DNA of 64,000 nucleotides from a virus, in the IMG/VR virus record IMGVR_UViG_3300042544_003310, positions 159,008 to 223,007 of that record; one strand, 5' to 3'. A model generated the notes under the pieces. The model was not told the origin of the DNA. It ran no database searches and saw only the letters and a list, made by a program, of their open reading frames with translations. The translations under genes and the position numbers were made by a program. Positions 1-64,000 of this stretch are shown here, piece after piece; position 1 is the stretch's first letter, and every line of letters starts with the position of its first letter.

Positions 1-3000
1 TGATTTACTATGCTCCAATTTCCGAGACCAGGGGTTGCTCCACCAAAACCAAAGCTGGTAATTACAACTGATCCCACTGGCGGGAAAACAAAAACAATGC
101 TATTGCTGCTGGGATCATATACATAATCAGAGGTTGGTCCTAGAGTTTTCAAAATTCCGCCTACACTGACAATAATGTCAGCAGCACTGAACACTGGTTG
201 GCCAATATAAAATCTATCAGTAATGCTGTCGCCAAGCCAACTTTCAGACAACACATTCCCAAAGCCCACTGTGGGTTGATTGGCAACATCTATTATCAAG
301 GTTTCTTTTCCTTGAAGCGGGAACAACTCTTCAGGATGATTGCCTTCCACATGTGGTCGACTCAACCCCTGTCCATCATATACAGCATCAAGCGTGCCTC
401 CTAGGGCACTTTCAAATGTGCTGCCTGCTTCTGCTACCCAAATGTTGGGTTTGGCTACAGCACTAAGTGGCGCCAGTGCAAATTCAAGACTTGTGCCGCC
501 CCAACGTAGGACAAAGGTGGCATTTACGCCTGAACCGCCAGAGGCTTGCACTGCTGTTCCACTGGGAGTCAGTGTGTATGCCCCTGGAAAGACCACCTCA
601 ATTTTCAAAATTGCACCTGTCAAACTTGTGTTGACTACTTTCAGCTGAGCAGGAATAGTATAAGTGCCTCCAGATACAGAGAGTATATCATTTACACTAT
701 ATCCTAATCCTTGATTAGCAACATCCACAGCAGTTATCCAGTTTTTGACTGTCCAATTGAGAGGAGTGTTTTGAAGATTACCATTTACCCAAACACGCAA
801 GTCATTTGGAGCTTGTGGGGCCTGAGGCAGGGCAAACTTTGTTTGCAGCCCGTCCCCTTTGAATACCCAATATTGTGGCCTTGCTCCACCATTTATGTAT
901 TGATCAAATAACCGATCAACTTCTTGGCTAGTGTTGTCCCAGCCCAATACGCCATCCCACACTGGCTCGCCCCAACGACCATTTAGATTGAAATCCAAAC
1001 CATCCAACACTGTTCCTTTGGGAGCACATCCACTGATCAGTAAGGGATCATTTGGAGGAGGCATGCTAGGAGTGGGCTGATACAACTGTTGAATTCTGTC
1101 TGCTGCTCCGTTATCCAGTTGATATCCAACCAATTCAAATATGCCTTGATTGAACACAAACAAACTCCAAAGCCCAATGTTGTCGTAAATTACTTTGATT
1201 ATTTCTCCATTAGGCAAGTTTGTCAGAGCTTTCATTTCTTCGATAGTGTCAATAAACCTATTTGGCACAGTATTCTCGCTGTATCCAGGACTGTAATAGT
1301 CTTCTGCGGGCACACACGCCAGTCGGTCCAACACAATTTTTGTCCTTGTGCTGCGTACACTGAGGTTTGCTATATCAAATACAGTCACAGTAACAATATC
1401 TCCAACACCTGGTGTGAAGTTGAGTTCAACGAGAGTGCTGTCGTCTAAATTTATCTCATAATCATTAGTTAATAAGTTGTTCCATCGAACTTGTGTAAAT
1501 TGCCAAGTTATGGGATTTGTCATGCTTACTATTTGAGAAATGCCGTCACCAATAAATGTCTTACGCTCAAGATAGCTAGATGCGTATACATACGCCTGCA
1601 CAACATCGTTAGTGTTAGGCACAAAGACCAAATCAATTATTGAGTTGTCTCCAGGACGCAAATTCCAAGCTTGAGAAAGCTTGCTATTCCAGTATACCAA
1701 AACATTTTCAGGTTTGGTGCTAGTGCTTAGTTGAAGAGATTTGGTTGATCCGTTACCAGTTAAGGTCACTGTTTCAATCAATGCACCACTGCTGGCTTTG
1801 TAGTTGTCGTACCACGGCTTGTATATGGTATCTCCGGACAAAATCGCAAGATCAACTGGGTTACTGACATTCAAGATTGAAACATTATTGTTCAGGTCAA
1901 TATAGGGAGGGTTATCCAAATCGCTGCTGTTGCTTTCCCAATAGTCCGAGACCACTCTGTAATCCACAAATTGGCGTATGACAACGTGGTAGGGTTTAAC
2001 CTCTTGAATATATTTTTCCAAGCTGTCTATTTTACTTGGGTCATAATAGGCTGAACTCAAGAGTTGTTGGCTGAAACCTTTCAAATTGATAAAGCTTGTT
2101 TTGAAACACCAATCTACGAAATTTTGTTCAGCCAGCACATGGCTCACTAGCTCAAAAAATACCATGTTACGTTCATTTACATCACTGTCAACTTTCAAAA
2201 GTCCCACAGCTTTGTTGTTTTCAGGCCACAATCCCTGCAAAATATAGCTCAATTCTAGGCGTGTATCATACTCCCAACCTTGATAATCAACTGCATAACT
2301 TCCTCCACTGAAGCCCATGCTGTACTTTTCGTAGTCATAGAGATTGTCACTGAGTTGTAGATTGCCGTTTTGTACACCTACTACGGTCCATAAGGTTTCA
2401 GAATCAGGCGTGTATTCAAAAAGATTCCAACGGCCATTGCCTGTATTCAACACTTTGACCAAAGTTCCAGAGTCAACCACAAGAGTGTCACGGTCAGCCA
2501 AAGTGGCAACAGTAGCCCCAATCAGGGTGTCGGCACTGATGCCGCTGGCATACCAATCTACCAAGTACCAAACTTGGTTAGTGTCCCATGCTTGCATACG
2601 CTCTAATGAAAACTGGTTTTGTCCTTGATAAAGCCAAATGGTCCAGCGGTTGTTGGTGGCAGCACTTACATCTACCAAAACTTTGTTACCAGGTATTAGG
2701 CTGGGAATCAAAGCATCTCTTGCCGCCAAAGTAGCTACGTAATAATCCCAATTGCAGGGCAATATGCCTTTTACTGGCCGTACAATTTGCCACTCTAGGG
2801 GATCAATTCCCAATTTCAAAATGTTCTTGTTGTTTTGAATATAGGTTGTTGGCAATAGCTGTGATGCACCTTCCAAAACCAACACTTGTGCATCTATTAG
2901 GTTGTCATCTATGCTGTCAAAATCTGCAGACCTCATCAAGATCCATGGATTGTTGAGCGAGCCAATGTCCACTACATCATAAATTCCATTTTGATTAGGT

Positions 3001-6000
3001 GTTTGTGTGACAATAGAGCTGGTAAGAGTAACTGGATTTTGATTTTTAACAATTATTCGGTCTCCCAAATTTACTGTTATACCATCAACAACCAATGCAC
3101 TATAAGATGAGCCATTATAGGTTAAGGTAGCACCCTTGCCATTTTCCCCAGGATAGTAAACAGTGTCTAGAGCAGTTGTGGTTGCCACTCGAGCATTGGC
3201 TTTGGTATTTTTTTGGAGAGGCTGTGGCTCTACGCTCTGAAAATACTGTAACCAGCCAAGCCTGTCAGGGTCATCCAATGGCGGCACACTGCTGCTGCTA
3301 AGGAGGCTGTTGATTTTTTTAACAAAAGCTCTCCTAGCAGTAATACCATCCTTGAACCAACTTTGTGAAGGTCGTGTCAGCATGCCATACTTGCTCATTT
3401 CAGGCAGTCGCAAATTGGGAACACTGTTGCCTACGTTGTTGAATTCCACAAGACTATCACACATTTTGCTCCACAAATCTAGTGTAGGTGTGCTCAAAGG
3501 ATCGTTGGGTCTCAACAATGTCCACTCTTTGTAGATTTTATCTACATTTTCTCTACTTGTATAATTCACTTGCCAGACAGTGTTGTTTTCATCCAAGAAA
3601 CTGCCAATGTTTGCTAACAATGCGCCTGTGCTGCTGATTGCGGCCCACCAGCTTTGGTTTTGTGTTTGTGGACTTTCAACAATTTGACTCAAAGATGCAA
3701 CACTTATCTTGCGATCTGGCACGTTGGGCACTGTGGTTTTGTTTTTTACCCAAAAGTAATAGGCATTTGTGTATTGGCCGCTTTCATTACGCTCACTTGC
3801 CAACACGTAGGGATAATCAGCACCTTTTACTGATCCTGTAGGGGTTTGATCTCCCCCTGTGGCTGCTGAGTTGCCCGCTGTAACAGCGCCTGCCCAAGAT
3901 GAAGGAGGCACAAGGCTTCGTATCCATTCATAAATGTCAATGCTGATTCCTGGAGCAATTTGTCCCCAATGTCTCCGGCGGTAGCTGTCTGTTCCAATTT
4001 CATAATCAATAAACCTTGTTGTGCTTAAATCCCACCAAGTTTGCCCCACTTGGTTTGGGCCCCACGCTGTAGAGGGGTCAACTTGATACAATCTTGAATC
4101 TCCAGCATTATAGCTCGCTGGATCCCAGTGTGTGCGATATGTTACTTCCTCATTTACAAGCCCTGGCAATGCACCTTTGCTGGGGTCCCAAATATTCAAA
4201 TGAGCTAGTGTTTGTAATGTTGTTTTGTTATAAAGTGTGCTGGTCAATAATAGGCTGGTGTCAACTTTCTTGTCTTCTCTGCGATATTCAAACCAGACAC
4301 CATATTTTTGATAGACTTTCCAAGGTTCATCTTGATTACCATCAACATAGGCAAAATCTCTTTGTGTCCAACCACCAGGAGGGGTTGCGTTATTGAATGC
4401 AGCATATGTGGGAAATCTTATACTCCAGTATTGTAACACTTGTCCATTGGCACCAGTAGCAGAGGTGGTTGCCTGCACATCAAAAGTATTCCTAGTGACA
4501 TTGAAAACTGAAAAAGTACCATCCAGTCTACCATTTACCCCTGTAACTCCGCTCAATACAAGGATGTTGCCATTTTGCAGATTGTGAGGCAAGCTGGTTG
4601 ATATTGTTGTTTGATTCAATGTTACAGGAGTAGTTTGTTGAATTTGCCAGGCTGGCCGGCATACTTTGTAAATGTTCCATCCAATAGCAGTGTCAATAAA
4701 TTGCCAAACTCTGTCATGTGCCTGCAAGGGAGTATTTTTAGTTTCAAGAGTTTGAGAGAGACTAAACAACTCTGCTTGATCTTTGACATAATAAGTGGCC
4801 TCGGAAAATAACACGTATCCGCTGTTTGGCAAATCCCCTGGGGCTGAACCGTAGTGGCTTCTCAATGAGAAGTTTGGCGTTGCCTCACTTTTATACAAGA
4901 CTCTACTGTCTTTGGGGGTTATTGTAATTGTGTCGTCATAAGCCAAATCTTCAATAGAGCCAGAGAAAAACTCAACCAACTGCGGATTACTTCTCACTTC
5001 AGTTTGCAGTAGCAGCACGTCAATGCCGTGAATAAGTTCGTTGCTGCCATAAGTACCCAAACGGAAAGCGTACTCTTCGTAGTAGCTAAAGCTTTCATTG
5101 GCATCAACCAGTTGAGTGTTTCGCAACAAACTATCAATAGTGCCTTTTGTGCCTTTTTGTTTGATCATGCCTTGATAAAATTGAAACTGTGTGGTTTCAT
5201 CCACAAGGAGATTGGTCAAATATTCGCGTTGTTGATAGCCCACTAAGTGAGTAGCCAACATGTTATATCTTTTAGGCAAGGCTTGCGACAGTGCGCTGGT
5301 GGCATTTGTATGCATCCCTGTGCTGTCGCTGTAATTGTAGGGAGTTGGCACATCTATGTTGTATAACTTGCGAATATCGTCAACAGTTTTTTCAAAGTTA
5401 GCTAAGATCTGGTTATTGACAATTATCCGATCACCAATGGTAGATGTGGTTTGTGTTACTAGATAACCAGGCGCCTCAAGACGGCCTGCCCAGTCCATGC
5501 TCTTGTAAGTCTGTATCTTGAATCGGCTTTGTCTTACGTCAAACAGTGGGTCATACACAATATCGCCAAAAATTGTTTTGTTTTGGAACAGGAGTGCATG
5601 TTCAAGGCCAGTAGTGTAGAGTCTAATGCCAAAAATGCCTTGATCATTCAAAGGTCTTACTGAAACTTGATCATCAATGCGCAAGAAATCTATATTTTGG
5701 ACTTGAATTGGTCGTCCGCCACGATCTAAAATCGTGTAGCTGCCATTTACTATGCCGCCGATGTTTTGAATAGTTCCAAAACTTGTGACAAATTTTGTTT
5801 TGAGTGCCAAAGGACTCAAGGCAATGTAATTGCCTGCTGCCCAAGGTCCTTGACTCCAGAACAAGAACTCTCGGCCGCTCAGGCTCCAATCTTGCAATTG
5901 GCCAGTGGTGCTGGAATATTCATCAAAAATCCAACCTTGGCTGACTTGCCAACGCCCCAAGCTTACCAAAAAGTCAAATACATCTTGCTGTGTAGGCAAA

Positions 6001-9000
6001 ATGGTACCATACGGCACTTTTTTAACAGATGGCAACCCCAGCTTGTATTCAATAACCTTGATTTTGTCTACAATCACTGTTGTTTTTGGACCAGTAAGGT
6101 TACTGGGAATTACATAAAAGTTGGGATCATAGCTGTCGTATCCAATGACTCGGTAACCCTCAGATCCTCTATATTCCACAATTACGCCGCTATAGAAGAA
6201 CTCTTTTAAGCTGGCACTGCGTATGAGATTGTTGGTCACATCTTCTTGGGGGATCAACAAACTGTCGTTGGAGCTTAGACCAAAGCTGTCAACCAAAAGC
6301 TTAACACTTGTGCCATCAATAAATCCTCCAGCTCTGTATCCTAGAGTTACATCACTGTTGCGGATAACATTACCAAAATATTCTGTGACGGAACGACTGT
6401 CATTTATCAAATACTCACTTATCCAGTGTTGAATGCCGCATGATCCATAATAGCTTAAGTCACTGCTTAAGGTTGTTACATTTTGTGGATCTTCACGATG
6501 AACAAAAATGTCACTGTTGCTGATTCTTTTCCTGTAATCCTTCCAAACCCATTGACTGTTGGTTTGTGTGGCAAAAATCTGTTGGGCCCGTGGGCCGTCC
6601 CAGAGGTATTCAATAAATTGCGCTGGCTTGGCCAGATATCCTATCTGCGCCCAAATTTGGTCACTGTCAACTGCTGTAAGCCAGACATTTTCCAAAGGAC
6701 CGCGGTCCCCAAATTTCCAATCGGCCCGGGCTTCAATTTCGCTAGGCAATGTGGTGACTATGCGAGCTGGACCAGGAGGCAACAGTTGCCCAAATTCGTC
6801 CACTGGCAAATATTGCATCAACCCAGGACGAGCATACGCCGGATCAATTCCCTGTCGTTGTCCTTGGCGTATCCTGCCATCTCTTAAATCATACCACAAT
6901 TGGGTGTTGCCACTGGTGTAAGGTGCGGCACCATATTCTGCATTCCACCAAAGTGGTTGCTGACTGAAGCCCAACATTTCCCAAGGGCAAGAGTTGGGGC
7001 GATCAGTATCAAAAAAGAGAAAATAGATACCGCGCCAATGACCAGGCACTGGGTTGTTTTCTTGATCAGTGCAACTGCTGTAATTCCAACTAAAGGGATC
7101 ATCTATTTTGTAGGTTGTGTTCTTAAATGCATCCAACTGATTTGTTGTTAACCAACGTTCAAAAACTGGATACAACATTGTTAACTGATCTTTGTAAGAG
7201 TAGTTTGTGGTTCTCCACTTGCCAGAAAATATCGTTTTGATATCAAGCTTTTGCACACTGTCAGGATTTCTGTAGCTGGCTGGCAGAGAGTTGAACAAAT
7301 TTACTTCCAATTGCATCCAAGCTCTAGCCACAGGATGCGTCAACAGTTGAGGATCAACGGTGCTTGATTGCTGGTCAGCTATTGTTCCCAAGTCAGCACC
7401 GTTAAAATCTTGTAATACAACAACTGCACCATTGTGGCATCGGAGACTCAAGGGACTGTTGGGCTGGGTGACATCAAAAAATGCTGTTGGCACAAAACTG
7501 GGGGTGACTCCCAGCCGGGCTGCGCTTGCTGGGACAAATGTGGGTGTTATTGACTTTTCACTGCAATATCGGCCAGGAACGCCGTCAAAGCCGCTCATTG
7601 CCCAAGGACTGCTAAGTGTTTTGCCGACATTTATGGATTTCAATGCCTTATCTAGCCATTCACTAATGGGATTGGCCAAAGTCAGGCCTCCACTGTTGAA
7701 TAAGTTAACTAAACTGTTGATGTATTTGTTGTAAAAGCGGAGATATTCTTTTTGTGACCATTGCATAACACCAATGGGATCCAACAATGCATTACTGCTG
7801 GTCAAAGCAGATGTTTGTGCTATGCTGTTCAAAATCATGGTTTTCAACAAAGGTGCACGATGTTGAAGTATTACGGTTCCAAGACTTTGGTTTTGTGCAG
7901 TATCACGCCAATTATTTGCACCAATTATATTGCCAATAATATTTGATTGGTTACCAATAACAGTAATCAAATGATTGATGATATTTTGCCTTGTGATCGT
8001 AGAGACCTCAAGGTTATTGGGATTGGCTTCAAGATTTTTAGGAATTTCAAAATAGCCAGTTGTTGCTATGTTGGTAATGTTTTGCCATGTTTTTACCACT
8101 ACATTGGAATTGGGCTGCACACTGTTTGCTAGAGTCAAAACTTTGCCACTTACAGTGTATTGATCAGGAGTCAACAATACACCGCTTACTTCAACATTTA
8201 TTGCACTAGGACCAGGAGCACCTGTCCCAGGTGCTTGATCCAATGTGAATGTTTTTTGACTTTCTTGTGTATAAAATTGATTCACCACATATTGTCTACT
8301 CAACACAGGGCTTTTGAACCAATTGTTTTGATACACTGGTTGAGTAGTAACAGGATCAACAGTTTGCCAAAACTTGAATCCGCTGATGTCTACTCTTAAA
8401 TTATTGGGTTGGTATGTCCAAGTGTTTTGACTCAATGTGTTTTCAAATGTTAATTCATTTGCTGAAACCAGCAAAGAGCCTTGGTTTATTGCAGCCAGTT
8501 GACTTGGATCATAAGAGAACAATGATGATCCACTAAAGCTGCTGAGCGGATAAATGCTGGGATCACTCAAACTGTTGCCGTCAATGTCAAATAATTCAAA
8601 TAAGGGACTTTGACTGTCCACAGTTTGTTTCCAGCTTTGTGCACTTACCCAACTGTTCGTGCTGCTTTGAAATCTCAAATAAGTGTCAAAAAATCTGTTA
8701 AGAGGATTTCCGCTGGCCACATACAGACTGTCATTGTTTTTGGGCGCACCTGTAACATCACTCTGGTTTGGCAATAATTGTAAGGTCAGCTTGTTATCGC
8801 TGCGCAATCCGCTAACTCGATAAATTCGATTATTGGCTTGACCGTCTACTAAGTTGGTGAACAAAATTGTCATGCCATCGTCAAGACTTATGCCGTCGAC
8901 CAATAAGGGATTGCTGTTGCTTTGGCTTCGTCCAATCAAACTGCCTAAGTCAGTGGTGAAGCTATCAACTACTGTAACCCTACCTCTACCAATAGTGCCA

Positions 9001-9926
9001 AAATTCCAGAGTTTAGTGGTTTTGTCAAAACATATGATAGGATACTTGGCAACTAGCGCGTTAACATCTTGCAAGAGTGTTTGGCTTTGCACCAATACAT
9101 CTCTATGGAACCAACGGTTTCTGATACTCCAGGGATTTTGGTTACTGCTGCCGCGATGCATAACAACATACGCAGGTGTAACCAACTTATCAACGCCGTC
9201 CCAAGGAGTGCTGTCGTATTCTTTGGGATTGTCCCAGCGTATCTTGATACTGCTGTCTGTGTCGTCAACAAAGTAAATTTTTCTGCCCACGCCTTCAATA
9301 ATCAACTCACGATCTCTAAGAGCTATATCCAAGTCAAGAGTAGGTTTGATTTTTAGCCCAGTGGAAAACACAAGGGGGTGTGTGGCGCCATTTATTATAG
9401 ATGAAGGATTATTGGCAATTGCGTATGTGCCAGCATATACATATGCTGATTCATTACTAACAGAGCTTAGGTCTGTTATGTCCAATAGCGTAATAGTATC
9501 TGGTCCATCACTTAACCAAACATATTCTTGAAAATTCAACCACATGTCCACATCACATGGTAAACCAAAGCTGTAGTATTCTTGTTCAAACAAGCGATTA
9601 TGATCGTTAACCAACGCACCTTGACTGCGCAACTTGTTCAACAAATCTTCATAAAACAAAATGTGCGAAACTGTGTCACTGCCTTGGCTGCGGCTTATTG
9701 CTGTTGCCTCAACTTGATAATCTTGGCGGGATTTAGAGGTCTCTACGACATAAAAATCCTTTTTGGGATTATACCAACTGGGCATTCGACCAATATAGTT
9801 GTTCAAATATTCAACTTTTTCAGGTTGAAACAAATGGTCAGCTGTGGCTGCGAAAAATTTACGAAGGATATCGGTTTGTAATACCTCGGGTAGCAGATCG
9901 CTTATTCTACGTTTTGTATCGCTCAT
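1..9926 (-). CDS. Giant gp7-like baseplate wedge protein (C-terminus outside window)
   Basis: The frame is open from an ATG at 9926 to the left edge, more than 3,300 codons without a stop, so the protein is incomplete here. The gp7-like call rests on position (directly after gp25 and gp6, as in T4-type baseplate operons), not on a motif; T4 gp7 has only about 1,030 residues. The ATG overlaps the gp6 stop (ATGA), implying translational coupling. A GDRIIVKNQNP stretch near residue 2290 resembles segments seen in phage fibre and collar proteins. At least three imperfect repeats carry ATLA-x-RD, then G-x-x-V-x-V, then RW (near residues 2397 and 2475, weaker near 2893). The visible end is glycine-rich. 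It may combine the wedge function with adhesin-like insertions, which is inference. Confidence 0.75.
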   Translation of the reverse strand, partial: MSDTKRRISDLLPEVLQTDILRKFFAATADHLFQPEKVEYLNNYIGRMPSWYNPKKDFYVVETSKSRQDYQVEATAISRSQGSDTVSHILFYEDLLNKLRSQGALVNDHNRLFEQEYYSFGLPCDVDMWLNFQEYVWLSDGPDTITLLDITDLSSVSNESAYVYAGTYAIANNPSSIINGATHPLVFSTGLKIKPTLDLDIALRDRELIIEGVGRKIYFVDDTDSSIKIRWDNPKEYDSTPWDGVDKLVTPAYVVMHRGSSNQNPWSIRNRWFHRDVLVQSQTLLQDVNALVAKYPIICFDKTTKLWNFGTIGRGRVTVVDSFTTDLGSLIGRSQSNSNPLLVDGISLDDGMTILFTNLVDGQANNRIYRVSGLRSDNKLTLQLLPNQSDVTGAPKNNDSLYVASGNPLNRFFDTYLRFQSSTNSWVSAQSWKQTVDSQSPLFELFDIDGNSLSDPSIYPLSSFSGSSLFSYDPSQLAAINQGSLLVSANELTFENTLSQNTWTYQPNNLRVDISGFKFWQTVDPVTTQPVYQNNWFKSPVLSRQYVVNQFYTQESQKTFTLDQAPGTGAPGPSAINVEVSGVLLTPDQYTVSGKVLTLANSVQPNSNVVVKTWQNITNIATTGYFEIPKNLEANPNNLEVSTITRQNIINHLITVIGNQSNIIGNIIGANNWRDTAQNQSLGTVILQHRAPLLKTMILNSIAQTSALTSSNALLDPIGVMQWSQKEYLRFYNKYINSLVNLFNSGGLTLANPISEWLDKALKSINVGKTLSSPWAMSGFDGVPGRYCSEKSITPTFVPASAARLGVTPSFVPTAFFDVTQPNSPLSLRCHNGAVVVLQDFNGADLGTIADQQSSTVDPQLLTHPVARAWMQLEVNLFNSLPASYRNPDSVQKLDIKTIFSGKWRTTNYSYKDQLTMLYPVFERWLTTNQLDAFKNTTYKIDDPFSWNYSSCTDQENNPVPGHWRGIYFLFFDTDRPNSCPWEMLGFSQQPLWWNAEYGAAPYTSGNTQLWYDLRDGRIRQGQRQGIDPAYARPGLMQYLPVDEFGQLLPPGPARIVTTLPSEIEARADWKFGDRGPLENVWLTAVDSDQIWAQIGYLAKPAQFIEYLWDGPRAQQIFATQTNSQWVWKDYRKRISNSDIFVHREDPQNVTTLSSDLSYYGSCGIQHWISEYLINDSRSVTEYFGNVIRNSDVTLGYRAGGFIDGTSVKLLVDSFGLSSNDSLLIPQEDVTNNLIRSASLKEFFYSGVIVEYRGSEGYRVIGYDSYDPNFYVIPSNLTGPKTTVIVDKIKVIEYKLGLPSVKKVPYGTILPTQQDVFDFLVSLGRWQVSQGWIFDEYSSTTGQLQDWSLSGREFLFWSQGPWAAGNYIALSPLALKTKFVTSFGTIQNIGGIVNGSYTILDRGGRPIQVQNIDFLRIDDQVSVRPLNDQGIFGIRLYTTGLEHALLFQNKTIFGDIVYDPLFDVRQSRFKIQTYKSMDWAGRLEAPGYLVTQTTSTIGDRIIVNNQILANFEKTVDDIRKLYNIDVPTPYNYSDSTGMHTNATSALSQALPKRYNMLATHLVGYQQREYLTNLLVDETTQFQFYQGMIKQKGTKGTIDSLLRNTQLVDANESFSYYEEYAFRLGTYGSNELIHGIDVLLLQTEVRSNPQLVEFFSGSIEDLAYDDTITITPKDSRVLYKSEATPNFSLRSHYGSAPGDLPNSGYVLFSEATYYVKDQAELFSLSQTLETKNTPLQAHDRVWQFIDTAIGWNIYKVCRPAWQIQQTTPVTLNQTTISTSLPHNLQNGNILVLSGVTGVNGRLDGTFSVFNVTRNTFDVQATTSATGANGQVLQYWSIRFPTYAAFNNATPPGGWTQRDFAYVDGNQDEPWKVYQKYGVWFEYRREDKKVDTSLLLTSTLYNKTTLQTLAHLNIWDPSKGALPGLVNEEVTYRTHWDPASYNAGDSRLYQVDPSTAWGPNQVGQTWWDLSTTRFIDYEIGTDSYRRRHWGQIAPGISIDIYEWIRSLVPPSSWAGAVTAGNSAATGGDQTPTGSVKGADYPYVLASERNESGQYTNAYYFWVKNKTTVPNVPDRKISVASLSQIVESPQTQNQSWWAAISSTGALLANIGSFLDENNTVWQVNYTSRENVDKIYKEWTLLRPNDPLSTPTLDLWSKMCDSLVEFNNVGNSVPNLRLPEMSKYGMLTRPSQSWFKDGITARRAFVKKINSLLSSSSVPPLDDPDRLGWLQYFQSVEPQPLQKNTKANARVATTTALDTVYYPGENGKGATLTYNGSSYSALVVDGITVNLGDRIIVKNQNPVTLTSSIVTQTPNQNGIYDVVDIGSLNNPWILMRSADFDSIDDNLIDAQVLVLEGASQLLPTTYIQNNKNILKLGIDPLEWQIVRPVKGILPCNWDYYVATLAARDALIPSLIPGNKVLVDVSAATNNRWTIWLYQGQNQFSLERMQAWDTNQVWYLVDWYASGISADTLIGATVATLADRDTLVVDSGTLVKVLNTGNGRWNLFEYTPDSETLWTVVGVQNGNLQLSDNLYDYEKYSMGFSGGSYAVDYQGWEYDTRLELSYILQGLWPENNKAVGLLKVDSDVNERNMVFFELVSHVLAEQNFVDWCFKTSFINLKGFSQQLLSSAYYDPSKIDSLEKYIQEVKPYHVVIRQFVDYRVVSDYWESNSSDLDNPPYIDLNNNVSILNVSNPVDLAILSGDTIYKPWYDNYKASSGALIETVTLTGNGSTKSLQLSTSTKPENVLVYWNSKLSQAWNLRPGDNSIIDLVFVPNTNDVVQAYVYASSYLERKTFIGDGISQIVSMTNPITWQFTQVRWNNLLTNDYEINLDDSTLVELNFTPGVGDIVTVTVFDIANLSVRSTRTKIVLDRLACVPAEDYYSPGYSENTVPNRFIDTIEEMKALTNLPNGEIIKVIYDNIGLWSLFVFNQGIFELVGYQLDNGAADRIQQLYQPTPSMPPPNDPLLISGCAPKGTVLDGLDFNLNGRWGEPVWDGVLGWDNTSQEVDRLFDQYINGGARPQYWVFKGDGLQTKFALPQAPQAPNDLRVWVNGNLQNTPLNWTVKNWITAVDVANQGLGYSVNDILSVSGGTYTIPAQLKVVNTSLTGAILKIEVVFPGAYTLTPSGTAVQASGGSGVNATFVLRWGGTSLEFALAPLSAVAKPNIWVAEAGSTFESALGGTLDAVYDGQGLSRPHVEGNHPEELFPLQGKETLIIDVANQPTVGFGNVLSESWLGDSITDRFYIGQPVFSAADIIVSVGGILKTLGPTSDYVYDPSSNSIVFVFPPVGSVVITSFGFGGATPGLGNWSIVN

Positions 9927-12900
9927 TTCAATCTCAATTCAGTTTGATTTAGGCTGGGAACAATTAAAATGTCAGTGACCCTGGCACTGCTGATGAAAAT
10001 TTCATCAGGTTGACATTTTATTTCAAATAAATCACCAAAACTACTGTTTTGGTTTTGTGGAACAATCACTAAGGAATTCAAGATAGCCGGATTTTGTTGG
10101 TGAATGTATGCCGCAAGCTCAGTGAAAAAGAAGCTTTGACCAAAATCCCAGTTAGCGATACTGAAATAGTTGTCAATGTCTCGAATAATCCGGGCTTTTA
10201 TTTCACTGTCTGTAATGCTTACACCAGAGTTCTTAACTACCTTAAATGATACTCGCAGTTCAGGATCAGCACTTTGTCCAAACAACAGCTTGTATTTGAC
10301 TGGATGCCAAATCAATTGATCAGTCATCATTTTGTATGTGTCAAATTCAGCGAAAGTAATACGCAAGTCTTCAGGTGCTGGTGGCTGAGGCATAGGGTCT
10401 GTGGTTTTGCCTCTGGCAATCCAATTGCGCATAGCTGTATCATAGCTGCTGGTCAAAACATATGTGTCGATTATGTTCATGATTGCAGGGTCAACTCTTT
10501 TGCCTTTGTCTATAAAGTGTTGCCAACAATAATTGAGATCATTACGGCCCACTGCGGCTTTGTATGACGGTGTTACGTCAATTAAGCTGTTGTTACTAAA
10601 TTGGTATTTGAAGAACAGCTTTTGATCTCTAACATACGCTACCTCGCCATCGTTCCAACTCAGTGGGTTTGGTGGGTATTTGGTGCTCATGGAAATGAGA
10701 TCGGTGAATATCTTATCAACAGTTGTGGGGGTCAAATAATCAAAACCATTTATTACTGTTGTTTTCCAAAAAACATAGGGAAAACTGCTGCCAGTTATTA
10801 GGCCTGTATCAAGGTCAATTTGTTGTTCTCGATCAGGGTCTACAATCACTTTGAATTCATCAGGATTGTCAACAATGCCATCAAAATTAGAGTCTTGAAA
10901 CCTTACTTGCACTCTGCGGGGCTCAATATAGCCATCTGGATACAATTGCTGTGATGCAATAGGCCAAAACCAGTCTTGAGAAAAGCTGAGATTGGTAGCT
11001 AAGTTGGTATTGACACGCAATATTTTAACAAAATCCTGGTTGGCTAACCCTGTATTACTACTGATTACAGGTGAGGTGTTGATTGTATAAAACCTTACAT
11101 CATTTACACTTTCAAAAACATATTTCAGGCCACGACTGGTGATGTACCAGCCAAAGCCAGGCACATACTTCAATTGAATAAGCCAACTGGCATCTAAATT
11201 TTGATTAGCTGTGTTGCCTTGCTGTGCAAGAGAGAAGTCTGCGTCAACAGCCAAATTACTGGTGGAAATAATTTGCCACATGCCAGTTAGTTGGATATAA
11301 CTGATGCCGAAGGAAAGTTTTTCATCCAAGGCATTTTTGACTGCGTCTTTTTCAGCACTCAAGAGCACGTCTTTGAAACTGGGTATTACACTGCTTAGCA
11401 TCGTTCCATTGGGCACAAAGCTACTGATAATTGCATTACCAGCACTGCTGACACTGTTGCCTTCGTCCACGAGATAGCTGCTGGTTCCGTTGGCAAAAAA
11501 CAAATAGCTGCCTTTCCGGATCCCATATGTTGTATCTGGTAATGCCAAAACAAAGTCAACTGTTTGAGTATAAAAGTGAGCATTGGGAAATACAGTGTTA
11601 CTGGGGTTTTGGTTTGTCCATTGAATATTGCCACCACCGCGTTTTGGATATTTGGCTAGATAAAAGTCCCGCATATCGGTGTTGATTTTTCGTGAATCAA
11701 CACTGCCTTGAATCAAGGGTTGAATGTAGGTGTCAAGGATTTGTGTGTTGTTGACATTTAAACTGTTGGGCACTTCAATGTAGGTTTCATGTTCTTCTTC
11801 AAACAAGATTCCATCGTCTGAAAACACTTTTGAATTTTGATAAGTGCTAGTGGGATCATTTATATCAATGTAACGACTTTGGCCACTGTAAACACGGTTT
11901 ACACTCTTGATCTTCAATGCTTGACTGCTGATCAAAGGGTAGACGTTGTAATCCTCTCCATTGACCATTCTGTTTTGGGAATAAAACACTGCTGGAGCAC
12001 GTTCGCGTATAAATGCATTGCTTTCCCTGCTCAGGCTGTTGGCTACACTGCTTTGTAAATCAAATTGCATTTGCAGCAGATTTTGCGATGTACCATCGTT
12101 ATCGCGATAATAACTCAGGCTCAAAGGAACACTGGATATATCTTGTGGTAAGATAGTATAGGTTAAATTGTTACTGGTCCGGAAGTAGACCCGTATCCGG
12201 CCAACTGGTATGTTACCAAAATTACCGTCACTAAATTTGATACTGATACTGTCTGTGCCACTTATGTCGCGTGTAATAACTTGAAAAATATCTCTAGTAG
12301 ATCGATTCAAGGAATTGTAAGCTATATTTGTGCCAAACAAGGCAGGTACTTTGGTCCATTCAACCAGTGTATTGCCCTGGTCATCAACTGTTTCAACCCA
12401 CACATCACTTTCATTTACATTTAAGGCTGTTAAATCAAGAACACGATTACTCAAAGGCTCTGACAGAACAAAATCTGTAAATGATAGGGTTCCTTGTTTG
12501 AACAAGCCAAAAAATCCTGTATCAGGACTGGCATTGCCATTGCCATCGTTGCGATACAATACGCTCCAAGGCTGTATATAATTGGGAGTCTTTTCCCTAT
12601 AATACCCAGCTGATCCCACAGTGATGCTACCACTTACACTGTTGACAAAATCAGTATTGACAAACTCAAAATTCATTTGTTGTCCGTTCACCACTCCGGT
12701 GAAGGGAAATGCAAGAGTGCGGGTCACTGTATTATCTAGGTCATATCGCTCAACAGTGAGTCCGTTAACTGCCCCGCTTTTTACAGGCTGACCAAAAGGA
12801 TTGACCTTGCTGAAGCTGGCATTTAAGACCAAGATAAATTGTTCAAACCAATCAGGGTTGTTTGCATCATTCCAAATAACAGGCACATTGGCTAGATTGA

Positions 12901-13303
12901 AACCATTGGAGTCATAGATATTTTGATCAGTGATTACTTGAGTTAACTTAACCAAACCCTGTGCAGCAATACAGCGTCGTGGGTTGTAGGAAATCAGCCT
13001 GGCAAGGCGAAAAATACTGTCACGTCGGGTAGCAGTATCGATGAAATTTTCCCGAATATTCAGATCCAAACGGAATGCCAAACTGGATGCCAAATAAGCC
13101 AAAAGTTCAATTATTGCGACAAATTCGCTGCTTTCAATCCAGTCGTTGAAATCTTCTGGATAATTCAAGCGGATGTAATCAATCAAAGCTTGGCGGATAG
13201 TATCATAGTCATAGGCATTAAAATTTACCTGACTCATGGCTTGATACAGCACACGCCAATCTTGTCCAAGGAATAAATTATTTTGTCGGAGGCTTTGACT
13301 CAT
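9923..13303 (-). CDS. 6: Baseplate wedge protein gp6-like
   Basis: This 1,126-residue protein should be the baseplate J-type wedge subunit that forms the ring around the T4-type hub and drives sheath contraction. The N-terminus has the family pattern: DYDTIRQALIDYIRLNYPE, a SSEFVAIIELLAYLASSLAF helix, then NIRENFIDTATRRDSIFRLA (about residues 32-100). T4 gp6 is about 660 residues, so this form is much longer, with extra sequence in the middle and C-terminal half. It sits between gp25 (68 nt upstream) and the gp7-like gene, which it overlaps by 4 nt. A TTAAATA element lies about 30 nt before the ATG. Confidence 0.9.
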   Translation of the reverse strand: MSQSLRQNNLFLGQDWRVLYQAMSQVNFNAYDYDTIRQALIDYIRLNYPEDFNDWIESSEFVAIIELLAYLASSLAFRLDLNIRENFIDTATRRDSIFRLARLISYNPRRCIAAQGLVKLTQVITDQNIYDSNGFNLANVPVIWNDANNPDWFEQFILVLNASFSKVNPFGQPVKSGAVNGLTVERYDLDNTVTRTLAFPFTGVVNGQQMNFEFVNTDFVNSVSGSITVGSAGYYREKTPNYIQPWSVLYRNDGNGNASPDTGFFGLFKQGTLSFTDFVLSEPLSNRVLDLTALNVNESDVWVETVDDQGNTLVEWTKVPALFGTNIAYNSLNRSTRDIFQVITRDISGTDSISIKFSDGNFGNIPVGRIRVYFRTSNNLTYTILPQDISSVPLSLSYYRDNDGTSQNLLQMQFDLQSSVANSLSRESNAFIRERAPAVFYSQNRMVNGEDYNVYPLISSQALKIKSVNRVYSGQSRYIDINDPTSTYQNSKVFSDDGILFEEEHETYIEVPNSLNVNNTQILDTYIQPLIQGSVDSRKINTDMRDFYLAKYPKRGGGNIQWTNQNPSNTVFPNAHFYTQTVDFVLALPDTTYGIRKGSYLFFANGTSSYLVDEGNSVSSAGNAIISSFVPNGTMLSSVIPSFKDVLLSAEKDAVKNALDEKLSFGISYIQLTGMWQIISTSNLAVDADFSLAQQGNTANQNLDASWLIQLKYVPGFGWYITSRGLKYVFESVNDVRFYTINTSPVISSNTGLANQDFVKILRVNTNLATNLSFSQDWFWPIASQQLYPDGYIEPRRVQVRFQDSNFDGIVDNPDEFKVIVDPDREQQIDLDTGLITGSSFPYVFWKTTVINGFDYLTPTTVDKIFTDLISMSTKYPPNPLSWNDGEVAYVRDQKLFFKYQFSNNSLIDVTPSYKAAVGRNDLNYCWQHFIDKGKRVDPAIMNIIDTYVLTSSYDTAMRNWIARGKTTDPMPQPPAPEDLRITFAEFDTYKMMTDQLIWHPVKYKLLFGQSADPELRVSFKVVKNSGVSITDSEIKARIIRDIDNYFSIANWDFGQSFFFTELAAYIHQQNPAILNSLVIVPQNQNSSFGDLFEIKCQPDEIFISSARVTDILIVPSLNQTELRLK

Positions 13304-13333
13304 TCGATATGTGCCCTGTTTTATCTACTTGCG

Positions 13334-13340
13334 TATTTAA
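13334..13340 (-). promoter_or_regulatory. Late promoter-like element before gp6
   Basis: On the minus strand this reads TTAAATA, ending about 30 nt upstream of the gp6 ATG. It matches the core of the T4 late -10 element TATAAATA used with gp55, which is encoded in this window. Confidence 0.45.
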
Positions 13341-13371
13341 GCGAGTTTTAACCACACATATAACTTAAGAT

Positions 13372-13767
13372 TTAGATAATAGTGGTTTCAACATTTCTGC
13401 GATCAAAATCAATTTGGAAAACTTCCACAATATCCAACGGTTGGTAGTAGAGATCCATCTGGAGTTGCAGGCCATTGTCATATTCAGTAAGTTTGATATC
13501 TCGTATTTGAACTCGACCATCAGCTGCCACTATTTGATAGCAGTCGTCAATAATCATCTGCAGGTTGTCAGCCACCATGGGTTCAAATAACATGTCCCAA
13601 ATTATTGATCCAAAGTCTGGGCGCATGACTCTTTCGCGTTTCCTTGTATAAAACGCATTAACCAAATCTCTCTTGATAAGATCAAGATCAGTGTATTGTG
13701 TTTGTTTGATACTGGTGTCCACTGAACTATAACCAATGAACAATCGGGTGCGGGGTGCTACTGCCAT
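13372..13767 (-). CDS. 25: Baseplate wedge protein gp25-like
   Basis: 131 residues, the usual size for the gp25 / W0405 family of contractile tails and type VI secretion. gp25 sits at the inner baseplate and helps start sheath assembly. The family signature is present: DLDLIKRDLVNAFYTRKRER followed by VMRPDFGS and IWDMLFEP (about residues 27-62). It is the first gene of the minus-strand wedge operon. The ATG at 13767 has no convincing ribosome binding site; instead a TAAATA element ends six bases before it, so the late transcript may be leaderless. Confidence 0.92.
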   Translation of the reverse strand: MAVAPRTRLFIGYSSVDTSIKQTQYTDLDLIKRDLVNAFYTRKRERVMRPDFGSIIWDMLFEPMVADNLQMIIDDCYQIVAADGRVQIRDIKLTEYDNGLQLQMDLYYQPLDIVEVFQIDFDRRNVETTII

Positions 13768-13773
13768 AATACT

Positions 13774-13779
13774 TATTTA
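13774..13779 (-). promoter_or_regulatory. Late promoter-like element before gp25
   Basis: TAAATA on the minus strand, followed by AGTATT and the gp25 ATG. The layout TAAATA-AGTRTT-ATG is repeated at 46324-46338 on the plus strand. Confidence 0.55.
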
Positions 13780-13817
13780 GAGAAGATTTGACACTCTAAA
13801 ATCTTGCCACAAAATAA

Positions 13818-14324
13818 GTGATGAATAAAAAACATTTGAGTTTTGATGATATTACTGTTCTTACCTACAGTCTTTGCGATAATATAGAGGCGTCAGGTTG
13901 GCAGCCCTCGATTGTTGTTGGCATTACTAGGGGTGGCCTCCTTACAGCCAAAATGTTGAGTCATTATTGGAAAGTGCCTATGTGCACAATTGATGTGAGC
14001 TTGCGGGACTATACCTTATGGAGCGAAGATTTCAATACCAATTTGGTAATTGAGGCATTCAATGGTCACAATCTTCTTGTGGTTGATGATATAAACGACA
14101 GTGGTGCAACAGGGATCAAGATCAAAAACACTTGGACCACTGTAGTGAACAGTTTGCCAGAACATCAATCATTATGGCCCAAAAACAATATCAAATTTGG
14201 CGTGCTGTTGGAAAATGAAGTCAGCTCTCACCAAAGTGACTTTTGGGGCTCAAAAATCAACAAGGAACAAGATCCCATTTGGTATGTTTTTCCTTGGGAG
14301 ATCCAACGGGGCAAGGGTGATTGA
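13818..14324 (+). CDS. Phosphoribosyltransferase-like protein
   Basis: A 168-residue type I phosphoribosyltransferase-fold protein. The PRPP-binding loop is clear: LLVVDDINDSGATG (about residues 89-102), with the two acidic residues and the S/T-G-x-T-like end of the family. An upstream IVVGITRGGL segment matches the first core strand and turn. Such enzymes exchange a nucleobase with PRPP in salvage; the base specificity (xanthine, hypoxanthine or other) cannot be read. The frame opens at GTG 13818 or ATG 13821; the ATG is equally likely. It diverges from gp25 and begins the plus-strand block. Confidence 0.8.
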   Translation: MMNKKHLSFDDITVLTYSLCDNIEASGWQPSIVVGITRGGLLTAKMLSHYWKVPMCTIDVSLRDYTLWSEDFNTNLVIEAFNGHNLLVVDDINDSGATGIKIKNTWTTVVNSLPEHQSLWPKNNIKFGVLLENEVSSHQSDFWGSKINKEQDPIWYVFPWEIQRGKGD

Positions 14325-14361
14325 AAAAACACACAATCTATTGTTTCCTTGGAGCGTGAGA

Positions 14362-14520
14362 ATGAACTTTGATGTGGTGGATTGGACACCTATGGACCAT
14401 TGGTGTGTAGAGCATTTTGGCAATGAAGGTGTGTTGTGGAGCATTGGTTGGGAGAATGGCACGTGGGATTTTCAAAAATTTGAGGATGCAATGATGATGT
14501 GGCTGACATGGGTGAGATAA
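14362..14520 (+). CDS. Hypothetical small protein (52 aa)
   Basis: Not recognised. A tryptophan- and acid-rich 52-residue protein beginning MNFDVVDWTPMDHW. The ATG at 14362 has a purine-rich GGAGCGTGAG just upstream. A GTG at 14317, overlapping the stop of the previous gene, would add 15 residues and cannot be excluded. It lies between the phosphoribosyltransferase and another unknown gene, which it overlaps slightly, so the three are probably cotranscribed. Confidence 0.5.
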   Translation: MNFDVVDWTPMDHWCVEHFGNEGVLWSIGWENGTWDFQKFEDAMMMWLTWVR

Positions 14521-14834
14521 TTGAAGATTGGAGCGTTTCTGCAGATCTCTGCTGTCCGCTAAGCTTGGATCGTGATAGATTGGATTGTGAACTGGCTTTG
14601 TTGAAGTATCGCACAACCCAAGAAGTTCAAGACAATCTCATACTTATCTATCTCAATATGCCAAGTTTGGGTTATCCCATTGGCCAATTGGAGTTGGTTA
14701 AAGAGTGGCGCACTATTCTCTGTGAAGAGCTTGTGAAACGGAAACCCATTCATTGGCGTCATTTCTTGAAAAGCCGTATGGACAAAAACGCTGCTGAGAA
14801 AACATCAGTTGACGAGCCCAGCCCTTCAGCGTAA
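14508..14834 (+). CDS. Hypothetical protein
   Basis: Not recognised. About 108 residues from the ATG at 14508 (a GTG at 14499 is possible). The middle is helical (DNLILIYLNMPSLGYPIGQL) with a second helix-like LVKEWRTILCEELVKR; the C-terminus is charged and serine/proline-rich. The start overlaps the upstream gene by 13 nt and the stop lies 28 nt before the HD-domain gene, suggesting a single transcript. Confidence 0.55.
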   Translation: MGEIIEDWSVSADLCCPLSLDRDRLDCELALLKYRTTQEVQDNLILIYLNMPSLGYPIGQLELVKEWRTILCEELVKRKPIHWRHFLKSRMDKNAAEKTSVDEPSPSA

Positions 14835-14862
14835 GTTATCAAGGGACACGGAAGGAATGATT

Positions 14863-15315
14863 ATGACCAAAGGTGAGCTGCTAGGCAAGTGTTTGGTTTT
14901 TGCCACCAACGCACATGCTGGTCAGTTTGACAAGGGAGGTGCTCCATATTTGCTCCACGTCCTAAAGGTTATGCACTATTTGCGCACCGAGGACGAAGAG
15001 CTGCAATGCATTAGTTTGCTCCACGACGTGTGTGAAGATACTGATGCCACCTACGCTGATCTCAGAGATATTGGCTGCACCGAGCGTGTGATTGCGGGCG
15101 TGAGGGCACTGACCAAAGTGCCGGGTGAAACACTCGACGAATACAAGGCTCGAGTTTTCGCCAACCCCGATGCCATGCGTGTGAAAAAGTGCGACCTGCG
15201 TCACAACTCGGATATCCGGCGCTTGAAAGGTGTCACAGAGAAGGACATTCGGCGCATGGCTCGCTACCATGAGTTTTACCTGGAGATTTGCGAGCGACTC
15301 AAGCTAGCTGATTGA
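14863..15315 (+). CDS. HD-domain hydrolase, RelA/SpoT-hydrolase-like
   Basis: A 150-residue single-domain HD protein. Motifs in order: HAGQFDKGGAPYLLH (residues 18-32), LLHDVCEDT (53-60, the HD pair plus ED), a GVRALTK segment, and DLRHNSDIRRL (111-121). This is the pattern of the SpoT/MESH1 family, which removes pyrophosphate from (p)ppGpp and uses Mn2+. No synthetase domain is present. The ATG at 14863 is chosen because GAAGGA lies six bases upstream; the ATG at 14857 abuts it. Other HD substrates (dNTPs, nucleotides) remain possible. Its TGA stop lies inside the next promoter's -35 hexamer. Confidence 0.8.
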   Translation: MTKGELLGKCLVFATNAHAGQFDKGGAPYLLHVLKVMHYLRTEDEELQCISLLHDVCEDTDATYADLRDIGCTERVIAGVRALTKVPGETLDEYKARVFANPDAMRVKKCDLRHNSDIRRLKGVTEKDIRRMARYHEFYLEICERLKLAD

Positions 15316-15339
15316 CAATCCAATCAATACTGCTATAGT
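15312..15339 (+). promoter_or_regulatory. Sigma-70 promoter
   Basis: TTGACA, 16-nt spacer, TATAGT preceded by TGC. The TGA of the upstream gene lies within the -35 hexamer. It reads into the gene at 15361. Confidence 0.85.
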
Positions 15340-15360
15340 GCTGGGGAAAGGAACACGCTG

Positions 15361-15948
15361 ATGATCACCATTGTGAAAAAGTCCACACAAAATCGTCGAG
15401 CACTCTTGGGCCAAACTGGTAAACAGTTTGTGAGAATGTCGGGCGATGCCGTGCGCTCCATTGTGGAGAAAAATACTTTTGATCCCACTTTGGCTTTTTG
15501 GGTTCATTGGTACAATCAAGCACCTGCCCTTGATTTCGATGCAACTGCGCTCACACCAAAGCAATGCCAAGATTTGATTGAGCTTGTGACGTTGCAGACC
15601 AAAAAAGATCTTGAAAATATTCTCAAGTATCTTGATGAGATCAGGCTAGATCAAGAATATTGGCGCACCGTGTCAGAAAAGCTGAGCCAAGGGCTTGAAC
15701 CACCCAACGCCCCATATTTCTTTTGGGACCCGCCTGTCGGCATCCCAGACTTCTCCCGGTGGACGCAAGCTGATGCGCCAAATCAAGAGTGGCTGGAACA
15801 TGTAGACAATCGCCTCAAGAGACTGAAGGTAGTTGAGCGCGACTACCGCAAGTCAGCCAGGCTCCACCAGGATCGCTTGAACGACACATACATTTGGGCA
15901 GATGTGCAGACCGAAACTGTGCGCACCACTGTCATCACTCCAGTTTGA
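15361..15948 (+). CDS. Hypothetical protein (195 aa)
   Basis: Not recognised. A soluble, largely helical 195-residue protein with a basic N-terminus (MITIVKKSTQNRRALLGQTG), a central charged helical region (QTKKDLENILKYLDEIRLDQ, about residues 81-100), and a proline/aromatic stretch APYFFWDPPVGIPDF. GGGGAAAGGAAC upstream provides the ribosome site. It is the first gene after a strong promoter and is followed 7 nt later by the Thg1-like gene, so the two form a unit. Confidence 0.75.
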   Translation: MITIVKKSTQNRRALLGQTGKQFVRMSGDAVRSIVEKNTFDPTLAFWVHWYNQAPALDFDATALTPKQCQDLIELVTLQTKKDLENILKYLDEIRLDQEYWRTVSEKLSQGLEPPNAPYFFWDPPVGIPDFSRWTQADAPNQEWLEHVDNRLKRLKVVERDYRKSARLHQDRLNDTYIWADVQTETVRTTVITPV

Positions 15949-15955
15949 GGGTCAC

Positions 15956-16774
15956 ATGAGCAAGGACAGTCTTGGCGACAGGATGAAGCTGCTGGAACAG
16001 CAGGAAACTGATCGACGCTTCCTGTTCAGCTTGCCCATCTATGCGCGTATTGACGGACGGGGCTTCAGCAAGTTCACCAAGGACATGGAGCGACCTTACG
16101 ACACTGGCATGACCACTAGCATGATCGAAACCACTCGAACCTTGGTGGAGAAAACCCAAGCTACTCTCGGGTATGTTCAAAGTGACGAGATCAGCTTGGT
16201 GTGGGTGCCCACAGGCAATGGCCATGGTTGGTTTGATGGCAAGATAACCAAGATGACCAGTGTGCTGGCTGGCCTGGCCACAGCAGCATTCATTGAGAAT
16301 GTTATTCAGTATTTTCCCAACTGGCAGCAGCTGGTGCTCCGCCTGCCGCACTTTGATGCAAGAGTCATCAGCATGCCCAGTTTGAGTGAGACGGCGAACA
16401 TGTTACTTTGGCGCAATCTTGATTGTGCCAAAAATTCCGTGAGCATGGCTGCCCATCACTATCGCAGCCACAAAGAGCTGCAAGGCCTAGATCAAAAACA
16501 GCAACAGGAACTCATTTGGCAAAGTGGCGTCAACTGGAGCTCATATCCCGCAGCATTCAAGCGAGGAACTTGGGTACGTCGACGTGTAGTGCAACGCACG
16601 TTGAATGACTCTGAGCTGGGGTTGATTCCGGAAAACTACAGGCCAGATCCCGGCACACTGTTTGCCCGGAGCGAGGTGCAAAGCTATGATCTGCCTCCTC
16701 TCAATCGAGTCACAAACCGAGTGGCTGTGCTGTTTGAAGACGCACCGCCTGAATACAAAACAGATAACCCTTGA
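15956..16774 (+). CDS. tRNA-His guanylyltransferase-like protein (Thg1/TLP)
   Basis: 272 residues, similar in length to Thg1 enzymes, which add nucleotides in the 3'-5' direction to tRNA 5' ends. The metal-binding motifs are intact and at near-canonical positions: YARIDGRGFSKFTK with D33 and G34, and QSDEISLVW with D77 and E78. Bacterial and phage Thg1-like proteins usually repair truncated tRNA 5' ends rather than add G-1. The ATG at 15956 follows GAGGGT; an upstream in-frame ATG at 15902 overlaps the previous gene and has no site. The stop is inside the next -35 hexamer. It could help keep tRNAs intact during infection (inference). Confidence 0.9.
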   Translation: MSKDSLGDRMKLLEQQETDRRFLFSLPIYARIDGRGFSKFTKDMERPYDTGMTTSMIETTRTLVEKTQATLGYVQSDEISLVWVPTGNGHGWFDGKITKMTSVLAGLATAAFIENVIQYFPNWQQLVLRLPHFDARVISMPSLSETANMLLWRNLDCAKNSVSMAAHHYRSHKELQGLDQKQQQELIWQSGVNWSSYPAAFKRGTWVRRRVVQRTLNDSELGLIPENYRPDPGTLFARSEVQSYDLPPLNRVTNRVAVLFEDAPPEYKTDNP

Positions 16775-16798
16775 CATACTCTCTGCCACTGCTATAAT
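16771..16798 (+). promoter_or_regulatory. Sigma-70 promoter
   Basis: TTGACA, 16 nt, TATAAT with TGC in front: consensus at every position. The -35 contains the TGA stop of the Thg1-like gene. Confidence 0.92.
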
Positions 16799-16823
16799 CC
16801 GCGCATACAAAGGAGACAGGTTG

Positions 16824-17768
16824 ATGGGCAGCTGGAACGAAACTTGTGGGATCACACGCTTGCCCATCCATTCAGGCGATCCTGTGGTGCTGATCATGTT
16901 GAGCCAGGTCACTGACTCTGGTGGTGCTGATGGCGCTTGCTATGCCAGCCACTACTGGAAGCCCTATGCGCTCCCGCTACGTGCAGTCTACAACGACTAC
17001 GGTGGTATTGAAGATGTGGGCACAGAGTGGAATCAACGCTGGATCCTGGGCAAAACTCGCGAAAGCATGGAGAGCATGCCAGAGGGAGAAAATCCCTACC
17101 ACGAGCCCGCTGTGGATCCACTACAGCTTGACAGCATGGAAACCCTCATGGAGTGGATTCGATCTGATCGGGTGTGGGTGAGAGGTGCTCGCAATCCCCG
17201 GGGCGGTGGGCATCTCCTGGGCTGGACCATGTGCCACGCTTGGGCATGGGACCATCTAGCCCAGCAGAGTGAACACTGGAATGGCGATGTGACCACACTG
17301 GAGATGAACTACAAGCGGGGTCAGGAACGCTACCGCAGCCTCTTCAAGCTGGCACAGGATCACCCGGATGGTATGAACTTTGAGATGGCTTATTGGCGCT
17401 GGCGGGACACCCACTCCCTACGGGATCACTGGGCTGCCTTGCTAACTGGAGGCAGCAGCTTTGAAAGCTATGGTGGTGCCACAACTGGCATCCGCTCTTA
17501 CGCTGATCTCATGCGGCTGTGGGCAGTGGCAGGACGTGACGTCGATCATCCCGAAGTTGACGACTTTCTCCGGGAGATGAGTGCCTTTCTGTTGGTATCA
17601 GACAACATGTGTGGACTGCGCATGACATGGCACCCGCAAACTGGCAAGGGCAGTCAGTGCGCCGAATACCCTCTCTACAAAAGTTTTTTTCTTCGCTGCC
17701 AGCAGCATGTGGACCTGATGCTGAACGGTGGCGACGATGATGACTGCGACACTGATGACACTCTATAA
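16824..17768 (+). CDS. Conserved phage-type hypothetical protein (314 aa)
   Basis: Function unknown. The N-terminus GSWNETCGITRLPIHSGDPV is of a kind I recall from hypothetical proteins of several large phages; this is recollection, not a search. The protein is tryptophan-rich and soluble, with WRWRDTHSLRDHW in the middle and an acidic tail (GGDDDDCDTDDT). AAGGAG lies 8 nt before the ATG at 16824, which decides the start over an earlier in-frame ATG. It is led by a consensus promoter and followed by a membrane protein gene 24 nt later. Confidence 0.8.
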   Translation: MGSWNETCGITRLPIHSGDPVVLIMLSQVTDSGGADGACYASHYWKPYALPLRAVYNDYGGIEDVGTEWNQRWILGKTRESMESMPEGENPYHEPAVDPLQLDSMETLMEWIRSDRVWVRGARNPRGGGHLLGWTMCHAWAWDHLAQQSEHWNGDVTTLEMNYKRGQERYRSLFKLAQDHPDGMNFEMAYWRWRDTHSLRDHWAALLTGGSSFESYGGATTGIRSYADLMRLWAVAGRDVDHPEVDDFLREMSAFLLVSDNMCGLRMTWHPQTGKGSQCAEYPLYKSFFLRCQQHVDLMLNGGDDDDCDTDDTL

Positions 17769-17792
17769 CCTCAAAAACAAGGAAACCGTGCT

Positions 17793-18209
17793 GTGAACAA
17801 CCTCAGCCTTCTCATCTACCTTGCTGGCGTAACAGGCAGTATTGGTAGCTTTCTGGTATTTGTTGCTGTTCTGTTTGGATTTGGAATAGCAGTCTGCGGT
17901 GTCGTTTGGGTCGTAAGTCTTGACGCTACCAATTTCCGCACTGTGGAATATGCCAATCACGTCAAAATCCACAGCTGGCGCTGGCTTTGGGCGTTTTTGG
18001 TGCTGATGATTTTTGTTGGTAGTGTGTCAGCACTGGTGCCCAGCCGACAGACAGTGCTGCTGATTGCTGGCAGTGAGATGGGCGAGCGAGTGCTCAATCA
18101 CCCACGCTTCAACCAAGTTGTGGATCCTGGACTAGAGCTGGTGACAACCTGGATGCAAAAAGAAACGGCTGAGATCCGCCGGAGCATGGATCCTACCAAA
18201 AAGCAGTAA
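17793..18209 (+). CDS. Small membrane protein, two predicted TM segments
   Basis: 138 residues starting at GTG 17793 with AAGGAAA upstream. Two long hydrophobic segments are visible: about residues 5-42 (a very long stretch that may hold one or two helices) and about 66-84 (WLWAFLVLMIFVGSVSALV). The C-terminal 55 residues are soluble, with QTVLLIAGSEMGERVL. I do not recognise an enzymatic motif. A holin or superinfection-exclusion role would be a guess. The gene shares the 16771 promoter with its upstream neighbour. Confidence 0.7.
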   Translation: MNNLSLLIYLAGVTGSIGSFLVFVAVLFGFGIAVCGVVWVVSLDATNFRTVEYANHVKIHSWRWLWAFLVLMIFVGSVSALVPSRQTVLLIAGSEMGERVLNHPRFNQVVDPGLELVTTWMQKETAEIRRSMDPTKKQ

Positions 18210-18213
18210 TAGG

Positions 18214-19041
18214 CTAGCCCAGCTGGCCCAGGCTGGTGACAAATCCCGGGCGCCCGGGCTGGTTGTGCAGGATGAACTCGCTTTGTCCTGCACGATCGGT
18301 TATCCAGATGATGCTGTTAACAGGTATGTCAGCTTGCAGGACTTTCTCAAGCTTGCGGTCTCTCTTTTGCAACAGCTCAGTGATCCAAGTTTGGTCTTCT
18401 CGGAACTGCTCCTCTAAATCGTCCCCATCAGTTATCATGTCACCATCGCTGTCAAAGATGTGATAATAATAAGGGTCTAGGTCAGGGTCATTGGTGGGCT
18501 CATCAGTGCGCACATATTGTTTCCCTCTCCAAGTGACTTTGCCCTTTTGGTTATACTCTTGCACTGCTTGTTGAATAGCCTGATCAGTTATGGGCTTGAC
18601 CTTCATGAGCCTGGGATCTACTCCTGCAAACCAAGCTGCAACGCGGGGGTCACTTGTCCAGCTGAGTGTGTGCCGGGGACCACCTTTGTCACCCACAGGG
18701 GTTTGAGCTCGATAGAGACGTATGGTGTCGCCAAACTTCCTCCGCAAGGCCGCTTGCACTGGCCTAAAACTCTGCTCCAGGCTGGCTCGGATCCGTTGGC
18801 CCCGCTCACTTGGCTGTGGGCTGTAGGCATCTTCCAGTTGAGCACTTTTCATGATTCCGCCCCACATGCCCTTGTTTTGGGCATCCGGTGGCACTCCTAC
18901 AAATCCCTCTAGGGCATCAGCAGCCTCTCCGGTCAAACTGTCATCAGCTTGGTCCACTAGATTTTTGATGCCCAACTGCTCAACGCTGATGTTGGAGAAG
19001 CTTTCCCGTAGGATCCGGGGATTGAGATCTGTTATACGCAT
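18214..19041 (-). CDS. Alt-like ADP-ribosyltransferase, predicted packaged protein
   Basis: A lone minus-strand gene among plus-strand genes. The 275-residue protein has the R-S-E pattern of arginine-type ADP-ribosyltransferases: IRLYRAQ (Arg111; T4 Alt has TLYRSQ), LSWTSD (127-131, the S-T-S equivalent), and GQSEFIL (QxE, Glu255). Such enzymes move ADP-ribose from NAD+ to proteins; T4 Alt is carried in the head and modifies host RNA polymerase. The N-terminus MRITDLNPRILRE followed by Ser matches a peptide shared with three other genes here, suggesting head packaging. The ATG at 19041 is preferred over an upstream in-frame start because that start crosses the oppositely oriented promoter at 19064. 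Catalysis and target are inferred. Confidence 0.72.
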   Translation of the reverse strand: MRITDLNPRILRESFSNISVEQLGIKNLVDQADDSLTGEAADALEGFVGVPPDAQNKGMWGGIMKSAQLEDAYSPQPSERGQRIRASLEQSFRPVQAALRRKFGDTIRLYRAQTPVGDKGGPRHTLSWTSDPRVAAWFAGVDPRLMKVKPITDQAIQQAVQEYNQKGKVTWRGKQYVRTDEPTNDPDLDPYYYHIFDSDGDMITDGDDLEEQFREDQTWITELLQKRDRKLEKVLQADIPVNSIIWITDRAGQSEFILHNQPGRPGFVTSLGQLG

Positions 19042-19045
19042 GGGA

Positions 19046-19051
19046 TATTTA
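19046..19051 (-). promoter_or_regulatory. Late promoter-like element before the ADP-ribosyltransferase
   Basis: Minus-strand TAAATA four bases before the ATG at 19041 (context GCGTAAATATCCC). Same motif as before gp25 and other late genes; the very short distance makes the promoter reading uncertain. Confidence 0.35.
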
Positions 19052-19063
19052 CGCAAAAAATGG

Positions 19064-19092
19064 TTGACAGGCCAGCCTCCTTGTGCTACATT
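19064..19092 (+). promoter_or_regulatory. Sigma-70 promoter
   Basis: TTGACA, 17 nt, TACATT with TGC in front. It faces away from the ADP-ribosyltransferase gene and drives the small gene at 19118. Confidence 0.75.
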
Positions 19093-19117
19093 CCTTACTG
19101 TAAACAAGGAGGCTGCT

Positions 19118-19312
19118 GTGAGCGATGAACCCCAACTGGATGGCATGATCCCACTTTCTGCCCTAGCAGATTTCCTCCGTGATCATCTCACCGTTGAGGT
19201 GGAGGTGTATGAGGAGAACTACAGCCAAGGCTACGTTACCACTGAGGTCACCATTAAGTTGGGTGACATTGTGATCACCAGGGGCTCGGACAACCACAAC
19301 TACACGCGCTAA
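19118..19312 (+). CDS. Hypothetical small protein (64 aa)
   Basis: Not recognised. It starts at GTG 19118, five bases after a strong AAGGAGG site. The protein is acidic, with a short helix (LSALADFLRDHL) followed by alternating residues typical of beta strands (VEVEVYEENYSQGYVTTEVT). The single gene is flanked by its own promoter and the next promoter. Confidence 0.65.
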   Translation: MSDEPQLDGMIPLSALADFLRDHLTVEVEVYEENYSQGYVTTEVTIKLGDIVITRGSDNHNYTR

Positions 19313-19337
19313 CAGGCGATTTTTTCAGAACAAATGG

Positions 19338-19366
19338 TTGACAGGGTGGTCAACCCATGCTAGTAT
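19338..19366 (+). promoter_or_regulatory. Sigma-70 promoter
   Basis: TTGACA, 17 nt, TAGTAT with TGC in front. It drives the genes at 19395 and 19602. Confidence 0.7.
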
Positions 19367-19394
19367 GCCTACATAAGCTAAAGGACGTAGAGAG

Positions 19395-19589
19395 ATGCAA
19401 GTTTCCGAGCTGATTGAACGGCTGCAAACCTTGAAGGAGCAGCACGGCGATGTTCCTGTGATGGTAGGCAATGACGATGGCGACGTATGGGATTGCATTA
19501 TTGCTACCCATTATGTAACAGAGCAAGATGAGTTTCCCAGCAACTGGAACATGCCAGAAGGCTTTGAGTTTATCAAGCTCAGCAACTGA
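19395..19589 (+). CDS. Hypothetical small protein (64 aa)
   Basis: 64 residues with an N-terminal helix (QVSELIERLQTLKEQHGDVP) followed by VMVGNDDGDVWD. This helix-then-strand arrangement, with a conserved D/N-rich turn, is common in small phage and bacterial proteins of unknown role. No catalytic motif is visible. It is followed 12 nt later by the gene at 19602. Confidence 0.65.
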   Translation: MQVSELIERLQTLKEQHGDVPVMVGNDDGDVWDCIIATHYVTEQDEFPSNWNMPEGFEFIKLSN

Positions 19590-19601
19590 AGGATCAAGAT
19601 C

Positions 19602-20030
19602 ATGGACATCACTGCATTTGGCAAGACCCAACCGCTGGAACAGCATCTTTGGGAGATTGCCAACACCCGGCGAGATGAGTTTCCCAAGGATGTGATCAAC
19701 CTCATGCTGGCAGCCTACTCTGTCATCGAAAGCCAAAAGATTTTCATCCAGCAAGGTGACGAGCGTGAGGCTCGGATAAACACCCAGCTCAATGCCAAGC
19801 TGGACCAACTGCTGAGTTGTGTGGATCAGCCTCGTTGGTTGGTGCAGGGCACGGTGAGCGTGAGCCACTACATGCAAGATGGGCGCGAGCAGAGAGTTGA
19901 GACCCTGGTGGTGCTGGCTGACACTGAGCAGGAAGCCTGTGACAAGTTTGTGGCTCATTGGGAGAGCAAGACCTCAGAATATGCCGTCTACTACACTGCC
20001 TGGGCTGACAAGGCCCATCAAACTGGTTGA
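19602..20030 (+). CDS. Hypothetical protein (142 aa)
   Basis: Not recognised. The first 75 residues are predominantly helical (MLAAYSVIESQKIFIQQGDE and NAKLDQLLSCVDQ); the last 60 look like a small alpha/beta domain (WLVQGTVSVSHYMQDG, ETLVVLADTEQEACDKFVAHW). AAGGATCAAGATC precedes the ATG. The TGA stop is embedded in the -35 hexamer of the next promoter. Confidence 0.7.
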   Translation: MDITAFGKTQPLEQHLWEIANTRRDEFPKDVINLMLAAYSVIESQKIFIQQGDEREARINTQLNAKLDQLLSCVDQPRWLVQGTVSVSHYMQDGREQRVETLVVLADTEQEACDKFVAHWESKTSEYAVYYTAWADKAHQTG

Positions 20031-20054
20031 CACTGACTAGAGTTATGCTACAGT
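20027..20054 (+). promoter_or_regulatory. Sigma-70 promoter
   Basis: TTGACA, 16 nt, TACAGT preceded by TGC. The -35 carries the stop of the gene at 19602. Confidence 0.8.
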
Positions 20055-20082
20055 GCCAGAGACAGAGTAAGGACCTTTGCCC

Positions 20083-20244
20083 ATGACAGTAATCCGAGAA
20101 ACATGCGAACTTTGTGAGCATAACAGGCTCTGCTATTGCAGATCATGTGATTTGAGTGGCGAGCCCAACCCAGAAGCTTTCACCAGAAATGAACTGGTAG
20201 AGGCACTAATCTCCTACTACAGGGCCCCAAGGACCGCTGAGTAA
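20083..20244 (+). CDS. Cysteine-rich putative zinc-binding small protein (53 aa)
   Basis: A 53-residue protein beginning MTVIRETCELCEHNRLCYC followed by RSC. The CxxC, CxC and CxxC spacing in residues 8-22 suggests a small zinc-binding knuckle. AAGGACC lies about 10 nt before the ATG. The stop overlaps the next start (TAATG), so translation is coupled to the gene at 20244. The function, perhaps nucleic acid or protein binding, is inference. Confidence 0.65.
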   Translation: MTVIRETCELCEHNRLCYCRSCDLSGEPNPEAFTRNELVEALISYYRAPRTAE

Positions 20245-20636
20245 TGAAACTTCTTCGATTCCGCGAGAAGCATGGCGATCGAGTTTTCCTTTTCAAAACC
20301 AAAGAGGAACTTCAGCTGATCCTAGCGCAGGTTGCACAGGAAAGGCTGGACGAAGGCTATTGGTATGACACTGAGAATGGCAGTGATCAGGTTGACAGGC
20401 TGTGGCCCATGCGGCATCTCAGTGATGCGGACAAGATCGCACTTCTGCTCAAGAGGCTGCACGACCCTTCTGCCCGGCCCAACACCAACCCTACCAGCTA
20501 TTATCTGCACCAGGTTGCGCAATGGATGCGAGCTCGCCGGGACTATGAGTATGAGGGCTGGGATGAACTGCCTGTCGAACAGTGTCAACTCACCCACTAC
20601 GAGGGCAGCGTGCGTCGCACCAGCTCTGCAACATAG
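20244..20636 (+). CDS. Hypothetical protein, paralogue of 21154
   Basis: 130 residues. Nearly co-linear with the product of 21154: both begin M-[KR]-L-[LI]-RFREKH, share LILAQVAQERL, then WYD-[TD]-ENGSDQVD, and end with YEYE-x-WDE. This pair therefore arose by duplication within the phage. The conserved N-terminal core looks like a small alpha/beta domain; no catalytic residues stand out and I do not recognise the family. Coupled to the cysteine-rich gene upstream. Confidence 0.75.
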   Translation: MKLLRFREKHGDRVFLFKTKEELQLILAQVAQERLDEGYWYDTENGSDQVDRLWPMRHLSDADKIALLLKRLHDPSARPNTNPTSYYLHQVAQWMRARRDYEYEGWDELPVEQCQLTHYEGSVRRTSSAT

Positions 20637-20647
20637 AGGTTGATATC

Positions 20648-20677
20648 ATGAAAACACTGGCTAGGTTTGGTGTTTGA
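20648..20677 (+). pseudogene. Remnant start of a paralogue of the 21577 gene
   Basis: The reading MKTLARFGV then stop matches the first residues of the 21577 protein (MRTLARFAI) and occupies the same place, directly after the RFREKH paralogue. This suggests that a two-gene cassette was duplicated and the second gene of this copy was lost. A chance match of nine residues is possible, but the position supports decay. Confidence 0.45.
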
Positions 20678-20835
20678 ATGGAGTGTGGACAAGAACAATG
20701 TGCTGTGGATCAGCCCAAACCAAACTCGCAAGCAAGCTTTTTTTTGATCAACATCAAGCGGAGATCCAGCGCCTCACTCGGGAGGCTATCCAATCCATCT
20801 CTGCCAAAATCATTGCGGTGAACAACAACCCATAA
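20670..20835 (+). pseudogene. Frameshifted small gene across an eight-T run
   Basis: From GTG 20670 a frame reads VFEWSVDKNNVLWISPNQTR and stops just after a run of eight T (20738-20745). In the neighbouring frame the sequence continues as FFDQHQAEIQRLTREAIQS and ends at 20835 before the next promoter. With seven T the two parts join into one protein of about 54 residues. This may be a recent mutation, an assembly or sequencing error in a homopolymer, or transcriptional slippage at the T run. Confidence 0.55.
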
Positions 20836-20841
20836 GAGTCG

Positions 20842-20869
20842 TTGACAATCGTCTGTGGTGTGCTACACT
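20842..20869 (+). promoter_or_regulatory. Sigma-70 promoter
   Basis: TTGACA, 16 nt, TACACT with TGC in front, upstream of the gene at 20899. Confidence 0.75.
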
Positions 20870-20898
20870 AGGCACAGGAAACAAATGGGAGACATGCT

Positions 20899-21126
20899 GT
20901 GAAGAAACGTGTTGTTGTCACTTTGGAACTGATTTACGACCATCCCGAGACTGTGACAGTGCGTGGCAAACAGGTGGCCTATCCCTTTGATGTAGGCTAT
21001 GTGTTGAGCGAGATCAAGGGCACGCTAGAATGCAGCGACTATGGTGTTTGGGGCCTGCAGAAGGTGAACGGCGGCTGTGTGAGTCACCTGCAACTTGTGC
21101 TAGCTGACGACATTGTTGACGAGTAA
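20899..21126 (+). CDS. Hypothetical small protein (75 aa)
   Basis: 75 residues starting at GTG 20899. The first half alternates like beta strands (KKRVVVTLELIYDHPETVTV); a helix (VGYVLSEIKGTL) follows. Not recognised. It is the first gene of a three-gene unit (20899, 21154, 21577) behind its own promoter. Confidence 0.65.
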   Translation: MKKRVVVTLELIYDHPETVTVRGKQVAYPFDVGYVLSEIKGTLECSDYGVWGLQKVNGGCVSHLQLVLADDIVDE

Positions 21127-21153
21127 TTCACTCATCACACAAGGAACCCTCTG

Positions 21154-21567
21154 ATGCGACTGATTCGATTCCGCGAGAAGCATGACGACCGTGTGTTTGT
21201 TTACTCCACAGGATTGGAGAAGCAGCTGATCCTTGCCCAAGTGGCACAGGAACGCTTGCAGGACGGCACTTGGTATGATGATGAGAATGGCAGCGATCAA
21301 GTTGATCTCCTCAAGCCCAAGACTCATCTCAGCGACGCGGAACGGATTGGCCAACTGCTGGAGAAGCTCTTTGATCCCAGCAACCGTAGCGATGCTAGCA
21401 AGGCATACAAGCTAGGTGAGCTCACTTATTATCTCGGCCTGGTCGAGCGTTGGATGGGTGGCCGCAGGCACTATGAATACGAGGATTGGGACGAGCGACC
21501 GGTTGACGCCCTAGAGCTCAAATGCCACCAAGGCAGTGTGCGCCGTAATACCAACCGGGAAGATTAG
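21154..21567 (+). CDS. Hypothetical protein, paralogue of 20244
   Basis: 137 residues. It shares with the 20244 product the RFREKH start, LILAQVAQERL, DENGSDQVD and the final YEYE-D-WDE. An insert of a few residues (SKAYKLGELTYYLG) makes it slightly longer. The function is unknown. Together with 21577 it is the intact version of the duplicated cassette whose other copy lies at 20244-20677. Confidence 0.75.
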   Translation: MRLIRFREKHDDRVFVYSTGLEKQLILAQVAQERLQDGTWYDDENGSDQVDLLKPKTHLSDAERIGQLLEKLFDPSNRSDASKAYKLGELTYYLGLVERWMGGRRHYEYEDWDERPVDALELKCHQGSVRRNTNRED

Positions 21568-21576
21568 GAAAACACC

Positions 21577-21897
21577 ATGCGAACTCTAGCCCGCTTTGCC
21601 ATCCGCCCTGCTGACAACCAGTATTCAAAGGGTGACCTTATCCTGGGCGCCATGTGTGAGGAACACGCCACCAACCTTCTCAAGCCCAACCATGTGTATG
21701 AGATCCGCGAGATTGATGGTGTGCTCACTATAGCGGACATGGGCGAGAGTGCCATGGGCATGTATCCTGTTGAAGCCCGGGTAGACAGTCCTCTGAGGGG
21801 GCAGGTATCGCGTGTGGGTTGGTTCAACGAGATAGGCCATTTGTTGAGCGTGGGCGATGGCCAGCACTTGGTGACCCGAGAGGAGATAGGCAGGTAG
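21577..21897 (+). CDS. Hypothetical protein (106 aa)
   Basis: 106 residues, beta-rich in appearance (NHVYEIREIDGVLTIADMGE), with a conserved-looking GDLILGAMCEEH turn. Not recognised. Nine bases follow the preceding stop, so it is in the same unit. A degraded copy of its start lies at 20648. Confidence 0.7.
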   Translation: MRTLARFAIRPADNQYSKGDLILGAMCEEHATNLLKPNHVYEIREIDGVLTIADMGESAMGMYPVEARVDSPLRGQVSRVGWFNEIGHLLSVGDGQHLVTREEIGR

Positions 21898-21915
21898 GCT
21901 GCGGGGAAAAACTGG

Positions 21916-21943
21916 TTGACAGCGCCCTGCATCGTGCTATAAT
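21916..21943 (+). promoter_or_regulatory. Sigma-70 promoter
   Basis: TTGACA, 16 nt, TATAAT with TGC: full consensus. It drives 21970. Confidence 0.92.
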
Positions 21944-21969
21944 GCGCACACAAGCAAGGAGCCGACCTT

Positions 21970-22524
21970 ATGAGCCGCGGAAAATATAGCCCTGCAACTC
22001 CTCGCAAGAACAGTGACGCACGCATGAAGCTCGACGCGGTCGAACAGTTCGATCGCAACGCCTATGGTGAGGTTCCCTCTCCCTACCAGGCAGGGGTTGA
22101 CCAATATGATGAGAAGATCCATTTCGTCAACTATGACGAGTGGGGCTACGACAGCTATGGCTACTCGGCCTGGCTTGAGGATGGCACGTTTGTTGGCCTT
22201 GGGCAAGGTGTAGACAGGCTGGGCTACACTGAGGATGACTACATCACCATGAGAGATGATGAGTGGGAGGATGTGTGCTGGAGCATTGATCCTGCGGTGT
22301 TCAAGCTTCCTTGCCCTGGTATCACACTCCGCCAAACTCCCCGGGCCATTCTCAGCCAGCTTGAAGGAGAGATTCAGCATATTTTGAACCGTGCTGAGGA
22401 TGAGATCAAAAAGGCAAAAGAAATAGGGTATCACACCGAACTGTTTCACCAGCAAGGTCGACAGAGTGCTGCCAACGAGCTGCTTAAGGTTGTGGTTCGC
22501 CTACAGAAAGAACAAAACGGTTGA
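21970..22524 (+). CDS. Hypothetical protein (184 aa)
   Basis: Not recognised. 184 residues with a basic N-terminus, a tyrosine/acid-rich middle (DEWGYDSYGYSAWLEDGTF), and a helical C-terminal third (LSQLEGEIQHILNRAEDEIK, about residues 130-150) that could form a short coiled coil. AAGGAGCC precedes the ATG. It is the single gene between two consensus promoters; its TGA lies in the next -35 hexamer. Confidence 0.75.
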   Translation: MSRGKYSPATPRKNSDARMKLDAVEQFDRNAYGEVPSPYQAGVDQYDEKIHFVNYDEWGYDSYGYSAWLEDGTFVGLGQGVDRLGYTEDDYITMRDDEWEDVCWSIDPAVFKLPCPGITLRQTPRAILSQLEGEIQHILNRAEDEIKKAKEIGYHTELFHQQGRQSAANELLKVVVRLQKEQNG

Positions 22525-22548
22525 CAGCCCCTTGAGCTGTGCTATAAT
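22521..22548 (+). promoter_or_regulatory. Sigma-70 promoter
   Basis: TTGACA, 16 nt, TATAAT with TGC. The -35 contains the stop of the 21970 gene. Confidence 0.92.
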
Positions 22549-22575
22549 GGGCATATAGAGACAGGAGCACGGGAC

Positions 22576-22989
22576 ATGAGCAAGAAACTGGAAGTAGGCG
22601 ACGTGTTTGAGGCCTGCAAGAACATGAGTGTTTATGCCAAAATCCCCAGCCACTTTGCCTATGTCAACCGGCCCAACGATCCCACTCCTGCAAAAACTGA
22701 GGTGCGAGTGGGATGCCTCATGTGGCGAGACGATCATGCACTGGATCTCGGCTACCTCAAGGGTCGCTATGTGGTGGAGCATGCTCGGAGTGAGGGCGGC
22801 GGCACTGGTCACGGACCCCATGACATTTACCCCGACGGTTGGCACATCCGGGCTCGCAAGCTGAACGTAGATGGCAGCTACAATGCCACTGGTGTAGAGA
22901 TCGAGTTCTACCAGAGCGGTGCGTTCACTGTGGTGAACAAGGATGTGCCCGTGGTAGGCAAGCTGCACCGGATTTTTGTGGCTGAATAG
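22576..22989 (+). CDS. Hypothetical protein (137 aa)
   Basis: 137 residues beginning MSKKLEVGDVFEACKNMSVY, with a glycine/histidine-rich loop (ARSEGGGTGHGPHDIYPDGW, about residues 71-90) and a beta-like C-terminus. The VGDVFE start and strand-rich profile fit a small barrel fold, but no family is recognised. AGGAGC upstream. It stands alone behind its own promoter. Confidence 0.75.
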   Translation: MSKKLEVGDVFEACKNMSVYAKIPSHFAYVNRPNDPTPAKTEVRVGCLMWRDDHALDLGYLKGRYVVEHARSEGGGTGHGPHDIYPDGWHIRARKLNVDGSYNATGVEIEFYQSGAFTVVNKDVPVVGKLHRIFVAE

Positions 22990-23001
22990 ACAAAAAAGCG
23001 G

Positions 23002-23029
23002 TTGACAGCAGGCCAAACCCTGCTATAAT
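23002..23029 (+). promoter_or_regulatory. Sigma-70 promoter
   Basis: TTGACA, 16 nt, TATAAT with TGC: full consensus. It drives 23058 and the genes after it. Confidence 0.92.
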
Positions 23030-23057
23030 GGGCACACAGAGAGAGGAAGCAACACCA

Positions 23058-23312
23058 ATGTTCAAGTTCGAGCTGGACCAGACTGTCTACTATCTCATGG
23101 ACAACCGGGTGTGCAGTGCTCCGGTGTTGTGCCGCATGCTGGTGGAGAATCAGCATCCCAAGTGGAATGCCACCGACAAGCAGGCGGAGTTTTTCCAGCG
23201 TTTTGGTCCCTGCCGTGTGGTGTATGCCACCTGCCATGGAGAGCATGAAGAAGCCATGCTGTTTGAGAGCCGCGAGGCACTGGCTGCTGCCATCATTGCG
23301 GAACAGATCTAA
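23058..23312 (+). CDS. Hypothetical small protein (84 aa)
   Basis: 84 residues from the ATG at 23058 (AGAGGAAGC upstream); an in-frame ATG at 23028 overlaps the -10 box and is rejected. The N-terminal MFKFELDQTVYYLMDNRV looks like the start of a small SH3-like barrel, a pattern seen in many phage proteins. The stop overlaps the next ATG (TAATG). Confidence 0.7.
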   Translation: MFKFELDQTVYYLMDNRVCSAPVLCRMLVENQHPKWNATDKQAEFFQRFGPCRVVYATCHGEHEEAMLFESREALAAAIIAEQI

Positions 23313-23551
23313 TGACTGCTGAAGGAAAAGTGCTGTATCAGCGGAATACAATGGGCTATTGGATCTTGCGACATCCATCAGGGTTGTATCCTGTTGATAC
23401 AACACAGGGTTTTTGGAGTAATCATAGGGTGGCAGCCATGAGATTCCACACAAAAGAGGAAGCTGATGCCTGTGCTGCCTATCTCTCCACGAGTGTTATA
23501 AGCGGGATCAAATGTAACATGCTCTTGGTGGAGATGTTGTTTCAGATGTAA
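23312..23551 (+). CDS. Hypothetical small protein (79 aa)
   Basis: 79 residues coupled to the previous gene. The sequence GYWILRHPSGLYPV followed by FHTKEEADACAAYL suggests a strand-turn-strand-helix unit. Not recognised. Confidence 0.6.
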   Translation: MTAEGKVLYQRNTMGYWILRHPSGLYPVDTTQGFWSNHRVAAMRFHTKEEADACAAYLSTSVISGIKCNMLLVEMLFQM

Positions 23552-23591
23552 ACAACGCTTTTGGTATCAATATCTAACCCACGGGGTAATT

Positions 23592-24068
23592 ATGAACGGC
23601 GCCGGACATGCAGACTACTGTAACATACGAATCAGTCGAGAAGGGCTAGCACGCGGCAAGCTCGAGCTAGTGCATCGATATGTAATCTACTTTGCACGAC
23701 AGTATGTGACTGATTATCTTACAGGAACTGTAAGCGGAGCACATCTCAAGATTGGCCAAAGCACTTTGTTCAATTCGCTGCAACGTGGCCGAAACCAAGC
23801 GGGTGGTGATTTTAGAATTCTAGCTGAGCTGTGTTTTCAATCAGCTGATGCTGCCAAACAGGCAGAAAAATATGCTCATTATCTTTTCATGAACGATCAG
23901 GTACGCGGTCCGCAAAATCAGCAAGAATTGTTCAACATCCCTGATCAAGATGTTGAAACCCGTGCAAAGGCGCTGATTGCCTATTGCACCACCAACAATG
24001 ATCATCCGTTGCCTTTTGTTGAGGCCCTGTTGTTTACAGGCGGACAAGAAACCGTGGATATTATCTGA
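23592..24068 (+). CDS. T5orf172/MUG113-like GIY-YIG family protein
   Basis: 158 residues. HLKIGQSTLFNSLQRGRNQ (about residues 51-69) followed by GGDFRILAELCF, an ADAAKQAEKYAHYLF helix and RGPQNQQELFNI matches the layout of T5orf172/MUG113 domains (KIG motif, Arg, conserved Glu helix), a branch of the GIY-YIG nuclease fold. Nuclease activity is not certain for this branch. The gene follows 23312 after 40 nt and precedes the small gene at 24076. Confidence 0.65.
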   Translation: MNGAGHADYCNIRISREGLARGKLELVHRYVIYFARQYVTDYLTGTVSGAHLKIGQSTLFNSLQRGRNQAGGDFRILAELCFQSADAAKQAEKYAHYLFMNDQVRGPQNQQELFNIPDQDVETRAKALIAYCTTNNDHPLPFVEALLFTGGQETVDII

Positions 24069-24075
24069 GGCAGAC

Positions 24076-24342
24076 ATGAGCAAAAATCCCACTTCCAACC
24101 AAATCATCTCTTGGGTCAAAGCCGAAGCGCAAGCTCGCCTAGACAATGCTGGTTATTCTGGACGTTATGATGATGGTGGATACGGCGCTCTGCTGCGTGA
24201 GGTAGAGGCTTATCAAGCCGGCCAGGCCGGCACAGTGCCAGGCTCTTGGGAACCCATCATTGAGAAACATGTTCGGCAGCAGGATGCTGAGTATCAAGAG
24301 TATCTCAGGCTAGCCAACAAGTTTGGTCCACCAAAAAATTAA
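24076..24342 (+). CDS. Hypothetical small protein (88 aa)
   Basis: 88 residues from the ATG at 24076, with GAGGCAGAC upstream. Helical ends flank a Gly/Tyr-rich centre (YSGRYDDGGYGALLREVEAY). Not recognised. Confidence 0.6.
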   Translation: MSKNPTSNQIISWVKAEAQARLDNAGYSGRYDDGGYGALLREVEAYQAGQAGTVPGSWEPIIEKHVRQQDAEYQEYLRLANKFGPPKN

Positions 24343-24345
24343 GGC

Positions 24346-24373
24346 TAGACATAAAACAGCATCCTGCTATAAT
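24346..24373 (+). promoter_or_regulatory. Sigma-70 promoter
   Basis: TAGACA, 16 nt, TATAAT with TGC. It drives 24401. Confidence 0.82.
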
Positions 24374-24400
24374 GCCCACATAGAGAAAAGGAACCCAGCC

Positions 24401-25075
24401 GTGAGTGACGAAATTGATCGCTTGCTGAAGTTTGACCCACTGGACACAGCTGAGCGCATGCTGGGCCGCAACAATCCCGATAGTGTCAACCTTGGTATGG
24501 CGCTGCACGTCAGCCACAACCAGCGCAAGCAAAGGGCTCTAGAGGAGTTGGGCGACACCACCTTCAGCAACCGGCTGGTTCGCTACCAGGAGATCATCAC
24601 CCTCATGGGTTTTGAGTTGGCGCTGGAGCTGCCCTTTGTGGTACGGGGATACGACAGCACTGATCCCGATCGTGAAGAACGCTATTTCATCTACGCTCAC
24701 CGGGACGGGCTGCTGCTGTGTTTCGACACCTTCTGCGGTGACCATGTGAACGGTGCAAAAGTCTACTACAACTGGATTCCTCACAGCGGCACAGACCGTT
24801 GGTGCTACACCAGCAGCGGGCATTTTGAGGGCTATGTAGACCAGGAAAATCCCGGTGTGTGGTGTGGCGACCATGATGCTCGCGAGGCACTGCGCCACAA
24901 GATCCAAGGCCTGCAGAGTGCTGGCGATCTCCTGCCCCAGTGGAGGCATCGTCCTTGGCTTTGGTTGCTGCACTACCAGGACACCAAGGACACCAACTAC
25001 GATCATGCAGCCATCACCCAGAGCCGTATCAAGATGTGCCCCGAGTGGGTGCAAAACATGATTGGCGCAGTATGA
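24401..25075 (+). CDS. Hypothetical protein (224 aa)
   Basis: 224 residues from GTG 24401, chosen because AAAAGGAACC precedes it; the earlier frame crosses the promoter. The centre is rich in aromatic, Cys and His residues (YAHRDGLLLCFDTFCGDHVN, YNWIPHSGTDRWCYTSSGHF). The C-terminus has WRHRPWLWLLHY. No known domain is recognised; the Cys/His content could mean metal binding. The gene is alone between two promoters. Confidence 0.75.
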   Translation: MSDEIDRLLKFDPLDTAERMLGRNNPDSVNLGMALHVSHNQRKQRALEELGDTTFSNRLVRYQEIITLMGFELALELPFVVRGYDSTDPDREERYFIYAHRDGLLLCFDTFCGDHVNGAKVYYNWIPHSGTDRWCYTSSGHFEGYVDQENPGVWCGDHDAREALRHKIQGLQSAGDLLPQWRHRPWLWLLHYQDTKDTNYDHAAITQSRIKMCPEWVQNMIGAV

Positions 25076-25106
25076 AGCAGCACACGTTGATCTACTGAAA
25101 AAGTCC

Positions 25107-25135
25107 TAGACACAACTCAGCAACCTTGCTATAGT
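25107..25135 (+). promoter_or_regulatory. Sigma-70 promoter
   Basis: TAGACA, 17 nt, TATAGT with TGC. It drives the 25164/27154 pair. Confidence 0.75.
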
Positions 25136-25163
25136 CACACAACAGTTGAAAGAAACACACCCT

Positions 25164-27140
25164 ATGACAGCTGATTTCCCCAGCTTCAGCACTGCTGTAG
25201 CCAATCGAGTCAAGAGCCTCAGCCAGCATGAGCTGTATGTGGTAGAGGGTATTGACCTCTTCACCAGCTACCTGCTGAGTTTTCCCGAGGGCACTGACCC
25301 CATGTTCCGGGTTCGCACCACGCATGACTGCTCTTGCTGCAAGAACTTTGTGCGCAACATGGGCGGTGTGGTGGCTATCGTCAACGGCCGCAAGGAAAGC
25401 GTGTGGAGCGTTCCCAACCTCCCCGAGCCCTATGCCACTGTGGCTGCGGCCATGGATGCACTAGTGCAACAGCTTCCCATCAAAAGCGTGTTCCGCACCA
25501 AGGAAACTCGCTTTGGTGCCTCACACACCTATGACAGTGACAACCGACGCTGGGACCACTTCCATGCTGAGGTGGCAACTCGTCACCGCTGTGCTCGTCC
25601 CGACGAAGAGCGAGGCAGCATCAACACCACTGCTCAAGTGCTGCGTCGCGGCCTAGACACCTTGGGTGACGACACCTTCCAGACAGTGCTGGACCTCATC
25701 GACAGCAACGCCCTCTACCGTGGTAGTGAGCACCGTCGAGCTGTGCAGGAGTTTCAAAGCCTCCAGCGTGCCTACCGTGCCTCAGGTGACGGCAGCCTGC
25801 ATGTGTGGAGCAACGTCGGCAACCCTGTGGCACGCTTTCGCAACACGGTGATTGGCACGCTGATCCAGGACCTCAGTGATGGTGTGGACCTCGAGCGTGC
25901 CGTGCGCGGTTTTGAGCAGAAGGTGGCCCCCACCAACTACAAGCGCACCACTGCACTCATCACGCCTGCCATGGTCACCAAGGCAGTGGAGAAGTTGCGT
26001 GAGCTGGATCTGGAGCGGAGCATCGAGCGGCGGTTTGCCCGACTGGAAGATGTGAGTGTCAACGACGTGCTGTTTGTGGACAACAGTGTGCAGGCACAGA
26101 TGCGAGATGGTCTCACCAGCCTGCTCATGGAGGCAGTCGGCTCAGCGCCGCCCAAGAACGTGAGTGGTGTCACTGGCATCCCGGTGGCTGAGTTTGTGAG
26201 CGATGTGCTGCCCAAGGCGCGCCGAGTTGAGGTGCTGCTGAAGAATCAGCACCTGGGCAACTTTGTGAGCGTGACTGCACCTGTGCATGTGCATGTGGAT
26301 GCTGGTCGGCTGTTCCGCTGGAACAACGATTTTGCGTGGAGCTATGATGGCGAGGTCGCAGACAGCATCAAGGCTCGTGTCAAGCGGGCAGGTGGCAACA
26401 CCAATGCAGCACTCCGAGTGAGTTTGGCCTGGAGCAACTATGACGACCTTGACATCCATGCTCACTGCCCTGACGGTCACATCTACTACGGCAACCCTGG
26501 GCGCATCCTGGACGTGGACATGAATGCAGGCCGAGGCACCACTCGAGAGCCTGTGGAGAACCTCAGCTGGACTCGTCCGCTTGATGGTGTCTACCGCATT
26601 CAGGTCAACCAGTTCAGTCAGCGTGAGACTGACAACGTGGGCTTCACACTGGAGATTGAGTGCGAGGGCAAGGTCTCTCAGCTGAGCTATCCACTAGGTG
26701 TCAAAGGCACGGTGGACTGCATCACCTTCCAGATGGTGCGTGGCGAACTCACTGATCTCAAGATTGTCAACAAGTCAATCCGAGGCGGTGACGTGTCAAC
26801 CCAGAAGTGGGGTGTGGCTACGGAAAACTTTGTGCCGGTCAGCACGCTGATGTGCAGTCCCAACCACTGGGAAAACGCAGGCGGTGTGGGCAACCAGCAT
26901 TGGTTCTTCATCCTGGAAGGCTGCAAGAATCCCGAGGCCACTCGAGGCATCTACAACGAGTTCCTGCGAGGCGACCTCGAGCCTCATCGCAAGGTGTTTG
27001 AGGTGCTAGGCAACAAGACCAAGTGTGCACCCTCAGATCAGCAACTCAGTGGCGTGGGCTTCTCACGTGGACGCAACGACGAGGTCACTGTGCGAGTCTC
27101 AACCAACAACTCAACTCGTGCCTACAACATCATTTTTTGA
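25164..27140 (+). CDS. Large conserved phage-type protein with DUF2135-like domain
   Basis: 658 residues. The N-terminal part has HDCSCCKNFVRNMGGVVAI (about residues 54-72), a Cys-rich segment I recall as conserved. Near residues 420-510 a beta domain reads LAWSNYDDLDIHAHCPDG, then LDVDMNAG and PVENLSW, like the DLD-H-x-x-PDG pattern of DUF2135/YfaP-type domains. The function is unknown. The ATG at 25164 is chosen over 25146 by spacing. The downstream 27154 gene follows after 13 nt; I recall this large/small pair travelling together in several phages. The codons are G+C-rich compared with late genes. Confidence 0.75.
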   Translation: MTADFPSFSTAVANRVKSLSQHELYVVEGIDLFTSYLLSFPEGTDPMFRVRTTHDCSCCKNFVRNMGGVVAIVNGRKESVWSVPNLPEPYATVAAAMDALVQQLPIKSVFRTKETRFGASHTYDSDNRRWDHFHAEVATRHRCARPDEERGSINTTAQVLRRGLDTLGDDTFQTVLDLIDSNALYRGSEHRRAVQEFQSLQRAYRASGDGSLHVWSNVGNPVARFRNTVIGTLIQDLSDGVDLERAVRGFEQKVAPTNYKRTTALITPAMVTKAVEKLRELDLERSIERRFARLEDVSVNDVLFVDNSVQAQMRDGLTSLLMEAVGSAPPKNVSGVTGIPVAEFVSDVLPKARRVEVLLKNQHLGNFVSVTAPVHVHVDAGRLFRWNNDFAWSYDGEVADSIKARVKRAGGNTNAALRVSLAWSNYDDLDIHAHCPDGHIYYGNPGRILDVDMNAGRGTTREPVENLSWTRPLDGVYRIQVNQFSQRETDNVGFTLEIECEGKVSQLSYPLGVKGTVDCITFQMVRGELTDLKIVNKSIRGGDVSTQKWGVATENFVPVSTLMCSPNHWENAGGVGNQHWFFILEGCKNPEATRGIYNEFLRGDLEPHRKVFEVLGNKTKCAPSDQQLSGVGFSRGRNDEVTVRVSTNNSTRAYNIIF

Positions 27141-27153
27141 AAGGACACCCAAC

Positions 27154-27558
27154 ATGAACGATCTTTTTGTTACCGCTTCTCGACAGGCTTGGCGCTTTCC
27201 CAGCACTCGTGGCGAGCTCACCACCGAGCAACTGTGGAGCATGCCACTCCTAGCCAAGAATGGCTTTGACCTCAACTCCGTGGCTCGGGGCCTCAACCAA
27301 GAGGTCAAGGACCTAGGCGAGGAAAGCTTTGTGGAAACACGGAGCAACCCTGCTCGCTCCACTGCTGAAGGCAAGCTGGAACTGGTCAAATCCATCATCG
27401 CTGTGCGACAGGAAGAGAACCGGCTGGCCGAGCAGCGTGCCCAGCGTGCTGTGGAGCGTGCTCGCATCCTGGATGCACTGGCAGCTCGCGAATCCGAAGA
27501 GCTCACCAAGGCCAGCAAGGATGAGCTGCTGGCCCGCCTGGCCCAGCTGGACGGCTGA
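27154..27558 (+). CDS. Partner of the 658-aa protein; helical conserved phage protein
   Basis: 134 residues from the ATG at 27154 with AAGGACACC upstream. The pattern LFVTASRQAWRFPSTRGELT, then LWSMPL, FDLNSVARGLNQEVKDLGEE and a long C-terminal coiled coil ending DELLARLAQL is one I recall for a small phage protein encoded beside the large one upstream. Coiled-coil oligomerisation is likely; the biochemical role is unknown. A strong terminator follows directly. Confidence 0.75.
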   Translation: MNDLFVTASRQAWRFPSTRGELTTEQLWSMPLLAKNGFDLNSVARGLNQEVKDLGEESFVETRSNPARSTAEGKLELVKSIIAVRQEENRLAEQRAQRAVERARILDALAARESEELTKASKDELLARLAQLDG

Positions 27559-27564
27559 TTGCTC

Positions 27565-27597
27565 AAGTGAGGGGTGTGACCGTGCCCCTCACTTTTT
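27565..27597 (+). terminator. Rho-independent terminator
   Basis: Stem AAGTGAGGGG (27565-27574), 10-nt loop, and CCCCTCACTT (27585-27594), running into TTTCTC. The 10-bp perfect stem plus T tract is the clearest intrinsic terminator in the window. It separates the 25164 unit from the next promoter. Confidence 0.92.
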
Positions 27598-27600
27598 CTC

Positions 27601-27628
27601 TTGACTCAGTCTATGTCTGTGCTACTAT
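27601..27628 (+). promoter_or_regulatory. Sigma-70 promoter
   Basis: TTGACT, 16 nt, TACTAT with TGC. It begins immediately after the terminator and drives 27656-29363. Confidence 0.75.
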
Positions 27629-27655
27629 GCCTATTGACACGCAAGAGGTGAGAAC

Positions 27656-28351
27656 GTGAGCCTGATCAACAAGCGTATTGCAGACAGCATCCGACGCTAC
27701 CCCACTCTTTATCGCTGCCGTACTGATGTGCTGGAACAGTGGTTTTGTGTGATTGGCAATGGCATGGAATGGCAGGATGGACAGCTAGTGAGCATATTTG
27801 ACGAGCCACCTTTGCGCACTGTGGAACAGCTGGTAGCAGAAAACACCAAGTGGATGAGAGAGCGGCTGGAGGAAGATGCCAACGAGATGGATGCCTCTAC
27901 TTTGGCTCGATATCGTGTGATGATCCAGCAGGAGAGCATGCGGATTAGGGCCACCGTCGAAAATGCCAATGATCTGGCACTAGTGGAGTGGAGCCACAAC
28001 ACACCGACCAGGCTCAGAGACAGCTTCTCAGCCAAAAGCATTTATCCTCTCTGTGCCTACAGCCGGATGAGCCAGGTGCCAGATGATGTTGACCCCGAAT
28101 GGCTTGCAGCAGTGCGTGAGATGATTTTTGTAGTGTTTCGCAGTGAGCCTGACCAGTATGGATTTGACCCTGAAACCAATGCGAAACAGCACGAGGCCAA
28201 CATCCAGTTTGCGAGCCAAACTTCGGCTCACTTGGCTCAACGTTTTGGTGATGGTGGTCGGCCAGCCAGCTATGAATCTTGGTGCTCACGCCAACGGGCA
28301 TTCAACATCAAGGTCAAGGCAATGATTCAAGACATTTTGACAGGAGTGTAA
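27656..28351 (+). CDS. Hypothetical protein (231 aa)
   Basis: 231 residues from GTG 27656 with AGAGGTGAGAAC upstream. The N-terminal region SIRRYPTLYRCRTDVLEQWF, followed by NGMEWQDGQL, is the most patterned part; the rest is helical and charged (TKWMRERLEEDANEMDASTL). Not recognised. It heads an operon that continues with two membrane proteins and a zinc-ribbon protein. Confidence 0.75.
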   Translation: MSLINKRIADSIRRYPTLYRCRTDVLEQWFCVIGNGMEWQDGQLVSIFDEPPLRTVEQLVAENTKWMRERLEEDANEMDASTLARYRVMIQQESMRIRATVENANDLALVEWSHNTPTRLRDSFSAKSIYPLCAYSRMSQVPDDVDPEWLAAVREMIFVVFRSEPDQYGFDPETNAKQHEANIQFASQTSAHLAQRFGDGGRPASYESWCSRQRAFNIKVKAMIQDILTGV

Positions 28352-28354
28352 ACC

Positions 28355-28837
28355 GTGCAAGTCAACAGTGATCAATGGTATGTGAAGTGGTTCCTATGGA
28401 ACTGCAATATTCTGGACCGGTGGCTCAATCCAGGATACGCTAGTCGACGAGTAGAGAGGGCTATGAATAAGGGCACCGACCTCTGCACCTTCTTCCGCAC
28501 AATCCTGCTGGGCACCCTGGTGGCCCTGCTGAACTTGGCTGTGTGGGCGTGGGTGGCGTTTGTGATGCTGGTGATGCCCTTCCTGCTGTTCAATGTCACA
28601 ACGGTGGCCATGACTGTGGGACTTTTTGTTGGTGTGTTTGCTGCCGCTATGTTGGTGGCAACGGCTGTTGTGGGAGCACCTGAGGCCATCCGGTGGGTGG
28701 CAAGAAAGACCAGCAGCGCAGTCAAGAAAGCTCCTCAGCGTGCGCCCACATTCCTACAGGTGTTTGGGCGCTATCTCATTGGCGTCAAACAGCGTTTTTG
28801 CCCCACCATCACCATTAAGGACAACAACAATGATTAA
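28355..28837 (+). CDS. Membrane protein with two TM helices
   Basis: 160 residues from GTG 28355. Two long hydrophobic segments lie at about residues 49-77 and 82-106. A DLCTFFRTI segment precedes the first. The C-terminal tail is basic (ARKTSSAVKKAPQR), consistent with a cytoplasmic tail under the positive-inside rule. It overlaps the next gene by 8 nt. Likely a host-membrane protein made early in infection; no specific function can be given. Confidence 0.75.
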   Translation: MQVNSDQWYVKWFLWNCNILDRWLNPGYASRRVERAMNKGTDLCTFFRTILLGTLVALLNLAVWAWVAFVMLVMPFLLFNVTTVAMTVGLFVGVFAAAMLVATAVVGAPEAIRWVARKTSSAVKKAPQRAPTFLQVFGRYLIGVKQRFCPTITIKDNNND

Positions 28838-29159
28838 CATCATCCGCAACGGCAGCTTTTTGATCCCCCCAATGGGAGCAGTGGTGGCTGTGGCTGTCAC
28901 CAGCCTGGCGCTGTTTTTCATGGTCCTAGGCAGCAAAGAAACTCGAGTGCGAACCTCTGACGCACGGTGTGAGGTGGGCGAAGTTGTCAGCGGCAGCGAG
29001 ACCATCCGCGTCAAGCTGCTGTGTGATGAGGCGGGTGAGAAGACAGCCACCAGCACCGGCCAGGCCGAAACTGTGCTGGCCATCCTCAAAACCAACCCCG
29101 CCACTGTGGTGTGCAATGTCATGCATACTGGCTGGGCACGGGACTGCCGCGTGCCCTAA
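28830..29159 (+). CDS. Single-TM protein
   Basis: 109 residues starting at the ATG at 28830 inside the previous gene's end. One hydrophobic segment (residues 11-33, PMGAVVAVAVTSLALFFMV) anchors a soluble domain of about 70 residues with four cysteines, some perhaps disulphide-bonded if exported. The tandem placement with 28355 suggests a joint membrane role. Not recognised. Confidence 0.65.
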   Translation: MINIIRNGSFLIPPMGAVVAVAVTSLALFFMVLGSKETRVRTSDARCEVGEVVSGSETIRVKLLCDEAGEKTATSTGQAETVLAILKTNPATVVCNVMHTGWARDCRVP

Positions 29160-29171
29160 AGGATAGAGTAG

Positions 29172-29363
29172 ATGGTAAGGATCATTGGCAAGGACGAGCG
29201 GGAGATGCGGCGTGTGACCTGTCGGTTCTGCGCCAGCATTTTGGAGTACACCCAGAGCGAGACCACCACACGGTGGGTAGGAGACTACAGCGGTGACCGT
29301 GAGCAGATTAGAGAGCTGGCTTGCCCGGGATGCGGCAACAAAATTCCGGTGAAATTTTATTGA
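29172..29363 (+). CDS. Zinc-ribbon small protein (63 aa)
   Basis: 63 residues with two CxxC knuckles: VTCRFCASIL (Cys17, Cys20) and ELACPGCGNKI. The first is followed by EYTQSE; the two pairs are about 30 residues apart, the layout of a zinc ribbon. Such phage proteins often bind nucleic acid or the host polymerase; this is family-level inference. Last gene of the 27656 unit. Confidence 0.75.
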   Translation: MVRIIGKDEREMRRVTCRFCASILEYTQSETTTRWVGDYSGDREQIRELACPGCGNKIPVKFY

Positions 29364-29372
29364 AAATTCCAG

Positions 29373-29400
29373 TTGACACCTCTGTGATTTGTGCTATTAT
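29373..29400 (+). promoter_or_regulatory. Sigma-70 promoter
   Basis: TTGACA, 16 nt, TATTAT with TGC. It drives the genes from 29426 to 30326. Confidence 0.82.
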
Positions 29401-29425
29401 CCAGGCGTAGAGCAAAGGCTAGGTG

Positions 29426-29740
29426 ATGCCAAACGAGTGCCCAGACTGTGACAGCATGTGGTGCAGACAGCGTGGCTGCCAAGGCAGCATTCCACAACTT
29501 CCCCCATATGAGGAGATCCGTCCCATGACCAAGCGTTTTACCATCGAGCGTGTGATCAAGGTCTATGATGAGGACACCGGTAACCACTTTTATGTGGGTC
29601 CCGATGCTGACGGACTTGATGGTATGGAGATTCGAGATGTCAATAGCGAGGGCAAGATTGACGCTCGCTTCTTCATAGGGCGCGAGCAAGCTGTGCTGGT
29701 GGCACAGGCCATCCTCGAGCTATATGGGGACAAGCAGTGA
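29426..29740 (+). CDS. Hypothetical protein with Cys-rich N-terminus
   Basis: 104 residues from the ATG at 29426. The first 20 residues carry NECPDCDSMWCRQRGC, a possible metal knuckle. A better-spaced ribosome site (GAGGAGATC) precedes the internal ATG at 29525, which would give a 71-residue protein (MTKRFTIERVIKVYDEDTG). Both forms may be made. The C-terminal half reads as a strand-rich domain plus a helix (GREQAVLVAQAILELYG). Confidence 0.6.
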   Translation: MPNECPDCDSMWCRQRGCQGSIPQLPPYEEIRPMTKRFTIERVIKVYDEDTGNHFYVGPDADGLDGMEIRDVNSEGKIDARFFIGREQAVLVAQAILELYGDKQ

Positions 29741-29973
29741 GCCGGGCTGCACTCAAGCCCAAGCTTGATGATCAGGATCTTGCAGAGATCCGCAAGGATC
29801 ACGATTGGTGGATGGCAGCCGCTCCTCCCAACTGCGTGTTGATTGGGTGGACCGATCGAGAAAGCGCAGTGTTTCAACAGGGTCCTGGTCCGTTTCCCAA
29901 AACCATCACCATTCCTGGTGTGGCAGCCGAATACATCCACACTCTTCTCAAAGGCAAGGAACTCACACCATGA
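29737..29973 (+). CDS. Hypothetical small protein (78 aa)
   Basis: 78 residues from GTG 29737, which overlaps the previous stop (GTGA). LDDQDLAEIRKDHDWWMA then PPNCVLIGW and ITIPGVAAEYIHTLLKG. Not recognised. It overlaps the next start by 4 nt. Confidence 0.6.
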   Translation: MSRAALKPKLDDQDLAEIRKDHDWWMAAAPPNCVLIGWTDRESAVFQQGPGPFPKTITIPGVAAEYIHTLLKGKELTP

Positions 29974-30326
29974 GCAAGCCCAATGCTAGAGACCGGCGCA
30001 CTGTTGAACGTCGTCGTGATCTTGACCAATACAGCGGACCTTACCGTCTAGAGGACCTACCTGAGCTGCAACATGGTGCTGTATTGGTTCTTGACAGCTG
30101 GTATGATGAAACCTCAGTGTATCTTGCCTGGGAAGAGCTAGAGAGTGAGGAAGAGTGGAGGGCTCGAGTCAAAAAGCTCGATGCGGCTGCTGCTCGTCGC
30201 GCCCAGAATCCCACACCACGCAAAAGCAAGGAGCAGAGGCTGCTGGAGCAGGCTCGCCAAAAGCTCACGCCAGAAGAGTTGGCTGCCTTGGTTCGAGATG
30301 CCAGGAATAGCTTGACAATGTCCTAA
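29970..30326 (+). CDS. Basic helical hypothetical protein (118 aa)
   Basis: 118 residues starting with an ATGA overlap. The N-terminus is highly basic (ARDRRTVERRRD), a middle strand region follows (ELQHGAVLVLDSWYDETSVY), and the last 60 residues are a charged helix. The next promoter's -35 lies inside its 3' end (30312). Not recognised. Confidence 0.6.
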   Translation: MSKPNARDRRTVERRRDLDQYSGPYRLEDLPELQHGAVLVLDSWYDETSVYLAWEELESEEEWRARVKKLDAAAARRAQNPTPRKSKEQRLLEQARQKLTPEELAALVRDARNSLTMS

Positions 30327-30339
30327 AGCCTGCTATAGT
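30312..30339 (+). promoter_or_regulatory. Sigma-70 promoter
   Basis: TTGACA, 16 nt, TATAGT with TGC; the -35 lies within the last codons of the gene at 29970. Confidence 0.85.
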
Positions 30340-30362
30340 GGTCACACAAACGAGGAAAGCTC

Positions 30363-30590
30363 ATGAATCACCAGCAGGACAGAGATCTACAAGTTTGGCT
30401 TGTCACGCTCGATGGAACTCAACAGGCCCATAATGTGGTTGTTGAGCTCAAGAAACTAGGATTCTTGCAGTTGACGGTAATGGATGCAATTGGCGTGATC
30501 ACCGGCAGGGCAGATCAGTCTATTGCCGAGGCAGCTCGCATCCTCCCGGGTGTTTTGGATGTGGAACCAGAAACTCCAGTGTCAGTTTGA
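30363..30590 (+). CDS. Small protein resembling the S8-propeptide/inhibitor fold
   Basis: 75 residues. The pattern VVVELKKLGF, MDAIGVITGRAD, IAEAARILPGVLDVEPE (about residues 25-70) resembles small bacterial proteins with the fold of the subtilisin propeptide/inhibitor I9, where a strand-helix-strand unit ends in L-P-G-V-x-x-V-E. The role in a phage is unknown; a protease inhibitor is one possibility but would be speculative. Confidence 0.55.
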   Translation: MNHQQDRDLQVWLVTLDGTQQAHNVVVELKKLGFLQLTVMDAIGVITGRADQSIAEAARILPGVLDVEPETPVSV

Positions 30591-30611
30591 TATCTCAAGG
30601 AGTACCGGATA

Positions 30612-30830
30612 GTGCAGGACGTATTTGGTCAGGATTTGAACGTTGGCGATAAGGTGGCTCTGACCCCGCACGGATACAAGAGCCTGGTTGTTGGCACGAT
30701 TGTAGGATTCACAGCACAGCAGGTGCGAGTCAGCTATGAGCGACGACGCCGGTATGGCGATACGGAGGAGACCACAATCCTTCGACCTCCCGGTGATTTG
30801 GTCAAAGCCCCAGAACATTTTACCTCTTGA
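30612..30830 (+). CDS. SH3/KOW-like small protein (72 aa)
   Basis: 72 residues from GTG 30612. GQDLNVGDKVALTPHGYKSL followed by VVGTIVGFTAQQVRVSYE has the form of a five-strand SH3-like barrel (VGDKV turn, then G-T-I-x-G). No catalytic residues. The TGA stop lies in the next -35 hexamer. Confidence 0.6.
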   Translation: MQDVFGQDLNVGDKVALTPHGYKSLVVGTIVGFTAQQVRVSYERRRRYGDTEETTILRPPGDLVKAPEHFTS

Positions 30831-30854
30831 CATTCAGCTCGAGTCTGCTATAAT
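30827..30854 (+). promoter_or_regulatory. Sigma-70 promoter
   Basis: TTGACA, 16 nt, TATAAT with TGC; the -35 contains the stop of the 30612 gene. Confidence 0.92.
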
Positions 30855-30879
30855 CCCCACATCAAGCGAGGACAGCACC

Positions 30880-31149
30880 ATGTCAATCAACACCAGTGAG
30901 CTTTGGGTTGTGGTCTATATCCACAATAATCCCTACAGCTTTGACACTGGCATGCCGGACACGGTCTACCTCAAGCGGGAGGAGGCTGAAGCTGCCTGCC
31001 GTGAGCTCAACAGCATGCCCAAAACTTTCAGTTGGGAACGCGAAAATCCCTATTCTGCTGAAAGCCTGTATGATCGCATGCTGACTATTCGGGACGAGAG
31101 TCGGCGAGAAGGTGAGCGAGACGAGCGTCGCAACGCTGACGGCTACTAG
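30880..31149 (+). CDS. Hypothetical small protein (89 aa)
   Basis: 89 residues from the ATG at 30880 with GCGAGGACAGC upstream. An N-terminal strand (ELWVVVYIHNN), then YLKREEAEAACRELN, and a charged helical C-terminus (DESRREGERDERR). Strand-then-helix with E-E-A-E-A is common in small phage proteins; not recognised further. Confidence 0.65.
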   Translation: MSINTSELWVVVYIHNNPYSFDTGMPDTVYLKREEAEAACRELNSMPKTFSWERENPYSAESLYDRMLTIRDESRREGERDERRNADGY

Positions 31150-31157
31150 GGGGAAAA

Positions 31158-31382
31158 GTGACCATCAACCGCAAGGCGTTTCAAACACCACAGAAAACTT
31201 GGCATGCAGTCAAGTGGACTCGCAAGGGGCGAGGATCCTACACTGATTTCGAAGCGGCCAAAAGGTGGTGCAACGCTCATGCTGGAGTCTACAGAGGTGA
31301 CTGGTGTTACCATTATGGCCCTTGGGAATTCAAGTTTCGCGACCCCGCTATAGCCTTGATGTTTCAACTTACATGGTGCTAG
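31158..31382 (+). CDS. Small protein of the F-x-F / L-T-W family (74 aa)
   Basis: 74 residues from GTG 31158. The C-terminus WEFKFRDPAIALMFQLTWC resembles three other genes here (42461, 44966, 45218): a tryptophan-containing strand, [KVWS]-F-[RE] and then a D-A-x-x-F-x-L-x-W helix. I recall such proteins in several large phages without an assigned function. Confidence 0.65.
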   Translation: MTINRKAFQTPQKTWHAVKWTRKGRGSYTDFEAAKRWCNAHAGVYRGDWCYHYGPWEFKFRDPAIALMFQLTWC

Positions 31383-31383
31383 T

Positions 31384-31638
31384 ATGAAATGGGAATGGAC
31401 TCTGTCCGTAGTTGCTGAGCGTGATGCCTCAGGCAAGCGTCGTCGACTTGAGGAGCATGAGACAGCCGTGGAGGTGCAAGATGGTGGACAGGCACAGCTT
31501 GTGGAGTTTGCAAACACCAGTGAGACCGGGCTGTTTGTGCGCTTGCAGAGCTGGGATGATCAGCGCGAGCATACCGAAATGGCTCAGTTGCTGAACAAGC
31601 GAGTGCGAGTCACTGTGGAGGTGCTGGACGATGAATGA
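31384..31638 (+). CDS. Hypothetical small protein (84 aa)
   Basis: 84 residues, beginning one base after the previous stop. Strand-rich (MKWEWTLSVVAERD; NKRVRVTVEVLDDE) with acidic turns. Not recognised. It overlaps the next gene by 8 nt. Confidence 0.6.
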   Translation: MKWEWTLSVVAERDASGKRRRLEEHETAVEVQDGGQAQLVEFANTSETGLFVRLQSWDDQREHTEMAQLLNKRVRVTVEVLDDE

Positions 31639-31945
31639 AGTTTCAAAGATGATTTGTGTGGGCATGATCCTGGCTTCAAAAAAGCGCAAGCCTGACAGCT
31701 TGTTTGTGGTCACGCATCTCTATCAGCGAGAGTACGCCAATGGTAATCTCGCTGATAGAGCAACAGGATTGATAATTAGCAAAAAGCGTGACCCTGAACC
31801 TTGGCTCGAAACTCGGGCTCACGGTGCTCCCCCTCCGGGGATTGATGGGAGTGAGCTCCGCGACCTAGATGTTAGAAGTCTCGAGCAGATGTTTCCCCAT
31901 GTGTGGTTTGATCCAGTTGTGCCAGAGCATGAGGAAGACAAGTGA
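31631..31945 (+). CDS. Hypothetical protein (104 aa)
   Basis: 104 residues. An N-terminal strand (MICVGMILASKKRKPDSLFV), a proline/glycine-rich middle (AHGAPPPGIDG) and an acidic end. Not recognised. Last of the 30880 unit. Confidence 0.6.
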   Translation: MNEVSKMICVGMILASKKRKPDSLFVVTHLYQREYANGNLADRATGLIISKKRDPEPWLETRAHGAPPPGIDGSELRDLDVRSLEQMFPHVWFDPVVPEHEEDK

Positions 31946-31955
31946 ATTTTTCTGG

Positions 31956-31983
31956 TTGACAATCTTCTCTAGGCTGCTACAAT
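31956..31983 (+). promoter_or_regulatory. Sigma-70 promoter
   Basis: TTGACA, 16 nt, TACAAT with TGC. It drives the small gene at 32010. Confidence 0.82.
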
Positions 31984-32009
31984 GGCGGGGCAAGCAAGGA
32001 GCTAGAGCG

Positions 32010-32165
32010 ATGGACGACCTCAGCAAACTGATTGGGCGCACTGTAGCCAAAGCCGAAATGTTTGGAGACGGTTATTTCCGGCTCACGTTTGAGGACGGAA
32101 GCGAGCTGGATGTGATGGCGCACGGCACTGAGCCGCAGTGGTTGAGTGTTGACTTCACCGATTGA
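32010..32165 (+). CDS. Small protein (51 aa), paralogue of 33760
   Basis: 51 residues: SKLIGRTVAKAEMFGDGYFR, then LTFEDGSELDV and WLSVDF. The 33760 protein has the same layout (FVGRTVESITRYGDEYLEIR, FDDGTCLTV, WLDVD). Both look like short four-strand sheets and are probably an intragenomic duplication. Strong promoter and AAGGAGC ribosome site. The stop lies in the next -35 hexamer. Function unknown. Confidence 0.7.
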   Translation: MDDLSKLIGRTVAKAEMFGDGYFRLTFEDGSELDVMAHGTEPQWLSVDFTD

Positions 32166-32190
32166 CAGAGCAGTAGCCTTCAGCTAGTAT
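32162..32190 (+). promoter_or_regulatory. Sigma-70 promoter
   Basis: TTGACA, 17 nt, TAGTAT (AGC rather than TGC in front); the -35 includes the upstream TGA. It drives 32216 and 32526. Confidence 0.65.
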
Positions 32191-32215
32191 GCGCTACCAA
32201 AAGAGGAGTTGTGCT

Positions 32216-32524
32216 ATGCAGTTTGTTGTTATTGATCTCAAGACTCGCTGCCTGGTGAAGCATCCGCGCACTCGGAAGGAAACCTACAGCACTGAGCGTG
32301 CTGCCAAAGCGGCGAAGACCCGCTTGACCAAAATTGATATGGACGCCTATCTCGCAGGCAAAAAGTATCCTCGCTCCGACTATGAGGTTATGGACGAGGC
32401 AACATACAAGGCACAGGTGCCCATGCGGGAGGTCACTAATCTTATGACGGGAGCCACCGTGCTCGAGCGTGCTGACACACCGTGGCACTGTTCAGTCGGT
32501 AGTGAGAGTTACTGGAGCAGCTGA
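32216..32524 (+). CDS. Hypothetical protein (102 aa)
   Basis: 102 residues from the ATG at 32216 with AGAGGAG upstream. FVVIDLKTRCLVKHPRTR, then YSTERAAKAAKTRLTKI, then DYEVMDEATYKAQVP. This strand-helix-strand arrangement with a basic A-A-K-A-A helix occurs in small phage proteins; not recognised by name. Confidence 0.7.
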   Translation: MQFVVIDLKTRCLVKHPRTRKETYSTERAAKAAKTRLTKIDMDAYLAGKKYPRSDYEVMDEATYKAQVPMREVTNLMTGATVLERADTPWHCSVGSESYWSS

Positions 32525-32525
32525 C

Positions 32526-32843
32526 GTGAGTAAACTGGTGACAGATGGTCATGTGGCTGTGCTCTACAGCCCAGGTTTTGGATCATGTTGGTATGACCCC
32601 AGCTTTCCCTCCTGCCTAACTGATCCCGCAGTAGTAGATTGGGTGATGGCGGGAAAACCCAAAAGCCAATTGAGAGAAATTATAACCTATCTCGCTCTAG
32701 CTTACGGTGAGGAATTCGGGATTGGCGGGTTGGATCAGCTCGCAGTCTCATGGATCCCTGAGGGCACACGGTTTGTGGTGCATGACTATGATGGCAGCGA
32801 ATATATCTTGCGAGAAGATAAAATGCCGTGGAGTGTGGCATAA
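32526..32843 (+). CDS. Conserved phage-type protein (105 aa)
   Basis: 105 residues from GTG 32526, adjoining the previous stop. VAVLYSPGFGSCWYDPSFPS (residues 10-29), then LTDPAVVDWVM, LAYGEEFGIGGLDQLAVSWI and FVVHDYDGSEYI. I recall the V-A-V-L-Y-S-P-G-[FY]-G-x-x-W start from a widespread phage protein of unknown function; recollection only. Confidence 0.75.
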   Translation: MSKLVTDGHVAVLYSPGFGSCWYDPSFPSCLTDPAVVDWVMAGKPKSQLREIITYLALAYGEEFGIGGLDQLAVSWIPEGTRFVVHDYDGSEYILREDKMPWSVA

Positions 32844-32858
32844 TCCAGAAAAAACTGG

Positions 32859-32886
32859 TTGACTGAAACCAAAACTTTGCTAATAT
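32859..32886 (+). promoter_or_regulatory. Sigma-70 promoter
   Basis: TTGACT, 16 nt, TAATAT with TGC. It drives 32938-33921. Confidence 0.75.
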
Positions 32887-32937
32887 GTGAGCACGCAAGC
32901 AGCAGGGGCTGGTTGCACAACAGGAAAGAAGGTTACA

Positions 32938-33168
32938 ATGGGTATCAGCACTGAACTGGCTCGGAAGATCCTCTCGGACGAGATCGACATCTATGATGCG
33001 GTGGCATATGGTGAAGGCTGCACCAACGAGGAGCATAACTACCTGCAGAACATGTATGACGAGATTGCTGCTGAGCACTTCCTGCATCGGGACGATGCCT
33101 CTGAAGAGATCATGGAACGCATCTACGATTGCATTTATGACGACTTTGGCGAGGAGGCTGTGGCGTAA
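32938..33168 (+). CDS. Acidic small protein (76 aa)
   Basis: 76 residues from the ATG at 32938, with AAAGAAGG upstream; an earlier in-frame start overlaps the -10 region. Strongly acidic and helical (DEIDIYDAVAYGEGCTNEEH; ASEEIMERIYDCIYDDFGEE). Such acidic proteins can mimic DNA or bind the host polymerase; that is only a possibility. Confidence 0.6.
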   Translation: MGISTELARKILSDEIDIYDAVAYGEGCTNEEHNYLQNMYDEIAAEHFLHRDDASEEIMERIYDCIYDDFGEEAVA

Positions 33169-33212
33169 CAGCCACACCCACCACAGCAACAAGCAGAACT
33201 GAGGTACCAAAA

Positions 33213-33494
33213 ATGAACACGCAAACTTCTGTTTCCGAATGCCTCCAGGAAGCTGACGAGGTGATCCAGAGCCTGAAGGAAGCAGGCTATGACTACAGCC
33301 ACAAGCGTGCCGAGATTGCTCTGCTGTTTGATACTCAGCTCTACAACGGCAACTGGGACTGCACCACGGACTTTGACGATGGTACCCCGGACCTCCGATT
33401 GATCCAGGAGGACGAGTATGACCAGCACATGGATGATGAGGACAAGCCTGACTCAGTCACCTATGCTGCCGGGCACTATGTGATGCTGGCCTAG
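33213..33494 (+). CDS. Acidic hypothetical protein (93 aa)
   Basis: 93 residues, very acidic in the second half (RLIQEDEYDQHMDDEDKPDS). The N-terminal helix is SECLQEADEVIQSLKEAGYD. Not recognised. Same unit as 32938. Confidence 0.6.
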   Translation: MNTQTSVSECLQEADEVIQSLKEAGYDYSHKRAEIALLFDTQLYNGNWDCTTDFDDGTPDLRLIQEDEYDQHMDDEDKPDSVTYAAGHYVMLA

Positions 33495-33504
33495 GAACAC
33501 AAAA

Positions 33505-33747
33505 ATGATAGCCACCATCACACTTTGGACCATGCTGCTGTGGGCCGAATCTCGAGCATCCAGCAGTTCCTTGGAATCTACCCAGATAAATGGGTTTGCG
33601 ACCCAAGAGGCGTGTTTGACCGCCCTGGCACAAATCACCGGGATCAACAAGCGTCTCCAAAATGAGAGAGGGAGTGCAAGGTCAGGCGAGACTGGTGTGG
33701 ACTTCAAGCTGACGATGTGCATTCCTGTCGAAACTCCCAAGAGTTGA
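33505..33747 (+). CDS. Small protein with possible signal peptide
   Basis: 80 residues. MIATITLWTMLLWAESRA is hydrophobic and ends like a signal-peptidase site, so the protein may be exported. The rest has two cysteines (Cys37, Cys74) that could pair. Function unknown. Confidence 0.5.
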   Translation: MIATITLWTMLLWAESRASSSSLESTQINGFATQEACLTALAQITGINKRLQNERGSARSGETGVDFKLTMCIPVETPKS

Positions 33748-33759
33748 TGGAGACAGCAA

Positions 33760-33921
33760 ATGTGGGACGAAGAGCTTAGGAAGTTTGTGGGTCGCACTGT
33801 GGAGAGCATCACTCGCTATGGTGATGAGTATCTCGAGATTCGCTTTGATGATGGCACCTGTCTCACTGTGGGCTCTCGGGGCAGTGAGGAAAGTTGGCTG
33901 GATGTAGATTCTTTGGGTTGA
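33760..33921 (+). CDS. Small protein (53 aa), paralogue of 32010
   Basis: 53 residues, aligning end to end with the 32010 product (GRTV near residue 11, D-G-x-x-L/C-x-V in the middle, W-L-[SD]-V-D at the end). ATG at 33760; its stop forms part of the next -35 hexamer (TTGACC). Function unknown. Confidence 0.65.
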   Translation: MWDEELRKFVGRTVESITRYGDEYLEIRFDDGTCLTVGSRGSEESWLDVDSLG

Positions 33922-33945
33922 CCCCTGCTCAAACCCTGCTATAGT
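33918..33945 (+). promoter_or_regulatory. Sigma-70 promoter
   Basis: TTGACC, 16 nt, TATAGT with TGC; the upstream TGA is inside the -35. It drives 33973 and 34230. Confidence 0.8.
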
Positions 33946-33972
33946 GTGGTTGCAAGAGAGGAGACCGCAGAC

Positions 33973-34224
33973 ATGATGAGGGCTGTGAAAGCGTTGATGG
34001 GCTGGCGTAAGGTGGTTAATGACAGCCTTACAGATGTGTCGTTTGGGTCAAACGGTGGAGGCGAGTGGATGGCACAGGAACTGCTCTCCATGTCAGACGC
34101 TGACCGTATCGCCCTTGCTGCCGAACTGCTGGCAGGGACGGGATACGAGACCCGGCGTACGGAGCGTGCAGGCTCTGATGTGGCGGATTTTTTGCTGTGC
34201 GGCGCTTCAATGAAGAGGGAGTAG
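33973..34224 (+). CDS. Hypothetical small protein (83 aa)
   Basis: 83 residues from the ATG at 33973, after a GAGAGGAGACC site. A helix LSMSDADRIALAAELLAG is the clearest feature. Not recognised. Confidence 0.6.
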   Translation: MMRAVKALMGWRKVVNDSLTDVSFGSNGGGEWMAQELLSMSDADRIALAAELLAGTGYETRRTERAGSDVADFLLCGASMKRE

Positions 34225-34229
34225 TAGAG

Positions 34230-34481
34230 ATGAACCTCAGCAAGCTCAAAGTGATCCAGACCACATATGCGCTAGAGCGTGAGGACTACGTGTATCGCAT
34301 TACAGTGGACGAGGATGGTTGGGTCATCATCAAGAGGACTGACTCCCAGCATCCCATGTGGACGCATGGGGCTCTCACCCAGGCTTATGACGCGGTCTGT
34401 GAAAAGTTTGTGGTGATGATCCGTGTGGAAAACATGCGTCTCCGTCCCGATGAGGCTGAAAAAGTGCTTGCAGGGCTTTGA
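34230..34481 (+). CDS. Hypothetical small protein (83 aa)
   Basis: 83 residues from the ATG at 34230. Strand-rich start (YVYRITVDEDGWVIIKRTDS), then a helical end (NMRLRPDEAEKVLAGL). Not recognised. It lies 5 nt after the previous gene. Confidence 0.6.
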   Translation: MNLSKLKVIQTTYALEREDYVYRITVDEDGWVIIKRTDSQHPMWTHGALTQAYDAVCEKFVVMIRVENMRLRPDEAEKVLAGL

Positions 34482-34496
34482 AGCTGGTGCTATATT
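34468..34496 (+). promoter_or_regulatory. Probable sigma-70 promoter (weak -35)
   Basis: TTGCAG, 17 nt, TATATT with TGC. The -35 is poor, but the TGC-extended -10 fits the set. It would drive 34524. Confidence 0.5.
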
Positions 34497-34523
34497 GAGT
34501 TTGCACAACAGGGACACGGTGAT

Positions 34524-34955
34524 ATGGCCTACATGAACCAAACTCGCAAGAATGAGATCACTCCTGCTGTGAAGCGTGTGCTGAGCAAGTATAAGATCAA
34601 GGGCACGCTGAGTGTGCGCAATCACAGCACCTTGGTGCTGAGCATCAAATCCGGCAGCATTGATTTCTGCCAGAATTGGTATGACAAGTGGACTGCCGAA
34701 CATGCGCGCCGCCCCACTGCACATCAGCCCACAGAGGTTCCGGACCACATTGATGTGAATGTGCATCACATTGGGAGCCACTTTTCCGGACGTGCAGAAA
34801 AGTGCCTCCAGGAGTTGCTGAACGCTATGAACGAAGGCAACTGGAACCGGAGCGATGTCCAGACCGATTATTTTGACCGTGGATGGCACGTTTCAATGGG
34901 CATTGGTCGTTGGAACAAGCCCTACGTTTTTGAGAAGGTTAGCAAAGGTGTTTGA
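34524..34955 (+). CDS. LPD29-like protein
   Basis: 143 residues. The pattern TPAVKRVLSKYKIKGTLSVR, NHSTLVLSIKSGSIDF, IDVNVHHI, then FSGRAEKCLQELLNAM and the final IGRWNKPY matches the LPD29 (large polyvalent protein associated) domain carried by phages and conjugative elements. Its biochemical role is not established. ATG with AGGGACACGG upstream. The next gene starts inside its last codons. Confidence 0.75.
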   Translation: MAYMNQTRKNEITPAVKRVLSKYKIKGTLSVRNHSTLVLSIKSGSIDFCQNWYDKWTAEHARRPTAHQPTEVPDHIDVNVHHIGSHFSGRAEKCLQELLNAMNEGNWNRSDVQTDYFDRGWHVSMGIGRWNKPYVFEKVSKGV

Positions 34956-35181
34956 AAAGCGTCTATGGCTGGTCAAACTCAGCTTTAGAGATGATCGTCA
35001 GAGAGAGTTGGGCACTAGTGAGTTCTCAGTGATGGCTCGAACTCATTGGGGTGCTCAGAGAGAAGTACGTCGTCAGGTAGAGATCATGCGACACAGCTAT
35101 GGCCAGATGTATCCAGGCCAATCAGTGTCGATCTACAGCACTGTGAGCCTAGGAGTTGGTGAGTTCATCTGCGTAGCCTAG
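34948..35181 (+). CDS. Hypothetical small protein (77 aa)
   Basis: 77 residues from GTG 34948, overlapping the previous gene by 8 nt, with GAGAAGG upstream. KRLWLVKLSFRDDRQRELGT is an N-terminal strand with a basic patch; the end is strand-like (SVSIYSTVSLGVGEFICVA). Not recognised. Confidence 0.55.
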   Translation: MFEKRLWLVKLSFRDDRQRELGTSEFSVMARTHWGAQREVRRQVEIMRHSYGQMYPGQSVSIYSTVSLGVGEFICVA

Positions 35182-35231
35182 TTTGGAAAACATGCGCCTT
35201 AACCCTGCATTGCGATAGCGAGGAAACATAC

Positions 35232-35630
35232 ATGACTCGAAACGAGTTTGACGGTTACATTCGGCTGGTGTTCAGCAGCGCAAGCAATTGGCGCGGCGAA
35301 GACCACATTTGGTGGCCACATGGAACCGATCTCTACTACGAGGTCACATGGATCACAGGTGGGATGACAGGGGGCAACTGTTGGGGGGACAGTGCTGAGC
35401 ACAGTGTGAGCAGTGAGCCTGAGCCCTCTCTTGAACTGCTGGATCAATTCTTGGATGAGGTGTGCCCAGATCTCACTGCTCGGCAGTATCGCCGGCTACT
35501 TGCAGAGGTTCCTTATCGAGACAGCTACACTGACTACGAGTATTATGGCAACCACACCACACGTGGCAAGAAGGTTGTATCCTTCAAGGACCTCTACAAG
35601 TGGTTGTGCCAGGAAGTTTGGAAGTGCTGA
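35232..35630 (+). CDS. Conserved phage-type hypothetical protein (132 aa)
   Basis: 132 residues. YYEVTWITGGMTGGNCWGDS (about residues 35-54), then LELLDQFLDEVCPDLTARQY, EYYGNHTTRGKKVV and LYKWLCQEV. I recall W-x-x-GG-x-x-GGNCWG followed by ICP/VCP and EYYGN from hypothetical proteins of many phages. Function unknown. GAGGAAACATAC precedes the ATG; the next gene overlaps its stop. Confidence 0.75.
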   Translation: MTRNEFDGYIRLVFSSASNWRGEDHIWWPHGTDLYYEVTWITGGMTGGNCWGDSAEHSVSSEPEPSLELLDQFLDEVCPDLTARQYRRLLAEVPYRDSYTDYEYYGNHTTRGKKVVSFKDLYKWLCQEVWKC

Positions 35631-36031
35631 TTACCTGTATCGCTGGCCTGCCCGGCAGTGGCAAAACCCATCTCATGGACAAGATTAGCGACCAATACCC
35701 ACCGCTCAGAGCATGGGCGGTAGATGACATAACCGAGCTGGGGCAGTTGCCAGGAGTGCATGCTGTATTCCATCTTGACCATCTCATTATCGCCGATCCT
35801 CACTTCTGTAGAGAGAGCACCAGGGTACGTGCAGAGACTTTGCTGACGGGTTGGTATAACCGGCCCATAGAATGGATCTTTTTTGAGAACAATCCCCAAC
35901 GATGCCGCGAGAACGTGCACTGTAGGAACGATCAACGGAGGGTGTTGGGGATGATCCACATCCTAAGTCAACTCTATACCATTCCAGCAGGGGCTGATGT
36001 GCGGCCAGTATATTGTCGCATAGACTCATAA
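35624..36031 (+). CDS. P-loop kinase/NTPase-like protein
   Basis: 135 residues from GTG 35624, overlapping the previous stop. The Walker A motif GLPGSGKTHLMD lies at residues 8-19; a DDITELGQL stretch and WIFFENNPQRCRENV (as in the lid or nucleoside kinases and zeta-toxin-like kinases) follow. This suggests a small nucleotide- or polynucleotide-kinase-like P-loop protein. The substrate is unknown. Confidence 0.65.
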   Translation: MLITCIAGLPGSGKTHLMDKISDQYPPLRAWAVDDITELGQLPGVHAVFHLDHLIIADPHFCRESTRVRAETLLTGWYNRPIEWIFFENNPQRCRENVHCRNDQRRVLGMIHILSQLYTIPAGADVRPVYCRIDS

Positions 36032-36058
36032 TTTTTAGGTCTTGATCAAGACTCCTGC

Positions 36059-36064
36059 TATACT
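36059..36064 (+). promoter_or_regulatory. Extended -10 promoter
   Basis: TATACT preceded by TGC, 20 nt before the epimerase-family gene. No good -35 is seen at 16-17 nt, so it may depend on the extended -10. Confidence 0.5.
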
Positions 36065-36083
36065 CAAGGCAGGAGAAACATGA

Positions 36084-37025
36084 ATGAAGAAAATACTTGT
36101 AACTGGTGGGGCTGGGTTTTTGGGCAGCCACTTGTGTGAAAGACTTGTGGCCCGAGGACACCATGTGCTGTGTGTGGACAACTATTTTACTGGATCAAAA
36201 TCCAACATACAGCATTTGTTAAGCAGTTCCAATTTTGAGGTCATACGTCATGACGTCTGTGTGCCCTTATATGTGGAGGTAGATGAAATCTATAATCTTG
36301 CCTGTCCTGCAAGTCCCAAAAGTTATCAAAAAGATCCTATTCAAACCATGAAAACCAGTTTTATGGGATCTTATAATCTATTAGGCTTGGCCAAACGCAC
36401 AAAAGCAAAGATCTTTCAAGCCAGCACTAGCGAAATTTATGGCGATCCTTTTGTTCATCCGCAACCAGAATCCTACTGGGGCAATGTAAATCCTCTGGGC
36501 CCGCGTGCCTGTTACGATGAAGGCAAACGTGCTGCTGAAACACTTTTTATGGACTATAACCGGCAACACAATGTTGACGTTCGGGTGGCTAGGATCTTCA
36601 ACACCTACGGACCGCGCATGAGTGTTGATGATGGGAGAGTAGTTAGTAATTTTATTGTGCAGGCGTTACAAGGGCTGCCTTTGAGTGTGTATGGTGAAGG
36701 CACCCAAACACGTAGCTTCTGTTATGTTGATGACCTAATTGATGGCATTTTGACATTGATGGAGTCCACATCTTCTGGCTCACAACCTGTGAATTTAGGC
36801 AATCCTCATGAGGTAACAGTCAGGAGCCTTGCAGAGCAAATCCAACGCCTCACAGGGTCCACTAGCCGGATTTTAAATTTACCGTTGCCTGTAGATGATC
36901 CACAACAGCGTCAAGCTGATATTACTAGAGCAACAAGCATACTGGGTTGGGAGCCAAAAATCCCTCTTGAGCAAGGACTACAAAAAACTATAGCCTATTT
37001 CCAACAGGTGCTGACCAATGCCTAA
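36084..37025 (+). CDS. NAD-dependent epimerase/dehydratase, UDP-glucuronate decarboxylase-like
   Basis: 313 residues, the normal length for the short-chain epimerase family. The NAD-binding motif [10 protein letters not shown] (8-17) and the catalytic YDEGK (Y-x3-K) are intact; [17 protein letters not shown] and [11 protein letters not shown] are typical of UDP-xylose synthase / UDP-glucuronate decarboxylase. It would convert UDP-glucuronate to UDP-xylose in the cytoplasm for glycan or DNA-sugar synthesis. It overlaps purN by 8 nt. Codon use is more A+T-rich than in the small early genes, consistent with separate acquisition. Substrate is inferred. Confidence 0.85.
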
Positions 37026-37653
37026 GGTAACAACCGCAGTTTTTATCAGTGGACGAGGCAGCAATCTCTTGAGCCTTCTCAAGGCACAAAATGATTCCCA
37101 TTGCCCCTTTCAAATTCAATTGGTGGTTAGTAACAATGAGGATGCGGGCGGATTGAAACTAGCACAAGATCATGGCGTGCAATGGGCAATCTTTCCCAAC
37201 AGTGCGTACAAAAAAGATAGGGAAGGTCAAGAGGGGGCTATTCACCAACTTTTGGTGGAACAAAAGATTGAGCTAGTTGCGCTGGCTGGCTACATGCGGG
37301 TTTTGACTCCGTGGTTTGTTGCACAATGGAGTCAACGAATTATCAATATTCATCCCAGCTTGTTGCCCAAATATCCTGGATTACACACTCACCAAAGGGC
37401 TTTGGCAGCAGGGGATCAAGAACACGGTTGCACGGTACACTATGTTACAAAAGTGTTGGATGCTGGTCCTATTATCCTACAAGCCAAGGTTCCTGTAGAG
37501 CCTGGAGATACAGAATCTGATTTGAGTCTTAGGGTATTGGTGCAAGAACACCTAATCTATCCCCAGGCATTGTCCTTGGTTTCCCAGCAACTCTGCGACA
37601 AAAAAATAGTGGGAGAAAAAGGCATTTCGCTGGAAAAACCGGTAGACAGCTGA
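37018..37653 (+). CDS. purN: Phosphoribosylglycinamide formyltransferase
   Basis: 211 residues, the normal PurN length. It transfers formyl from 10-formyl-THF to GAR, the third step of purine synthesis. The GAR site SGRGSNL (11-17), the catalytic [12 protein letters not shown] (with the Asn and His of the active site) and VLDAGPII (with the Asp) are present. It is translated from an ATG overlapping the upstream gene and lies in the same segment as purM, so the phage boosts purine synthesis during replication. T4-type marine phages are known to carry purN and purM. Confidence 0.93.
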
Positions 37654-37670
37654 GATGGTGATGCTATTAT
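37643..37670 (+). promoter_or_regulatory. Sigma-70 promoter
   Basis: TAGACA, 16 nt, TATTAT with TGC; it straddles the purN stop. It drives 37706. Confidence 0.75.
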
Positions 37671-37705
37671 GCGGTTGTAGGCAACGAAACAGAGGATGCT
37701 ACACG

Positions 37706-38188
37706 ATGAACACCAAGCAGTTCAACATCATTGGTATTAGCCGCTTCCAGGGCGTGCTGACCTTCCGCGTTAGCAACGGCAGCATCAAGCACCGTGAGAC
37801 TGTGCTGGCACGCGAAGGGCACACTGAGGTGCAGTTCAAGACCCTCCCGCAGCCCATGACCAAGGCTGATGCTGTGGCTTGGATGCGCAGCCAGGGCGTG
37901 GACGCTGTGGTGCCGGCCAAGAATCTCAAGAAGAAGATTGAGGCCATCTTGGCTGCTGAGCGGGAAGCTGCTGCTCAGAAGGCTGCCAAGGATTGGGCCG
38001 AGATGCAGACCAACAGCATGAGCAAGCTGGCTGCCAAGCGGGCCCGGGACGCTGCTCGCAAGCGGGAGAAGCGTGCTGCTGAGCGTGCGGCTCAAGAGGC
38101 TGCTAAGCAGCAGGGCATCAACCAGCTGATGGGGGCGGTTGACCAGGAGTTTGGGGTGGATGTGGAGCGTGAGCTGGCGGGGGAGTAA
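37706..38188 (+). CDS. Basic coiled-coil hypothetical protein (160 aa)
   Basis: 160 residues from the ATG at 37706. The first 85 residues form a mixed domain (FNIIGISRFQGVLTFRVSNG; WMRSQGVDAVVPAKNLKKKI); the last 75 are an alanine-, lysine- and arginine-rich helix (AAKRARDAARKREKRAAERA). Probably binds nucleic acid (inference). The opposite-strand frame across it is a shadow. Two structured RNA hairpins follow. Confidence 0.7.
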   Translation: MNTKQFNIIGISRFQGVLTFRVSNGSIKHRETVLAREGHTEVQFKTLPQPMTKADAVAWMRSQGVDAVVPAKNLKKKIEAILAAEREAAAQKAAKDWAEMQTNSMSKLAAKRARDAARKREKRAAERAAQEAAKQQGINQLMGAVDQEFGVDVERELAGE

Positions 38189-38202
38189 GCAGAGGAATAT
38201 GG

Positions 38203-38235
38203 AACTGGTGGGGTGACGAACCCGTAAACCCAGTT
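38203..38235 (+). ncRNA. Structured RNA hairpin, copy 1
   Basis: Stem AACTGG (38203-38208) with CCAGTT (38230-38235). Inside it sits a second stem GGG/CCC (38211-38213, 38221-38223) with the 7-nt loop TGACGAA, then GTAAA. The core is repeated in copy 2 with a different but complementary outer stem, which points to RNA structure. No U tract follows, so it is not a standard terminator. Function unknown. Confidence 0.7.
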
Positions 38236-38241
38236 TGACAC

Positions 38242-38292
38242 CAAGAAAGCGGCTGGTGGGGTGATGAACCCGTAAACCCAGCCGCTTTCTTG
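38242..38292 (+). ncRNA. Structured RNA hairpin, copy 2
   Basis: A perfect 15-bp outer stem (38242-38256 with 38278-38292) encloses the same core: GGG (38259-38261), loop TGATGAA, CCC (38269-38271), then GTAAA. It differs from copy 1 in the core at one loop base only (T for C). It lies upstream of the ParB-fold gene and a TAAATA element, in the gap after the coiled-coil gene. It may act as an mRNA end-protection, processing or ligand-binding element. Confidence 0.7.
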
Positions 38293-38296
38293 TGAG

Positions 38297-38302
38297 TAAA
38301 TA
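38297..38302 (+). promoter_or_regulatory. Late promoter-like element before the ParB-fold gene
   Basis: TAAATA, 24 nt before GTG 38327, immediately after the second hairpin. It suggests late expression, unlike the neighbouring early genes. Confidence 0.45.
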
Positions 38303-38326
38303 GGGGAACAAACAAAGGATGGGTCA

Positions 38327-38728
38327 GTGAGAGCAAGTGATTTTTTGTCGCCAAAAATTCAGTTAACTGAAAGCATAACTGGTAGCGAAATGCTGACTCT
38401 CTACAAAAGCATGCATCACGAAGAGCCCACTAATCCTGCTATGGTCAACTGGATCAAAAGTCAAGACTGGGGCATAAAAATGATCAACCCGCAAGACTTT
38501 CCAGATCACTATGGTGATGTGCTGCCAGATGATCCTTTTAATCGGGTAATTGATATTGACGATGAGATTGTGAAAAAGCTAACCATCAAACTAGAGCGTG
38601 GAGAGCAAGTGGACCCTGTGATTATGGGACCAAATGGCAGTGTTGTTGACGGCAACCACCGAGCGCAAGCTGCCAAGGAGGCTAGTGTAAGCATCTTGGC
38701 ATATGTTCCCATGGGGCAAACTGTTTGA
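38327..38728 (+). CDS. ParB/sulfiredoxin-fold protein, predicted packaged protein
   Basis: 133 residues from GTG 38327, preceded by AAAGGATGGG. The C-terminal half VDPVIMGPNGSVVDGNHRAQ followed by AAKEA has the ParB-like nuclease-domain motif (strand, then V-D-G-x-H-R). This fold serves in partition CTPases, kinases and nucleases; activity here is unknown. The N-terminus MRASDFLSPKIQLTE then Ser fits the tag shared by the ADP-ribosyltransferase, the nucleotidyltransferase and the ligase fusion. The stop is in the next -35 hexamer. Confidence 0.75.
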   Translation: MRASDFLSPKIQLTESITGSEMLTLYKSMHHEEPTNPAMVNWIKSQDWGIKMINPQDFPDHYGDVLPDDPFNRVIDIDDEIVKKLTIKLERGEQVDPVIMGPNGSVVDGNHRAQAAKEASVSILAYVPMGQTV

Positions 38729-38753
38729 CGCAAGCTTGATAAGATCGCATACT
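38725..38753 (+). promoter_or_regulatory. Sigma-70 promoter before purM
   Basis: TTGACG, 17 nt, CATACT. It contains the TGA of the ParB-fold gene. The -10 lies only 6 nt before the purM ATG, so a transcript would be nearly leaderless. Confidence 0.45.
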
Positions 38754-38759
38754 TGACCC

Positions 38760-39758
38760 ATGAGCACATATCAAGAAGCTGGCGTTAACATAACTGCTGG
38801 AGAAGAGTTTGTTGACCAAATAAGGCCCTTGGCCCAATCCACACACCGAAAGGGCGTGTTGGGCACAATAGGCGGCTTTGGCGCAGTGTTTGACATCGGC
38901 AGCTTGGGCATGCGTGACCCCCTGCTGGTTAGCACAACTGATGGCGTGGGAACAAAGCTGTCACTTGTCAAAGAGGCAGGCACACGCCTTCAAGGCTTGG
39001 GGCAAGACCTAGTTGCTATGTGTGTGAATGATCTTGTGACAACAGGTGCAACGCCACTTTATTTCTTGGACTATCTGGCTGTGAACAAGCTGGATCCCTC
39101 TACGCATGTTGATATCATAGAGGGCATTGCAGAAGCTTGCAGAACATCTGGTTGTGCACTAGTGGGCGGTGAAACAGCAGAAATGCCAGGAGTCTACAGC
39201 CCAGGCGATTTTGATTTGGCTGGATTCGCTGTGGGTGCTGTAGAGCGCAACAGGCTGCTTCCTAAAAATGTTTCTGTAGGTGATGCAGTAATTGCTCTGC
39301 CCAGCAGCGGAGTGCACAGCAATGGGTTCAGCCTCGTGAGGAAAATCCTTCACGACAGTGGCACAAGTCTTGATGCGCTTGTGCCTTGGGACCTTACAAA
39401 AACTTTTGGTCAAGTGTTATCTACTCCCACTGCCCTTTATGTCAGCACAATTTTGGAACTGCACACAAAAGGCCTACTTACGGCTGCTGCACACATCACT
39501 GGTGGAGGCCTGTATAGCAATCTCAAGCGTGTGTTGCCAAGTGATCTTGATTTTGAAAAAACCAGAGGTTGTCCGGTGCCTGAAGTATTTCGTTGGCTAC
39601 AAACCGCAGGGCATGTCTCAGACACTGAAATGCACTCTGTGTTCAATATGGGCGTGGGCATGTGTTTGATCTCCAACCAACCCAGCAAAGTAGTTGAGCT
39701 GTTGTGGGCGCAAGATCAAGCCTGTTACCTTATTGGGCATGTAATCAATAAGCGATGA
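38760..39758 (+). CDS. purM: Phosphoribosylformylglycinamidine cyclo-ligase (AIR synthetase)
   Basis: 332 residues, the full PurM length. It closes the imidazole ring of AIR using ATP, the fifth step of purine synthesis. Visible family motifs: STTDGVGTKL near residue 60, MCVNDLVTTGATPLYFLDYL, VGGETAEMPGVY, ALPSSGVHSNGFSLVR and ITGGGLYSNLKRVLP. All look intact, so it should be active. It overlaps the next gene by 4 nt and shares the segment with purN and pyrB. Confidence 0.95.
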   Translation: MSTYQEAGVNITAGEEFVDQIRPLAQSTHRKGVLGTIGGFGAVFDIGSLGMRDPLLVSTTDGVGTKLSLVKEAGTRLQGLGQDLVAMCVNDLVTTGATPLYFLDYLAVNKLDPSTHVDIIEGIAEACRTSGCALVGGETAEMPGVYSPGDFDLAGFAVGAVERNRLLPKNVSVGDAVIALPSSGVHSNGFSLVRKILHDSGTSLDALVPWDLTKTFGQVLSTPTALYVSTILELHTKGLLTAAAHITGGGLYSNLKRVLPSDLDFEKTRGCPVPEVFRWLQTAGHVSDTEMHSVFNMGVGMCLISNQPSKVVELLWAQDQACYLIGHVINKR

Positions 39759-39952
39759 AGTATCGTGTGGAGATTTGGGAGGCAGTGCGTGGTTTAGAGC
39801 CCACTCTTATTCACGTATTGCTGTTCAACACCTTAGATGACGCCCTTACAAGAGCTAGATCCACTACCTTAGCCAACACCTTGCCTTTGGCTCCTGATTG
39901 GTACTCATTCAGTAAGGGACCATATGTTCAAACCGAAAGCATTACAATATGA
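39755..39952 (+). CDS. Hypothetical small protein (65 aa)
   Basis: 65 residues, coupled by ATGA overlaps to purM before and pyrB after. MKYRVEIWEAVRGLEPT, then LFNTLDDALTRARSTTLA and YSFSKGPYVQTE suggest a strand-helix-strand fold. Its strict position between two nucleotide synthesis genes suggests coordinated translation, but the function is unknown. Confidence 0.65.
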   Translation: MKYRVEIWEAVRGLEPTLIHVLLFNTLDDALTRARSTTLANTLPLAPDWYSFSKGPYVQTESITI

Positions 39953-40848
39953 CCCTTCCTCACTTGCTGAGCATTGATCAGTTTGACCTCACAAGTATAC
40001 ACACATTATTCACAACTGTGAAAGGCATTGAACTGGGCCTCACCCAACCAGTAGCTCAAGGGAAGGTATGTACTAACCTCTTCTACGAGCCCAGCACACG
40101 CACCAGCAGTAGTTTTTATTCAGCCATGGTGCGGCTAGGTGGCGCTGTCATCCCCATCAATGATGTCAGCTTCAGCTCTGTCAGCAAGGGTGAGAACCTA
40201 GAAGACACTATTCGCACTTTGGCCAGCTATTCAGACTGCATTGTGTTGCGCCATCCCGAAAAAGGGGCAGCTCAATGGGCTGCGGCTGTAAGTCCTGTTC
40301 CTATCATCAATGCAGGCGATGGAGTTGGTGAGCATCCCACACAAGCTCTCCTAGACCTCTATACCATCCAGCGGCATGTGGGCTTGACTCGTCCCATTGA
40401 CGTGTGCCTAATGGGTGACTTGCGTCATGGTCGAACTGTGCACAGCCTCACCAGGTTACTGCGTCTATATGATGTGAGACTGCACATGGTGAGTCCACCA
40501 GGTCTGGAGATGCCGCAAGAACTCACAGAGGAAACAGACAAGCTTTACACCAGCATTGACGAATGTGTGGACAAGGTGGATGTGATCTATGTTACCCGTG
40601 TGCAGAAGGAGCGGATTGCGCCGAATCTACAAAGCACGATGGGCAAGTATCAGCTCACTCCTCAGCACATGAGCCAGGCCAAGAGCAGCAGCATCATCAT
40701 GCACCCTTTGCCGCGTGTTGACGAGCTGCCCAGCAGCTTGGACAGTGATCCCCGGGCCGTGTACTTCAAGCAGATGCGCTATGGTCTCTATGTGCGTCAA
40801 GCTATCTTTCTCCACATGTTCAGTGACAGCGTGCCTTGGAAGTTTTAG
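39949..40848 (+). CDS. pyrB: Aspartate carbamoyltransferase catalytic chain
   Basis: 299 residues, matching bacterial PyrB. It joins carbamoyl phosphate and aspartate, the committed step of pyrimidine synthesis. The carbamoyl-phosphate loop EPSTRTSSSF, the SKGENLEDTIRTL loop, GEHPTQALLDL, MGDLRHGRTVHSL and HPLPRVDELP are intact. No regulatory chain (pyrI) is seen in the window, so it may be free of CTP/ATP control. A phage-borne pyrB beside purN/purM is unusual in my experience. It overlaps the 39755 gene by 4 nt. Confidence 0.95.
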   Translation: MTLPHLLSIDQFDLTSIHTLFTTVKGIELGLTQPVAQGKVCTNLFYEPSTRTSSSFYSAMVRLGGAVIPINDVSFSSVSKGENLEDTIRTLASYSDCIVLRHPEKGAAQWAAAVSPVPIINAGDGVGEHPTQALLDLYTIQRHVGLTRPIDVCLMGDLRHGRTVHSLTRLLRLYDVRLHMVSPPGLEMPQELTEETDKLYTSIDECVDKVDVIYVTRVQKERIAPNLQSTMGKYQLTPQHMSQAKSSSIIMHPLPRVDELPSSLDSDPRAVYFKQMRYGLYVRQAIFLHMFSDSVPWKF

Positions 40849-40849
40849 G

Positions 40850-40877
40850 TTGACATCTAAACACTTCTCTGTATAGT
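40850..40877 (+). promoter_or_regulatory. Sigma-70 promoter
   Basis: TTGACA, 16 nt, TATAGT, one base after the pyrB stop. It drives 40904 and 41248. Confidence 0.82.
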
Positions 40878-40903
40878 GCGCTTGAATCCGCAAAGAGGCA
40901 ACT

Positions 40904-41251
40904 ATGTTTGGCTTCATGAAAAGTTGGTTTACTCAGCCGTCTCTGTCCGTCAGATCCGCCCAGGATCTCAGCTACTTAGAGCTAATTGAAGAACTGCGAA
41001 CCAGGGATGATATTGAAATCTTTGCCCGCTTGCGGTTTCGAGATCAGTGGGTGAAGAATTTTCACGAGAAAAATCCTGGTGCAAAAGTTCCAAGTGGTTT
41101 CCTCATGAGGTTTGGTGCACTGGACAGAGTGGCCTCAGAACGCATGCTGAAACTGATGAACGAACTCAGAGTCATGCGTGAGCTACCAGAAATCAGCCAT
41201 GAAAAGCTGGAGAAGCACCTTGCGGGCTCCTATCCAAAGAGCATGCGATGA
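40904..41251 (+). CDS. Hypothetical helical protein (115 aa)
   Basis: 115 residues with an AGAGGCAAC ribosome site. Helical and basic: LSYLELIEELRTRDDIEIFA, then SERMLKLMNELRVMRELPEI. Not recognised. It overlaps the next gene by 4 nt (ATGA). Confidence 0.65.
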   Translation: MFGFMKSWFTQPSLSVRSAQDLSYLELIEELRTRDDIEIFARLRFRDQWVKNFHEKNPGAKVPSGFLMRFGALDRVASERMLKLMNELRVMRELPEISHEKLEKHLAGSYPKSMR

Positions 41252-41424
41252 ACCAATTGATCGAGTTGAGTTTTTTCCTGCCCGAAATGGTTCTTTTTGG
41301 GGCAGGGCTATACACTTGGTATCATCTTTTCACCTCCATTGGAAAGTGGAGCTGGAAGCGAGTGGCTCTATACCTCTACGGTGCAGCTTGTGTCTACAGC
41401 CTTTGGATCATGGGTTACCAATAG
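41248..41424 (+). CDS. Small membrane protein (58 aa)
   Basis: 58 residues with two hydrophobic stretches: IELSFFLPEMVLFGAGLYTW (about residues 5-24) and VALYLYGAACVYSLWIMGY (about 39-57), joined by a short basic loop with WKWSWKR-like residues. Likely a two-helix host-membrane protein, translated by coupling from 40904. Function unknown. Confidence 0.6.
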   Translation: MNQLIELSFFLPEMVLFGAGLYTWYHLFTSIGKWSWKRVALYLYGAACVYSLWIMGYQ

Positions 41425-41428
41425 CTGG

Positions 41429-41456
41429 TTGACATGCCATCAAAAGCTGCTATATT
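41429..41456 (+). promoter_or_regulatory. Sigma-70 promoter
   Basis: TTGACA, 16 nt, TATATT with TGC. It drives the 41483-43311 unit. Confidence 0.82.
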
Positions 41457-41482
41457 GGCGGGGTAGAGCACGGAGACAGTAG

Positions 41483-42205
41483 ATGAGCAACTGGAAGGTA
41501 GAACCTGCTGCACCGCACACGGTGGAAGGCATGATCTGCTCTCTTGCAGGCGTGTGCGACGGTGCAAGGCAGCATGACCAACAAGGGTTTTCTGGTGCAG
41601 ACACTGAGTTTGGCCACAGCTTGGCCAATCGTGCTCAGCAAGGTAGGCCCTTCACGCTGAAGCAAGCGCAGGCTGCATTGAAGCTCGTGAACAAATACCG
41701 CCGACAAATTGGTGGGACGGACTTTGTGAAAGCGTTCCTGGAACAGCCAGTGTTCAAGCTTGCACCGCTGGATCCCAACGCAGCAGTTGGCAACCTCGAA
41801 GGCAGGCATCACAATCCGCGGCGTATCATCAGCGAACAGAAGACTGCGGTGTTCCACTTCCCTTACAATCCGGACTTGGTGGCTGCGCTGAAGATGGTCC
41901 GAGGCGAGCACAAGGGCGAAAAGTATCGGGCACAGTGGGAGCCCTCCCGCAAGGTTTGGTTGTGCCCTGTGAACGAAAGCAGCATCTGGAGCATCATGGA
42001 TGTTGCAGATAAGTTTGAGTTTGAGGTGGAAGATCGTTTCACCACTTACTTGGAGCGTGTGCGAGAAAAGACGGAAGAAAGTCGAGTTCATCTCATGCTG
42101 ACAGGCGGCCAGCATGTGACATTGGCAGGCGACACACTGATTGTGTCGGTTGACGACGCTGCCATTCTCAAGGAGATCGAAGATGAGCTCAACACTGACG
42201 CCTGA
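41483..42205 (+). CDS. HARP-like accessory protein to the SNF2 helicase
   Basis: 240 residues. The N-terminus LAGVCDGARQHDQQGFSGAD followed by FTLKQAQAALKLVNKYRRQI is a segment I recall at the start of phage SNF2-type helicases. The middle AALKMVRGEHKGEKYRAQWE followed by VWLCPVNESS resembles the HARP domain (strand, R-W-x-x-x-x-x-x-W) of SMARCAL1-type annealing helicases. The ATPase motor is encoded separately at 43372. The two could form a split enzyme for fork repair or annealing; this pairing is inferred. Confidence 0.65.
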   Translation: MSNWKVEPAAPHTVEGMICSLAGVCDGARQHDQQGFSGADTEFGHSLANRAQQGRPFTLKQAQAALKLVNKYRRQIGGTDFVKAFLEQPVFKLAPLDPNAAVGNLEGRHHNPRRIISEQKTAVFHFPYNPDLVAALKMVRGEHKGEKYRAQWEPSRKVWLCPVNESSIWSIMDVADKFEFEVEDRFTTYLERVREKTEESRVHLMLTGGQHVTLAGDTLIVSVDDAAILKEIEDELNTDA

Positions 42206-42464
42206 TTGGATTGACAGAGACCTACTGGCAGAGGCATTTCGAGAGATGCCTACCCCACATGGTGCCACCTTCGACGATGGCCGCCGCTGGTGTGGACGGT
42301 GTGAGAAGCCTGTGCTCACATGTGAGGCAGTGGTTGGGGATGGTTGGGCTGACAAGATCTGTCAGCGTTGCACCAGCATCTGGCCCGAGTTCAGCGACCT
42401 CTACCAGCTGCAACTGCTGATGGCGGATGAGGATGAAGATTATTTTCCGGATACTATGCATTGA
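42183..42464 (+). CDS. Zinc-ribbon protein (93 aa)
   Basis: 93 residues from the ATG at 42183, inside the previous gene's end, with GGAGATC upstream. WCGRCEKPVLTCEAV then KICQRCTSIW gives two CxxC pairs about 25 residues apart, a zinc ribbon, followed by an acidic tail (MADEDEDYFPD). It may bind nucleic acid. The next gene starts at an overlapping TTG. Confidence 0.7.
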   Translation: MSSTLTPDWIDRDLLAEAFREMPTPHGATFDDGRRWCGRCEKPVLTCEAVVGDGWADKICQRCTSIWPEFSDLYQLQLLMADEDEDYFPDTMH

Positions 42465-42742
42465 CGCTGACAGCTCTAGACCAAATTCAATTCCCTCTCA
42501 ATCTGCTCAAAACCCGTGACGCTGATCAGTGGCCCTATATGATTGAGGTTTTAGACGTGCCCAATATTACTTTGAAAAGAAACCAAACACTGGGGCTACA
42601 GCTTTTTGGCACTCCTGATGCAGAGAGTTGCAGCAGCCGATGGTCATGGCATGCCATCAGCATCCATAATTTCTCATGTGTGAGGTTTTGGTTCCGGTCC
42701 AAGGATGACTTGACACAATTTGCGTTGATGATGGAAAGGTAG
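42461..42742 (+). CDS. Small protein of the F-x-F / L-x-W family (93 aa)
   Basis: 93 residues from TTG 42461, which overlaps the previous stop (TTGA). The C-terminus SSRWSWHAISIHNF, then FWFRSKDDLTQFALMM resembles 45218 (SSRWSYRSL, SFRSQEDASLFALLW), 44966 and 31158. The family may adopt a small alpha/beta fold; its role is unknown. No ATG start fits better. Confidence 0.6.
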   Translation: MTLTALDQIQFPLNLLKTRDADQWPYMIEVLDVPNITLKRNQTLGLQLFGTPDAESCSSRWSWHAISIHNFSCVRFWFRSKDDLTQFALMMER

Positions 42743-42745
42743 AAT

Positions 42746-43117
42746 ATGGGTATCGAAGATCTCAAGGGCATCACTCTGCTCAACATTGAGCTTGAACGCG
42801 AGCCAGACCAGCTCATGTTTTACAGCGAGTGCGGGCGTAGGTGGCGAATGTGGCACTGTCAAGACTGCTGTGAGAATGTTGTCCTCCAAGACATCATTGG
42901 CGAGCTAAGTGACCTCGTTGGTGCGCCTATTCTTGTGGCTGAGGAGCGTGTGAATGGAAGCGAGACTGAATGGGGGCACGAGACCTGGACATTTTCCGAA
43001 CTAGCTACCATCAAGGGCAGCGTGACACTGAGATGGCTGGGTGAGAGCAACGGCTACTACAGCGAAGCAGTGGATTTTGAACAGTTGATGAGTGTAGAGG
43101 AGAGTCTCCGAGCATGA
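42746..43117 (+). CDS. DUF7448-like conserved phage protein
   Basis: 123 residues. The core MWHCQDCCENVVLQDIIGEL (about residues 35-54), then PILVAEERV, WTFSELATIKGSVTLRWLGE and SNGYYSEAV is a pattern I associate with DUF7448, found in many phages. The two cysteines of QDCC stand out. Function unknown. It overlaps the next start by 4 nt. Confidence 0.8.
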   Translation: MGIEDLKGITLLNIELEREPDQLMFYSECGRRWRMWHCQDCCENVVLQDIIGELSDLVGAPILVAEERVNGSETEWGHETWTFSELATIKGSVTLRWLGESNGYYSEAVDFEQLMSVEESLRA

Positions 43118-43311
43118 GCAGCTACCTAGTGATCCGTCAAGACGACAACGGTGTGTGCACAATTTTGGCCGACAAGCTCAGTGAGCACGAAAGCCGGCGC
43201 TTGGTTGAGATGATGACCAAGCGTGGACACAAGGCCACTTACTTTGCCCAACTATATCTCAACCCTCATCAGCGCCAGCAGATTCTCATCACTCATCATG
43301 TGAATCTCTAG
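43114..43311 (+). CDS. Hypothetical small protein (65 aa)
   Basis: 65 residues, coupled by ATGA. SSYLVIRQDDNGVCTILADK, then a helix (SEHESRRLVEMMTKRGH) and a final strand. Not recognised. Confidence 0.6.
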   Translation: MSSYLVIRQDDNGVCTILADKLSEHESRRLVEMMTKRGHKATYFAQLYLNPHQRQQILITHHVNL

Positions 43312-43319
43312 ATTTAGGA

Positions 43320-43347
43320 TTGACCATCCCTTCAAACCTGCTACAAT
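43320..43347 (+). promoter_or_regulatory. Sigma-70 promoter
   Basis: TTGACC, 16 nt, TACAAT with TGC. It drives the helicase gene. Confidence 0.78.
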
Positions 43348-43371
43348 GCAGGGGTAGGAAGGAGAGCTTAC

Positions 43372-44979
43372 ATGTTGACTGTTCCAGCCTCGATTGAGAA
43401 TGCTCGCAAGGTGCTGCGACTCAGCACCAAGCACAACCTCAAGGTTGATCCCCGAGTTGAAGCTTTCTTGAACAGCATCCCTCGGGTCACCCAGCTGGAA
43501 GGTTTCAACTTCAAGCTGAAGCCTTACCAGGCAGAGGCTGTTGCGTGGTTGGAGAGCCAGCTGGGAGTTGGACTGTTGGCTGAAGAACAGGGACTGGGAA
43601 AGACCGTTGAGGTTATGGCCTACGCCCACAAGAATCAGCTGTTTCCTATGATGGTAGTGCTGCCCAATACTCTTAAGTTGAATTGGCGGAATGAAATCAT
43701 CGCGATGACTGGCACTCGGTACCAAATCAATGTGGTGGGCACTTCCTACAGCAAGCGTGCCACTGCTGAGCGAGCTGCTCGGCATCCCAATGTCATCTAC
43801 AGCAAGCGGCCCACAGCCGGTTGCGACATCTACCTTGTGAACTACGACATCCTCAGTAGCAACCTCGACGACATCGAGGCATTGAATCTCAAGTTCATGG
43901 CGGTGGATGAGAGCCACAAGATCAAGAATCCCAGTGCCAAGCGCACACAGGCTTACATGCGGCTAGCTACTGGTGAGGTGGAGGAAAAGCTCAAGGGCGG
44001 TGTGCGCAAGACTCACAAGGTCAGCAAGCCTGTGCCGCGTGTGGTTCTGATTTCAGGCACTCCAATGGTAAACAGGCCGGCAGAGCTGTGGAGCACTGTC
44101 AGGAGCTTGGCCAGCTATGTGCCGCAGTTCAGCACTTGGAACAAGTTCGCATGGCGCTTCTGCAACCCGGTGAATAACGGGCATGGTTGGAACTTCGGTG
44201 GCAGCTCGAACATGGATGAACTGCACCAGCTGCTGACAAGCCACCTCATGCTGCGTCGCTTGAAGCGGGACGTGCTGAAGGAGCTGCCGCCCAAGGTGTA
44301 TCAGGTTATCCCACTGGAGTTTGACCGTGCGGAGTATGACAGCGTAGAGCGAGCCTTCAAGGGAATTGATTGGAAAGCTGGCCTTGAGACTATGATCCGC
44401 TTGGGCAGCAATGCTCCCAAGAGCGATGAGCGCATTGTTGCGATGCAGAAGCTGCGTGAGGTGGCTGCGCTCAGCAAGCTCGCCAGCACTGTAGAGTGGA
44501 TTCGAGATTATACTGAAAACGGCGAGAAGCTGGTGGTGTTTGCCCACAACCGGGCGGTGATTGACCATATCCAAGGTGCGCTAGCTGCGGACCAGGAGTG
44601 GGGCGGAAAGGTTGGAGTTATCTACGGTGGGGTCAGCAACGAAGAGCGTGCACAGGCTGTTGAGGCTTTTCAGAATGATCCCAAGACCCGAGTGATTTTG
44701 GTTAGCATCTCTGCTGGTGGTTTTGGCCTTACCCTTACGGCTGCAAATGCGGTGGCGTTTGTGCAGACGCCGTGGAGCCCTGGAGAAATTCAGCAGTGTG
44801 CAGACCGTGTGCACCGCATTGGTCAAACTAGCGACCAGGTTACGATTTTCAACTTGGTGGCTGAAAATACTATCGAAGAGATGATGGCAGACATGCTGTT
44901 CAGCAAGGGGCAGGTGCTGGATGCGGGATTGGATGGTGGGGCTGTGGTGAACACAGTGGACTTGCGTGCAGCGGGTTAA
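43372..44979 (+). CDS. SNF2-family DNA helicase/translocase, SMARCAL1-like
   Basis: 535 residues covering both RecA-like lobes. Motif I EEQGLGKT (71-78), motif Ia-like VVLPNTLKLNW, motif II DESH (179-182), motif III VLISGTPMVNRPAEL, and motif VI QCADRVHRIGQT (about residues 481-492) are intact. The short form without extra domains resembles SMARCAL1/HARP annealing helicases and occupies the role of T4 UvsW-type recombination helicases. The HARP-like part is encoded at 41483. It should be cytoplasmic, acting on forks or recombination intermediates. Confidence 0.92.
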   Translation: MLTVPASIENARKVLRLSTKHNLKVDPRVEAFLNSIPRVTQLEGFNFKLKPYQAEAVAWLESQLGVGLLAEEQGLGKTVEVMAYAHKNQLFPMMVVLPNTLKLNWRNEIIAMTGTRYQINVVGTSYSKRATAERAARHPNVIYSKRPTAGCDIYLVNYDILSSNLDDIEALNLKFMAVDESHKIKNPSAKRTQAYMRLATGEVEEKLKGGVRKTHKVSKPVPRVVLISGTPMVNRPAELWSTVRSLASYVPQFSTWNKFAWRFCNPVNNGHGWNFGGSSNMDELHQLLTSHLMLRRLKRDVLKELPPKVYQVIPLEFDRAEYDSVERAFKGIDWKAGLETMIRLGSNAPKSDERIVAMQKLREVAALSKLASTVEWIRDYTENGEKLVVFAHNRAVIDHIQGALAADQEWGGKVGVIYGGVSNEERAQAVEAFQNDPKTRVILVSISAGGFGLTLTAANAVAFVQTPWSPGEIQQCADRVHRIGQTSDQVTIFNLVAENTIEEMMADMLFSKGQVLDAGLDGGAVVNTVDLRAAG

Positions 44980-45214
44980 CCGGGATCTGGAAGCGGACTA
45001 CAGCCAGTGGCACGAGGTGCCTATTGAGGCAGACAACCCAGTGCCTTTGCCCCATCTTTTGGACGTGTTGGGCGAGCTGCGATGGAGTTGGCTGAAGAAG
45101 ACACCTGGAGGCAGCTACTGGCTCCAGTGGCACAGTGGGGTCAACCCCAAACGATATCAACTGGTGTTTGAGCGTGAAGAAGATGCTCTGCTGTTCAGGT
45201 TGACGTGGACCTAG
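44966..45214 (+). CDS. Small protein of the F-x-F / L-T-W family (82 aa)
   Basis: 82 residues from GTG 44966, overlapping the helicase end by 14 nt. LRWSWLKKTPGGSYWLQWHS, then YQLVFEREEDALLFRLTWT matches the C-terminal pattern of 31158, 42461 and 45218. Translational coupling to the helicase is likely. Confidence 0.65.
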   Translation: MQRVNRDLEADYSQWHEVPIEADNPVPLPHLLDVLGELRWSWLKKTPGGSYWLQWHSGVNPKRYQLVFEREEDALLFRLTWT

Positions 45215-45217
45215 CGC

Positions 45218-45460
45218 ATGTATGAGACCACAGTCTTGCCTCAATGGCCACATATGGTAGTGCTGGAAGGCATGTCTCTTGCTGAGCACGAAAACATGCT
45301 GCTGTGGTTGATAGATACCTTGGGCCAACCGGACTTTTTCAAAGCAAGTAGCCGATGGAGCTATCGTTCTCTGTCATCTCACCAACATTATGAAAAAATT
45401 TGGGTGAGCTTTCGGAGCCAAGAGGATGCCAGCTTGTTTGCCCTCTTGTGGGGAAGGTAG
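45218..45460 (+). CDS. Small protein of the F-x-F / L-x-W family (80 aa)
   Basis: 80 residues, 3 nt after the previous gene. LPQWPHMVVLEGMSL, SSRWSYRSLSS and WVSFRSQEDASLFALLWGR. Adjacent tandem relative of 44966. Function unknown. Last gene of the early/middle block. Confidence 0.65.
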   Translation: MYETTVLPQWPHMVVLEGMSLAEHENMLLWLIDTLGQPDFFKASSRWSYRSLSSHQHYEKIWVSFRSQEDASLFALLWGR

Positions 45461-45464
45461 CATA

Positions 45465-45493
45465 TTGACAACCTTTGGGGTTTCTGATACGCT
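45465..45493 (+). promoter_or_regulatory. Possible weak promoter
   Basis: TTGACA with TACGCT 17 nt later. The -10 is poor, so this is tentative. It lies 7 nt before the glycosyltransferase-like gene. Confidence 0.3.
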
Positions 45494-45499
45494 TTAAGT

Positions 45500-46165
45500 A
45501 TGACACTTGATTATTCCATTTGGCTTATTTCACAAAATTTTGACGATTTACAATTTGCCAACAGCAAATTACAAAACAATACAGTGAATTGGTTCAATGG
45601 CAGCAATTATCCCAGTTTTTCCCTGCTGGTGAACGATTGTGTTCACCAGAGTCCTACAGAAACAACTATCATACTTTGTAATCGCGTTGCCCCCTCTGAC
45701 GAAAATATTCAATTGATTTTACAAAAGCTGGATGAAGGGTTTGCCTTTGTGGCGTTGTATGATTTCCGTTTTTTTGGTATCAAAAAGGAATTGTTTAGGC
45801 AAATAGGTGGCTTGGACGAGAAGTTTCCTGGAGGCTTTGAAGACGATGATTTCATATTGCGATTGATTGGCAACAATCTAGCCTGCTATATTACACAAGA
45901 GGCTGAGTATTTCTGGGCCCCCAGCACTTGGGCCCCTTCAGGACAATATCTTGGCATAAGCTATTTTCAAGAAAAATGGATCAGTTGGCCGGATGCAGTC
46001 AACACAACTGAGATGTATAAAAGATTGCCCGACAGTTTTAAACAACGAGATTGGGGACCCAGGACGCCAGGTGAGTTCTTGTCATGCAAGGAACACAGCT
46101 ATGTTCAGTCTTGGTTATGCAAGTATTTTTACTTGAACTCAATCAGGAAAATTTGTGATTTTTAA
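45500..46165 (+). CDS. Glycosyltransferase (GT2/GT-A)-like protein
   Basis: 221 residues. FRFFGIKKELFRQIGGLDEK followed by FPGGFEDDDFILRL (about residues 90-123) is the galactosyltransferase C-terminal / GT-A acceptor-site pattern, with the E-D-D-D acidic cluster. The N-terminal nucleotide-binding half is short and lacks a clear DxD, so the enzyme may be reduced or use another donor site. A role in glycosylating DNA, virion or host surface is possible. Codons are A+T-rich like the late genes. Confidence 0.7.
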   Translation: MTLDYSIWLISQNFDDLQFANSKLQNNTVNWFNGSNYPSFSLLVNDCVHQSPTETTIILCNRVAPSDENIQLILQKLDEGFAFVALYDFRFFGIKKELFRQIGGLDEKFPGGFEDDDFILRLIGNNLACYITQEAEYFWAPSTWAPSGQYLGISYFQEKWISWPDAVNTTEMYKRLPDSFKQRDWGPRTPGEFLSCKEHSYVQSWLCKYFYLNSIRKICDF

Positions 46166-46323
46166 GATATGTTATGCCTCTACATACAGGCCGGTGGCAT
46201 ACCAACCAGTGACATGTGAACTACTACGCCCTAAAGGCACCTAGCTTTCCGCGGCAGATTGTAACTAGCCATGTATTGAAATTCATACCTCCTTTTAATT
46301 TTTTCCAAGAGTGATTGTCAATT

Positions 46324-46329
46324 TAAATA
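46324..46329 (+). promoter_or_regulatory. Late promoter-like element before the 46336 gene
   Basis: TAAATA followed by AGTGTT and ATG, nearly identical to the element at gp25. It is at the end of a 170-base gap (46166-46335) in which no gene or clear hairpin was seen. Confidence 0.55.
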
Positions 46330-46335
46330 AGTGTT

Positions 46336-47559
46336 ATGAATCAACCAATAGATCCTTGCCAGGGCGTGAGCCTCACAGTTACATTTCCAAAGTTTGAATG
46401 CACTGATGGTGTATTACCCAATTTCAACAATCTTGATGAGTTTGGCCGAGGGCTAGGCAGCATACCAGGGCAATTGGGTCAGATAGCTCAATGCACTGTT
46501 ACTGCCACAGCCAAACAAATTTCGGATGCAATAGACAGTTTACTGAAATTATTTGACAAAACCTTTGGGACCACACTAGGCAGCGTGGACAATCCTGTGT
46601 ACGGCCCTAACCTCAAAGTCCCAGAACAAGAAATGGGTGTACGACTGCGAGCACTGTTTAATGAGTTCAAACTCTATTTGGAACTCAAGTTATTGGACAT
46701 TTTGGGCAGGATTATTCCCAACTTGAGCTTTTTGAATATACCGTTGCCGTTCCTGCCCAACTGTACAGTGCGTGATCTTCTTAGTGCAGAGGGTAGAGCT
46801 AAAATAAGAGCTGCAATTGGCGCTCGCCAAGATCAAATAGCAAAAGCCTTGGGCCTACCTTGGAATATCACATTTGATGGAACATTGGGTTTGAAGAACG
46901 ATGAAATGCGCCAACAAAGCCTAATCAGTAGAGTATGGAGTGAGTTCCACAAAGGTTTATTGAGCCTAATCAACAGAGGTTTCCGAGCACTAAGAGCTTT
47001 GACTGAACCGATCAAAAAAATTTGGCAAGCCCTGCGCTTACCAGACCTTCCCAATTTGGTGGCCCTAAATTTTGAAGAGCTTTTCAATAGTGTGTGGCAA
47101 CCCATCAAAGACTTGGCCATCAGTGCTAATGAAAAAATGCAGCGCATGATTGATTACTTTCTTGAGTTTGATATAAAAAACTTTTTGGACAAGGCATTTA
47201 GTCCCTTGTTGAAATTCATAGCTTGGCCTTTTCCCACAAAAGTCAAACAGCTTCTCAAAATATCTGACCCACCCAAAGATCTCAATCTTGAGAGCAAGGA
47301 AACCCGCTTCAACAGCATAATGCAGGCTGTGAAAGACTTGTTTGAACAAATTCCTACTCTGATATTGGAACTGTGGATGAAGCTTGTCGTGGGGTTCTTC
47401 AAAGCTATCTTGAAGTTTGTTCCCATACTCAAAGAAATCTTCAAGTACATTCCCTTCACCTTCTGCACATTTATTGGGCTGGTGTTAAGTCCCATTTTGG
47501 GACTGGGAAGTGCAGTGGCTGGCCTTATTCCTCCTGGAATCTCAGTGCAACAAACTTAG
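46336..47559 (+). CDS. Predicted late structural-type protein (407 aa)
   Basis: Not recognised by motif. 407 residues with many amphipathic and hydrophobic segments (LYLELKLLDILGRIIPNLSF; LWMKLVVGFFKAILKFVPIL) and a glycine-rich hydrophobic C-terminus (LVLSPILGLGSAVAGLIPPG) that could insert in a membrane. Its TAAATA start and position tail-to-tail with the gp5-like spike gene suggest a virion or baseplate-associated protein, possibly membrane-interacting. The 3' end overlaps the spike gene by 4 nt. Confidence 0.6.
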   Translation: MNQPIDPCQGVSLTVTFPKFECTDGVLPNFNNLDEFGRGLGSIPGQLGQIAQCTVTATAKQISDAIDSLLKLFDKTFGTTLGSVDNPVYGPNLKVPEQEMGVRLRALFNEFKLYLELKLLDILGRIIPNLSFLNIPLPFLPNCTVRDLLSAEGRAKIRAAIGARQDQIAKALGLPWNITFDGTLGLKNDEMRQQSLISRVWSEFHKGLLSLINRGFRALRALTEPIKKIWQALRLPDLPNLVALNFEELFNSVWQPIKDLAISANEKMQRMIDYFLEFDIKNFLDKAFSPLLKFIAWPFPTKVKQLLKISDPPKDLNLESKETRFNSIMQAVKDLFEQIPTLILELWMKLVVGFFKAILKFVPILKEIFKYIPFTFCTFIGLVLSPILGLGSAVAGLIPPGISVQQT

Positions 47560-50333
47560 CCGCACTGAGTTCCATTCAGTTGATCAAAAATGGTCTTTGC
47601 TGTATTGAATCTGTTTTGAGCTTCTGGGGTAATTGTTCCCTGCCGTCCCAACAGCCCTGATGAACTGATCTCGTAGTATTCATTTACTGCTCTAGCTGCT
47701 GACTCAGGACTGTTGGTTGCCAACATCTTGGAGTAGGCACTGCGATGTGTGTTCTTGAATTCCCAATCCACAAAGTCTAGGCTTTTATACAAGGCAGTGT
47801 CGTTTGATAGTTGACTCAATTGTGGCCAACTTACACCAATAGCCCGTGGCATATTTTTGAAACGATCGGAATTCCATTGAGCCAAGCCTTTGAAGGTGGG
47901 GTTGCTGTCCACTCGGGGATTCAAGGCACTTTCAATAGTGAAATTGCCCAGCAAGCCAGCAATGTGTTCGGGTTGATAACCTTTGCCCTTCAAGTAACAC
48001 CAAGCTTTTTTGGCTTGATTGGAATCAAATCCTTTGCCAGCCCCACTTGCTGCTGCACTGAAGTCTGCATCAGGTCTAGCTTGGCCACTGAACAAAAATG
48101 CGTTGTTGAGACGGCGAGTTTTGAGTTCAAACTTTTCTTCGTTGTTACAAGCCAAAATCCATCGACTCATTTCATTTGGAACTTTGTTGTAGTCTCCGCT
48201 GCTGATCATGCCAGTGATGCCGCTCTTGTCAAAGTTGTCAGAGCCAATGTTGTAGATGAAGTCTGCTAAACTATTGAACTGATCTTGTGTTAATAGGTTG
48301 CTACCAATGCTGCTGTGAATCTTGCCTTCAATTTTTTTGATGTCTGTTTTCAACAACACCTTCATATTGGTTTCGCTTATACCCTCTCCAACATTCAATT
48401 GCGTGCTGATCTGAGTGCCAGAATCGTCTGTTGCATTCAAGGTAACTGTGTTGTTTTGAAGTTCTTCACTTGATAACAAATGACCATAACCCAACAGCTT
48501 TTGCCCGCTTTTGCATGCATCGTCAAAGGGCTTGCCAATCAAATTGCCACCCAAACCTTCATGATCAATTATGATTTGAATACCACGGTTGTTAACTGTC
48601 CACTCTGTGGAGGGGAGCAATACTCTGGGACCCAACGGTTTGAATTCATATTGTGGAGTCCCACCTTCGTCCCAACTTTGCCCAATGTGCAAGCCAGTTT
48701 GACCATTCACTATTCCATATACTTGGAGTGGTTTGTCTTGTGCTGGACTCACTTGCCCCACTTTGTAAGTGCTTTCAGGTGGAGTGATTTTCCTCTGCAC
48801 TAGGCCTGTGTTGGAATAACCTGGGCCTGAAACACTTCTTTGTCTCCAAGGATCAGCTCCTGGCAGTCTGCTGACAATGGTTTGAACAATCTGAATGCTT
48901 CTTGCAGGACTCACTACATTCTGCAACTGCACTCTTTCTTCCGTTCGAATGTCAGGCGATAATGCAACTACTCCTGGTACAGCAGTTATGGGATTATCTG
49001 GATTGGTGGGCTTGGCTGCATCTGGTAAATTAGCAACATTCAAGACTGTTTTTGGACCAGTGTTCACACTTCCTGCACCAGAACGCAAGTTTACAGATCC
49101 ATTGCCTTGAACTTTGACATCAGCACCACCTACTAAATTCAAGGTACCTGTGCTTTGAACTTTTACATCAGCACTGGCAACTAAATTTAAGTTACCATTT
49201 GTGCTTCTTAACCTTACGTCACCTGTGCTGCTGGCATCAACATTGCCTCCTGCAAACAAGCGAATATTACCAGTCAAGTTTTTGATGTCAATGTTGCTTT
49301 CTTGAGTGGTGAGAAATATGCCATAATTGCTTCTGTATTGTAGGCTGCCTACAGCAGTGTTGTAGATATTTGAATTACTGACAAGATGCATATTTCCTTG
49401 ACTGAACAACAAAACATCTCCACCACTGCTGATGTTGAAGGGCTTTTTGCTGAACATGCGTGTTTCATCTAGGCTTCTCATTTTGATGCTGCCACCAGCT
49501 TCAATATTCACATCTCTGTCAGCATGTAAATTGATGTCTTGTCCGGCACTGACACTTACACTCTTTTGTCCAAAAATGTCAATGTTGCCTTCTTTGTCCA
49601 TCTCTATCCTGGCTCTGTTTGGACCAGTGTTGATTATGATTCTATCTTTTGTATCATGAATAACAATTTGAGCTAGGCCACGAGTTTGCAGGCGGATGAA
49701 AGCGTCTTCTGGGGTGTCGTCCATAACGAAGGTGTGCCCATATGGGGTTCGGATACCCATAGTGCGAATACCCTGTTGCATACCTCTCGGTGCTGGTCCA
49801 CCTTGTTCAATAGGGAGGTTAACTCCTCCAGATTCTCGAGCTGCATCGTAACCTGATAAAAACGTTGGTGATTCACCAGTGAATATATTTGGGTTCTGCT
49901 CTTGTGGATTGCTGGCAGGAGTGCTGGCAGGAGTGCTGGGAGTCATATGATTGCGGTCAACTTGGAACAAACATCCAAACCAAACCCCTCGGCTAGGATC
50001 GCCATTTATGAAACAAACCAGCACTTGGTTATTGAGGTCAGGTGGTATGAATGTCATACCATAGTCTGTTTGTGAGCTTGTGGGATTTAGGTTTACATCA
50101 GCTACGTTTGATGCCCCAGCAAATGGACTGGCGTAATCACAAATGATCCACGTTGCTTCATTATTGATTGCTCCACCAAGTTCAGGGATCCAAACTCGGA
50201 TACGTCCCATGTTGCGAGCATCATTTACGTCTCGTATTAGGCCAAGATAAATTTTGTCCCAGGTGGCACGTAGCCCCCCAGGCTCTAGCTCATAAGCTCC
50301 AGGTAAATTTACTGTTTGTTTTAATGTTGCCAT
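47556..50333 (-). CDS. 5: gp5-like baseplate hub/spike with two lysozyme domains
   Basis: 925 residues. Order: OB-fold (about 20-130, GRIRVWIPELGG), linker, a beta-helix spike of repeating V/I-x-V strands (about 225-430), a T4/P22-type lysozyme (about 585-755; Glu592 in DHEGL, D-D near 604, GYGHLL 615-620, DQFNSLADFIYNIG), then a second domain (about 775-925) of the phage tail-lysozyme type (LGNFTIESALNP with Glu801; GLAQW 816-820). The first lysozyme lacks the Thr that usually precedes I/L-G-x-GH. T4 gp5 (575 aa) has one lysozyme before the beta-helix. It should puncture the outer membrane and cut peptidoglycan. Confidence 0.88.
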   Translation of the reverse strand: MATLKQTVNLPGAYELEPGGLRATWDKIYLGLIRDVNDARNMGRIRVWIPELGGAINNEATWIICDYASPFAGASNVADVNLNPTSSQTDYGMTFIPPDLNNQVLVCFINGDPSRGVWFGCLFQVDRNHMTPSTPASTPASNPQEQNPNIFTGESPTFLSGYDAARESGGVNLPIEQGGPAPRGMQQGIRTMGIRTPYGHTFVMDDTPEDAFIRLQTRGLAQIVIHDTKDRIIINTGPNRARIEMDKEGNIDIFGQKSVSVSAGQDINLHADRDVNIEAGGSIKMRSLDETRMFSKKPFNISSGGDVLLFSQGNMHLVSNSNIYNTAVGSLQYRSNYGIFLTTQESNIDIKNLTGNIRLFAGGNVDASSTGDVRLRSTNGNLNLVASADVKVQSTGTLNLVGGADVKVQGNGSVNLRSGAGSVNTGPKTVLNVANLPDAAKPTNPDNPITAVPGVVALSPDIRTEERVQLQNVVSPARSIQIVQTIVSRLPGADPWRQRSVSGPGYSNTGLVQRKITPPESTYKVGQVSPAQDKPLQVYGIVNGQTGLHIGQSWDEGGTPQYEFKPLGPRVLLPSTEWTVNNRGIQIIIDHEGLGGNLIGKPFDDACKSGQKLLGYGHLLSSEELQNNTVTLNATDDSGTQISTQLNVGEGISETNMKVLLKTDIKKIEGKIHSSIGSNLLTQDQFNSLADFIYNIGSDNFDKSGITGMISSGDYNKVPNEMSRWILACNNEEKFELKTRRLNNAFLFSGQARPDADFSAAASGAGKGFDSNQAKKAWCYLKGKGYQPEHIAGLLGNFTIESALNPRVDSNPTFKGLAQWNSDRFKNMPRAIGVSWPQLSQLSNDTALYKSLDFVDWEFKNTHRSAYSKMLATNSPESAARAVNEYYEISSSGLLGRQGTITPEAQNRFNTAKTIFDQLNGTQCG

Positions 50334-50348
50334 TTATAGCTTCTCAAA

Positions 50349-52658
50349 TTATTGATTTATACCTGTTCTCAAAACTGCCGGTACAGTACCAAACTCTGTT
50401 CGCGAGTCGCCCAAATTACTCAAAAGGTCACGGGTTGCTTCACATCGTTGGGTAAATTTCCCGTCTCTGAATATGTGTGTTACTTGCACCATCATATAGA
50501 GAGCATTGAAAAAATCAACATCATCACGCAAGTCCATAAACCCTGTGTTTTCGTCAGGAATAGTTCCTGCCCGGAAAGCCAACATAAAAAATGCATCGTA
50601 AGGTTGGTAAACGGCGTATTCATCTATATAGACTGGAACTCCTGACTGTTGACCAAAATATGTCTGTTGTATATAACTTCTCAACTGTCTATCTCTTTCT
50701 ATATTTGAAGCCCCTAACCAGTAAGGATCACCACGTATCTCCATTGTGATATTCACCATATCTTGCATGCGAGCATAAATTTGTTGTGTTACACTGGCAT
50801 AAACTTTACGAACATCCGTATCAGTAGCAGTCTGAGGCCTTAGTTGATTTATAATATCTCTAGTATCTTGGATGTAGGTAAGCTGAGCAGGCAATGTCCT
50901 ATTATTACTACTAAATTCGTCCTCACTAAATTCAACACGTCTTCGCCTTGTTCGTGCAGCATCCCGCTCTCTTTGGAGCTGCTCCCGTAAGCCGGTTACT
51001 GGAGATTGATCTTGACCAAAACGTCCATATGCGTCTTCTAATGTCTGAGCCACATTTGGGTCAAATACTACTAACGACCCTTGAGCTAAGGCACGGCGCG
51101 CTGCCTCATCTTCTTGTTCTATTTCTCGTAAACGACGCTCACCAGCAGCAATTTGAGTGTCTAATACAACAGCATCAGACGCCTGTGCGCCAGCCCTAAG
51201 CCTCCGCAATCTAAGTAACTCTTGTTGAGTTTGATCGTATTCTTGAAGCGCAGTCTGTCTACGAGCTAAGGCGCTTTGTAAGTCGCCTAGAGAAGTACGC
51301 AGTGCACTAAATGCACTTGGCAAAACTGTTTCATTTGTCATAGGCAAAGGTATCCAATGCAGTGCATTGAATTGAACATCAAGATTTATAATCTCTGTGT
51401 TGTTTCCTGTGTAAAAATACAAATAAGCCTTTTTCAGTAGCTTAACAGTCCCAGTATTAATACTTGCTAATCTAGCATCGTGAAATTCGTTTACAAGTTG
51501 GAAAGCTCGGCCAAATTCTTGGCTAGCTATAGCTCTGCGGGTCTGTTTAACTCCAATATAAAATTGGAATTGCCTTATATAATCATTTCTTATGTAGTCC
51601 CACCCAATGTTTTTTACTACACACTCAATCCAAGGAACTTTTATGATACCTGACCTATCATCTGGTATAAAAAATGTAATGTCTTGAATTGATGCACAGA
51701 CGTCATCTACTAACGCACCAATGCTTATGCCTTTACCAGCAATAAATTGAACTTTGTCTCCTACTTGCCTAAAACTAGCACGCCGGTTGTTGATTTGTGG
51801 GCTAAACTGGATTTTTTGATTTCTCAATGCCTCCTCAATGAAAAATTGATAAATTACAACCTGTGTTTGTTGATCTTGTGGCCGTTGACTACTTCTTAAA
51901 TCAATATAAAACTGATTTAGTTCATCTTCCAATTTTCCAAAAAATTCACCAACTGTTTTATCAAAGTCTATAATATTTTGCCCAGGCAGTACCCCTCCTG
52001 GATCAGAAATGCCTATCCTTCCACTTCCTAGTTCAATAGTATAAGTTTGTGGTAAAAGATAGAATGAGTTTTTGAATGCCATATTATTATTAACAGCGGC
52101 TTTCATTCTATAAATGGTTCCTGCAGCCGTAAGTGTATTCGACAAATCAACTATATTAAGTTTGTAGACTTTAAAAAACTTTCTTTGGGCATTGGCAACT
52201 ATATTTCCGTCAGCATCGTAATAGTTGAACCATAACATCAAAAATATAGGAGCTAATCGCCAATTAAGGTTACCTAGTTGCTTGCTGCTTTCAAAAATTT
52301 TGTCAGGTAAGCTCATATTATACGGTTCTGCAATCACCATGTCTACTTCTACTGAGGTTGCATTTTTAGTACGAAAATTATGGCTTACAGCATCTTTTAT
52401 TTCACATTCTATTATATTGAACCCAGCCGTAACTCCACTTTCAGCCACAACAACATATCTAACCTCATTTAGGTACAATTTTTCATCAATATCATCTTCA
52501 TCAGCTTCTCTATCATTTACCAAAACTAATTGTAAATGATATGTGTATCTGTCATGAGAATTTAGCATATTATCTTCTGGGCTGAAATTTAGGCCTTTAA
52601 GAGCGAGCTCACTTAAAATGCGTCGAAGATAATGATTAGTCACAAGTGGGGTAGCCAT
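50349..52658 (-). CDS. Baseplate hub protein (gp27-type position)
   Basis: 769 residues, between the spike gene and gp53. The C-terminus FFNALYMMVQVTHIFRDGKF followed by TQRCEATRD resembles the end of hub proteins of T4-like phages (a V-x-H-x-F-x-x-G-x-F-x-Q motif). An insertion at about residues 465-590 is rich in Arg, Gln and Glu and likely a coiled coil (QQELLRLRRLRAGAQ; GERRLREIEQEDEAARRALA). Much longer than T4 gp27 (391 aa). The stop is 16 nt from the spike start. Confidence 0.75.
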   Translation of the reverse strand: MATPLVTNHYLRRILSELALKGLNFSPEDNMLNSHDRYTYHLQLVLVNDREADEDDIDEKLYLNEVRYVVVAESGVTAGFNIIECEIKDAVSHNFRTKNATSVEVDMVIAEPYNMSLPDKIFESSKQLGNLNWRLAPIFLMLWFNYYDADGNIVANAQRKFFKVYKLNIVDLSNTLTAAGTIYRMKAAVNNNMAFKNSFYLLPQTYTIELGSGRIGISDPGGVLPGQNIIDFDKTVGEFFGKLEDELNQFYIDLRSSQRPQDQQTQVVIYQFFIEEALRNQKIQFSPQINNRRASFRQVGDKVQFIAGKGISIGALVDDVCASIQDITFFIPDDRSGIIKVPWIECVVKNIGWDYIRNDYIRQFQFYIGVKQTRRAIASQEFGRAFQLVNEFHDARLASINTGTVKLLKKAYLYFYTGNNTEIINLDVQFNALHWIPLPMTNETVLPSAFSALRTSLGDLQSALARRQTALQEYDQTQQELLRLRRLRAGAQASDAVVLDTQIAAGERRLREIEQEDEAARRALAQGSLVVFDPNVAQTLEDAYGRFGQDQSPVTGLREQLQRERDAARTRRRRVEFSEDEFSSNNRTLPAQLTYIQDTRDIINQLRPQTATDTDVRKVYASVTQQIYARMQDMVNITMEIRGDPYWLGASNIERDRQLRSYIQQTYFGQQSGVPVYIDEYAVYQPYDAFFMLAFRAGTIPDENTGFMDLRDDVDFFNALYMMVQVTHIFRDGKFTQRCEATRDLLSNLGDSRTEFGTVPAVLRTGINQ
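50354..50361 (-). promoter_or_regulatory. Late promoter-like element before the gp5-like gene
   Basis: Minus-strand TATAAATC about 20 nt upstream of the ATG at 50333, overlapping the end of the hub gene. Seven of eight bases match the T4 late element. Confidence 0.6.
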
Positions 52659-52957
52659 TACAAACTACTTTCTATACTAAGCTGGTTAGGTGCATAAATT
52701 GTTATCCCAGGAACGAAATCATAAATTGGATCCACAATTTGATCAGGATTTAGGATAGCAAACGCCCACCATGCCCGGGGATTCTGATATAGTTCAAAAC
52801 TCAATAAGTCAGGCCGATGTAGATGCCGTTGTGCCAAAGTAACAATTAGATCGTCAGTTGTTCTTGTGAGCAATGGAGGTCGCCAAAAATCCAGATATGT
52901 AGTGTTTTGTGGAGTACGATAGTAAGGACTACTGCGTAGATAAGTTACTGTTGTCAT
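52658..52957 (-). CDS. 53: Baseplate wedge protein gp53-like
   Basis: 99 residues. TYLDFWRPP, DDLIVTLAQRHLHRPDLLSF, ELYQNPRAWWAFAILNPDQI, then DPIYDFVPGITIYAP follow the gp53 family (RPDLL, Y-x-x-x-x-L/W-W-x-F-A-x-x-N-x-D, DPI-x-DF). T4 gp53 is about 196 residues, so this is a short form. It overlaps both neighbours by a base or more, so the hub operon is tightly coupled. Confidence 0.85.
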   Translation of the reverse strand: MTTVTYLRSSPYYRTPQNTTYLDFWRPPLLTRTTDDLIVTLAQRHLHRPDLLSFELYQNPRAWWAFAILNPDQIVDPIYDFVPGITIYAPNQLSIESSL

Positions 52958-53916
52958 TAGATGAAATCACTTTGACTTGGGTCACCATTGATGTATTTGG
53001 GCAACTCGAATCTCTTCCGCAATGTGGTAGGAGTGTGTTGCACAATCAATGTTACTGAAATTTTAAACAAGCTGGGTAACCAAACACCTTTTGTAGCTGA
53101 CGGTGTTTGTTGTTGAACACTGGCTCCAGGAGGATTGTTCAATGGATCGTCCCAATTCCGGTTTGCAGGCTGGGTAACACCAGGCAAACCTTGCAACGCT
53201 AGGCCAGGTTCGCCAGCATCTTCAAGCTGTTGTGGCGACCTAATTATTGGTGTGGGTCGCACTGTAGGTTGATTAGTAGCAGGCAGCCCACTAGCCACTT
53301 GAACATAGTCTACATCATCTGGAAATCCAATACTATAGCTCTTGACTATGACTGGCAAGTTGTTGAACACAAAGGGACCGTAGGCATTGAACAAGAGAAT
53401 AGGAGGAGGTGTGCCTGCATCTTTGTCATTTTCACCAAAATGCATCTTGCTCATGGTTCTCAAAAAGTGTATGCATGCCAAGGCATAGCGTCCTTCTTTT
53501 TGATTTTGAACAGTGAATTGACCATCCACACTGAATGAAGTTGCAGGAGTACGTGCAAATATATGAAAGTCTTGGTTTGTATGTACAGTGCTAATGGTTT
53601 GATAATCAATGTCTTGTTGATAGTTGATTGTAGGTGTGTAGGGCCAAACCATGCCATTGTTTGTTTCTCGCAAAGGATCCAATAATCCCTTGCCCAACAC
53701 GCGATTAGCAGCAGCTGGTCTGGGCCGCAGGCTTACACGTCGGTTAGTGGGATCTTGATTGTTGAGTGTTCCCAACAAATTCACACCATCTCCAATTCCA
53801 AAACCGCCAAACACCCCGCGTGGAAAAATAGCAGAGGCAGCCGACCCCACAACGTTGTTTACAAGTCCACCAACCAAAGAACCAGTGTTAACACCAAAAC
53901 CACCAAATCTAGGCAT
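52957..53916 (-). CDS. gp48-like baseplate tail-tube cap protein
   Basis: 319 residues. GMVWPYTPTINYQQDIDYQT (about residues 88-107), HTNQDFHIFAR, ALACIHFLRTMSKMHFGEND, GTPPPILLFNAYG and PDDVDYVQV match the tail-tube/tube-initiator proteins gp48/gp54 of T4-like phages (WPYTP, HTN, FLR-x-x-x-KM-x-FG). The N-terminal 45 residues are glycine- and phenylalanine-rich. First gene of the hub operon. GAGGAAAG precedes the ATG. Confidence 0.8.
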   Translation of the reverse strand: MPRFGGFGVNTGSLVGGLVNNVVGSAASAIFPRGVFGGFGIGDGVNLLGTLNNQDPTNRRVSLRPRPAAANRVLGKGLLDPLRETNNGMVWPYTPTINYQQDIDYQTISTVHTNQDFHIFARTPATSFSVDGQFTVQNQKEGRYALACIHFLRTMSKMHFGENDKDAGTPPPILLFNAYGPFVFNNLPVIVKSYSIGFPDDVDYVQVASGLPATNQPTVRPTPIIRSPQQLEDAGEPGLALQGLPGVTQPANRNWDDPLNNPPGASVQQQTPSATKGVWLPSLFKISVTLIVQHTPTTLRKRFELPKYINGDPSQSDFI

Positions 53917-53946
53917 GCAATTCTTTCCTCAAAAATATTAGCCAAA

Positions 53947-53953
53947 TATTTAT
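53947..53953 (-). promoter_or_regulatory. Late promoter-like element for the hub operon
   Basis: Minus-strand ATAAATA about 30 nt upstream of the tube-cap ATG, with a separate ribosome site between. It shares the 72-nt divergent gap with the plus-strand element at 53976. Confidence 0.6.
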
Positions 53954-53975
53954 GTGCTGGAAACCAGCTGGAATC

Positions 53976-53981
53976 TAAATA
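53976..53981 (+). promoter_or_regulatory. Late promoter-like element before the nucleotidyltransferase
   Basis: TAAATA (context TCTAAATACTAG), seven bases before the ATG at 53989; no Shine-Dalgarno sequence is present. Confidence 0.5.
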
Positions 53982-53988
53982 CTAGATC

Positions 53989-54822
53989 ATGAAACAGTTT
54001 GAACTCTCCCCACAATTAGTTTTTGAAGGCGGCAACGTATTCAAAACCTCAGATGGCTATCCACGCACCACTCGTATCCCACTGGCTTTGATCAGTCCCA
54101 CGTTGGATTGGCTGGAAAAAATCACAGGGCTGCCTATGCATGGCATGACCTTGGGCAGTGTTGGCAAAAAAGCCAGCAGTGGGGATATCGACATTGTAGT
54201 CGACAGCAAGAAAATGTCAAAAGCCCAATTTGCCCAAAGTCTCCAAAACTGGGTGTTGAGCCAAGGTTTGAACCCCAAAGAGTATGTGAAGCCTGCTGGA
54301 GAAGTTCATCTGTTGACACCAATTGCAGGTGATCCCAAGAATGGCTTCGTGCAAACTGACTTTTTCTTCCATGATGATCCTCAATGGATGAAATTCAGCA
54401 TGCAGAGTCCAGGAGACGCCAGCAACTACACTGGTGCAGAAAGAAATCAACTCATGAGCAGTATTGCCAAAGCATTGGGAATGAAATACAGTTGGCAACG
54501 TGGACTGTTGAATCGGGAAGATGAATCTGTTATCTCCACTGATCCTGATGTGATTGCACAAAAGCTATTGGGGCCCAGATTCACTCACGACAGCTTCCAA
54601 AGTGTTGAAACTATTCAACGAGCCATCAAAGGCAATAGGGCTATTCATCAAGGGTTGACTGAGTTGATTCAAACTCTAAGGAGCTTGGATAAATTAGGGC
54701 CCACTGGCAAACCCACAATGGATGTGAAAACTGGGAAGTTTAAGCAGAAATCTCCCAGTGAGCAACGCAAATCAGAAGAAGAAGCTGCAAGGATTGAGCA
54801 GTTGACAGGTGTAGCTGTTTAG
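53989..54822 (+). CDS. Pol-beta-type nucleotidyltransferase, predicted packaged protein
   Basis: 277 residues. MTLGSVGKKASSGDIDIVVD (about residues 53-72) is the G-S ... D-x-D nucleotidyltransferase motif; GFVQTDFFFHDD supplies the likely third acidic residue. This superfamily includes tRNA CCA-adding enzymes and poly(A) polymerases; the substrate here is unknown. The N-terminus MKQFELSPQLVFE then Gly fits the shared packaged-protein tag. The end is basic and helical (KQKSPSEQRKSEEEAARIEQ). Its 3' end overlaps the ligase fusion's by 4 nt, tail to tail. Confidence 0.82.
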   Translation: MKQFELSPQLVFEGGNVFKTSDGYPRTTRIPLALISPTLDWLEKITGLPMHGMTLGSVGKKASSGDIDIVVDSKKMSKAQFAQSLQNWVLSQGLNPKEYVKPAGEVHLLTPIAGDPKNGFVQTDFFFHDDPQWMKFSMQSPGDASNYTGAERNQLMSSIAKALGMKYSWQRGLLNREDESVISTDPDVIAQKLLGPRFTHDSFQSVETIQRAIKGNRAIHQGLTELIQTLRSLDKLGPTGKPTMDVKTGKFKQKSPSEQRKSEEEAARIEQLTGVAV

Positions 54823-57038
54823 CTTTTGTTTCCGTATCGGGGATCAATTGGCTTGACATGAATCTGATCAAACAGCAGAGGAAAGTTGGGCAAAACTTTT
54901 GGTAGGTCTGTTCTCTCCAACCAATTGTAATTTACGCTGCTGTGTGGAATGAAGTTGGGGAAATCGTGAGTTCCGCCCTTGCTCTTCAAATGATGATGAA
55001 ATTTGTGTGCCAGGTCACAATCTAGGTCTAGGCACAGGGCTTTGTCGCCCATTTTGGTCCAACCTTTTATTTGTGCTGGCACAACCACAGTGTTACCATG
55101 CATGCTCATGAGGTGAGGCACTGGTTTTTGGCTATACAAAACAGTCATGTGAAGATCATCAGTATTCATACAGGGAACACCTTGACTTTCACACCATTCT
55201 TTGAGCTCTCGAGCATTTTTGGGACTCATGCTCAAAACAACTATGGTGCCAGCAGCGTGCTCATGAGCTTCCATTACTGTGTTCCTAGGGTGCTTGAGAT
55301 AGCGTCGAACTGATTGGAACAGCCTATTGGAAAGTTCATCATCCAAACCCACAGCTTGGTGGAAAGCCTTTTTGTCTTTGTTCAAAACAGCCTCACGTGC
55401 CTTGGTGCCGCTTATTCCACTAACGCCAATGCCATCTGGATGCCGTTCTCCAGCTGATACAATTTCAATCGTCACTGGTTGACGTTGATGTTTTTCACGT
55501 ATTTCTGGACTGTTCCAAGAGTCAAAAAGGTCTTTCATGCCCTGCACACGATCTTCGCCGGCAACAAATACAAAATGTCTATAGCCTTTGTTGTAGAGCC
55601 ATTCTGCGGCTTGCAGCGGAGTTTTGATGCTCTCATCCTGCACCACATGATCTTGGTGTTGAGACATAATCTCTTGGAAAAACTCCAGCTTTTCCGCCCA
55701 AGGCAATGGATTCTTTTTTCCGTCTTGACTGTGACTCAAAAAGATCCAATAGTCACCCTTGCCAGCGTGTTTGGCCATTGTGTTAACCAAGTGCTGATGA
55801 CCACGAGTGGGAGGATTCATCCTCCCAAAGGTCCAAACTACCCGGTTGTGTTCTTGTTCCATCAATGAATCAGGCTCGCCTTTTCTCATAAATTGGGCAC
55901 GATTTACAAACTTCACTATTCCAGTGGGAGTTACAGCCACAAATCCCTCATGTCCTGGATCTCCACCCAAACTAGCACCCACTGTCCCATCTGTTTGACG
56001 GTCCATTTGTTTCTTGAGATCCAGCTTCAAACTTGTTAACAAACTTACTATCCGCCACACGCTATTGTAACCATGGATGTGGCTTTGAATCCATTTCAAA
56101 CACTTGGCCTGCATTGCAGGGCTAGCAGTACTGTTGAGCCCTGTAAGCCACTCCAAAAACTCTCTACTCACATGGCTAAATGTGGAACTACCACGTTCTG
56201 CCTTTTTGGCCAAAAAGCTTTTCATCAAGCCAGGAAGGCTCAAGATTTCATGACTGGCTAGTTGTCCTCTGTCCAAAAATGATTTCACACTTACAGCATG
56301 CACTCTAAACAAGTGGGATAATTTGTCAACTAAGTTTTTATCCAGGTTCAAACTTTTGAGCATGGTGGCTTCATGAGGTAGGATAGCCAGTCCTTGATCA
56401 GTGCGAAAGCCATATTGACTAATGTTTCGCAAGGCTTCTGGTTCCTGATCTTCAGGGCTTTGATAAACACTGTGCATGACCACGCCAGCACTGCTGTTGG
56501 CAATCATTTCACCATATTGACTGTTGACAGGCACACGATAAGTTATTTTGTTGGGTGTAAATTCATATGCCCCATCTACAATGGGAGGTACACCAGTCCA
56601 CAACAAATCCGCTTGAACGTAACCGATAAATCCTTTTGGGGTAACTTTTTTCAACAATGGGTAGAGACTGGCTATTTTGTTGGCATATGCCAGTCGAGCA
56701 CTCTTTGCACTGGGGCTGGTGTCTTTCATTTTCCTGCTCATGAGCATATTGACAATATCCTCAGGGCTTGTGGTTAAACCATTGTATTTTTTACTGCTGA
56801 ATCCAGCTTTGTCTGTTAACACAAATTTATAGTCTTTCCATCCAGAAATCAAGGCTGGTGTTCCATCCATTTTTATACTAACATACTCGGGTTGATGAGC
56901 AGTTGTGCTCAGTATATGAAAAGCTCTTTTGGCACCATCTAACCCCTCATCGAAGATCATGTCTTCTGGATGCTCGATACGGGCTTTGGCCTCAGTCAAA
57001 GAGAGATTTACTACTGGTAATAAGTCAAACAGCTTCAT
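54819..57038 (-). CDS. Three-domain ligase-like / TxGH nucleotidyltransferase / 2H phosphoesterase, predicted packaged
   Basis: 739 residues with three recognisable parts. (1) About 40-385: ATP-dependent ligase-like adenylyltransferase, with KMDG (56-59, motif I), FIGYVQADLLW (137-147, motif III), EGFV (364-367, IV) and VKFV (375-378, V). (2) About 398-560: HIGH-superfamily nucleotidyltransferase like NMN adenylyltransferase or CoaD, with FGRMNPPTRGH (404-414) and ISGTKAR (542-548). (3) About 595-710: 2H phosphoesterase with HMT (630-632) and HSS (699-701), which can open 2',3'-cyclic phosphates. The N-terminus MKLFDLLPVVNLSLTE then Ala fits the packaged tag. The ligase-phosphoesterase order recalls the eukaryotic tRNA ligase Trl1. 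Domain calls are strong; joint function is inferred. Confidence 0.8.
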   Translation of the reverse strand: MKLFDLLPVVNLSLTEAKARIEHPEDMIFDEGLDGAKRAFHILSTTAHQPEYVSIKMDGTPALISGWKDYKFVLTDKAGFSSKKYNGLTTSPEDIVNMLMSRKMKDTSPSAKSARLAYANKIASLYPLLKKVTPKGFIGYVQADLLWTGVPPIVDGAYEFTPNKITYRVPVNSQYGEMIANSSAGVVMHSVYQSPEDQEPEALRNISQYGFRTDQGLAILPHEATMLKSLNLDKNLVDKLSHLFRVHAVSVKSFLDRGQLASHEILSLPGLMKSFLAKKAERGSSTFSHVSREFLEWLTGLNSTASPAMQAKCLKWIQSHIHGYNSVWRIVSLLTSLKLDLKKQMDRQTDGTVGASLGGDPGHEGFVAVTPTGIVKFVNRAQFMRKGEPDSLMEQEHNRVVWTFGRMNPPTRGHQHLVNTMAKHAGKGDYWIFLSHSQDGKKNPLPWAEKLEFFQEIMSQHQDHVVQDESIKTPLQAAEWLYNKGYRHFVFVAGEDRVQGMKDLFDSWNSPEIREKHQRQPVTIEIVSAGERHPDGIGVSGISGTKAREAVLNKDKKAFHQAVGLDDELSNRLFQSVRRYLKHPRNTVMEAHEHAAGTIVVLSMSPKNARELKEWCESQGVPCMNTDDLHMTVLYSQKPVPHLMSMHGNTVVVPAQIKGWTKMGDKALCLDLDCDLAHKFHHHLKSKGGTHDFPNFIPHSSVNYNWLERTDLPKVLPNFPLLFDQIHVKPIDPRYGNKS

Positions 57039-57084
57039 TGTTACGCCCCAACATAATCTTTTGGCAATCTATTGAATTATTTAA

Positions 57085-57091
57085 CAGATCA
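57085..57091 (-). promoter_or_regulatory. Possible late promoter element before the ligase fusion
   Basis: Minus-strand TTAAATA about 50 nt upstream of the ATG at 57038. The distance is long, so support is moderate. Confidence 0.35.
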
Positions 57092-57158
57092 AGGCGTCCA
57101 TTTTGACTTCTTCTGTAACCAATTACAAAATTTAGGGTTTCAAACACAAAGGACTATA

Positions 57159-58004
57159 ATGGCATTGGTTCCCAAGATCAAATATCTAACAAACAAAGAT
57201 TTATTGTCTGCAATCCATGAAAGTAAGCTTACTTTTTGTGAATTTGTTGACAAAAAATACACTGATTTTGATGTCATTGTATATGATCTTGCAGCAGCAA
57301 CTCCAGAAGTTTTGGACGCTGCTCGACACAAAAAGCTAGCTAACAAAATGGCTGAAGAAAAGAAAGCCAGCGGCAGCAAGACTTTTGAATCTTCATTAAC
57401 ATTGGATAATGTGCCTTTGGATGAAATTGTTGTGAGGCTTATGACTTTTGTGCACATTCCGTTAAACCCTGCCAAAGCTGACAAAGCCAAAAATCAGGCA
57501 GAAAAACACATCAGATGCAATTTCCCTCCTTTTCAACATTGGATTTTCCAAAACAATGAATGGAAATGTGTGGGCAAGAGTCATCACAAAAAGGGTGAAT
57601 TCACCTTAACTGGCGGTAGGATTACTGATAGACTGGCTGCTATGTGGATCAAATTGGTTGATCGCTATGGGCATAGAGGCAACTGGAGAGGTTACACTTA
57701 TCTTGACGAAATGAAAGCGCAAGCACTGGTGCAATTGGCACAAGTGGGACTTCAATTTGATGAAGCTAAAAGCTCAAACCCCTTTGCTTATTATACTACC
57801 GTAAGTAGTACAAGTTTTCTCAAGATATTACAACTGGAAAAGAGAAGTCAACACATAAGAGATGATCTTTTGATCATGCATGGTGCAACACCCAGTCACA
57901 CCCGACAGACCGAGGATCAGTTGGCACAACAACTGGGATTTGACAATGCAGAAGCAGCAGTCCCACTTGTTGTGCCCCAAATGAGCCCAACTGGCCCCAT
58001 CTAG
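57159..58004 (+). CDS. 55: Late-transcription sigma factor gp55-like
   Basis: 281 residues from the ATG at 57159, chosen for AAAGGACTATA upstream. GRITDRLAAMWIKLVDRYGH, NWRGYTYLDEMKAQAL, QFDEAKSSNPFAYYTTV, EKRSQHIRDDLLIMHG match T4-type gp55, a reduced sigma factor that recognises the TATAAATA late element together with the sliding clamp. T4 gp55 is 185 residues; the extra N-terminal part (EVLDAARHKKLANKMAEEKK) resembles the longer forms of T4-like marine phages. It explains the TAAATA elements before the structural genes here. Confidence 0.88.
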   Translation: MALVPKIKYLTNKDLLSAIHESKLTFCEFVDKKYTDFDVIVYDLAAATPEVLDAARHKKLANKMAEEKKASGSKTFESSLTLDNVPLDEIVVRLMTFVHIPLNPAKADKAKNQAEKHIRCNFPPFQHWIFQNNEWKCVGKSHHKKGEFTLTGGRITDRLAAMWIKLVDRYGHRGNWRGYTYLDEMKAQALVQLAQVGLQFDEAKSSNPFAYYTTVSSTSFLKILQLEKRSQHIRDDLLIMHGATPSHTRQTEDQLAQQLGFDNAEAAVPLVVPQMSPTGPI

Positions 58005-59722
58005 TATTTTTTGATCCACACTGCGTTGCCTGCATCATAAAAACGATTGTAGCCCAAATTTTTGGCAATTTCTTGCTCTGTATTGCCCGCAGCTAAGCCT
58101 TGTATTTTGTGTTTTTGAAATTTAAGTCGGCTCTGAACGTCATTTATATTTTTCCAATACCAATAATTGGGTGGACTGATATGACTTAACTCAAAGCCTG
58201 TTTTTTCGTAACCATTTCCCAGTCCCCAGTTCAAGTTACTGTAGGACACCAAGCTTTTGAATCCCAACTCCTGATGTGCATGATTCAAAAGCTTGCTAAG
58301 CCCTCCTGGCACATGATACCCAGGCAAAATACAATAACGGGCCAGCTCATAATCACTCCCTTTGCTATACCTAGTTTTGACAAAGCTAGCAAGTGCAACA
58401 AGCGACCCGTTGTGTTCCAAACCCCAAATATGTTTGGTTGGTATGTTGCCCTGCAAGTGTGAGTTCTGAATAAATGTTTTAGCTGTTCCAAAATCCACAA
58501 CTGTAATGTTGCATTTACGTGCACCAACAATTGTTTTTTTCAAACCCACTACGTGTGACAATCTGTCAAATATAATATTGGGTTTTTGCACCATCTCATG
58601 TTCCCAAATTTGAACAAGCCTTACACCTTTTTCAAGAGCTTGTTTCCATTTATTTTGATGATATTTTTTGTCTCCTATTTGGCAATCTGAATGATAAAAG
58701 ATGCCATTAAACTCAATACCCACATTTAAATCTGGAAGATAAAAGTCAATCTCCAATGGCTTGATAACTTGCCTATTCCATTGCTCAAAAGATATGTTAT
58801 TATCCCACAACCATTGTTTGATCTTTGTTTCTCCCCAACTTTCTTTTCTTGGATAACAAGCAAAACAACGCAAATCAGATTCTCTTTTCAAGGCAACACT
58901 GAATTGGTTATGGCATTTTTGGCAAACAAACGAATGTTCAGAATAACGATGTGAGTCCAAAAATTCTTCTTGAGTGAATAACGGAGTGTAATCAGTCCTA
59001 TTTGTAATATAGGAATCCCAAGATTTTTGCCGAAAAGTTTTCCTATTGGTCTCCCTATGCTCTGTTGTCAAAAACGGGGCCACAACACCATATTTTGAGA
59101 GGTTGGTTTTTTTGGTTTTAACTAACACCTCCAGGTTTTGAGCAGGAACAGGTGCTCCATAAGTGTTTTGAAACACCTCTATAGTTTTGGTTCTTATATC
59201 AGGATGTTGCTGAGGAAAGTTTACTCCCCAATTTTCCTGGATCGTTTTTTGTGCTTTGTCTAAAACAACAGGATTTAAGGTTGGAGCTTTTGCGCCATAC
59301 TTTTCAAAACATGTGGTCTCAGCTTTGGCTTTGACCTTGTCATGTTGACTTGCATACTCAAAACCATACTTTTGAAGGTTGGTATTTTTACGTTTTTCGT
59401 GAATATGATTTATTTCATCTCTAGTGCGGCTGTGTCGAACGCTTTCCTGATATTCACGATTACAGGAGCATTGAGATTGATTACCACAGAATTTTCTGAA
59501 CCCTAGAACCATATTATTGAAAGTCCTGAACTTACCACTCTGTTCACACCAACTGTTTTCTGCATTAGTGTTATGAACGTATGCATAAAATTTAGCTGCA
59601 ATTGGGCCTTCACAAGGAAATAATTTGTCTAGCTCTTCTTTGTGTATAGGCAACAACTTTGTCAACCTATTTGGTGTAATCTCCTTGTTCAACCAAAGTT
59701 CTTTCAATTCTGCCAAATTCAC
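58001..59722 (-). CDS. Putative homing endonuclease with repeat DNA-binding region and PD-(D/E)XK/Vsr-like domain
   Basis: 573 residues from GTG 59722 after GGAGAAAAATT. The N-terminal half has repeats of about 35 residues built on T-x-x-x-KYG (TNLQKYGFEYASQ, TCFEKYGAKAPT, NTYGAPVPA, TNLSKYGVVAPF), as in phage homing proteins. A zinc-like CQKC/CFAC pair follows (about 268-290), then a nuclease core SWGETKIKQWLWDN, LEIDFYLPDLNVGIEFNGIF and VQIWEHEM like Vsr/EDxHD enzymes. It sits between gp55 and gp47, typical of a selfish insertion. Activity is inferred. Confidence 0.78.
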   Translation of the reverse strand: MNLAELKELWLNKEITPNRLTKLLPIHKEELDKLFPCEGPIAAKFYAYVHNTNAENSWCEQSGKFRTFNNMVLGFRKFCGNQSQCSCNREYQESVRHSRTRDEINHIHEKRKNTNLQKYGFEYASQHDKVKAKAETTCFEKYGAKAPTLNPVVLDKAQKTIQENWGVNFPQQHPDIRTKTIEVFQNTYGAPVPAQNLEVLVKTKKTNLSKYGVVAPFLTTEHRETNRKTFRQKSWDSYITNRTDYTPLFTQEEFLDSHRYSEHSFVCQKCHNQFSVALKRESDLRCFACYPRKESWGETKIKQWLWDNNISFEQWNRQVIKPLEIDFYLPDLNVGIEFNGIFYHSDCQIGDKKYHQNKWKQALEKGVRLVQIWEHEMVQKPNIIFDRLSHVVGLKKTIVGARKCNITVVDFGTAKTFIQNSHLQGNIPTKHIWGLEHNGSLVALASFVKTRYSKGSDYELARYCILPGYHVPGGLSKLLNHAHQELGFKSLVSYSNLNWGLGNGYEKTGFELSHISPPNYWYWKNINDVQSRLKFQKHKIQGLAAGNTEQEIAKNLGYNRFYDAGNAVWIKKY

Positions 59723-59748
59723 AATTTTTCTCCAACCCTATTGCATAT

Positions 59749-59756
59749 TATTTATA
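59749..59756 (-). promoter_or_regulatory. Late promoter (TATAAATA) before the homing endonuclease
   Basis: Perfect TATAAATA on the minus strand, about 30 nt before GTG 59722: the best match to the T4 late consensus in the window. Confidence 0.72.
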
Positions 59757-59796
59757 TATCATAATGAATATCACAAATCTAGGTCCTGCCCACCTG

Positions 59797-59825
59797 TTGA
59801 ACTAACAGTTTTTATCAGCTATACT
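59797..59825 (+). promoter_or_regulatory. Sigma-70-like promoter before gp47
   Basis: TTGAAC, 17 nt, TATACT, 24 nt before the gp47 ATG. CAAGGAGAC provides the ribosome site. Confidence 0.6.
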
Positions 59826-59849
59826 CTGACTCAAGGAGACTTTTGAGTC

Positions 59850-60881
59850 ATGACTATCAATCTAGACAATGTTGATTTTTCAAAAGTAATTGCCATAACT
59901 GATGTGCATTTTGGCATGCGGAACAACTCCAAACAGCACAACACTTGGTGTACTGAGTTTTTGGAGTTTGTGGTCAAACGAGCACAAGAGCTGAAAATCA
60001 AAACACTCTTGTTTTTGGGCGACTGGAGTCACAACCGCAACAGTGTGAACATCAGCACACTCAATTACAGCCACAATGGCATGAAACTGCTAAACAACAA
60101 TTTTGACAATGTGATAATGCTCTTGGGCAACCATGATCTCTATTTTCGAGATACTCTAGAGCTGCACAGTATTCCCTATGCACAGGATTTTTCAAATATT
60201 CACCTAATTGACAAAATCACCACAGTCAAAGACTATTGTTTTGTTCCTTGGTTGGTGGGTGATGAGTATAAGTTGATTCAAAAAATCAAACAGCCTTATT
60301 TGTTTTGTCATGCTGAAATTGCCAAGTTCCGGATGAATGCCATGGTGGAAATGCCCGATCATGGCGGCTTGAACAGTGAACACTTTCAAAATCAAAAATT
60401 GGTGTTCAGTGGGCATTTTCACAAAAGGCAGCGAAAGGGCAACATTTGTTATATTGGCAATGCCTTTCCTCACAACTTTGCAGATGCGGGAGACGATGAT
60501 AGAGGGTTGATGATCTGGACTCCTGGAACTGATCCCATATTTGAAAAATGGCTTAGTGCACCCAAGTATCGCACGTATAACCTTACAGAGGCACTTCAGG
60601 ATCCTACCGGCTTGATAGACAACAAAACTTTCGCACGGATAACAGTAGATGCTGACTTAACTTATGAAGACCTTGCCTTCATTAGAGAGTTATTTGAAAC
60701 TCAGCTAGCTGCCTTGGATGTGAGTTTTATTCATGGCAGAAGTGATGGAGATGACACTGTTCTTGATGATAGTGAAATCAATTTTGAAAGCGTTGACTCA
60801 ATTGTGGTGTCACATTTGAATAGTATTGAAAGCACTACAATGAACAAACAACGCTTGATTGAAATCTATCAGAGTATTTGA
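59850..60881 (+). CDS. 47: Recombination endonuclease subunit gp47-like (Mre11/SbcD family)
   Basis: 343 residues, close to T4 gp47 (339). The metallophosphoesterase motifs are intact: ITDVHFG (Asp18, His20), LGDW (56-59), LLGNHD (91-96), CHAE and SGHFHKRQ. With gp46 it resects DNA ends for recombination-dependent replication. It is followed directly by gp46, whose TTG start overlaps this stop, so the subunits are made in step. Confidence 0.95.
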   Translation: MTINLDNVDFSKVIAITDVHFGMRNNSKQHNTWCTEFLEFVVKRAQELKIKTLLFLGDWSHNRNSVNISTLNYSHNGMKLLNNNFDNVIMLLGNHDLYFRDTLELHSIPYAQDFSNIHLIDKITTVKDYCFVPWLVGDEYKLIQKIKQPYLFCHAEIAKFRMNAMVEMPDHGGLNSEHFQNQKLVFSGHFHKRQRKGNICYIGNAFPHNFADAGDDDRGLMIWTPGTDPIFEKWLSAPKYRTYNLTEALQDPTGLIDNKTFARITVDADLTYEDLAFIRELFETQLAALDVSFIHGRSDGDDTVLDDSEINFESVDSIVVSHLNSIESTTMNKQRLIEIYQSI

Positions 60882-62659
60882 ACTTGATCATCCTCAAAAA
60901 CGTCACAATCAAAAACTTCATGAGTGTGGGTGCTGTTACACAATCAGTTACTCTCACACAACCTGGCTTGACTCTTGTATTGGGCGAGAATCTAGACTTG
61001 GGCGGCAACGGCAACCGGAATGGTGTTGGCAAATCGACGCTGATTTCAGCCATTTGTTATGCCCTGTATGGTCAAGCTCTTACTAACATCAAGAAAAACA
61101 ATCTCATCAACAGCATCAACAAAAAGAACATGGTGGTGAGTATTGAGTTTGAAGCCCACGGCAACAGCTACAAAATTGAACGTGGCCGTGCCCCTAGTTT
61201 TTTCCGCTATGTTGTAAATGATGAATCAGTAAATGAAAACAAAAGTGCAGACGAAGCTCAAGGCGAAAACAAAGATACTCAGAAAGAGATTGAGAAGGTA
61301 TTGGGCATCAGCCACACCATGTTCAAACACATTGTGGCTTTGAACACCTATACTGAGCCATTTTTGAGCATGGGTGCTGGAAAACAGCGAGAAATAATTG
61401 AAGAGCTGTTGGGAATTACATTACTGTCTCAGAAGGCAGAAAACCTCAAAAAGCTTATTCAAACAACCAAACAAACTATTGAACAAGAAGAGTTCAAAAT
61501 ACATACTATCAAAAACAGCAATACACGTATTTTGAGCACTATTGAAAGTTTGAATCAAAAAACCCAACAGTGGGATACTCAACATCAGAACAAAATTCAA
61601 GACTTGGAAAATGCACTAGATGCTTTGAGTCATCTTGATGTTGAGCAGGAAATTCAAAGTCACAAAGACAATCTTGTGTATCGTGAACTTCAAACAGCAT
61701 TGAAGAATGTGCGCAGCCAAAGCCAAACAAAAACACAGCATGGAACACAGCTGAAGGCGCAACAAAACAACTGGTTAACTCAGTATAGTCAAATTCAAGA
61801 CCACAACTGCGCAATGTGTGGTCAAAAGATTCATGACGAGAAACAAACACATCTGCTGGACGACCTTGAGCACAAAATTACCAAACTGGACAGCAGCATT
61901 CAAACACTGGAACAGGAATGCCTGAGTTTGACACAAGAACTGGATGAGCTCATGGGTCTGTCTAGTGCTGTATCGCTAAACCAAACATTTTACAAAAGCA
62001 TTGATGAGGCATATGAGCATCGAAACAGTCTCACACTTCTTAGTGGTGAACTGGACAAACTTAAGCTTGAAACCAATCCTTATCAAGCCCAAGTGGGTAA
62101 TTTAAATGACACACTGCAAGAAGTCACTTATGATTCACTAAATGAACTCAGCCAACTCAAAGACCATCAAGAGTTTCTCTTGAAGCTGCTAACAAACAAA
62201 GACAGCTTCATCCGAAAGCGTATTATTGATCAAAACCTCAGCTACTTGAATCACAGACTGGGTGAATATCTAGCTGGATTGATGTTGCCACACCAAGTTA
62301 AATTCAGCAACGACTTGGGAGTTGAGATCATGCATATGGGCGTAGACTTTGACTTTGACAGTCTCAGCCGAGGTGAACGCACAAGAGTTTGTTTGGCACT
62401 CAGCTGGGCATTCCGAGACATTTTTGAAAACATGAACACCAGCATCAACTTCATGGCTGTTGATGAGATCCTTGATGTGGGACTTGACAGCACAGGACTT
62501 GAAAGATCTCTAGAGACGCTTAAGGCTATGAGCAGAGATCGGAACAAGAACATTTTGTTGATCTCACATAGAGAAGAGCTAACAAGTCGCTGCGATCGAG
62601 TTTTGTATGTTATCAAAGAGTTAGGTTTCACTCGTTTCAGCTATGAAAGCGGTGAGTAA
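60878..62659 (+). CDS. 46: Recombination endonuclease subunit gp46-like (Rad50/SbcC family)
   Basis: 593 residues (T4 gp46: 560). Walker A NRNGVGKST (47-54) follows LVLGENLDLGG; the long middle is coiled coil with a zinc-hook-like NCAMCGQKI (Cys311, Cys314); the C-terminus has the ABC signature SLSRGERTRVCLALSW and Walker B NFMAVDEILDVGLD. It starts with TTG 60878 in a TTGA overlap with gp47. Partner of gp47 in end resection. Confidence 0.95.
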   Translation: MNLIILKNVTIKNFMSVGAVTQSVTLTQPGLTLVLGENLDLGGNGNRNGVGKSTLISAICYALYGQALTNIKKNNLINSINKKNMVVSIEFEAHGNSYKIERGRAPSFFRYVVNDESVNENKSADEAQGENKDTQKEIEKVLGISHTMFKHIVALNTYTEPFLSMGAGKQREIIEELLGITLLSQKAENLKKLIQTTKQTIEQEEFKIHTIKNSNTRILSTIESLNQKTQQWDTQHQNKIQDLENALDALSHLDVEQEIQSHKDNLVYRELQTALKNVRSQSQTKTQHGTQLKAQQNNWLTQYSQIQDHNCAMCGQKIHDEKQTHLLDDLEHKITKLDSSIQTLEQECLSLTQELDELMGLSSAVSLNQTFYKSIDEAYEHRNSLTLLSGELDKLKLETNPYQAQVGNLNDTLQEVTYDSLNELSQLKDHQEFLLKLLTNKDSFIRKRIIDQNLSYLNHRLGEYLAGLMLPHQVKFSNDLGVEIMHMGVDFDFDSLSRGERTRVCLALSWAFRDIFENMNTSINFMAVDEILDVGLDSTGLERSLETLKAMSRDRNKNILLISHREELTSRCDRVLYVIKELGFTRFSYESGE

Positions 62660-62672
62660 TTATCTGTACTCC

Positions 62673-62680
62673 ATAAATAT
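62673..62680 (+). promoter_or_regulatory. Late promoter-like element before the GIY-YIG gene
   Basis: ATAAATAT, 14 nt after the gp46 stop and 65 nt before the GIY-YIG start. Late promoters with hairpin leaders are known for T4 homing endonuclease genes. Confidence 0.5.
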
Positions 62681-62688
62681 AGATATAT

Positions 62689-62718
62689 GCCGGTCACGAC
62701 CCTGGCAGGTCCACCGGC
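62689..62718 (+). promoter_or_regulatory. Leader hairpin upstream of the GIY-YIG gene
   Basis: GCCGGT (62689-62694) pairs with ACCGGC (62713-62718), and GACC (62698-62701) with GGTC (62708-62711), around a 6-nt loop. It ends about 26 nt before the ATG and may stabilise or regulate the endonuclease mRNA. Confidence 0.6.
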
Positions 62719-62744
62719 TCTATCGCTTTAAGGGAGCAACAGCT

Positions 62745-63569
62745 ATGTCTATTTATCGTAATATCAAACCCTTTGGGTTTTATGTGTATGCCTACTTAAG
62801 AAAAACAACATCCAACAATGGTCCTGCAGGAACCCCTTATTATATTGGAAAAGGGACCGGCATACGTTACAAAGAAAACCACGGAACTCTACCTGTACCA
62901 AAAGAAGCATGGAGGATTGTTGTCCTTGAACAAGGATTAACTAATCTTGGTGCTGTTGCGCTCGAAAGAAGGCTGATACTCTGGTGGGGACGCCTGGATA
63001 ATAACACAGGTATATTACACAATCGAACTGATGGCGGGGATGGGGCAGTTGGGAAGATAGTCTCTGATGAATCAAGAATGAAAGCAAGTGTTAACAATTG
63101 TGGCAAAAAAAGAAGTGCAGAAACAATCAAGAACATAAAAGATGCATTATCTCTTATCGACAGGTCAGGAGAGAATCATCCGTTATATGGCAAAAAGCAT
63201 TCTGATGAAGCTAGATCTAAAATGAGCGAAGCTAAAAAAGGCAGGTCCTATGAAGAAATTTATGGCCCAAAAGCAGAAGAGATGCGAGCTGCACGCTCAC
63301 AAAAATCTCGGGGACGAAGTCTGTCTGCTGAGACCAAAGAAAAGATAAGTTTAGCAAATCGAGGCAAGAAAAAACCTGCAGGCTTTGGAGTCCGAATGTC
63401 CGCAGTAAGGTCTGGCCAAAAAGTCTCTGAAGAAATTTTGAAGAAGAGAGCACAGATATTCGAAGCAACAAAACAAACTTGTGAACATTGCGGGAATATC
63501 TTTGGTTTAGCGAACTATATCAGATGGCATGGTCCTAATTGCAAAACTCAACCTAACCAACTACTATAG
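62745..63569 (+). CDS. GIY-YIG homing endonuclease with NUMOD3 repeats
   Basis: 274 residues from the ATG at 62745 (AAGGGAGC upstream); an in-frame ATG inside gp46 is rejected. FGFYVYAYLRK then GTPYYIGKGTGIRY is the GIY-YIG signature; VALERRLILWWG supplies the catalytic Glu. The middle holds NUMOD3-type helices (HPLYGKKHSDEARSKMSEAK; GRSLSAETKEKISLANRGKK) and the end a CEHCG zinc finger, as in Seg/I-TevI relatives. It lies directly after gp46, so the gp47-gp46 pair is flanked by two homing genes. Confidence 0.9.
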   Translation: MSIYRNIKPFGFYVYAYLRKTTSNNGPAGTPYYIGKGTGIRYKENHGTLPVPKEAWRIVVLEQGLTNLGAVALERRLILWWGRLDNNTGILHNRTDGGDGAVGKIVSDESRMKASVNNCGKKRSAETIKNIKDALSLIDRSGENHPLYGKKHSDEARSKMSEAKKGRSYEEIYGPKAEEMRAARSQKSRGRSLSAETKEKISLANRGKKKPAGFGVRMSAVRSGQKVSEEILKKRAQIFEATKQTCEHCGNIFGLANYIRWHGPNCKTQPNQLL

Positions 63570-63584
63570 GCGATTCGATTGGGA

Positions 63585-63953
63585 TTATACACCAGCAGTA
63601 TAACTCAGTTCAGCAATCTTCAGCTTGTTTTGTTCAAAAAATGGCTCAAACTCTGTTATTACAAAGGTTTTGTAACGTGCGTGGTTTTCAACCGTGAAGT
63701 CAGCCAAATGTTTTTGATCAAAACAAGCATAACTTCCTTTGTGATTGATGCGTATGACAACAAACCACAAATCTTCTGGATCACATGTGTCAAGTGTTTG
63801 CTCTATCCAAGCATCCAGTTGTTTGATATCTCCATTGCACATGAGTCGATGCCACGGAAAGTCTTGATAAAACTTACTTTCAATCACCAGCTTTTTCATA
63901 TGGGAAGGTGGAATGAGATCACTTTTGAAGTAGCTGATTTGCGTAGCATCCAT
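63585..63953 (-). CDS. Hypothetical protein (122 aa)
   Basis: 122 residues on the minus strand, ATG at 63953. SKFYQDFPWHRLMCNGDIKQ, EDLWFVVIRINHKGSYACFD and ARYKTFVITEFEPFFEQNKL look like a compact alpha/beta protein. Not recognised. AGAGAAAAG precedes the start. It converges on the GIY-YIG gene with a 15-nt gap. The last 47 bases of the window (63954-64000) are its upstream region and hold nothing else identifiable. Confidence 0.65.
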   Translation of the reverse strand: MDATQISYFKSDLIPPSHMKKLVIESKFYQDFPWHRLMCNGDIKQLDAWIEQTLDTCDPEDLWFVVIRINHKGSYACFDQKHLADFTVENHARYKTFVITEFEPFFEQNKLKIAELSYTAGV

Positions 63954-64000
63954 AGTGTCTTTTCTCTTGGTGTTTGCTCCTCCAATGAAGGCACCAGAAT

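Follow-up and report, generated by a model that had tools for sequence, protein, structure and literature searches.

A shared N-terminal segment resembling the T4 capsid-targeting peptide on unrelated proteins of a large bacterial virus

A short N-terminal segment is common to 8 otherwise unrelated proteins in one phage, where 0.4-0.6 would be expected. Four of them are encoded in the window, a stretch of 64,000 nucleotides (positions 159,008 to 223,007 of IMG/VR record IMGVR_UViG_3300042544_003310). Sequence comparisons make it very probable that the segment serves as a T4-type capsid-targeting propeptide whose sequence, M[KR]xx[DE][L/F]...[LIV]xE, is specific to the clade; through it the proteins would be packaged, cleaved and injected. 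The initial annotation had read the four window proteins as head-packaged and injected with the DNA, and the further tags, the protease, its sites and the homologues described below support that reading.

Results

The shared N-terminus and its frequency

The four N-termini reported earlier are all present in the sequence (MRITDLNPRILRE/S, MRASDFLSPKIQLTE/S, MKQFELSPQLVFE/G and MKLFDLLPVVNLSLTE/A). They have L or F at position 6 after D or E, and positions 3 and 4 are variable. With the strict motif, M[KR]xx[DE..][LFIM]...[LIVMF]xE/[ASGN], no other gene in the window starts in this way, as the initial annotation had stated. A scan of the whole phage for this motif (425 ORFs, 805 candidate starts) returned additional tagged proteins and gave 8 matches altogether. 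Internal windows predict 0.37 matches by chance and shuffled or column-permuted N-termini 0.55-0.64, with a maximum of 4 in 500 shuffles. The pattern was built on the four seed tags after inspection, so that only the remaining four matches form a fair test; the Poisson probability of four or more non-seed matches against 0.37 expected is ~6e-4. The tags are kept in 80%-identical relatives. Two of the extra tagged proteins are multi-domain, and large tagged proteins with GNATs and a deaminase lie outside the window. The proposed cargo of ADP-ribosylation and repair enzymes stood but proved too narrow, as it would also include an anti-CBASS Acb1 and an NMNAT-like domain as well as the GNATs and deaminase.

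A TAAATA late element precedes 6 of the 8 tagged genes as compared to 51 of 417 others (12%; p=1e-4); it is found at 13% of all genes, with 0.75% predicted by chance. The four window genes all have it upstream, as had been noted. A homologue of the gp55-type late sigma factor (57174..57923, plus strand; 45% identity to RaK2 gp55, E 4.9e-45) is the divergent neighbour of the fusion gene described below.

Tagged proteins in the window

The ADP-ribosyltransferase-like candidate cargo protein (274 aa; 18214..19038, minus strand) is homologous to RHph_I1_18 and phiM9 proteins. The program-made ORF (18214-19146, minus strand) opens 36 codons ahead of the tag. Translation very likely starts at 19038, because the tagged Met is located there and the upstream ATG is absent in L139, a 98%-identical relative. 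The tag MRITDLNPRILRE covers 19000..19038 (minus strand) with a predicted cut before Ser14, and the TAAATA element (19043..19048, minus strand) lies 4 nt ahead of the start. The R-S-E pattern (LYRAQ, SWTS, QSE) was read by eye, a single-sequence fold model was poor, and searches of Pfam, PHROG and PDB sequences gave no match.

A second candidate cargo protein, of 133 aa and with a GTG start (38327..38728, plus strand), owes the name ParB-like to the initial annotation only; family searches returned nothing. Its tag MRASDFLSPKIQLTE (38327..38371, plus strand) has a predicted cut before Ser16, and this tag end is the single protease-type site in the protein. In a 93%-identical relative the tag is retained as ...IQLNE/S. 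The late element (38297..38302, plus strand) is 24 nt ahead of the start.

The name nucleotidyltransferase was borne out for the third protein, which is polymerase-beta/Pol X-like (277 aa; 53989..54822, plus strand). It has the GS...D-x-D motif, and LGSVGK..SGDIDI is conserved among its relatives with G56, S57, D66 and D68 invariant. On its fold model the protein is a distant match to Pol lambda/mu/X, which were the best Foldseek matches (E 6e-4, TM 0.4-0.46). Residues 1-14 are disordered in the model and the folded part begins directly after the tag MKQFELSPQLVFE (53989..54027, plus strand), for which a cut before GGNVF is predicted. The late element (53976..53981, plus strand) is 7 nt ahead of the start. 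We considered and rejected the explanation that Glu13 is merely a residue of the fold. It is invariant wherever residues precede it, yet the fold does not need it because the nucleotidyltransferases of Atu_ph07, PA5oct and Phosso, in which the tag is absent, begin with Met there (M-GG or M-SG).

The fourth protein had been described as a ligase fusion. Instead, it consists of a DUF6267 domain (ligase-like KMDG), an NMNAT/cytidylyltransferase domain (CTP_transf_like) and an anti-CBASS Acb1 domain (739 aa; 54819..57038, minus strand). The Acb1-like 2H phosphodiesterase domain (54840..55250, minus strand) carries HMT and HSS motifs and matches Pfam PF23474 beyond the Pfam cut-off (E 1.2e-18); both H-x-[TS] motifs align by sequence to PDB 7t26 (E 1e-8). 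A PADLOC search returned nothing. The late element (57078..57083, minus strand) lies 39 nt ahead of the start.

Exactly three protease-type sites occur in this fusion, one at the end of the tag and one in each of the two linkers between domains (P ~2e-4); such sites generally occur at ~0.6 per 100 residues. The tag MKLFDLLPVVNLSLTE (56991..57038, minus strand) has a predicted cut before Ala17. The other predicted cuts follow Glu394 of SLME/Q in the DUF6267/NMNAT linker (55857..55859, minus strand) and Glu590 of TVME/A in the NMNAT/Acb1 linker (55269..55271, minus strand), where relatives carry KVME/S. The linker sites are kept in relatives despite changed flanking residues, and DUF6267 junctions show [LIV]xE/[AG] in 17 of 17 distinct cases, across different upstream partners. 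With its three sites only at the tag end and linkers, the fusion therefore looks like a packaged polyprotein.

Prohead protease and its sites

A prohead protease was not found in the window's own 223-kb record because this record is a fragment lacking the head genes, which were taken from a near-identical 328-kb record. That record encodes a T4 gp21-type prohead protease (E 3e-23) and a gp23 capsid protein (E 7e-96). The capsid propeptide carries LxE/[ASGN] sites, and the scaffold contains 18 of them as compared to 2.4 expected. Three propeptide sites are conserved between the capsid proteins of this phage and RaK2 (NLFE/A and LLTE/S, LCE/G and ITE/G, ILFE/N and ALFE/S, respectively). The sequence [LIV]xE/[ASGN] at the tag ends recurs in the capsid propeptide, the protease N-terminus and the scaffold, and we infer that it is the consensus at which the gp21-type protease of this phage cuts.

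Homologues in other phages

Homologues elsewhere carry their own phage's version of the tag. T4-like forms occur on ADP-ribosyltransferase, DUF6267 and NMNAT proteins, such as LINFSKYITE/D (DUF6267) and MKKFSEIIE/A (NMNAT) in Melnitz and MISFKSHLNE/S on a Rhizobium phage ADP-ribosyltransferase. SCTP-2 and two uncultured phages also have homologues with clade-specific tags. Agrobacterium phage Atu_ph07 encodes ten tandem ART-like genes with the tag M[KR]W[EHDQN]QL[TNI]E, and its gp53 starts with MKWNDLNE; in the first 50 kb this pattern has 9 strict matches against 0.11 expected. Mass spectrometry detected 29 virion proteins from Atu_ph07 CDS 31-76 (PMC6102473), and the tagged array falls inside this virion cluster, a match at the level of the cluster and not per gene.

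The PA5oct counterparts VKIKDILVE/S and MHLFELFDQIE/K bear ESI-MS/MS notes. The link between tag and detection in PA5oct is weak (p=0.02-0.06), with likely contaminants in the list, and the tagless PA5oct nucleotidyltransferase bears a mass-spectrometry note all the same. Tag-like starts in PA5oct include a 73-aa protein adjoining the portal gene and the scaffold.

Homologues without the segment in phages with the same protease type, which the initial annotation had named as evidence against its reading, do exist in some cases, while others carry clade-specific tags. Besides the nucleotidyltransferases mentioned above, the tag is absent from the DUF6267 and NMNAT proteins of Syn1, the phiM9 ADP-ribosyltransferase homologue has no clean tag, and RaK2 (1-140 kb) gave no match to the motif pattern of the present phage.

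Discussion

The proposed mechanism starts with late transcription of the tagged genes, after which the tag would dock each protein onto the prohead scaffold core. The prohead protease would cut after the Glu of the tag while dismantling the core, and the freed enzymes would remain in the head until they pass into the next host together with the DNA. The cargo would comprise an ADP-ribosyltransferase, a Pol X-like nucleotidyltransferase, a DUF6267 ligase-like domain, an NMNAT-like domain and an Acb1 cyclic-nucleotide phosphodiesterase, joined by the large GNAT- and deaminase-containing proteins from outside the window. Less surely, multi-domain cargo may be split at linkers into separate enzymes.

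In view of the above, other roles of the segment can be considered. That the likeness reflects chance or a composition bias at gene starts, with LxE being a common tripeptide, is highly improbable. The motif is short, was chosen after inspection, and K/R at position 2 is common (118 of 805 candidate starts), but permuted or shuffled N-termini give 0.4-0.6 matches and never exceed 4 in 500 runs, as compared to the 8 found, and chance leaves unexplained both the independent Atu_ph07 array and the tag-to-linker correspondences. Less improbable, yet still unlikely, is that the tag directs packaging and then stays on the protein, with the Glu and the inter-domain LxE being incidental. Targeting in T4 tolerates an uncut tag, with Asp at position 10 stopping processing and not targeting (PMC9026906), and the background frequency of protease-type sites is appreciable anyway. 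However, an uncut tag does not account for the confinement of the fusion's sites to linkers, kept in relatives, nor for their conservation at all 17 DUF6267 junctions.

The segment could also be another structural-assembly signal that docks proteins outside the head, at the neck, tail or a late assembly site, without injection. The late elements would then look identical, as would the clustering with virion genes, and the PA5oct tag-like starts mentioned above would fit. On the other hand, the tags end in a protease site, which matters inside the prohead, the cargo domains belong to enzyme types directed at host targets or signals, and homologues bear the T4-like tag, which in T4 is a head-interior signal (PMC9026906). 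We consider docking outside the head unlikely, slightly more so than an uncut tag, and prefer the cleaved capsid-targeting propeptide.

More tentatively, and with a little less than an even chance in our estimate, the DUF6267-NMNAT-Acb1 protein and the 1242-, 963- and 371-aa proteins may be polyproteins with one tag each, in which the prohead protease cuts the inter-domain sites. The virion would then deliver separate enzymes, including a ready-made anti-CBASS phosphodiesterase, before expression of phage genes. Such polyproteins may have arisen when tagged genes fused, with former tags persisting as cleavage sites in the linkers. New here is the combination of DUF6267, NMNAT-like and Acb1 domains with protease-type sites only at the tag end and linkers; no description of packaged polyproteins split by a prohead protease was found in the literature searched. 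If true, it would suggest that phages divide packaged polyproteins in this way.

If the tag is what we propose, a giant bacterial virus loads many unrelated enzymes via a removable address tag, and the proteins injected by large T4-related phages, which are mostly uncultured, could be recognized from a simple N-terminal signature combined with the protease site of each phage. Acb1 is of an enzyme kind that disables a bacterial alarm system; it and the NAD/ADP-ribose enzymes would act as counter-defence ahead of phage gene expression. The set of phage proteins entering the cell would be directly testable by mass spectrometry.

In T4, targeting positions 4 and 7 are occupied by hydrophobic or aromatic residues. 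Like the IPI-IPIII tag and the Alt propeptide, the present segment is a short N-terminal peptide on unrelated proteins, with an acidic-hydrophobic core (E-F in T4, D/E-L/F here) and a gp21-type site at its end. As in T4, gp21 and gp23 homologues are encoded and an ADP-ribosyltransferase is among the predicted cargo. Unlike in T4, the consensus is shifted by one residue, often with longer spacing ahead of the Glu, and the predicted cargo has multi-enzyme proteins, Acb1, NMNAT and a Pol X-like nucleotidyltransferase. The polyvalent proteins and head-packaged ADP-ribosyltransferases of jumbo phages similarly combine ART, GNAT and other effectors in large proteins predicted to be packaged and injected, on the basis of head-protein fusions and gene neighbourhood (PMC9503650, PMC7824862). 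In contrast, the proteins described here carry an explicit tag at the N-terminus and protease-type sites in linkers, and their genes are scattered far from the head module. SPN3US and phiKZ share jumbo phage head cargo and a gp21-family protease site after Glu (cleavage being predicted here), but the N-terminal propeptides there are mostly longer than 100 residues, with AxE or SxE as the site (PMC5694885), as compared to tags of 8-16 residues and [LIV]xE in this phage. The Acb1 domain belongs to the same family as the enzyme of PDB 7t26, with the 2H motifs aligned. The known Acb1 is synthesized after infection as a small protein of its own, whereas here the domain lies at the C-terminal end of a tagged protein that is probably packaged.

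Tagged proteins and their predicted cleavage site

The N-termini that the initial annotation described for the ADP-ribosyltransferase (ART; 18214-19038, minus strand), the 133-aa protein at 38327, the nucleotidyltransferase at 53989 and the 739-aa fusion protein (54819-57038, minus strand) are all present in the sequence, with the ART start belonging at 19038 rather than 19146. A pattern derived from these four seeds (^M[KR]..[DEQHNS][LFIM]...[LIVMF].E[ASGN]) gave 8 matches in 425 ORFs with 805 candidate starts, compared to an expectation of 0.37 based on internal windows and of 0.39-0.64 when N-termini are shuffled or column-permuted. Because the seeds shaped the pattern, only the four new matches provide a fair test, and the Poisson probability of at least four is about 6e-4. 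These strict matches lie in the 223,007-base record (G000), whose bases 159008-223007 form the window, at 64709-65287 (MKIQDLTQPLNE/S), 66774-70502 (1242 aa, MKLVDILE/N) and 73380-74495 (MRIYHLVPLKKLLE/A), and in a near-identical record (G001) at 308138-308470 (MRAHEFLNE/A). The start of a 963-aa protein encoded between 66774 and 73380, MKLNDLLNK, is a loose fit. The block of tagged 192-, 1242-, 963- and 371-aa proteins (G000:64709-75497, outside the window) includes three GNATs, a deaminase, DUF5661 and ART-like modules; downstream of it come a 331-aa late-element gene and the gene for the DNA polymerase. Elsewhere outside the window, G000:32654-41438 encodes consecutive proteins that are all close to 450 aa in length, start in related ways and have no assigned function.

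Since G000 has neither a protease nor a capsid gene, head genes were read from G001 (IMGVR_UViG_3300044972_002389, 328,603 bases), which carries the ART, the 38327 protein and the fusion protein at 100% identity. The prohead protease that the annotation wished to see is a gp21-type Peptidase_S77 (237839-238264), and the record also encodes a gp23 capsid protein (239817-240761). The predicted capsid propeptide, MKGNLFE/ANWNLTRDALCE/GLTGNRKKVMEVVLE/NTKRDLSSKAGILFE/NATPG, has three predicted sites in common with that of RaK2, MSNKLLTE/SQWAATKERITE/GLKGSRKRVMDITMDNYRRERALFE/SATAG, the last directly preceding the region that aligns with mature T4 gp23. The scaffold contains 18 [LIVM]xE/[ASGNQTD] sites versus 2.4 expected (p=1e-10), and VVTE/A occurs close to the N-terminus of the protease. 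As far as sequence can tell, the tags end in the same kind of site as is found in capsid propeptide, scaffold and protease. Two unusually LxE-rich proteins of 240 and 656 aa (7 and 16 sites; G001:305058-308075, outside the window), in one gene cluster with the tagged 110-aa protein, are candidate core proteins.

TAAATA is rare in the genome: by chance 0.75% of upstream stretches of 70 nt should contain it, yet it is found ahead of 13% of genes, including many structural ones, and of 6/8 tagged genes versus 51/417 others (p=1e-4). A gp55-type late sigma factor gene adjoins the fusion gene; a homing endonuclease (phrog_3339; window 58001-59722, minus strand) lies between the gp55 homologue and recombination endonuclease-like genes.

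Domains of the predicted cargo and a possible polyprotein organization

The fusion protein comprises a ligase-like DUF6267 domain (KMDG; residues 21-384), a cytidylyltransferase/NMNAT-like domain (about 396-586) and an Acb1 domain (597-733). It has exactly three protease-type sites, at the tag end (16), the DUF6267-NMNAT linker (394) and the NMNAT-Acb1 linker (590), a placement entirely in linkers with a chance of about 2e-4. Relatives of 82-83% identity keep all three (SLTE/A, SLME/Q, KVME/S or KIME/S) while flanking residues differ. The motif [LIV]xE/[AG] precedes DUF6267 in 17/17 distinct, though related and not independent, sequences, whether the upstream partner is a tag, a nucleotidyltransferase or another domain. 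A module that begins its own ORF in a relative (L155) as MRLIDLFE/AVKIDNV is internal in the 963-aa protein, after ALLIELFALLNE/VKIDNV, and the tagged 192-aa protein matches a domain that forms the C-terminus of the NMNAT protein in Melnitz, where SLIE/S precedes it. The 1242-aa protein is less clean, with sites in linkers and also within domains.

The gene at 53989 encodes a Pol beta-like nucleotidyltransferase, in whose predicted model residues 1-14 are disordered and the fold starts immediately after. Nucleotidyltransferase-DUF6267 fusions occur in many phage contigs, thus the converging genes in the window, each with a separate tag, correspond to halves of one protein elsewhere. With one polymerase-like and one ligase-like member, this pair may serve to repair DNA ends when the phage enters the cell.

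Tags and virion proteins in other phages

The tags of homologues in other phages follow the dialect of the phage in question. Melnitz (Kyanoviridae) has LINFSKYITE/D on DUF6267 and MKKFSEIIE/A on NMNAT, and Rhizobium phage RHph_I1_18 has MISFKSHLNE/S on an ART homologue and LKSFSEHIAE/S on an adjoining kinase-like protein. Salicola phage SCTP-2 shows a further dialect (MKIHNLTE/D), as do two huge phages that are uncultured (e.g. MKLHRYNSFINE/S, MKKLHRYNSFIKE/S). In a 642-kb uncultured phage (LR756502; L160:243-3005) four consecutive genes start similarly, two with YNSFI[NK]E/S as in T4, and one gene is ART-like (LYRG).

In Agrobacterium phage Atu_ph07, gp53-gp62 form an unbroken run of ten ART-like genes, of which gp54-gp62 start with M[KR]W[EHDQ]QL[TNI]E and gp53 with MKWNDLNE; its first 50 kb gives 9 strict matches, 8 within the array, versus 0.11 expected. 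These tandem paralogues (MF403008:39484-49507, L120) carry YRGM/YRGI and near-identical tags, gp53 having an additional zeta-toxin-like kinase domain. The array falls inside CDS 31-76, from which 29 proteins were detected in virions by mass spectrometry (PMC6102473), an overlap at cluster level; numbering was checked by CDS count, gp70 being the primase/helicase. The PA5oct record flags genes detected by ESI-MS/MS, and these include counterparts of the tagged proteins: EST35_0238 (VKIKDILVE/S), weakly homologous to the protein at 308138; EST35_0349 (MHLFELFDQIE/K), which corresponds to one module of the 371-aa protein; and EST35_0231, a tagless homologue of the nucleotidyltransferase. Over all PA5oct genes, detected proteins show only mild enrichment of the tag (p=0.02-0.06); metabolic enzymes in that list may be contaminants.

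Homologues without the segment in phages with the same protease, which the annotation named as refuting evidence, do exist: the nucleotidyltransferases of Atu_ph07, PA5oct and Phosso and DUF6267 and NMNAT of Syn1 have no tag, a protease of the same type being assumed for Atu_ph07, Phosso and Syn1 from T4-like kinship. Together with RaK2, where 140 kb scanned gave no strict match, this means that not all members of these families bear the tag, and their packaging may be optional or follow another route.

Comparison with known systems

Our literature search, of incomplete coverage, found no description of a clade-specific tag carried by dispersed effectors in phages of this group, and none of packaged polyproteins whose protease sites fall at the borders between domains. 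For jumbo phages, gene fusions and neighbourhood have led to the prediction of packaged ARTs and polyvalent proteins (PMC9503650, PMC7824862). Capsid-targeting sequences are established in T4, where ten IPIII residues suffice, positions 4 and 7 serving targeting and 8 and 10 cutting; one suggestion is that such sequences let T4-like phages take up various proteins (PMC9026906). The tags of Melnitz and RHph_I1_18 are close to the T4 form, MKTYQEFIAE/A.
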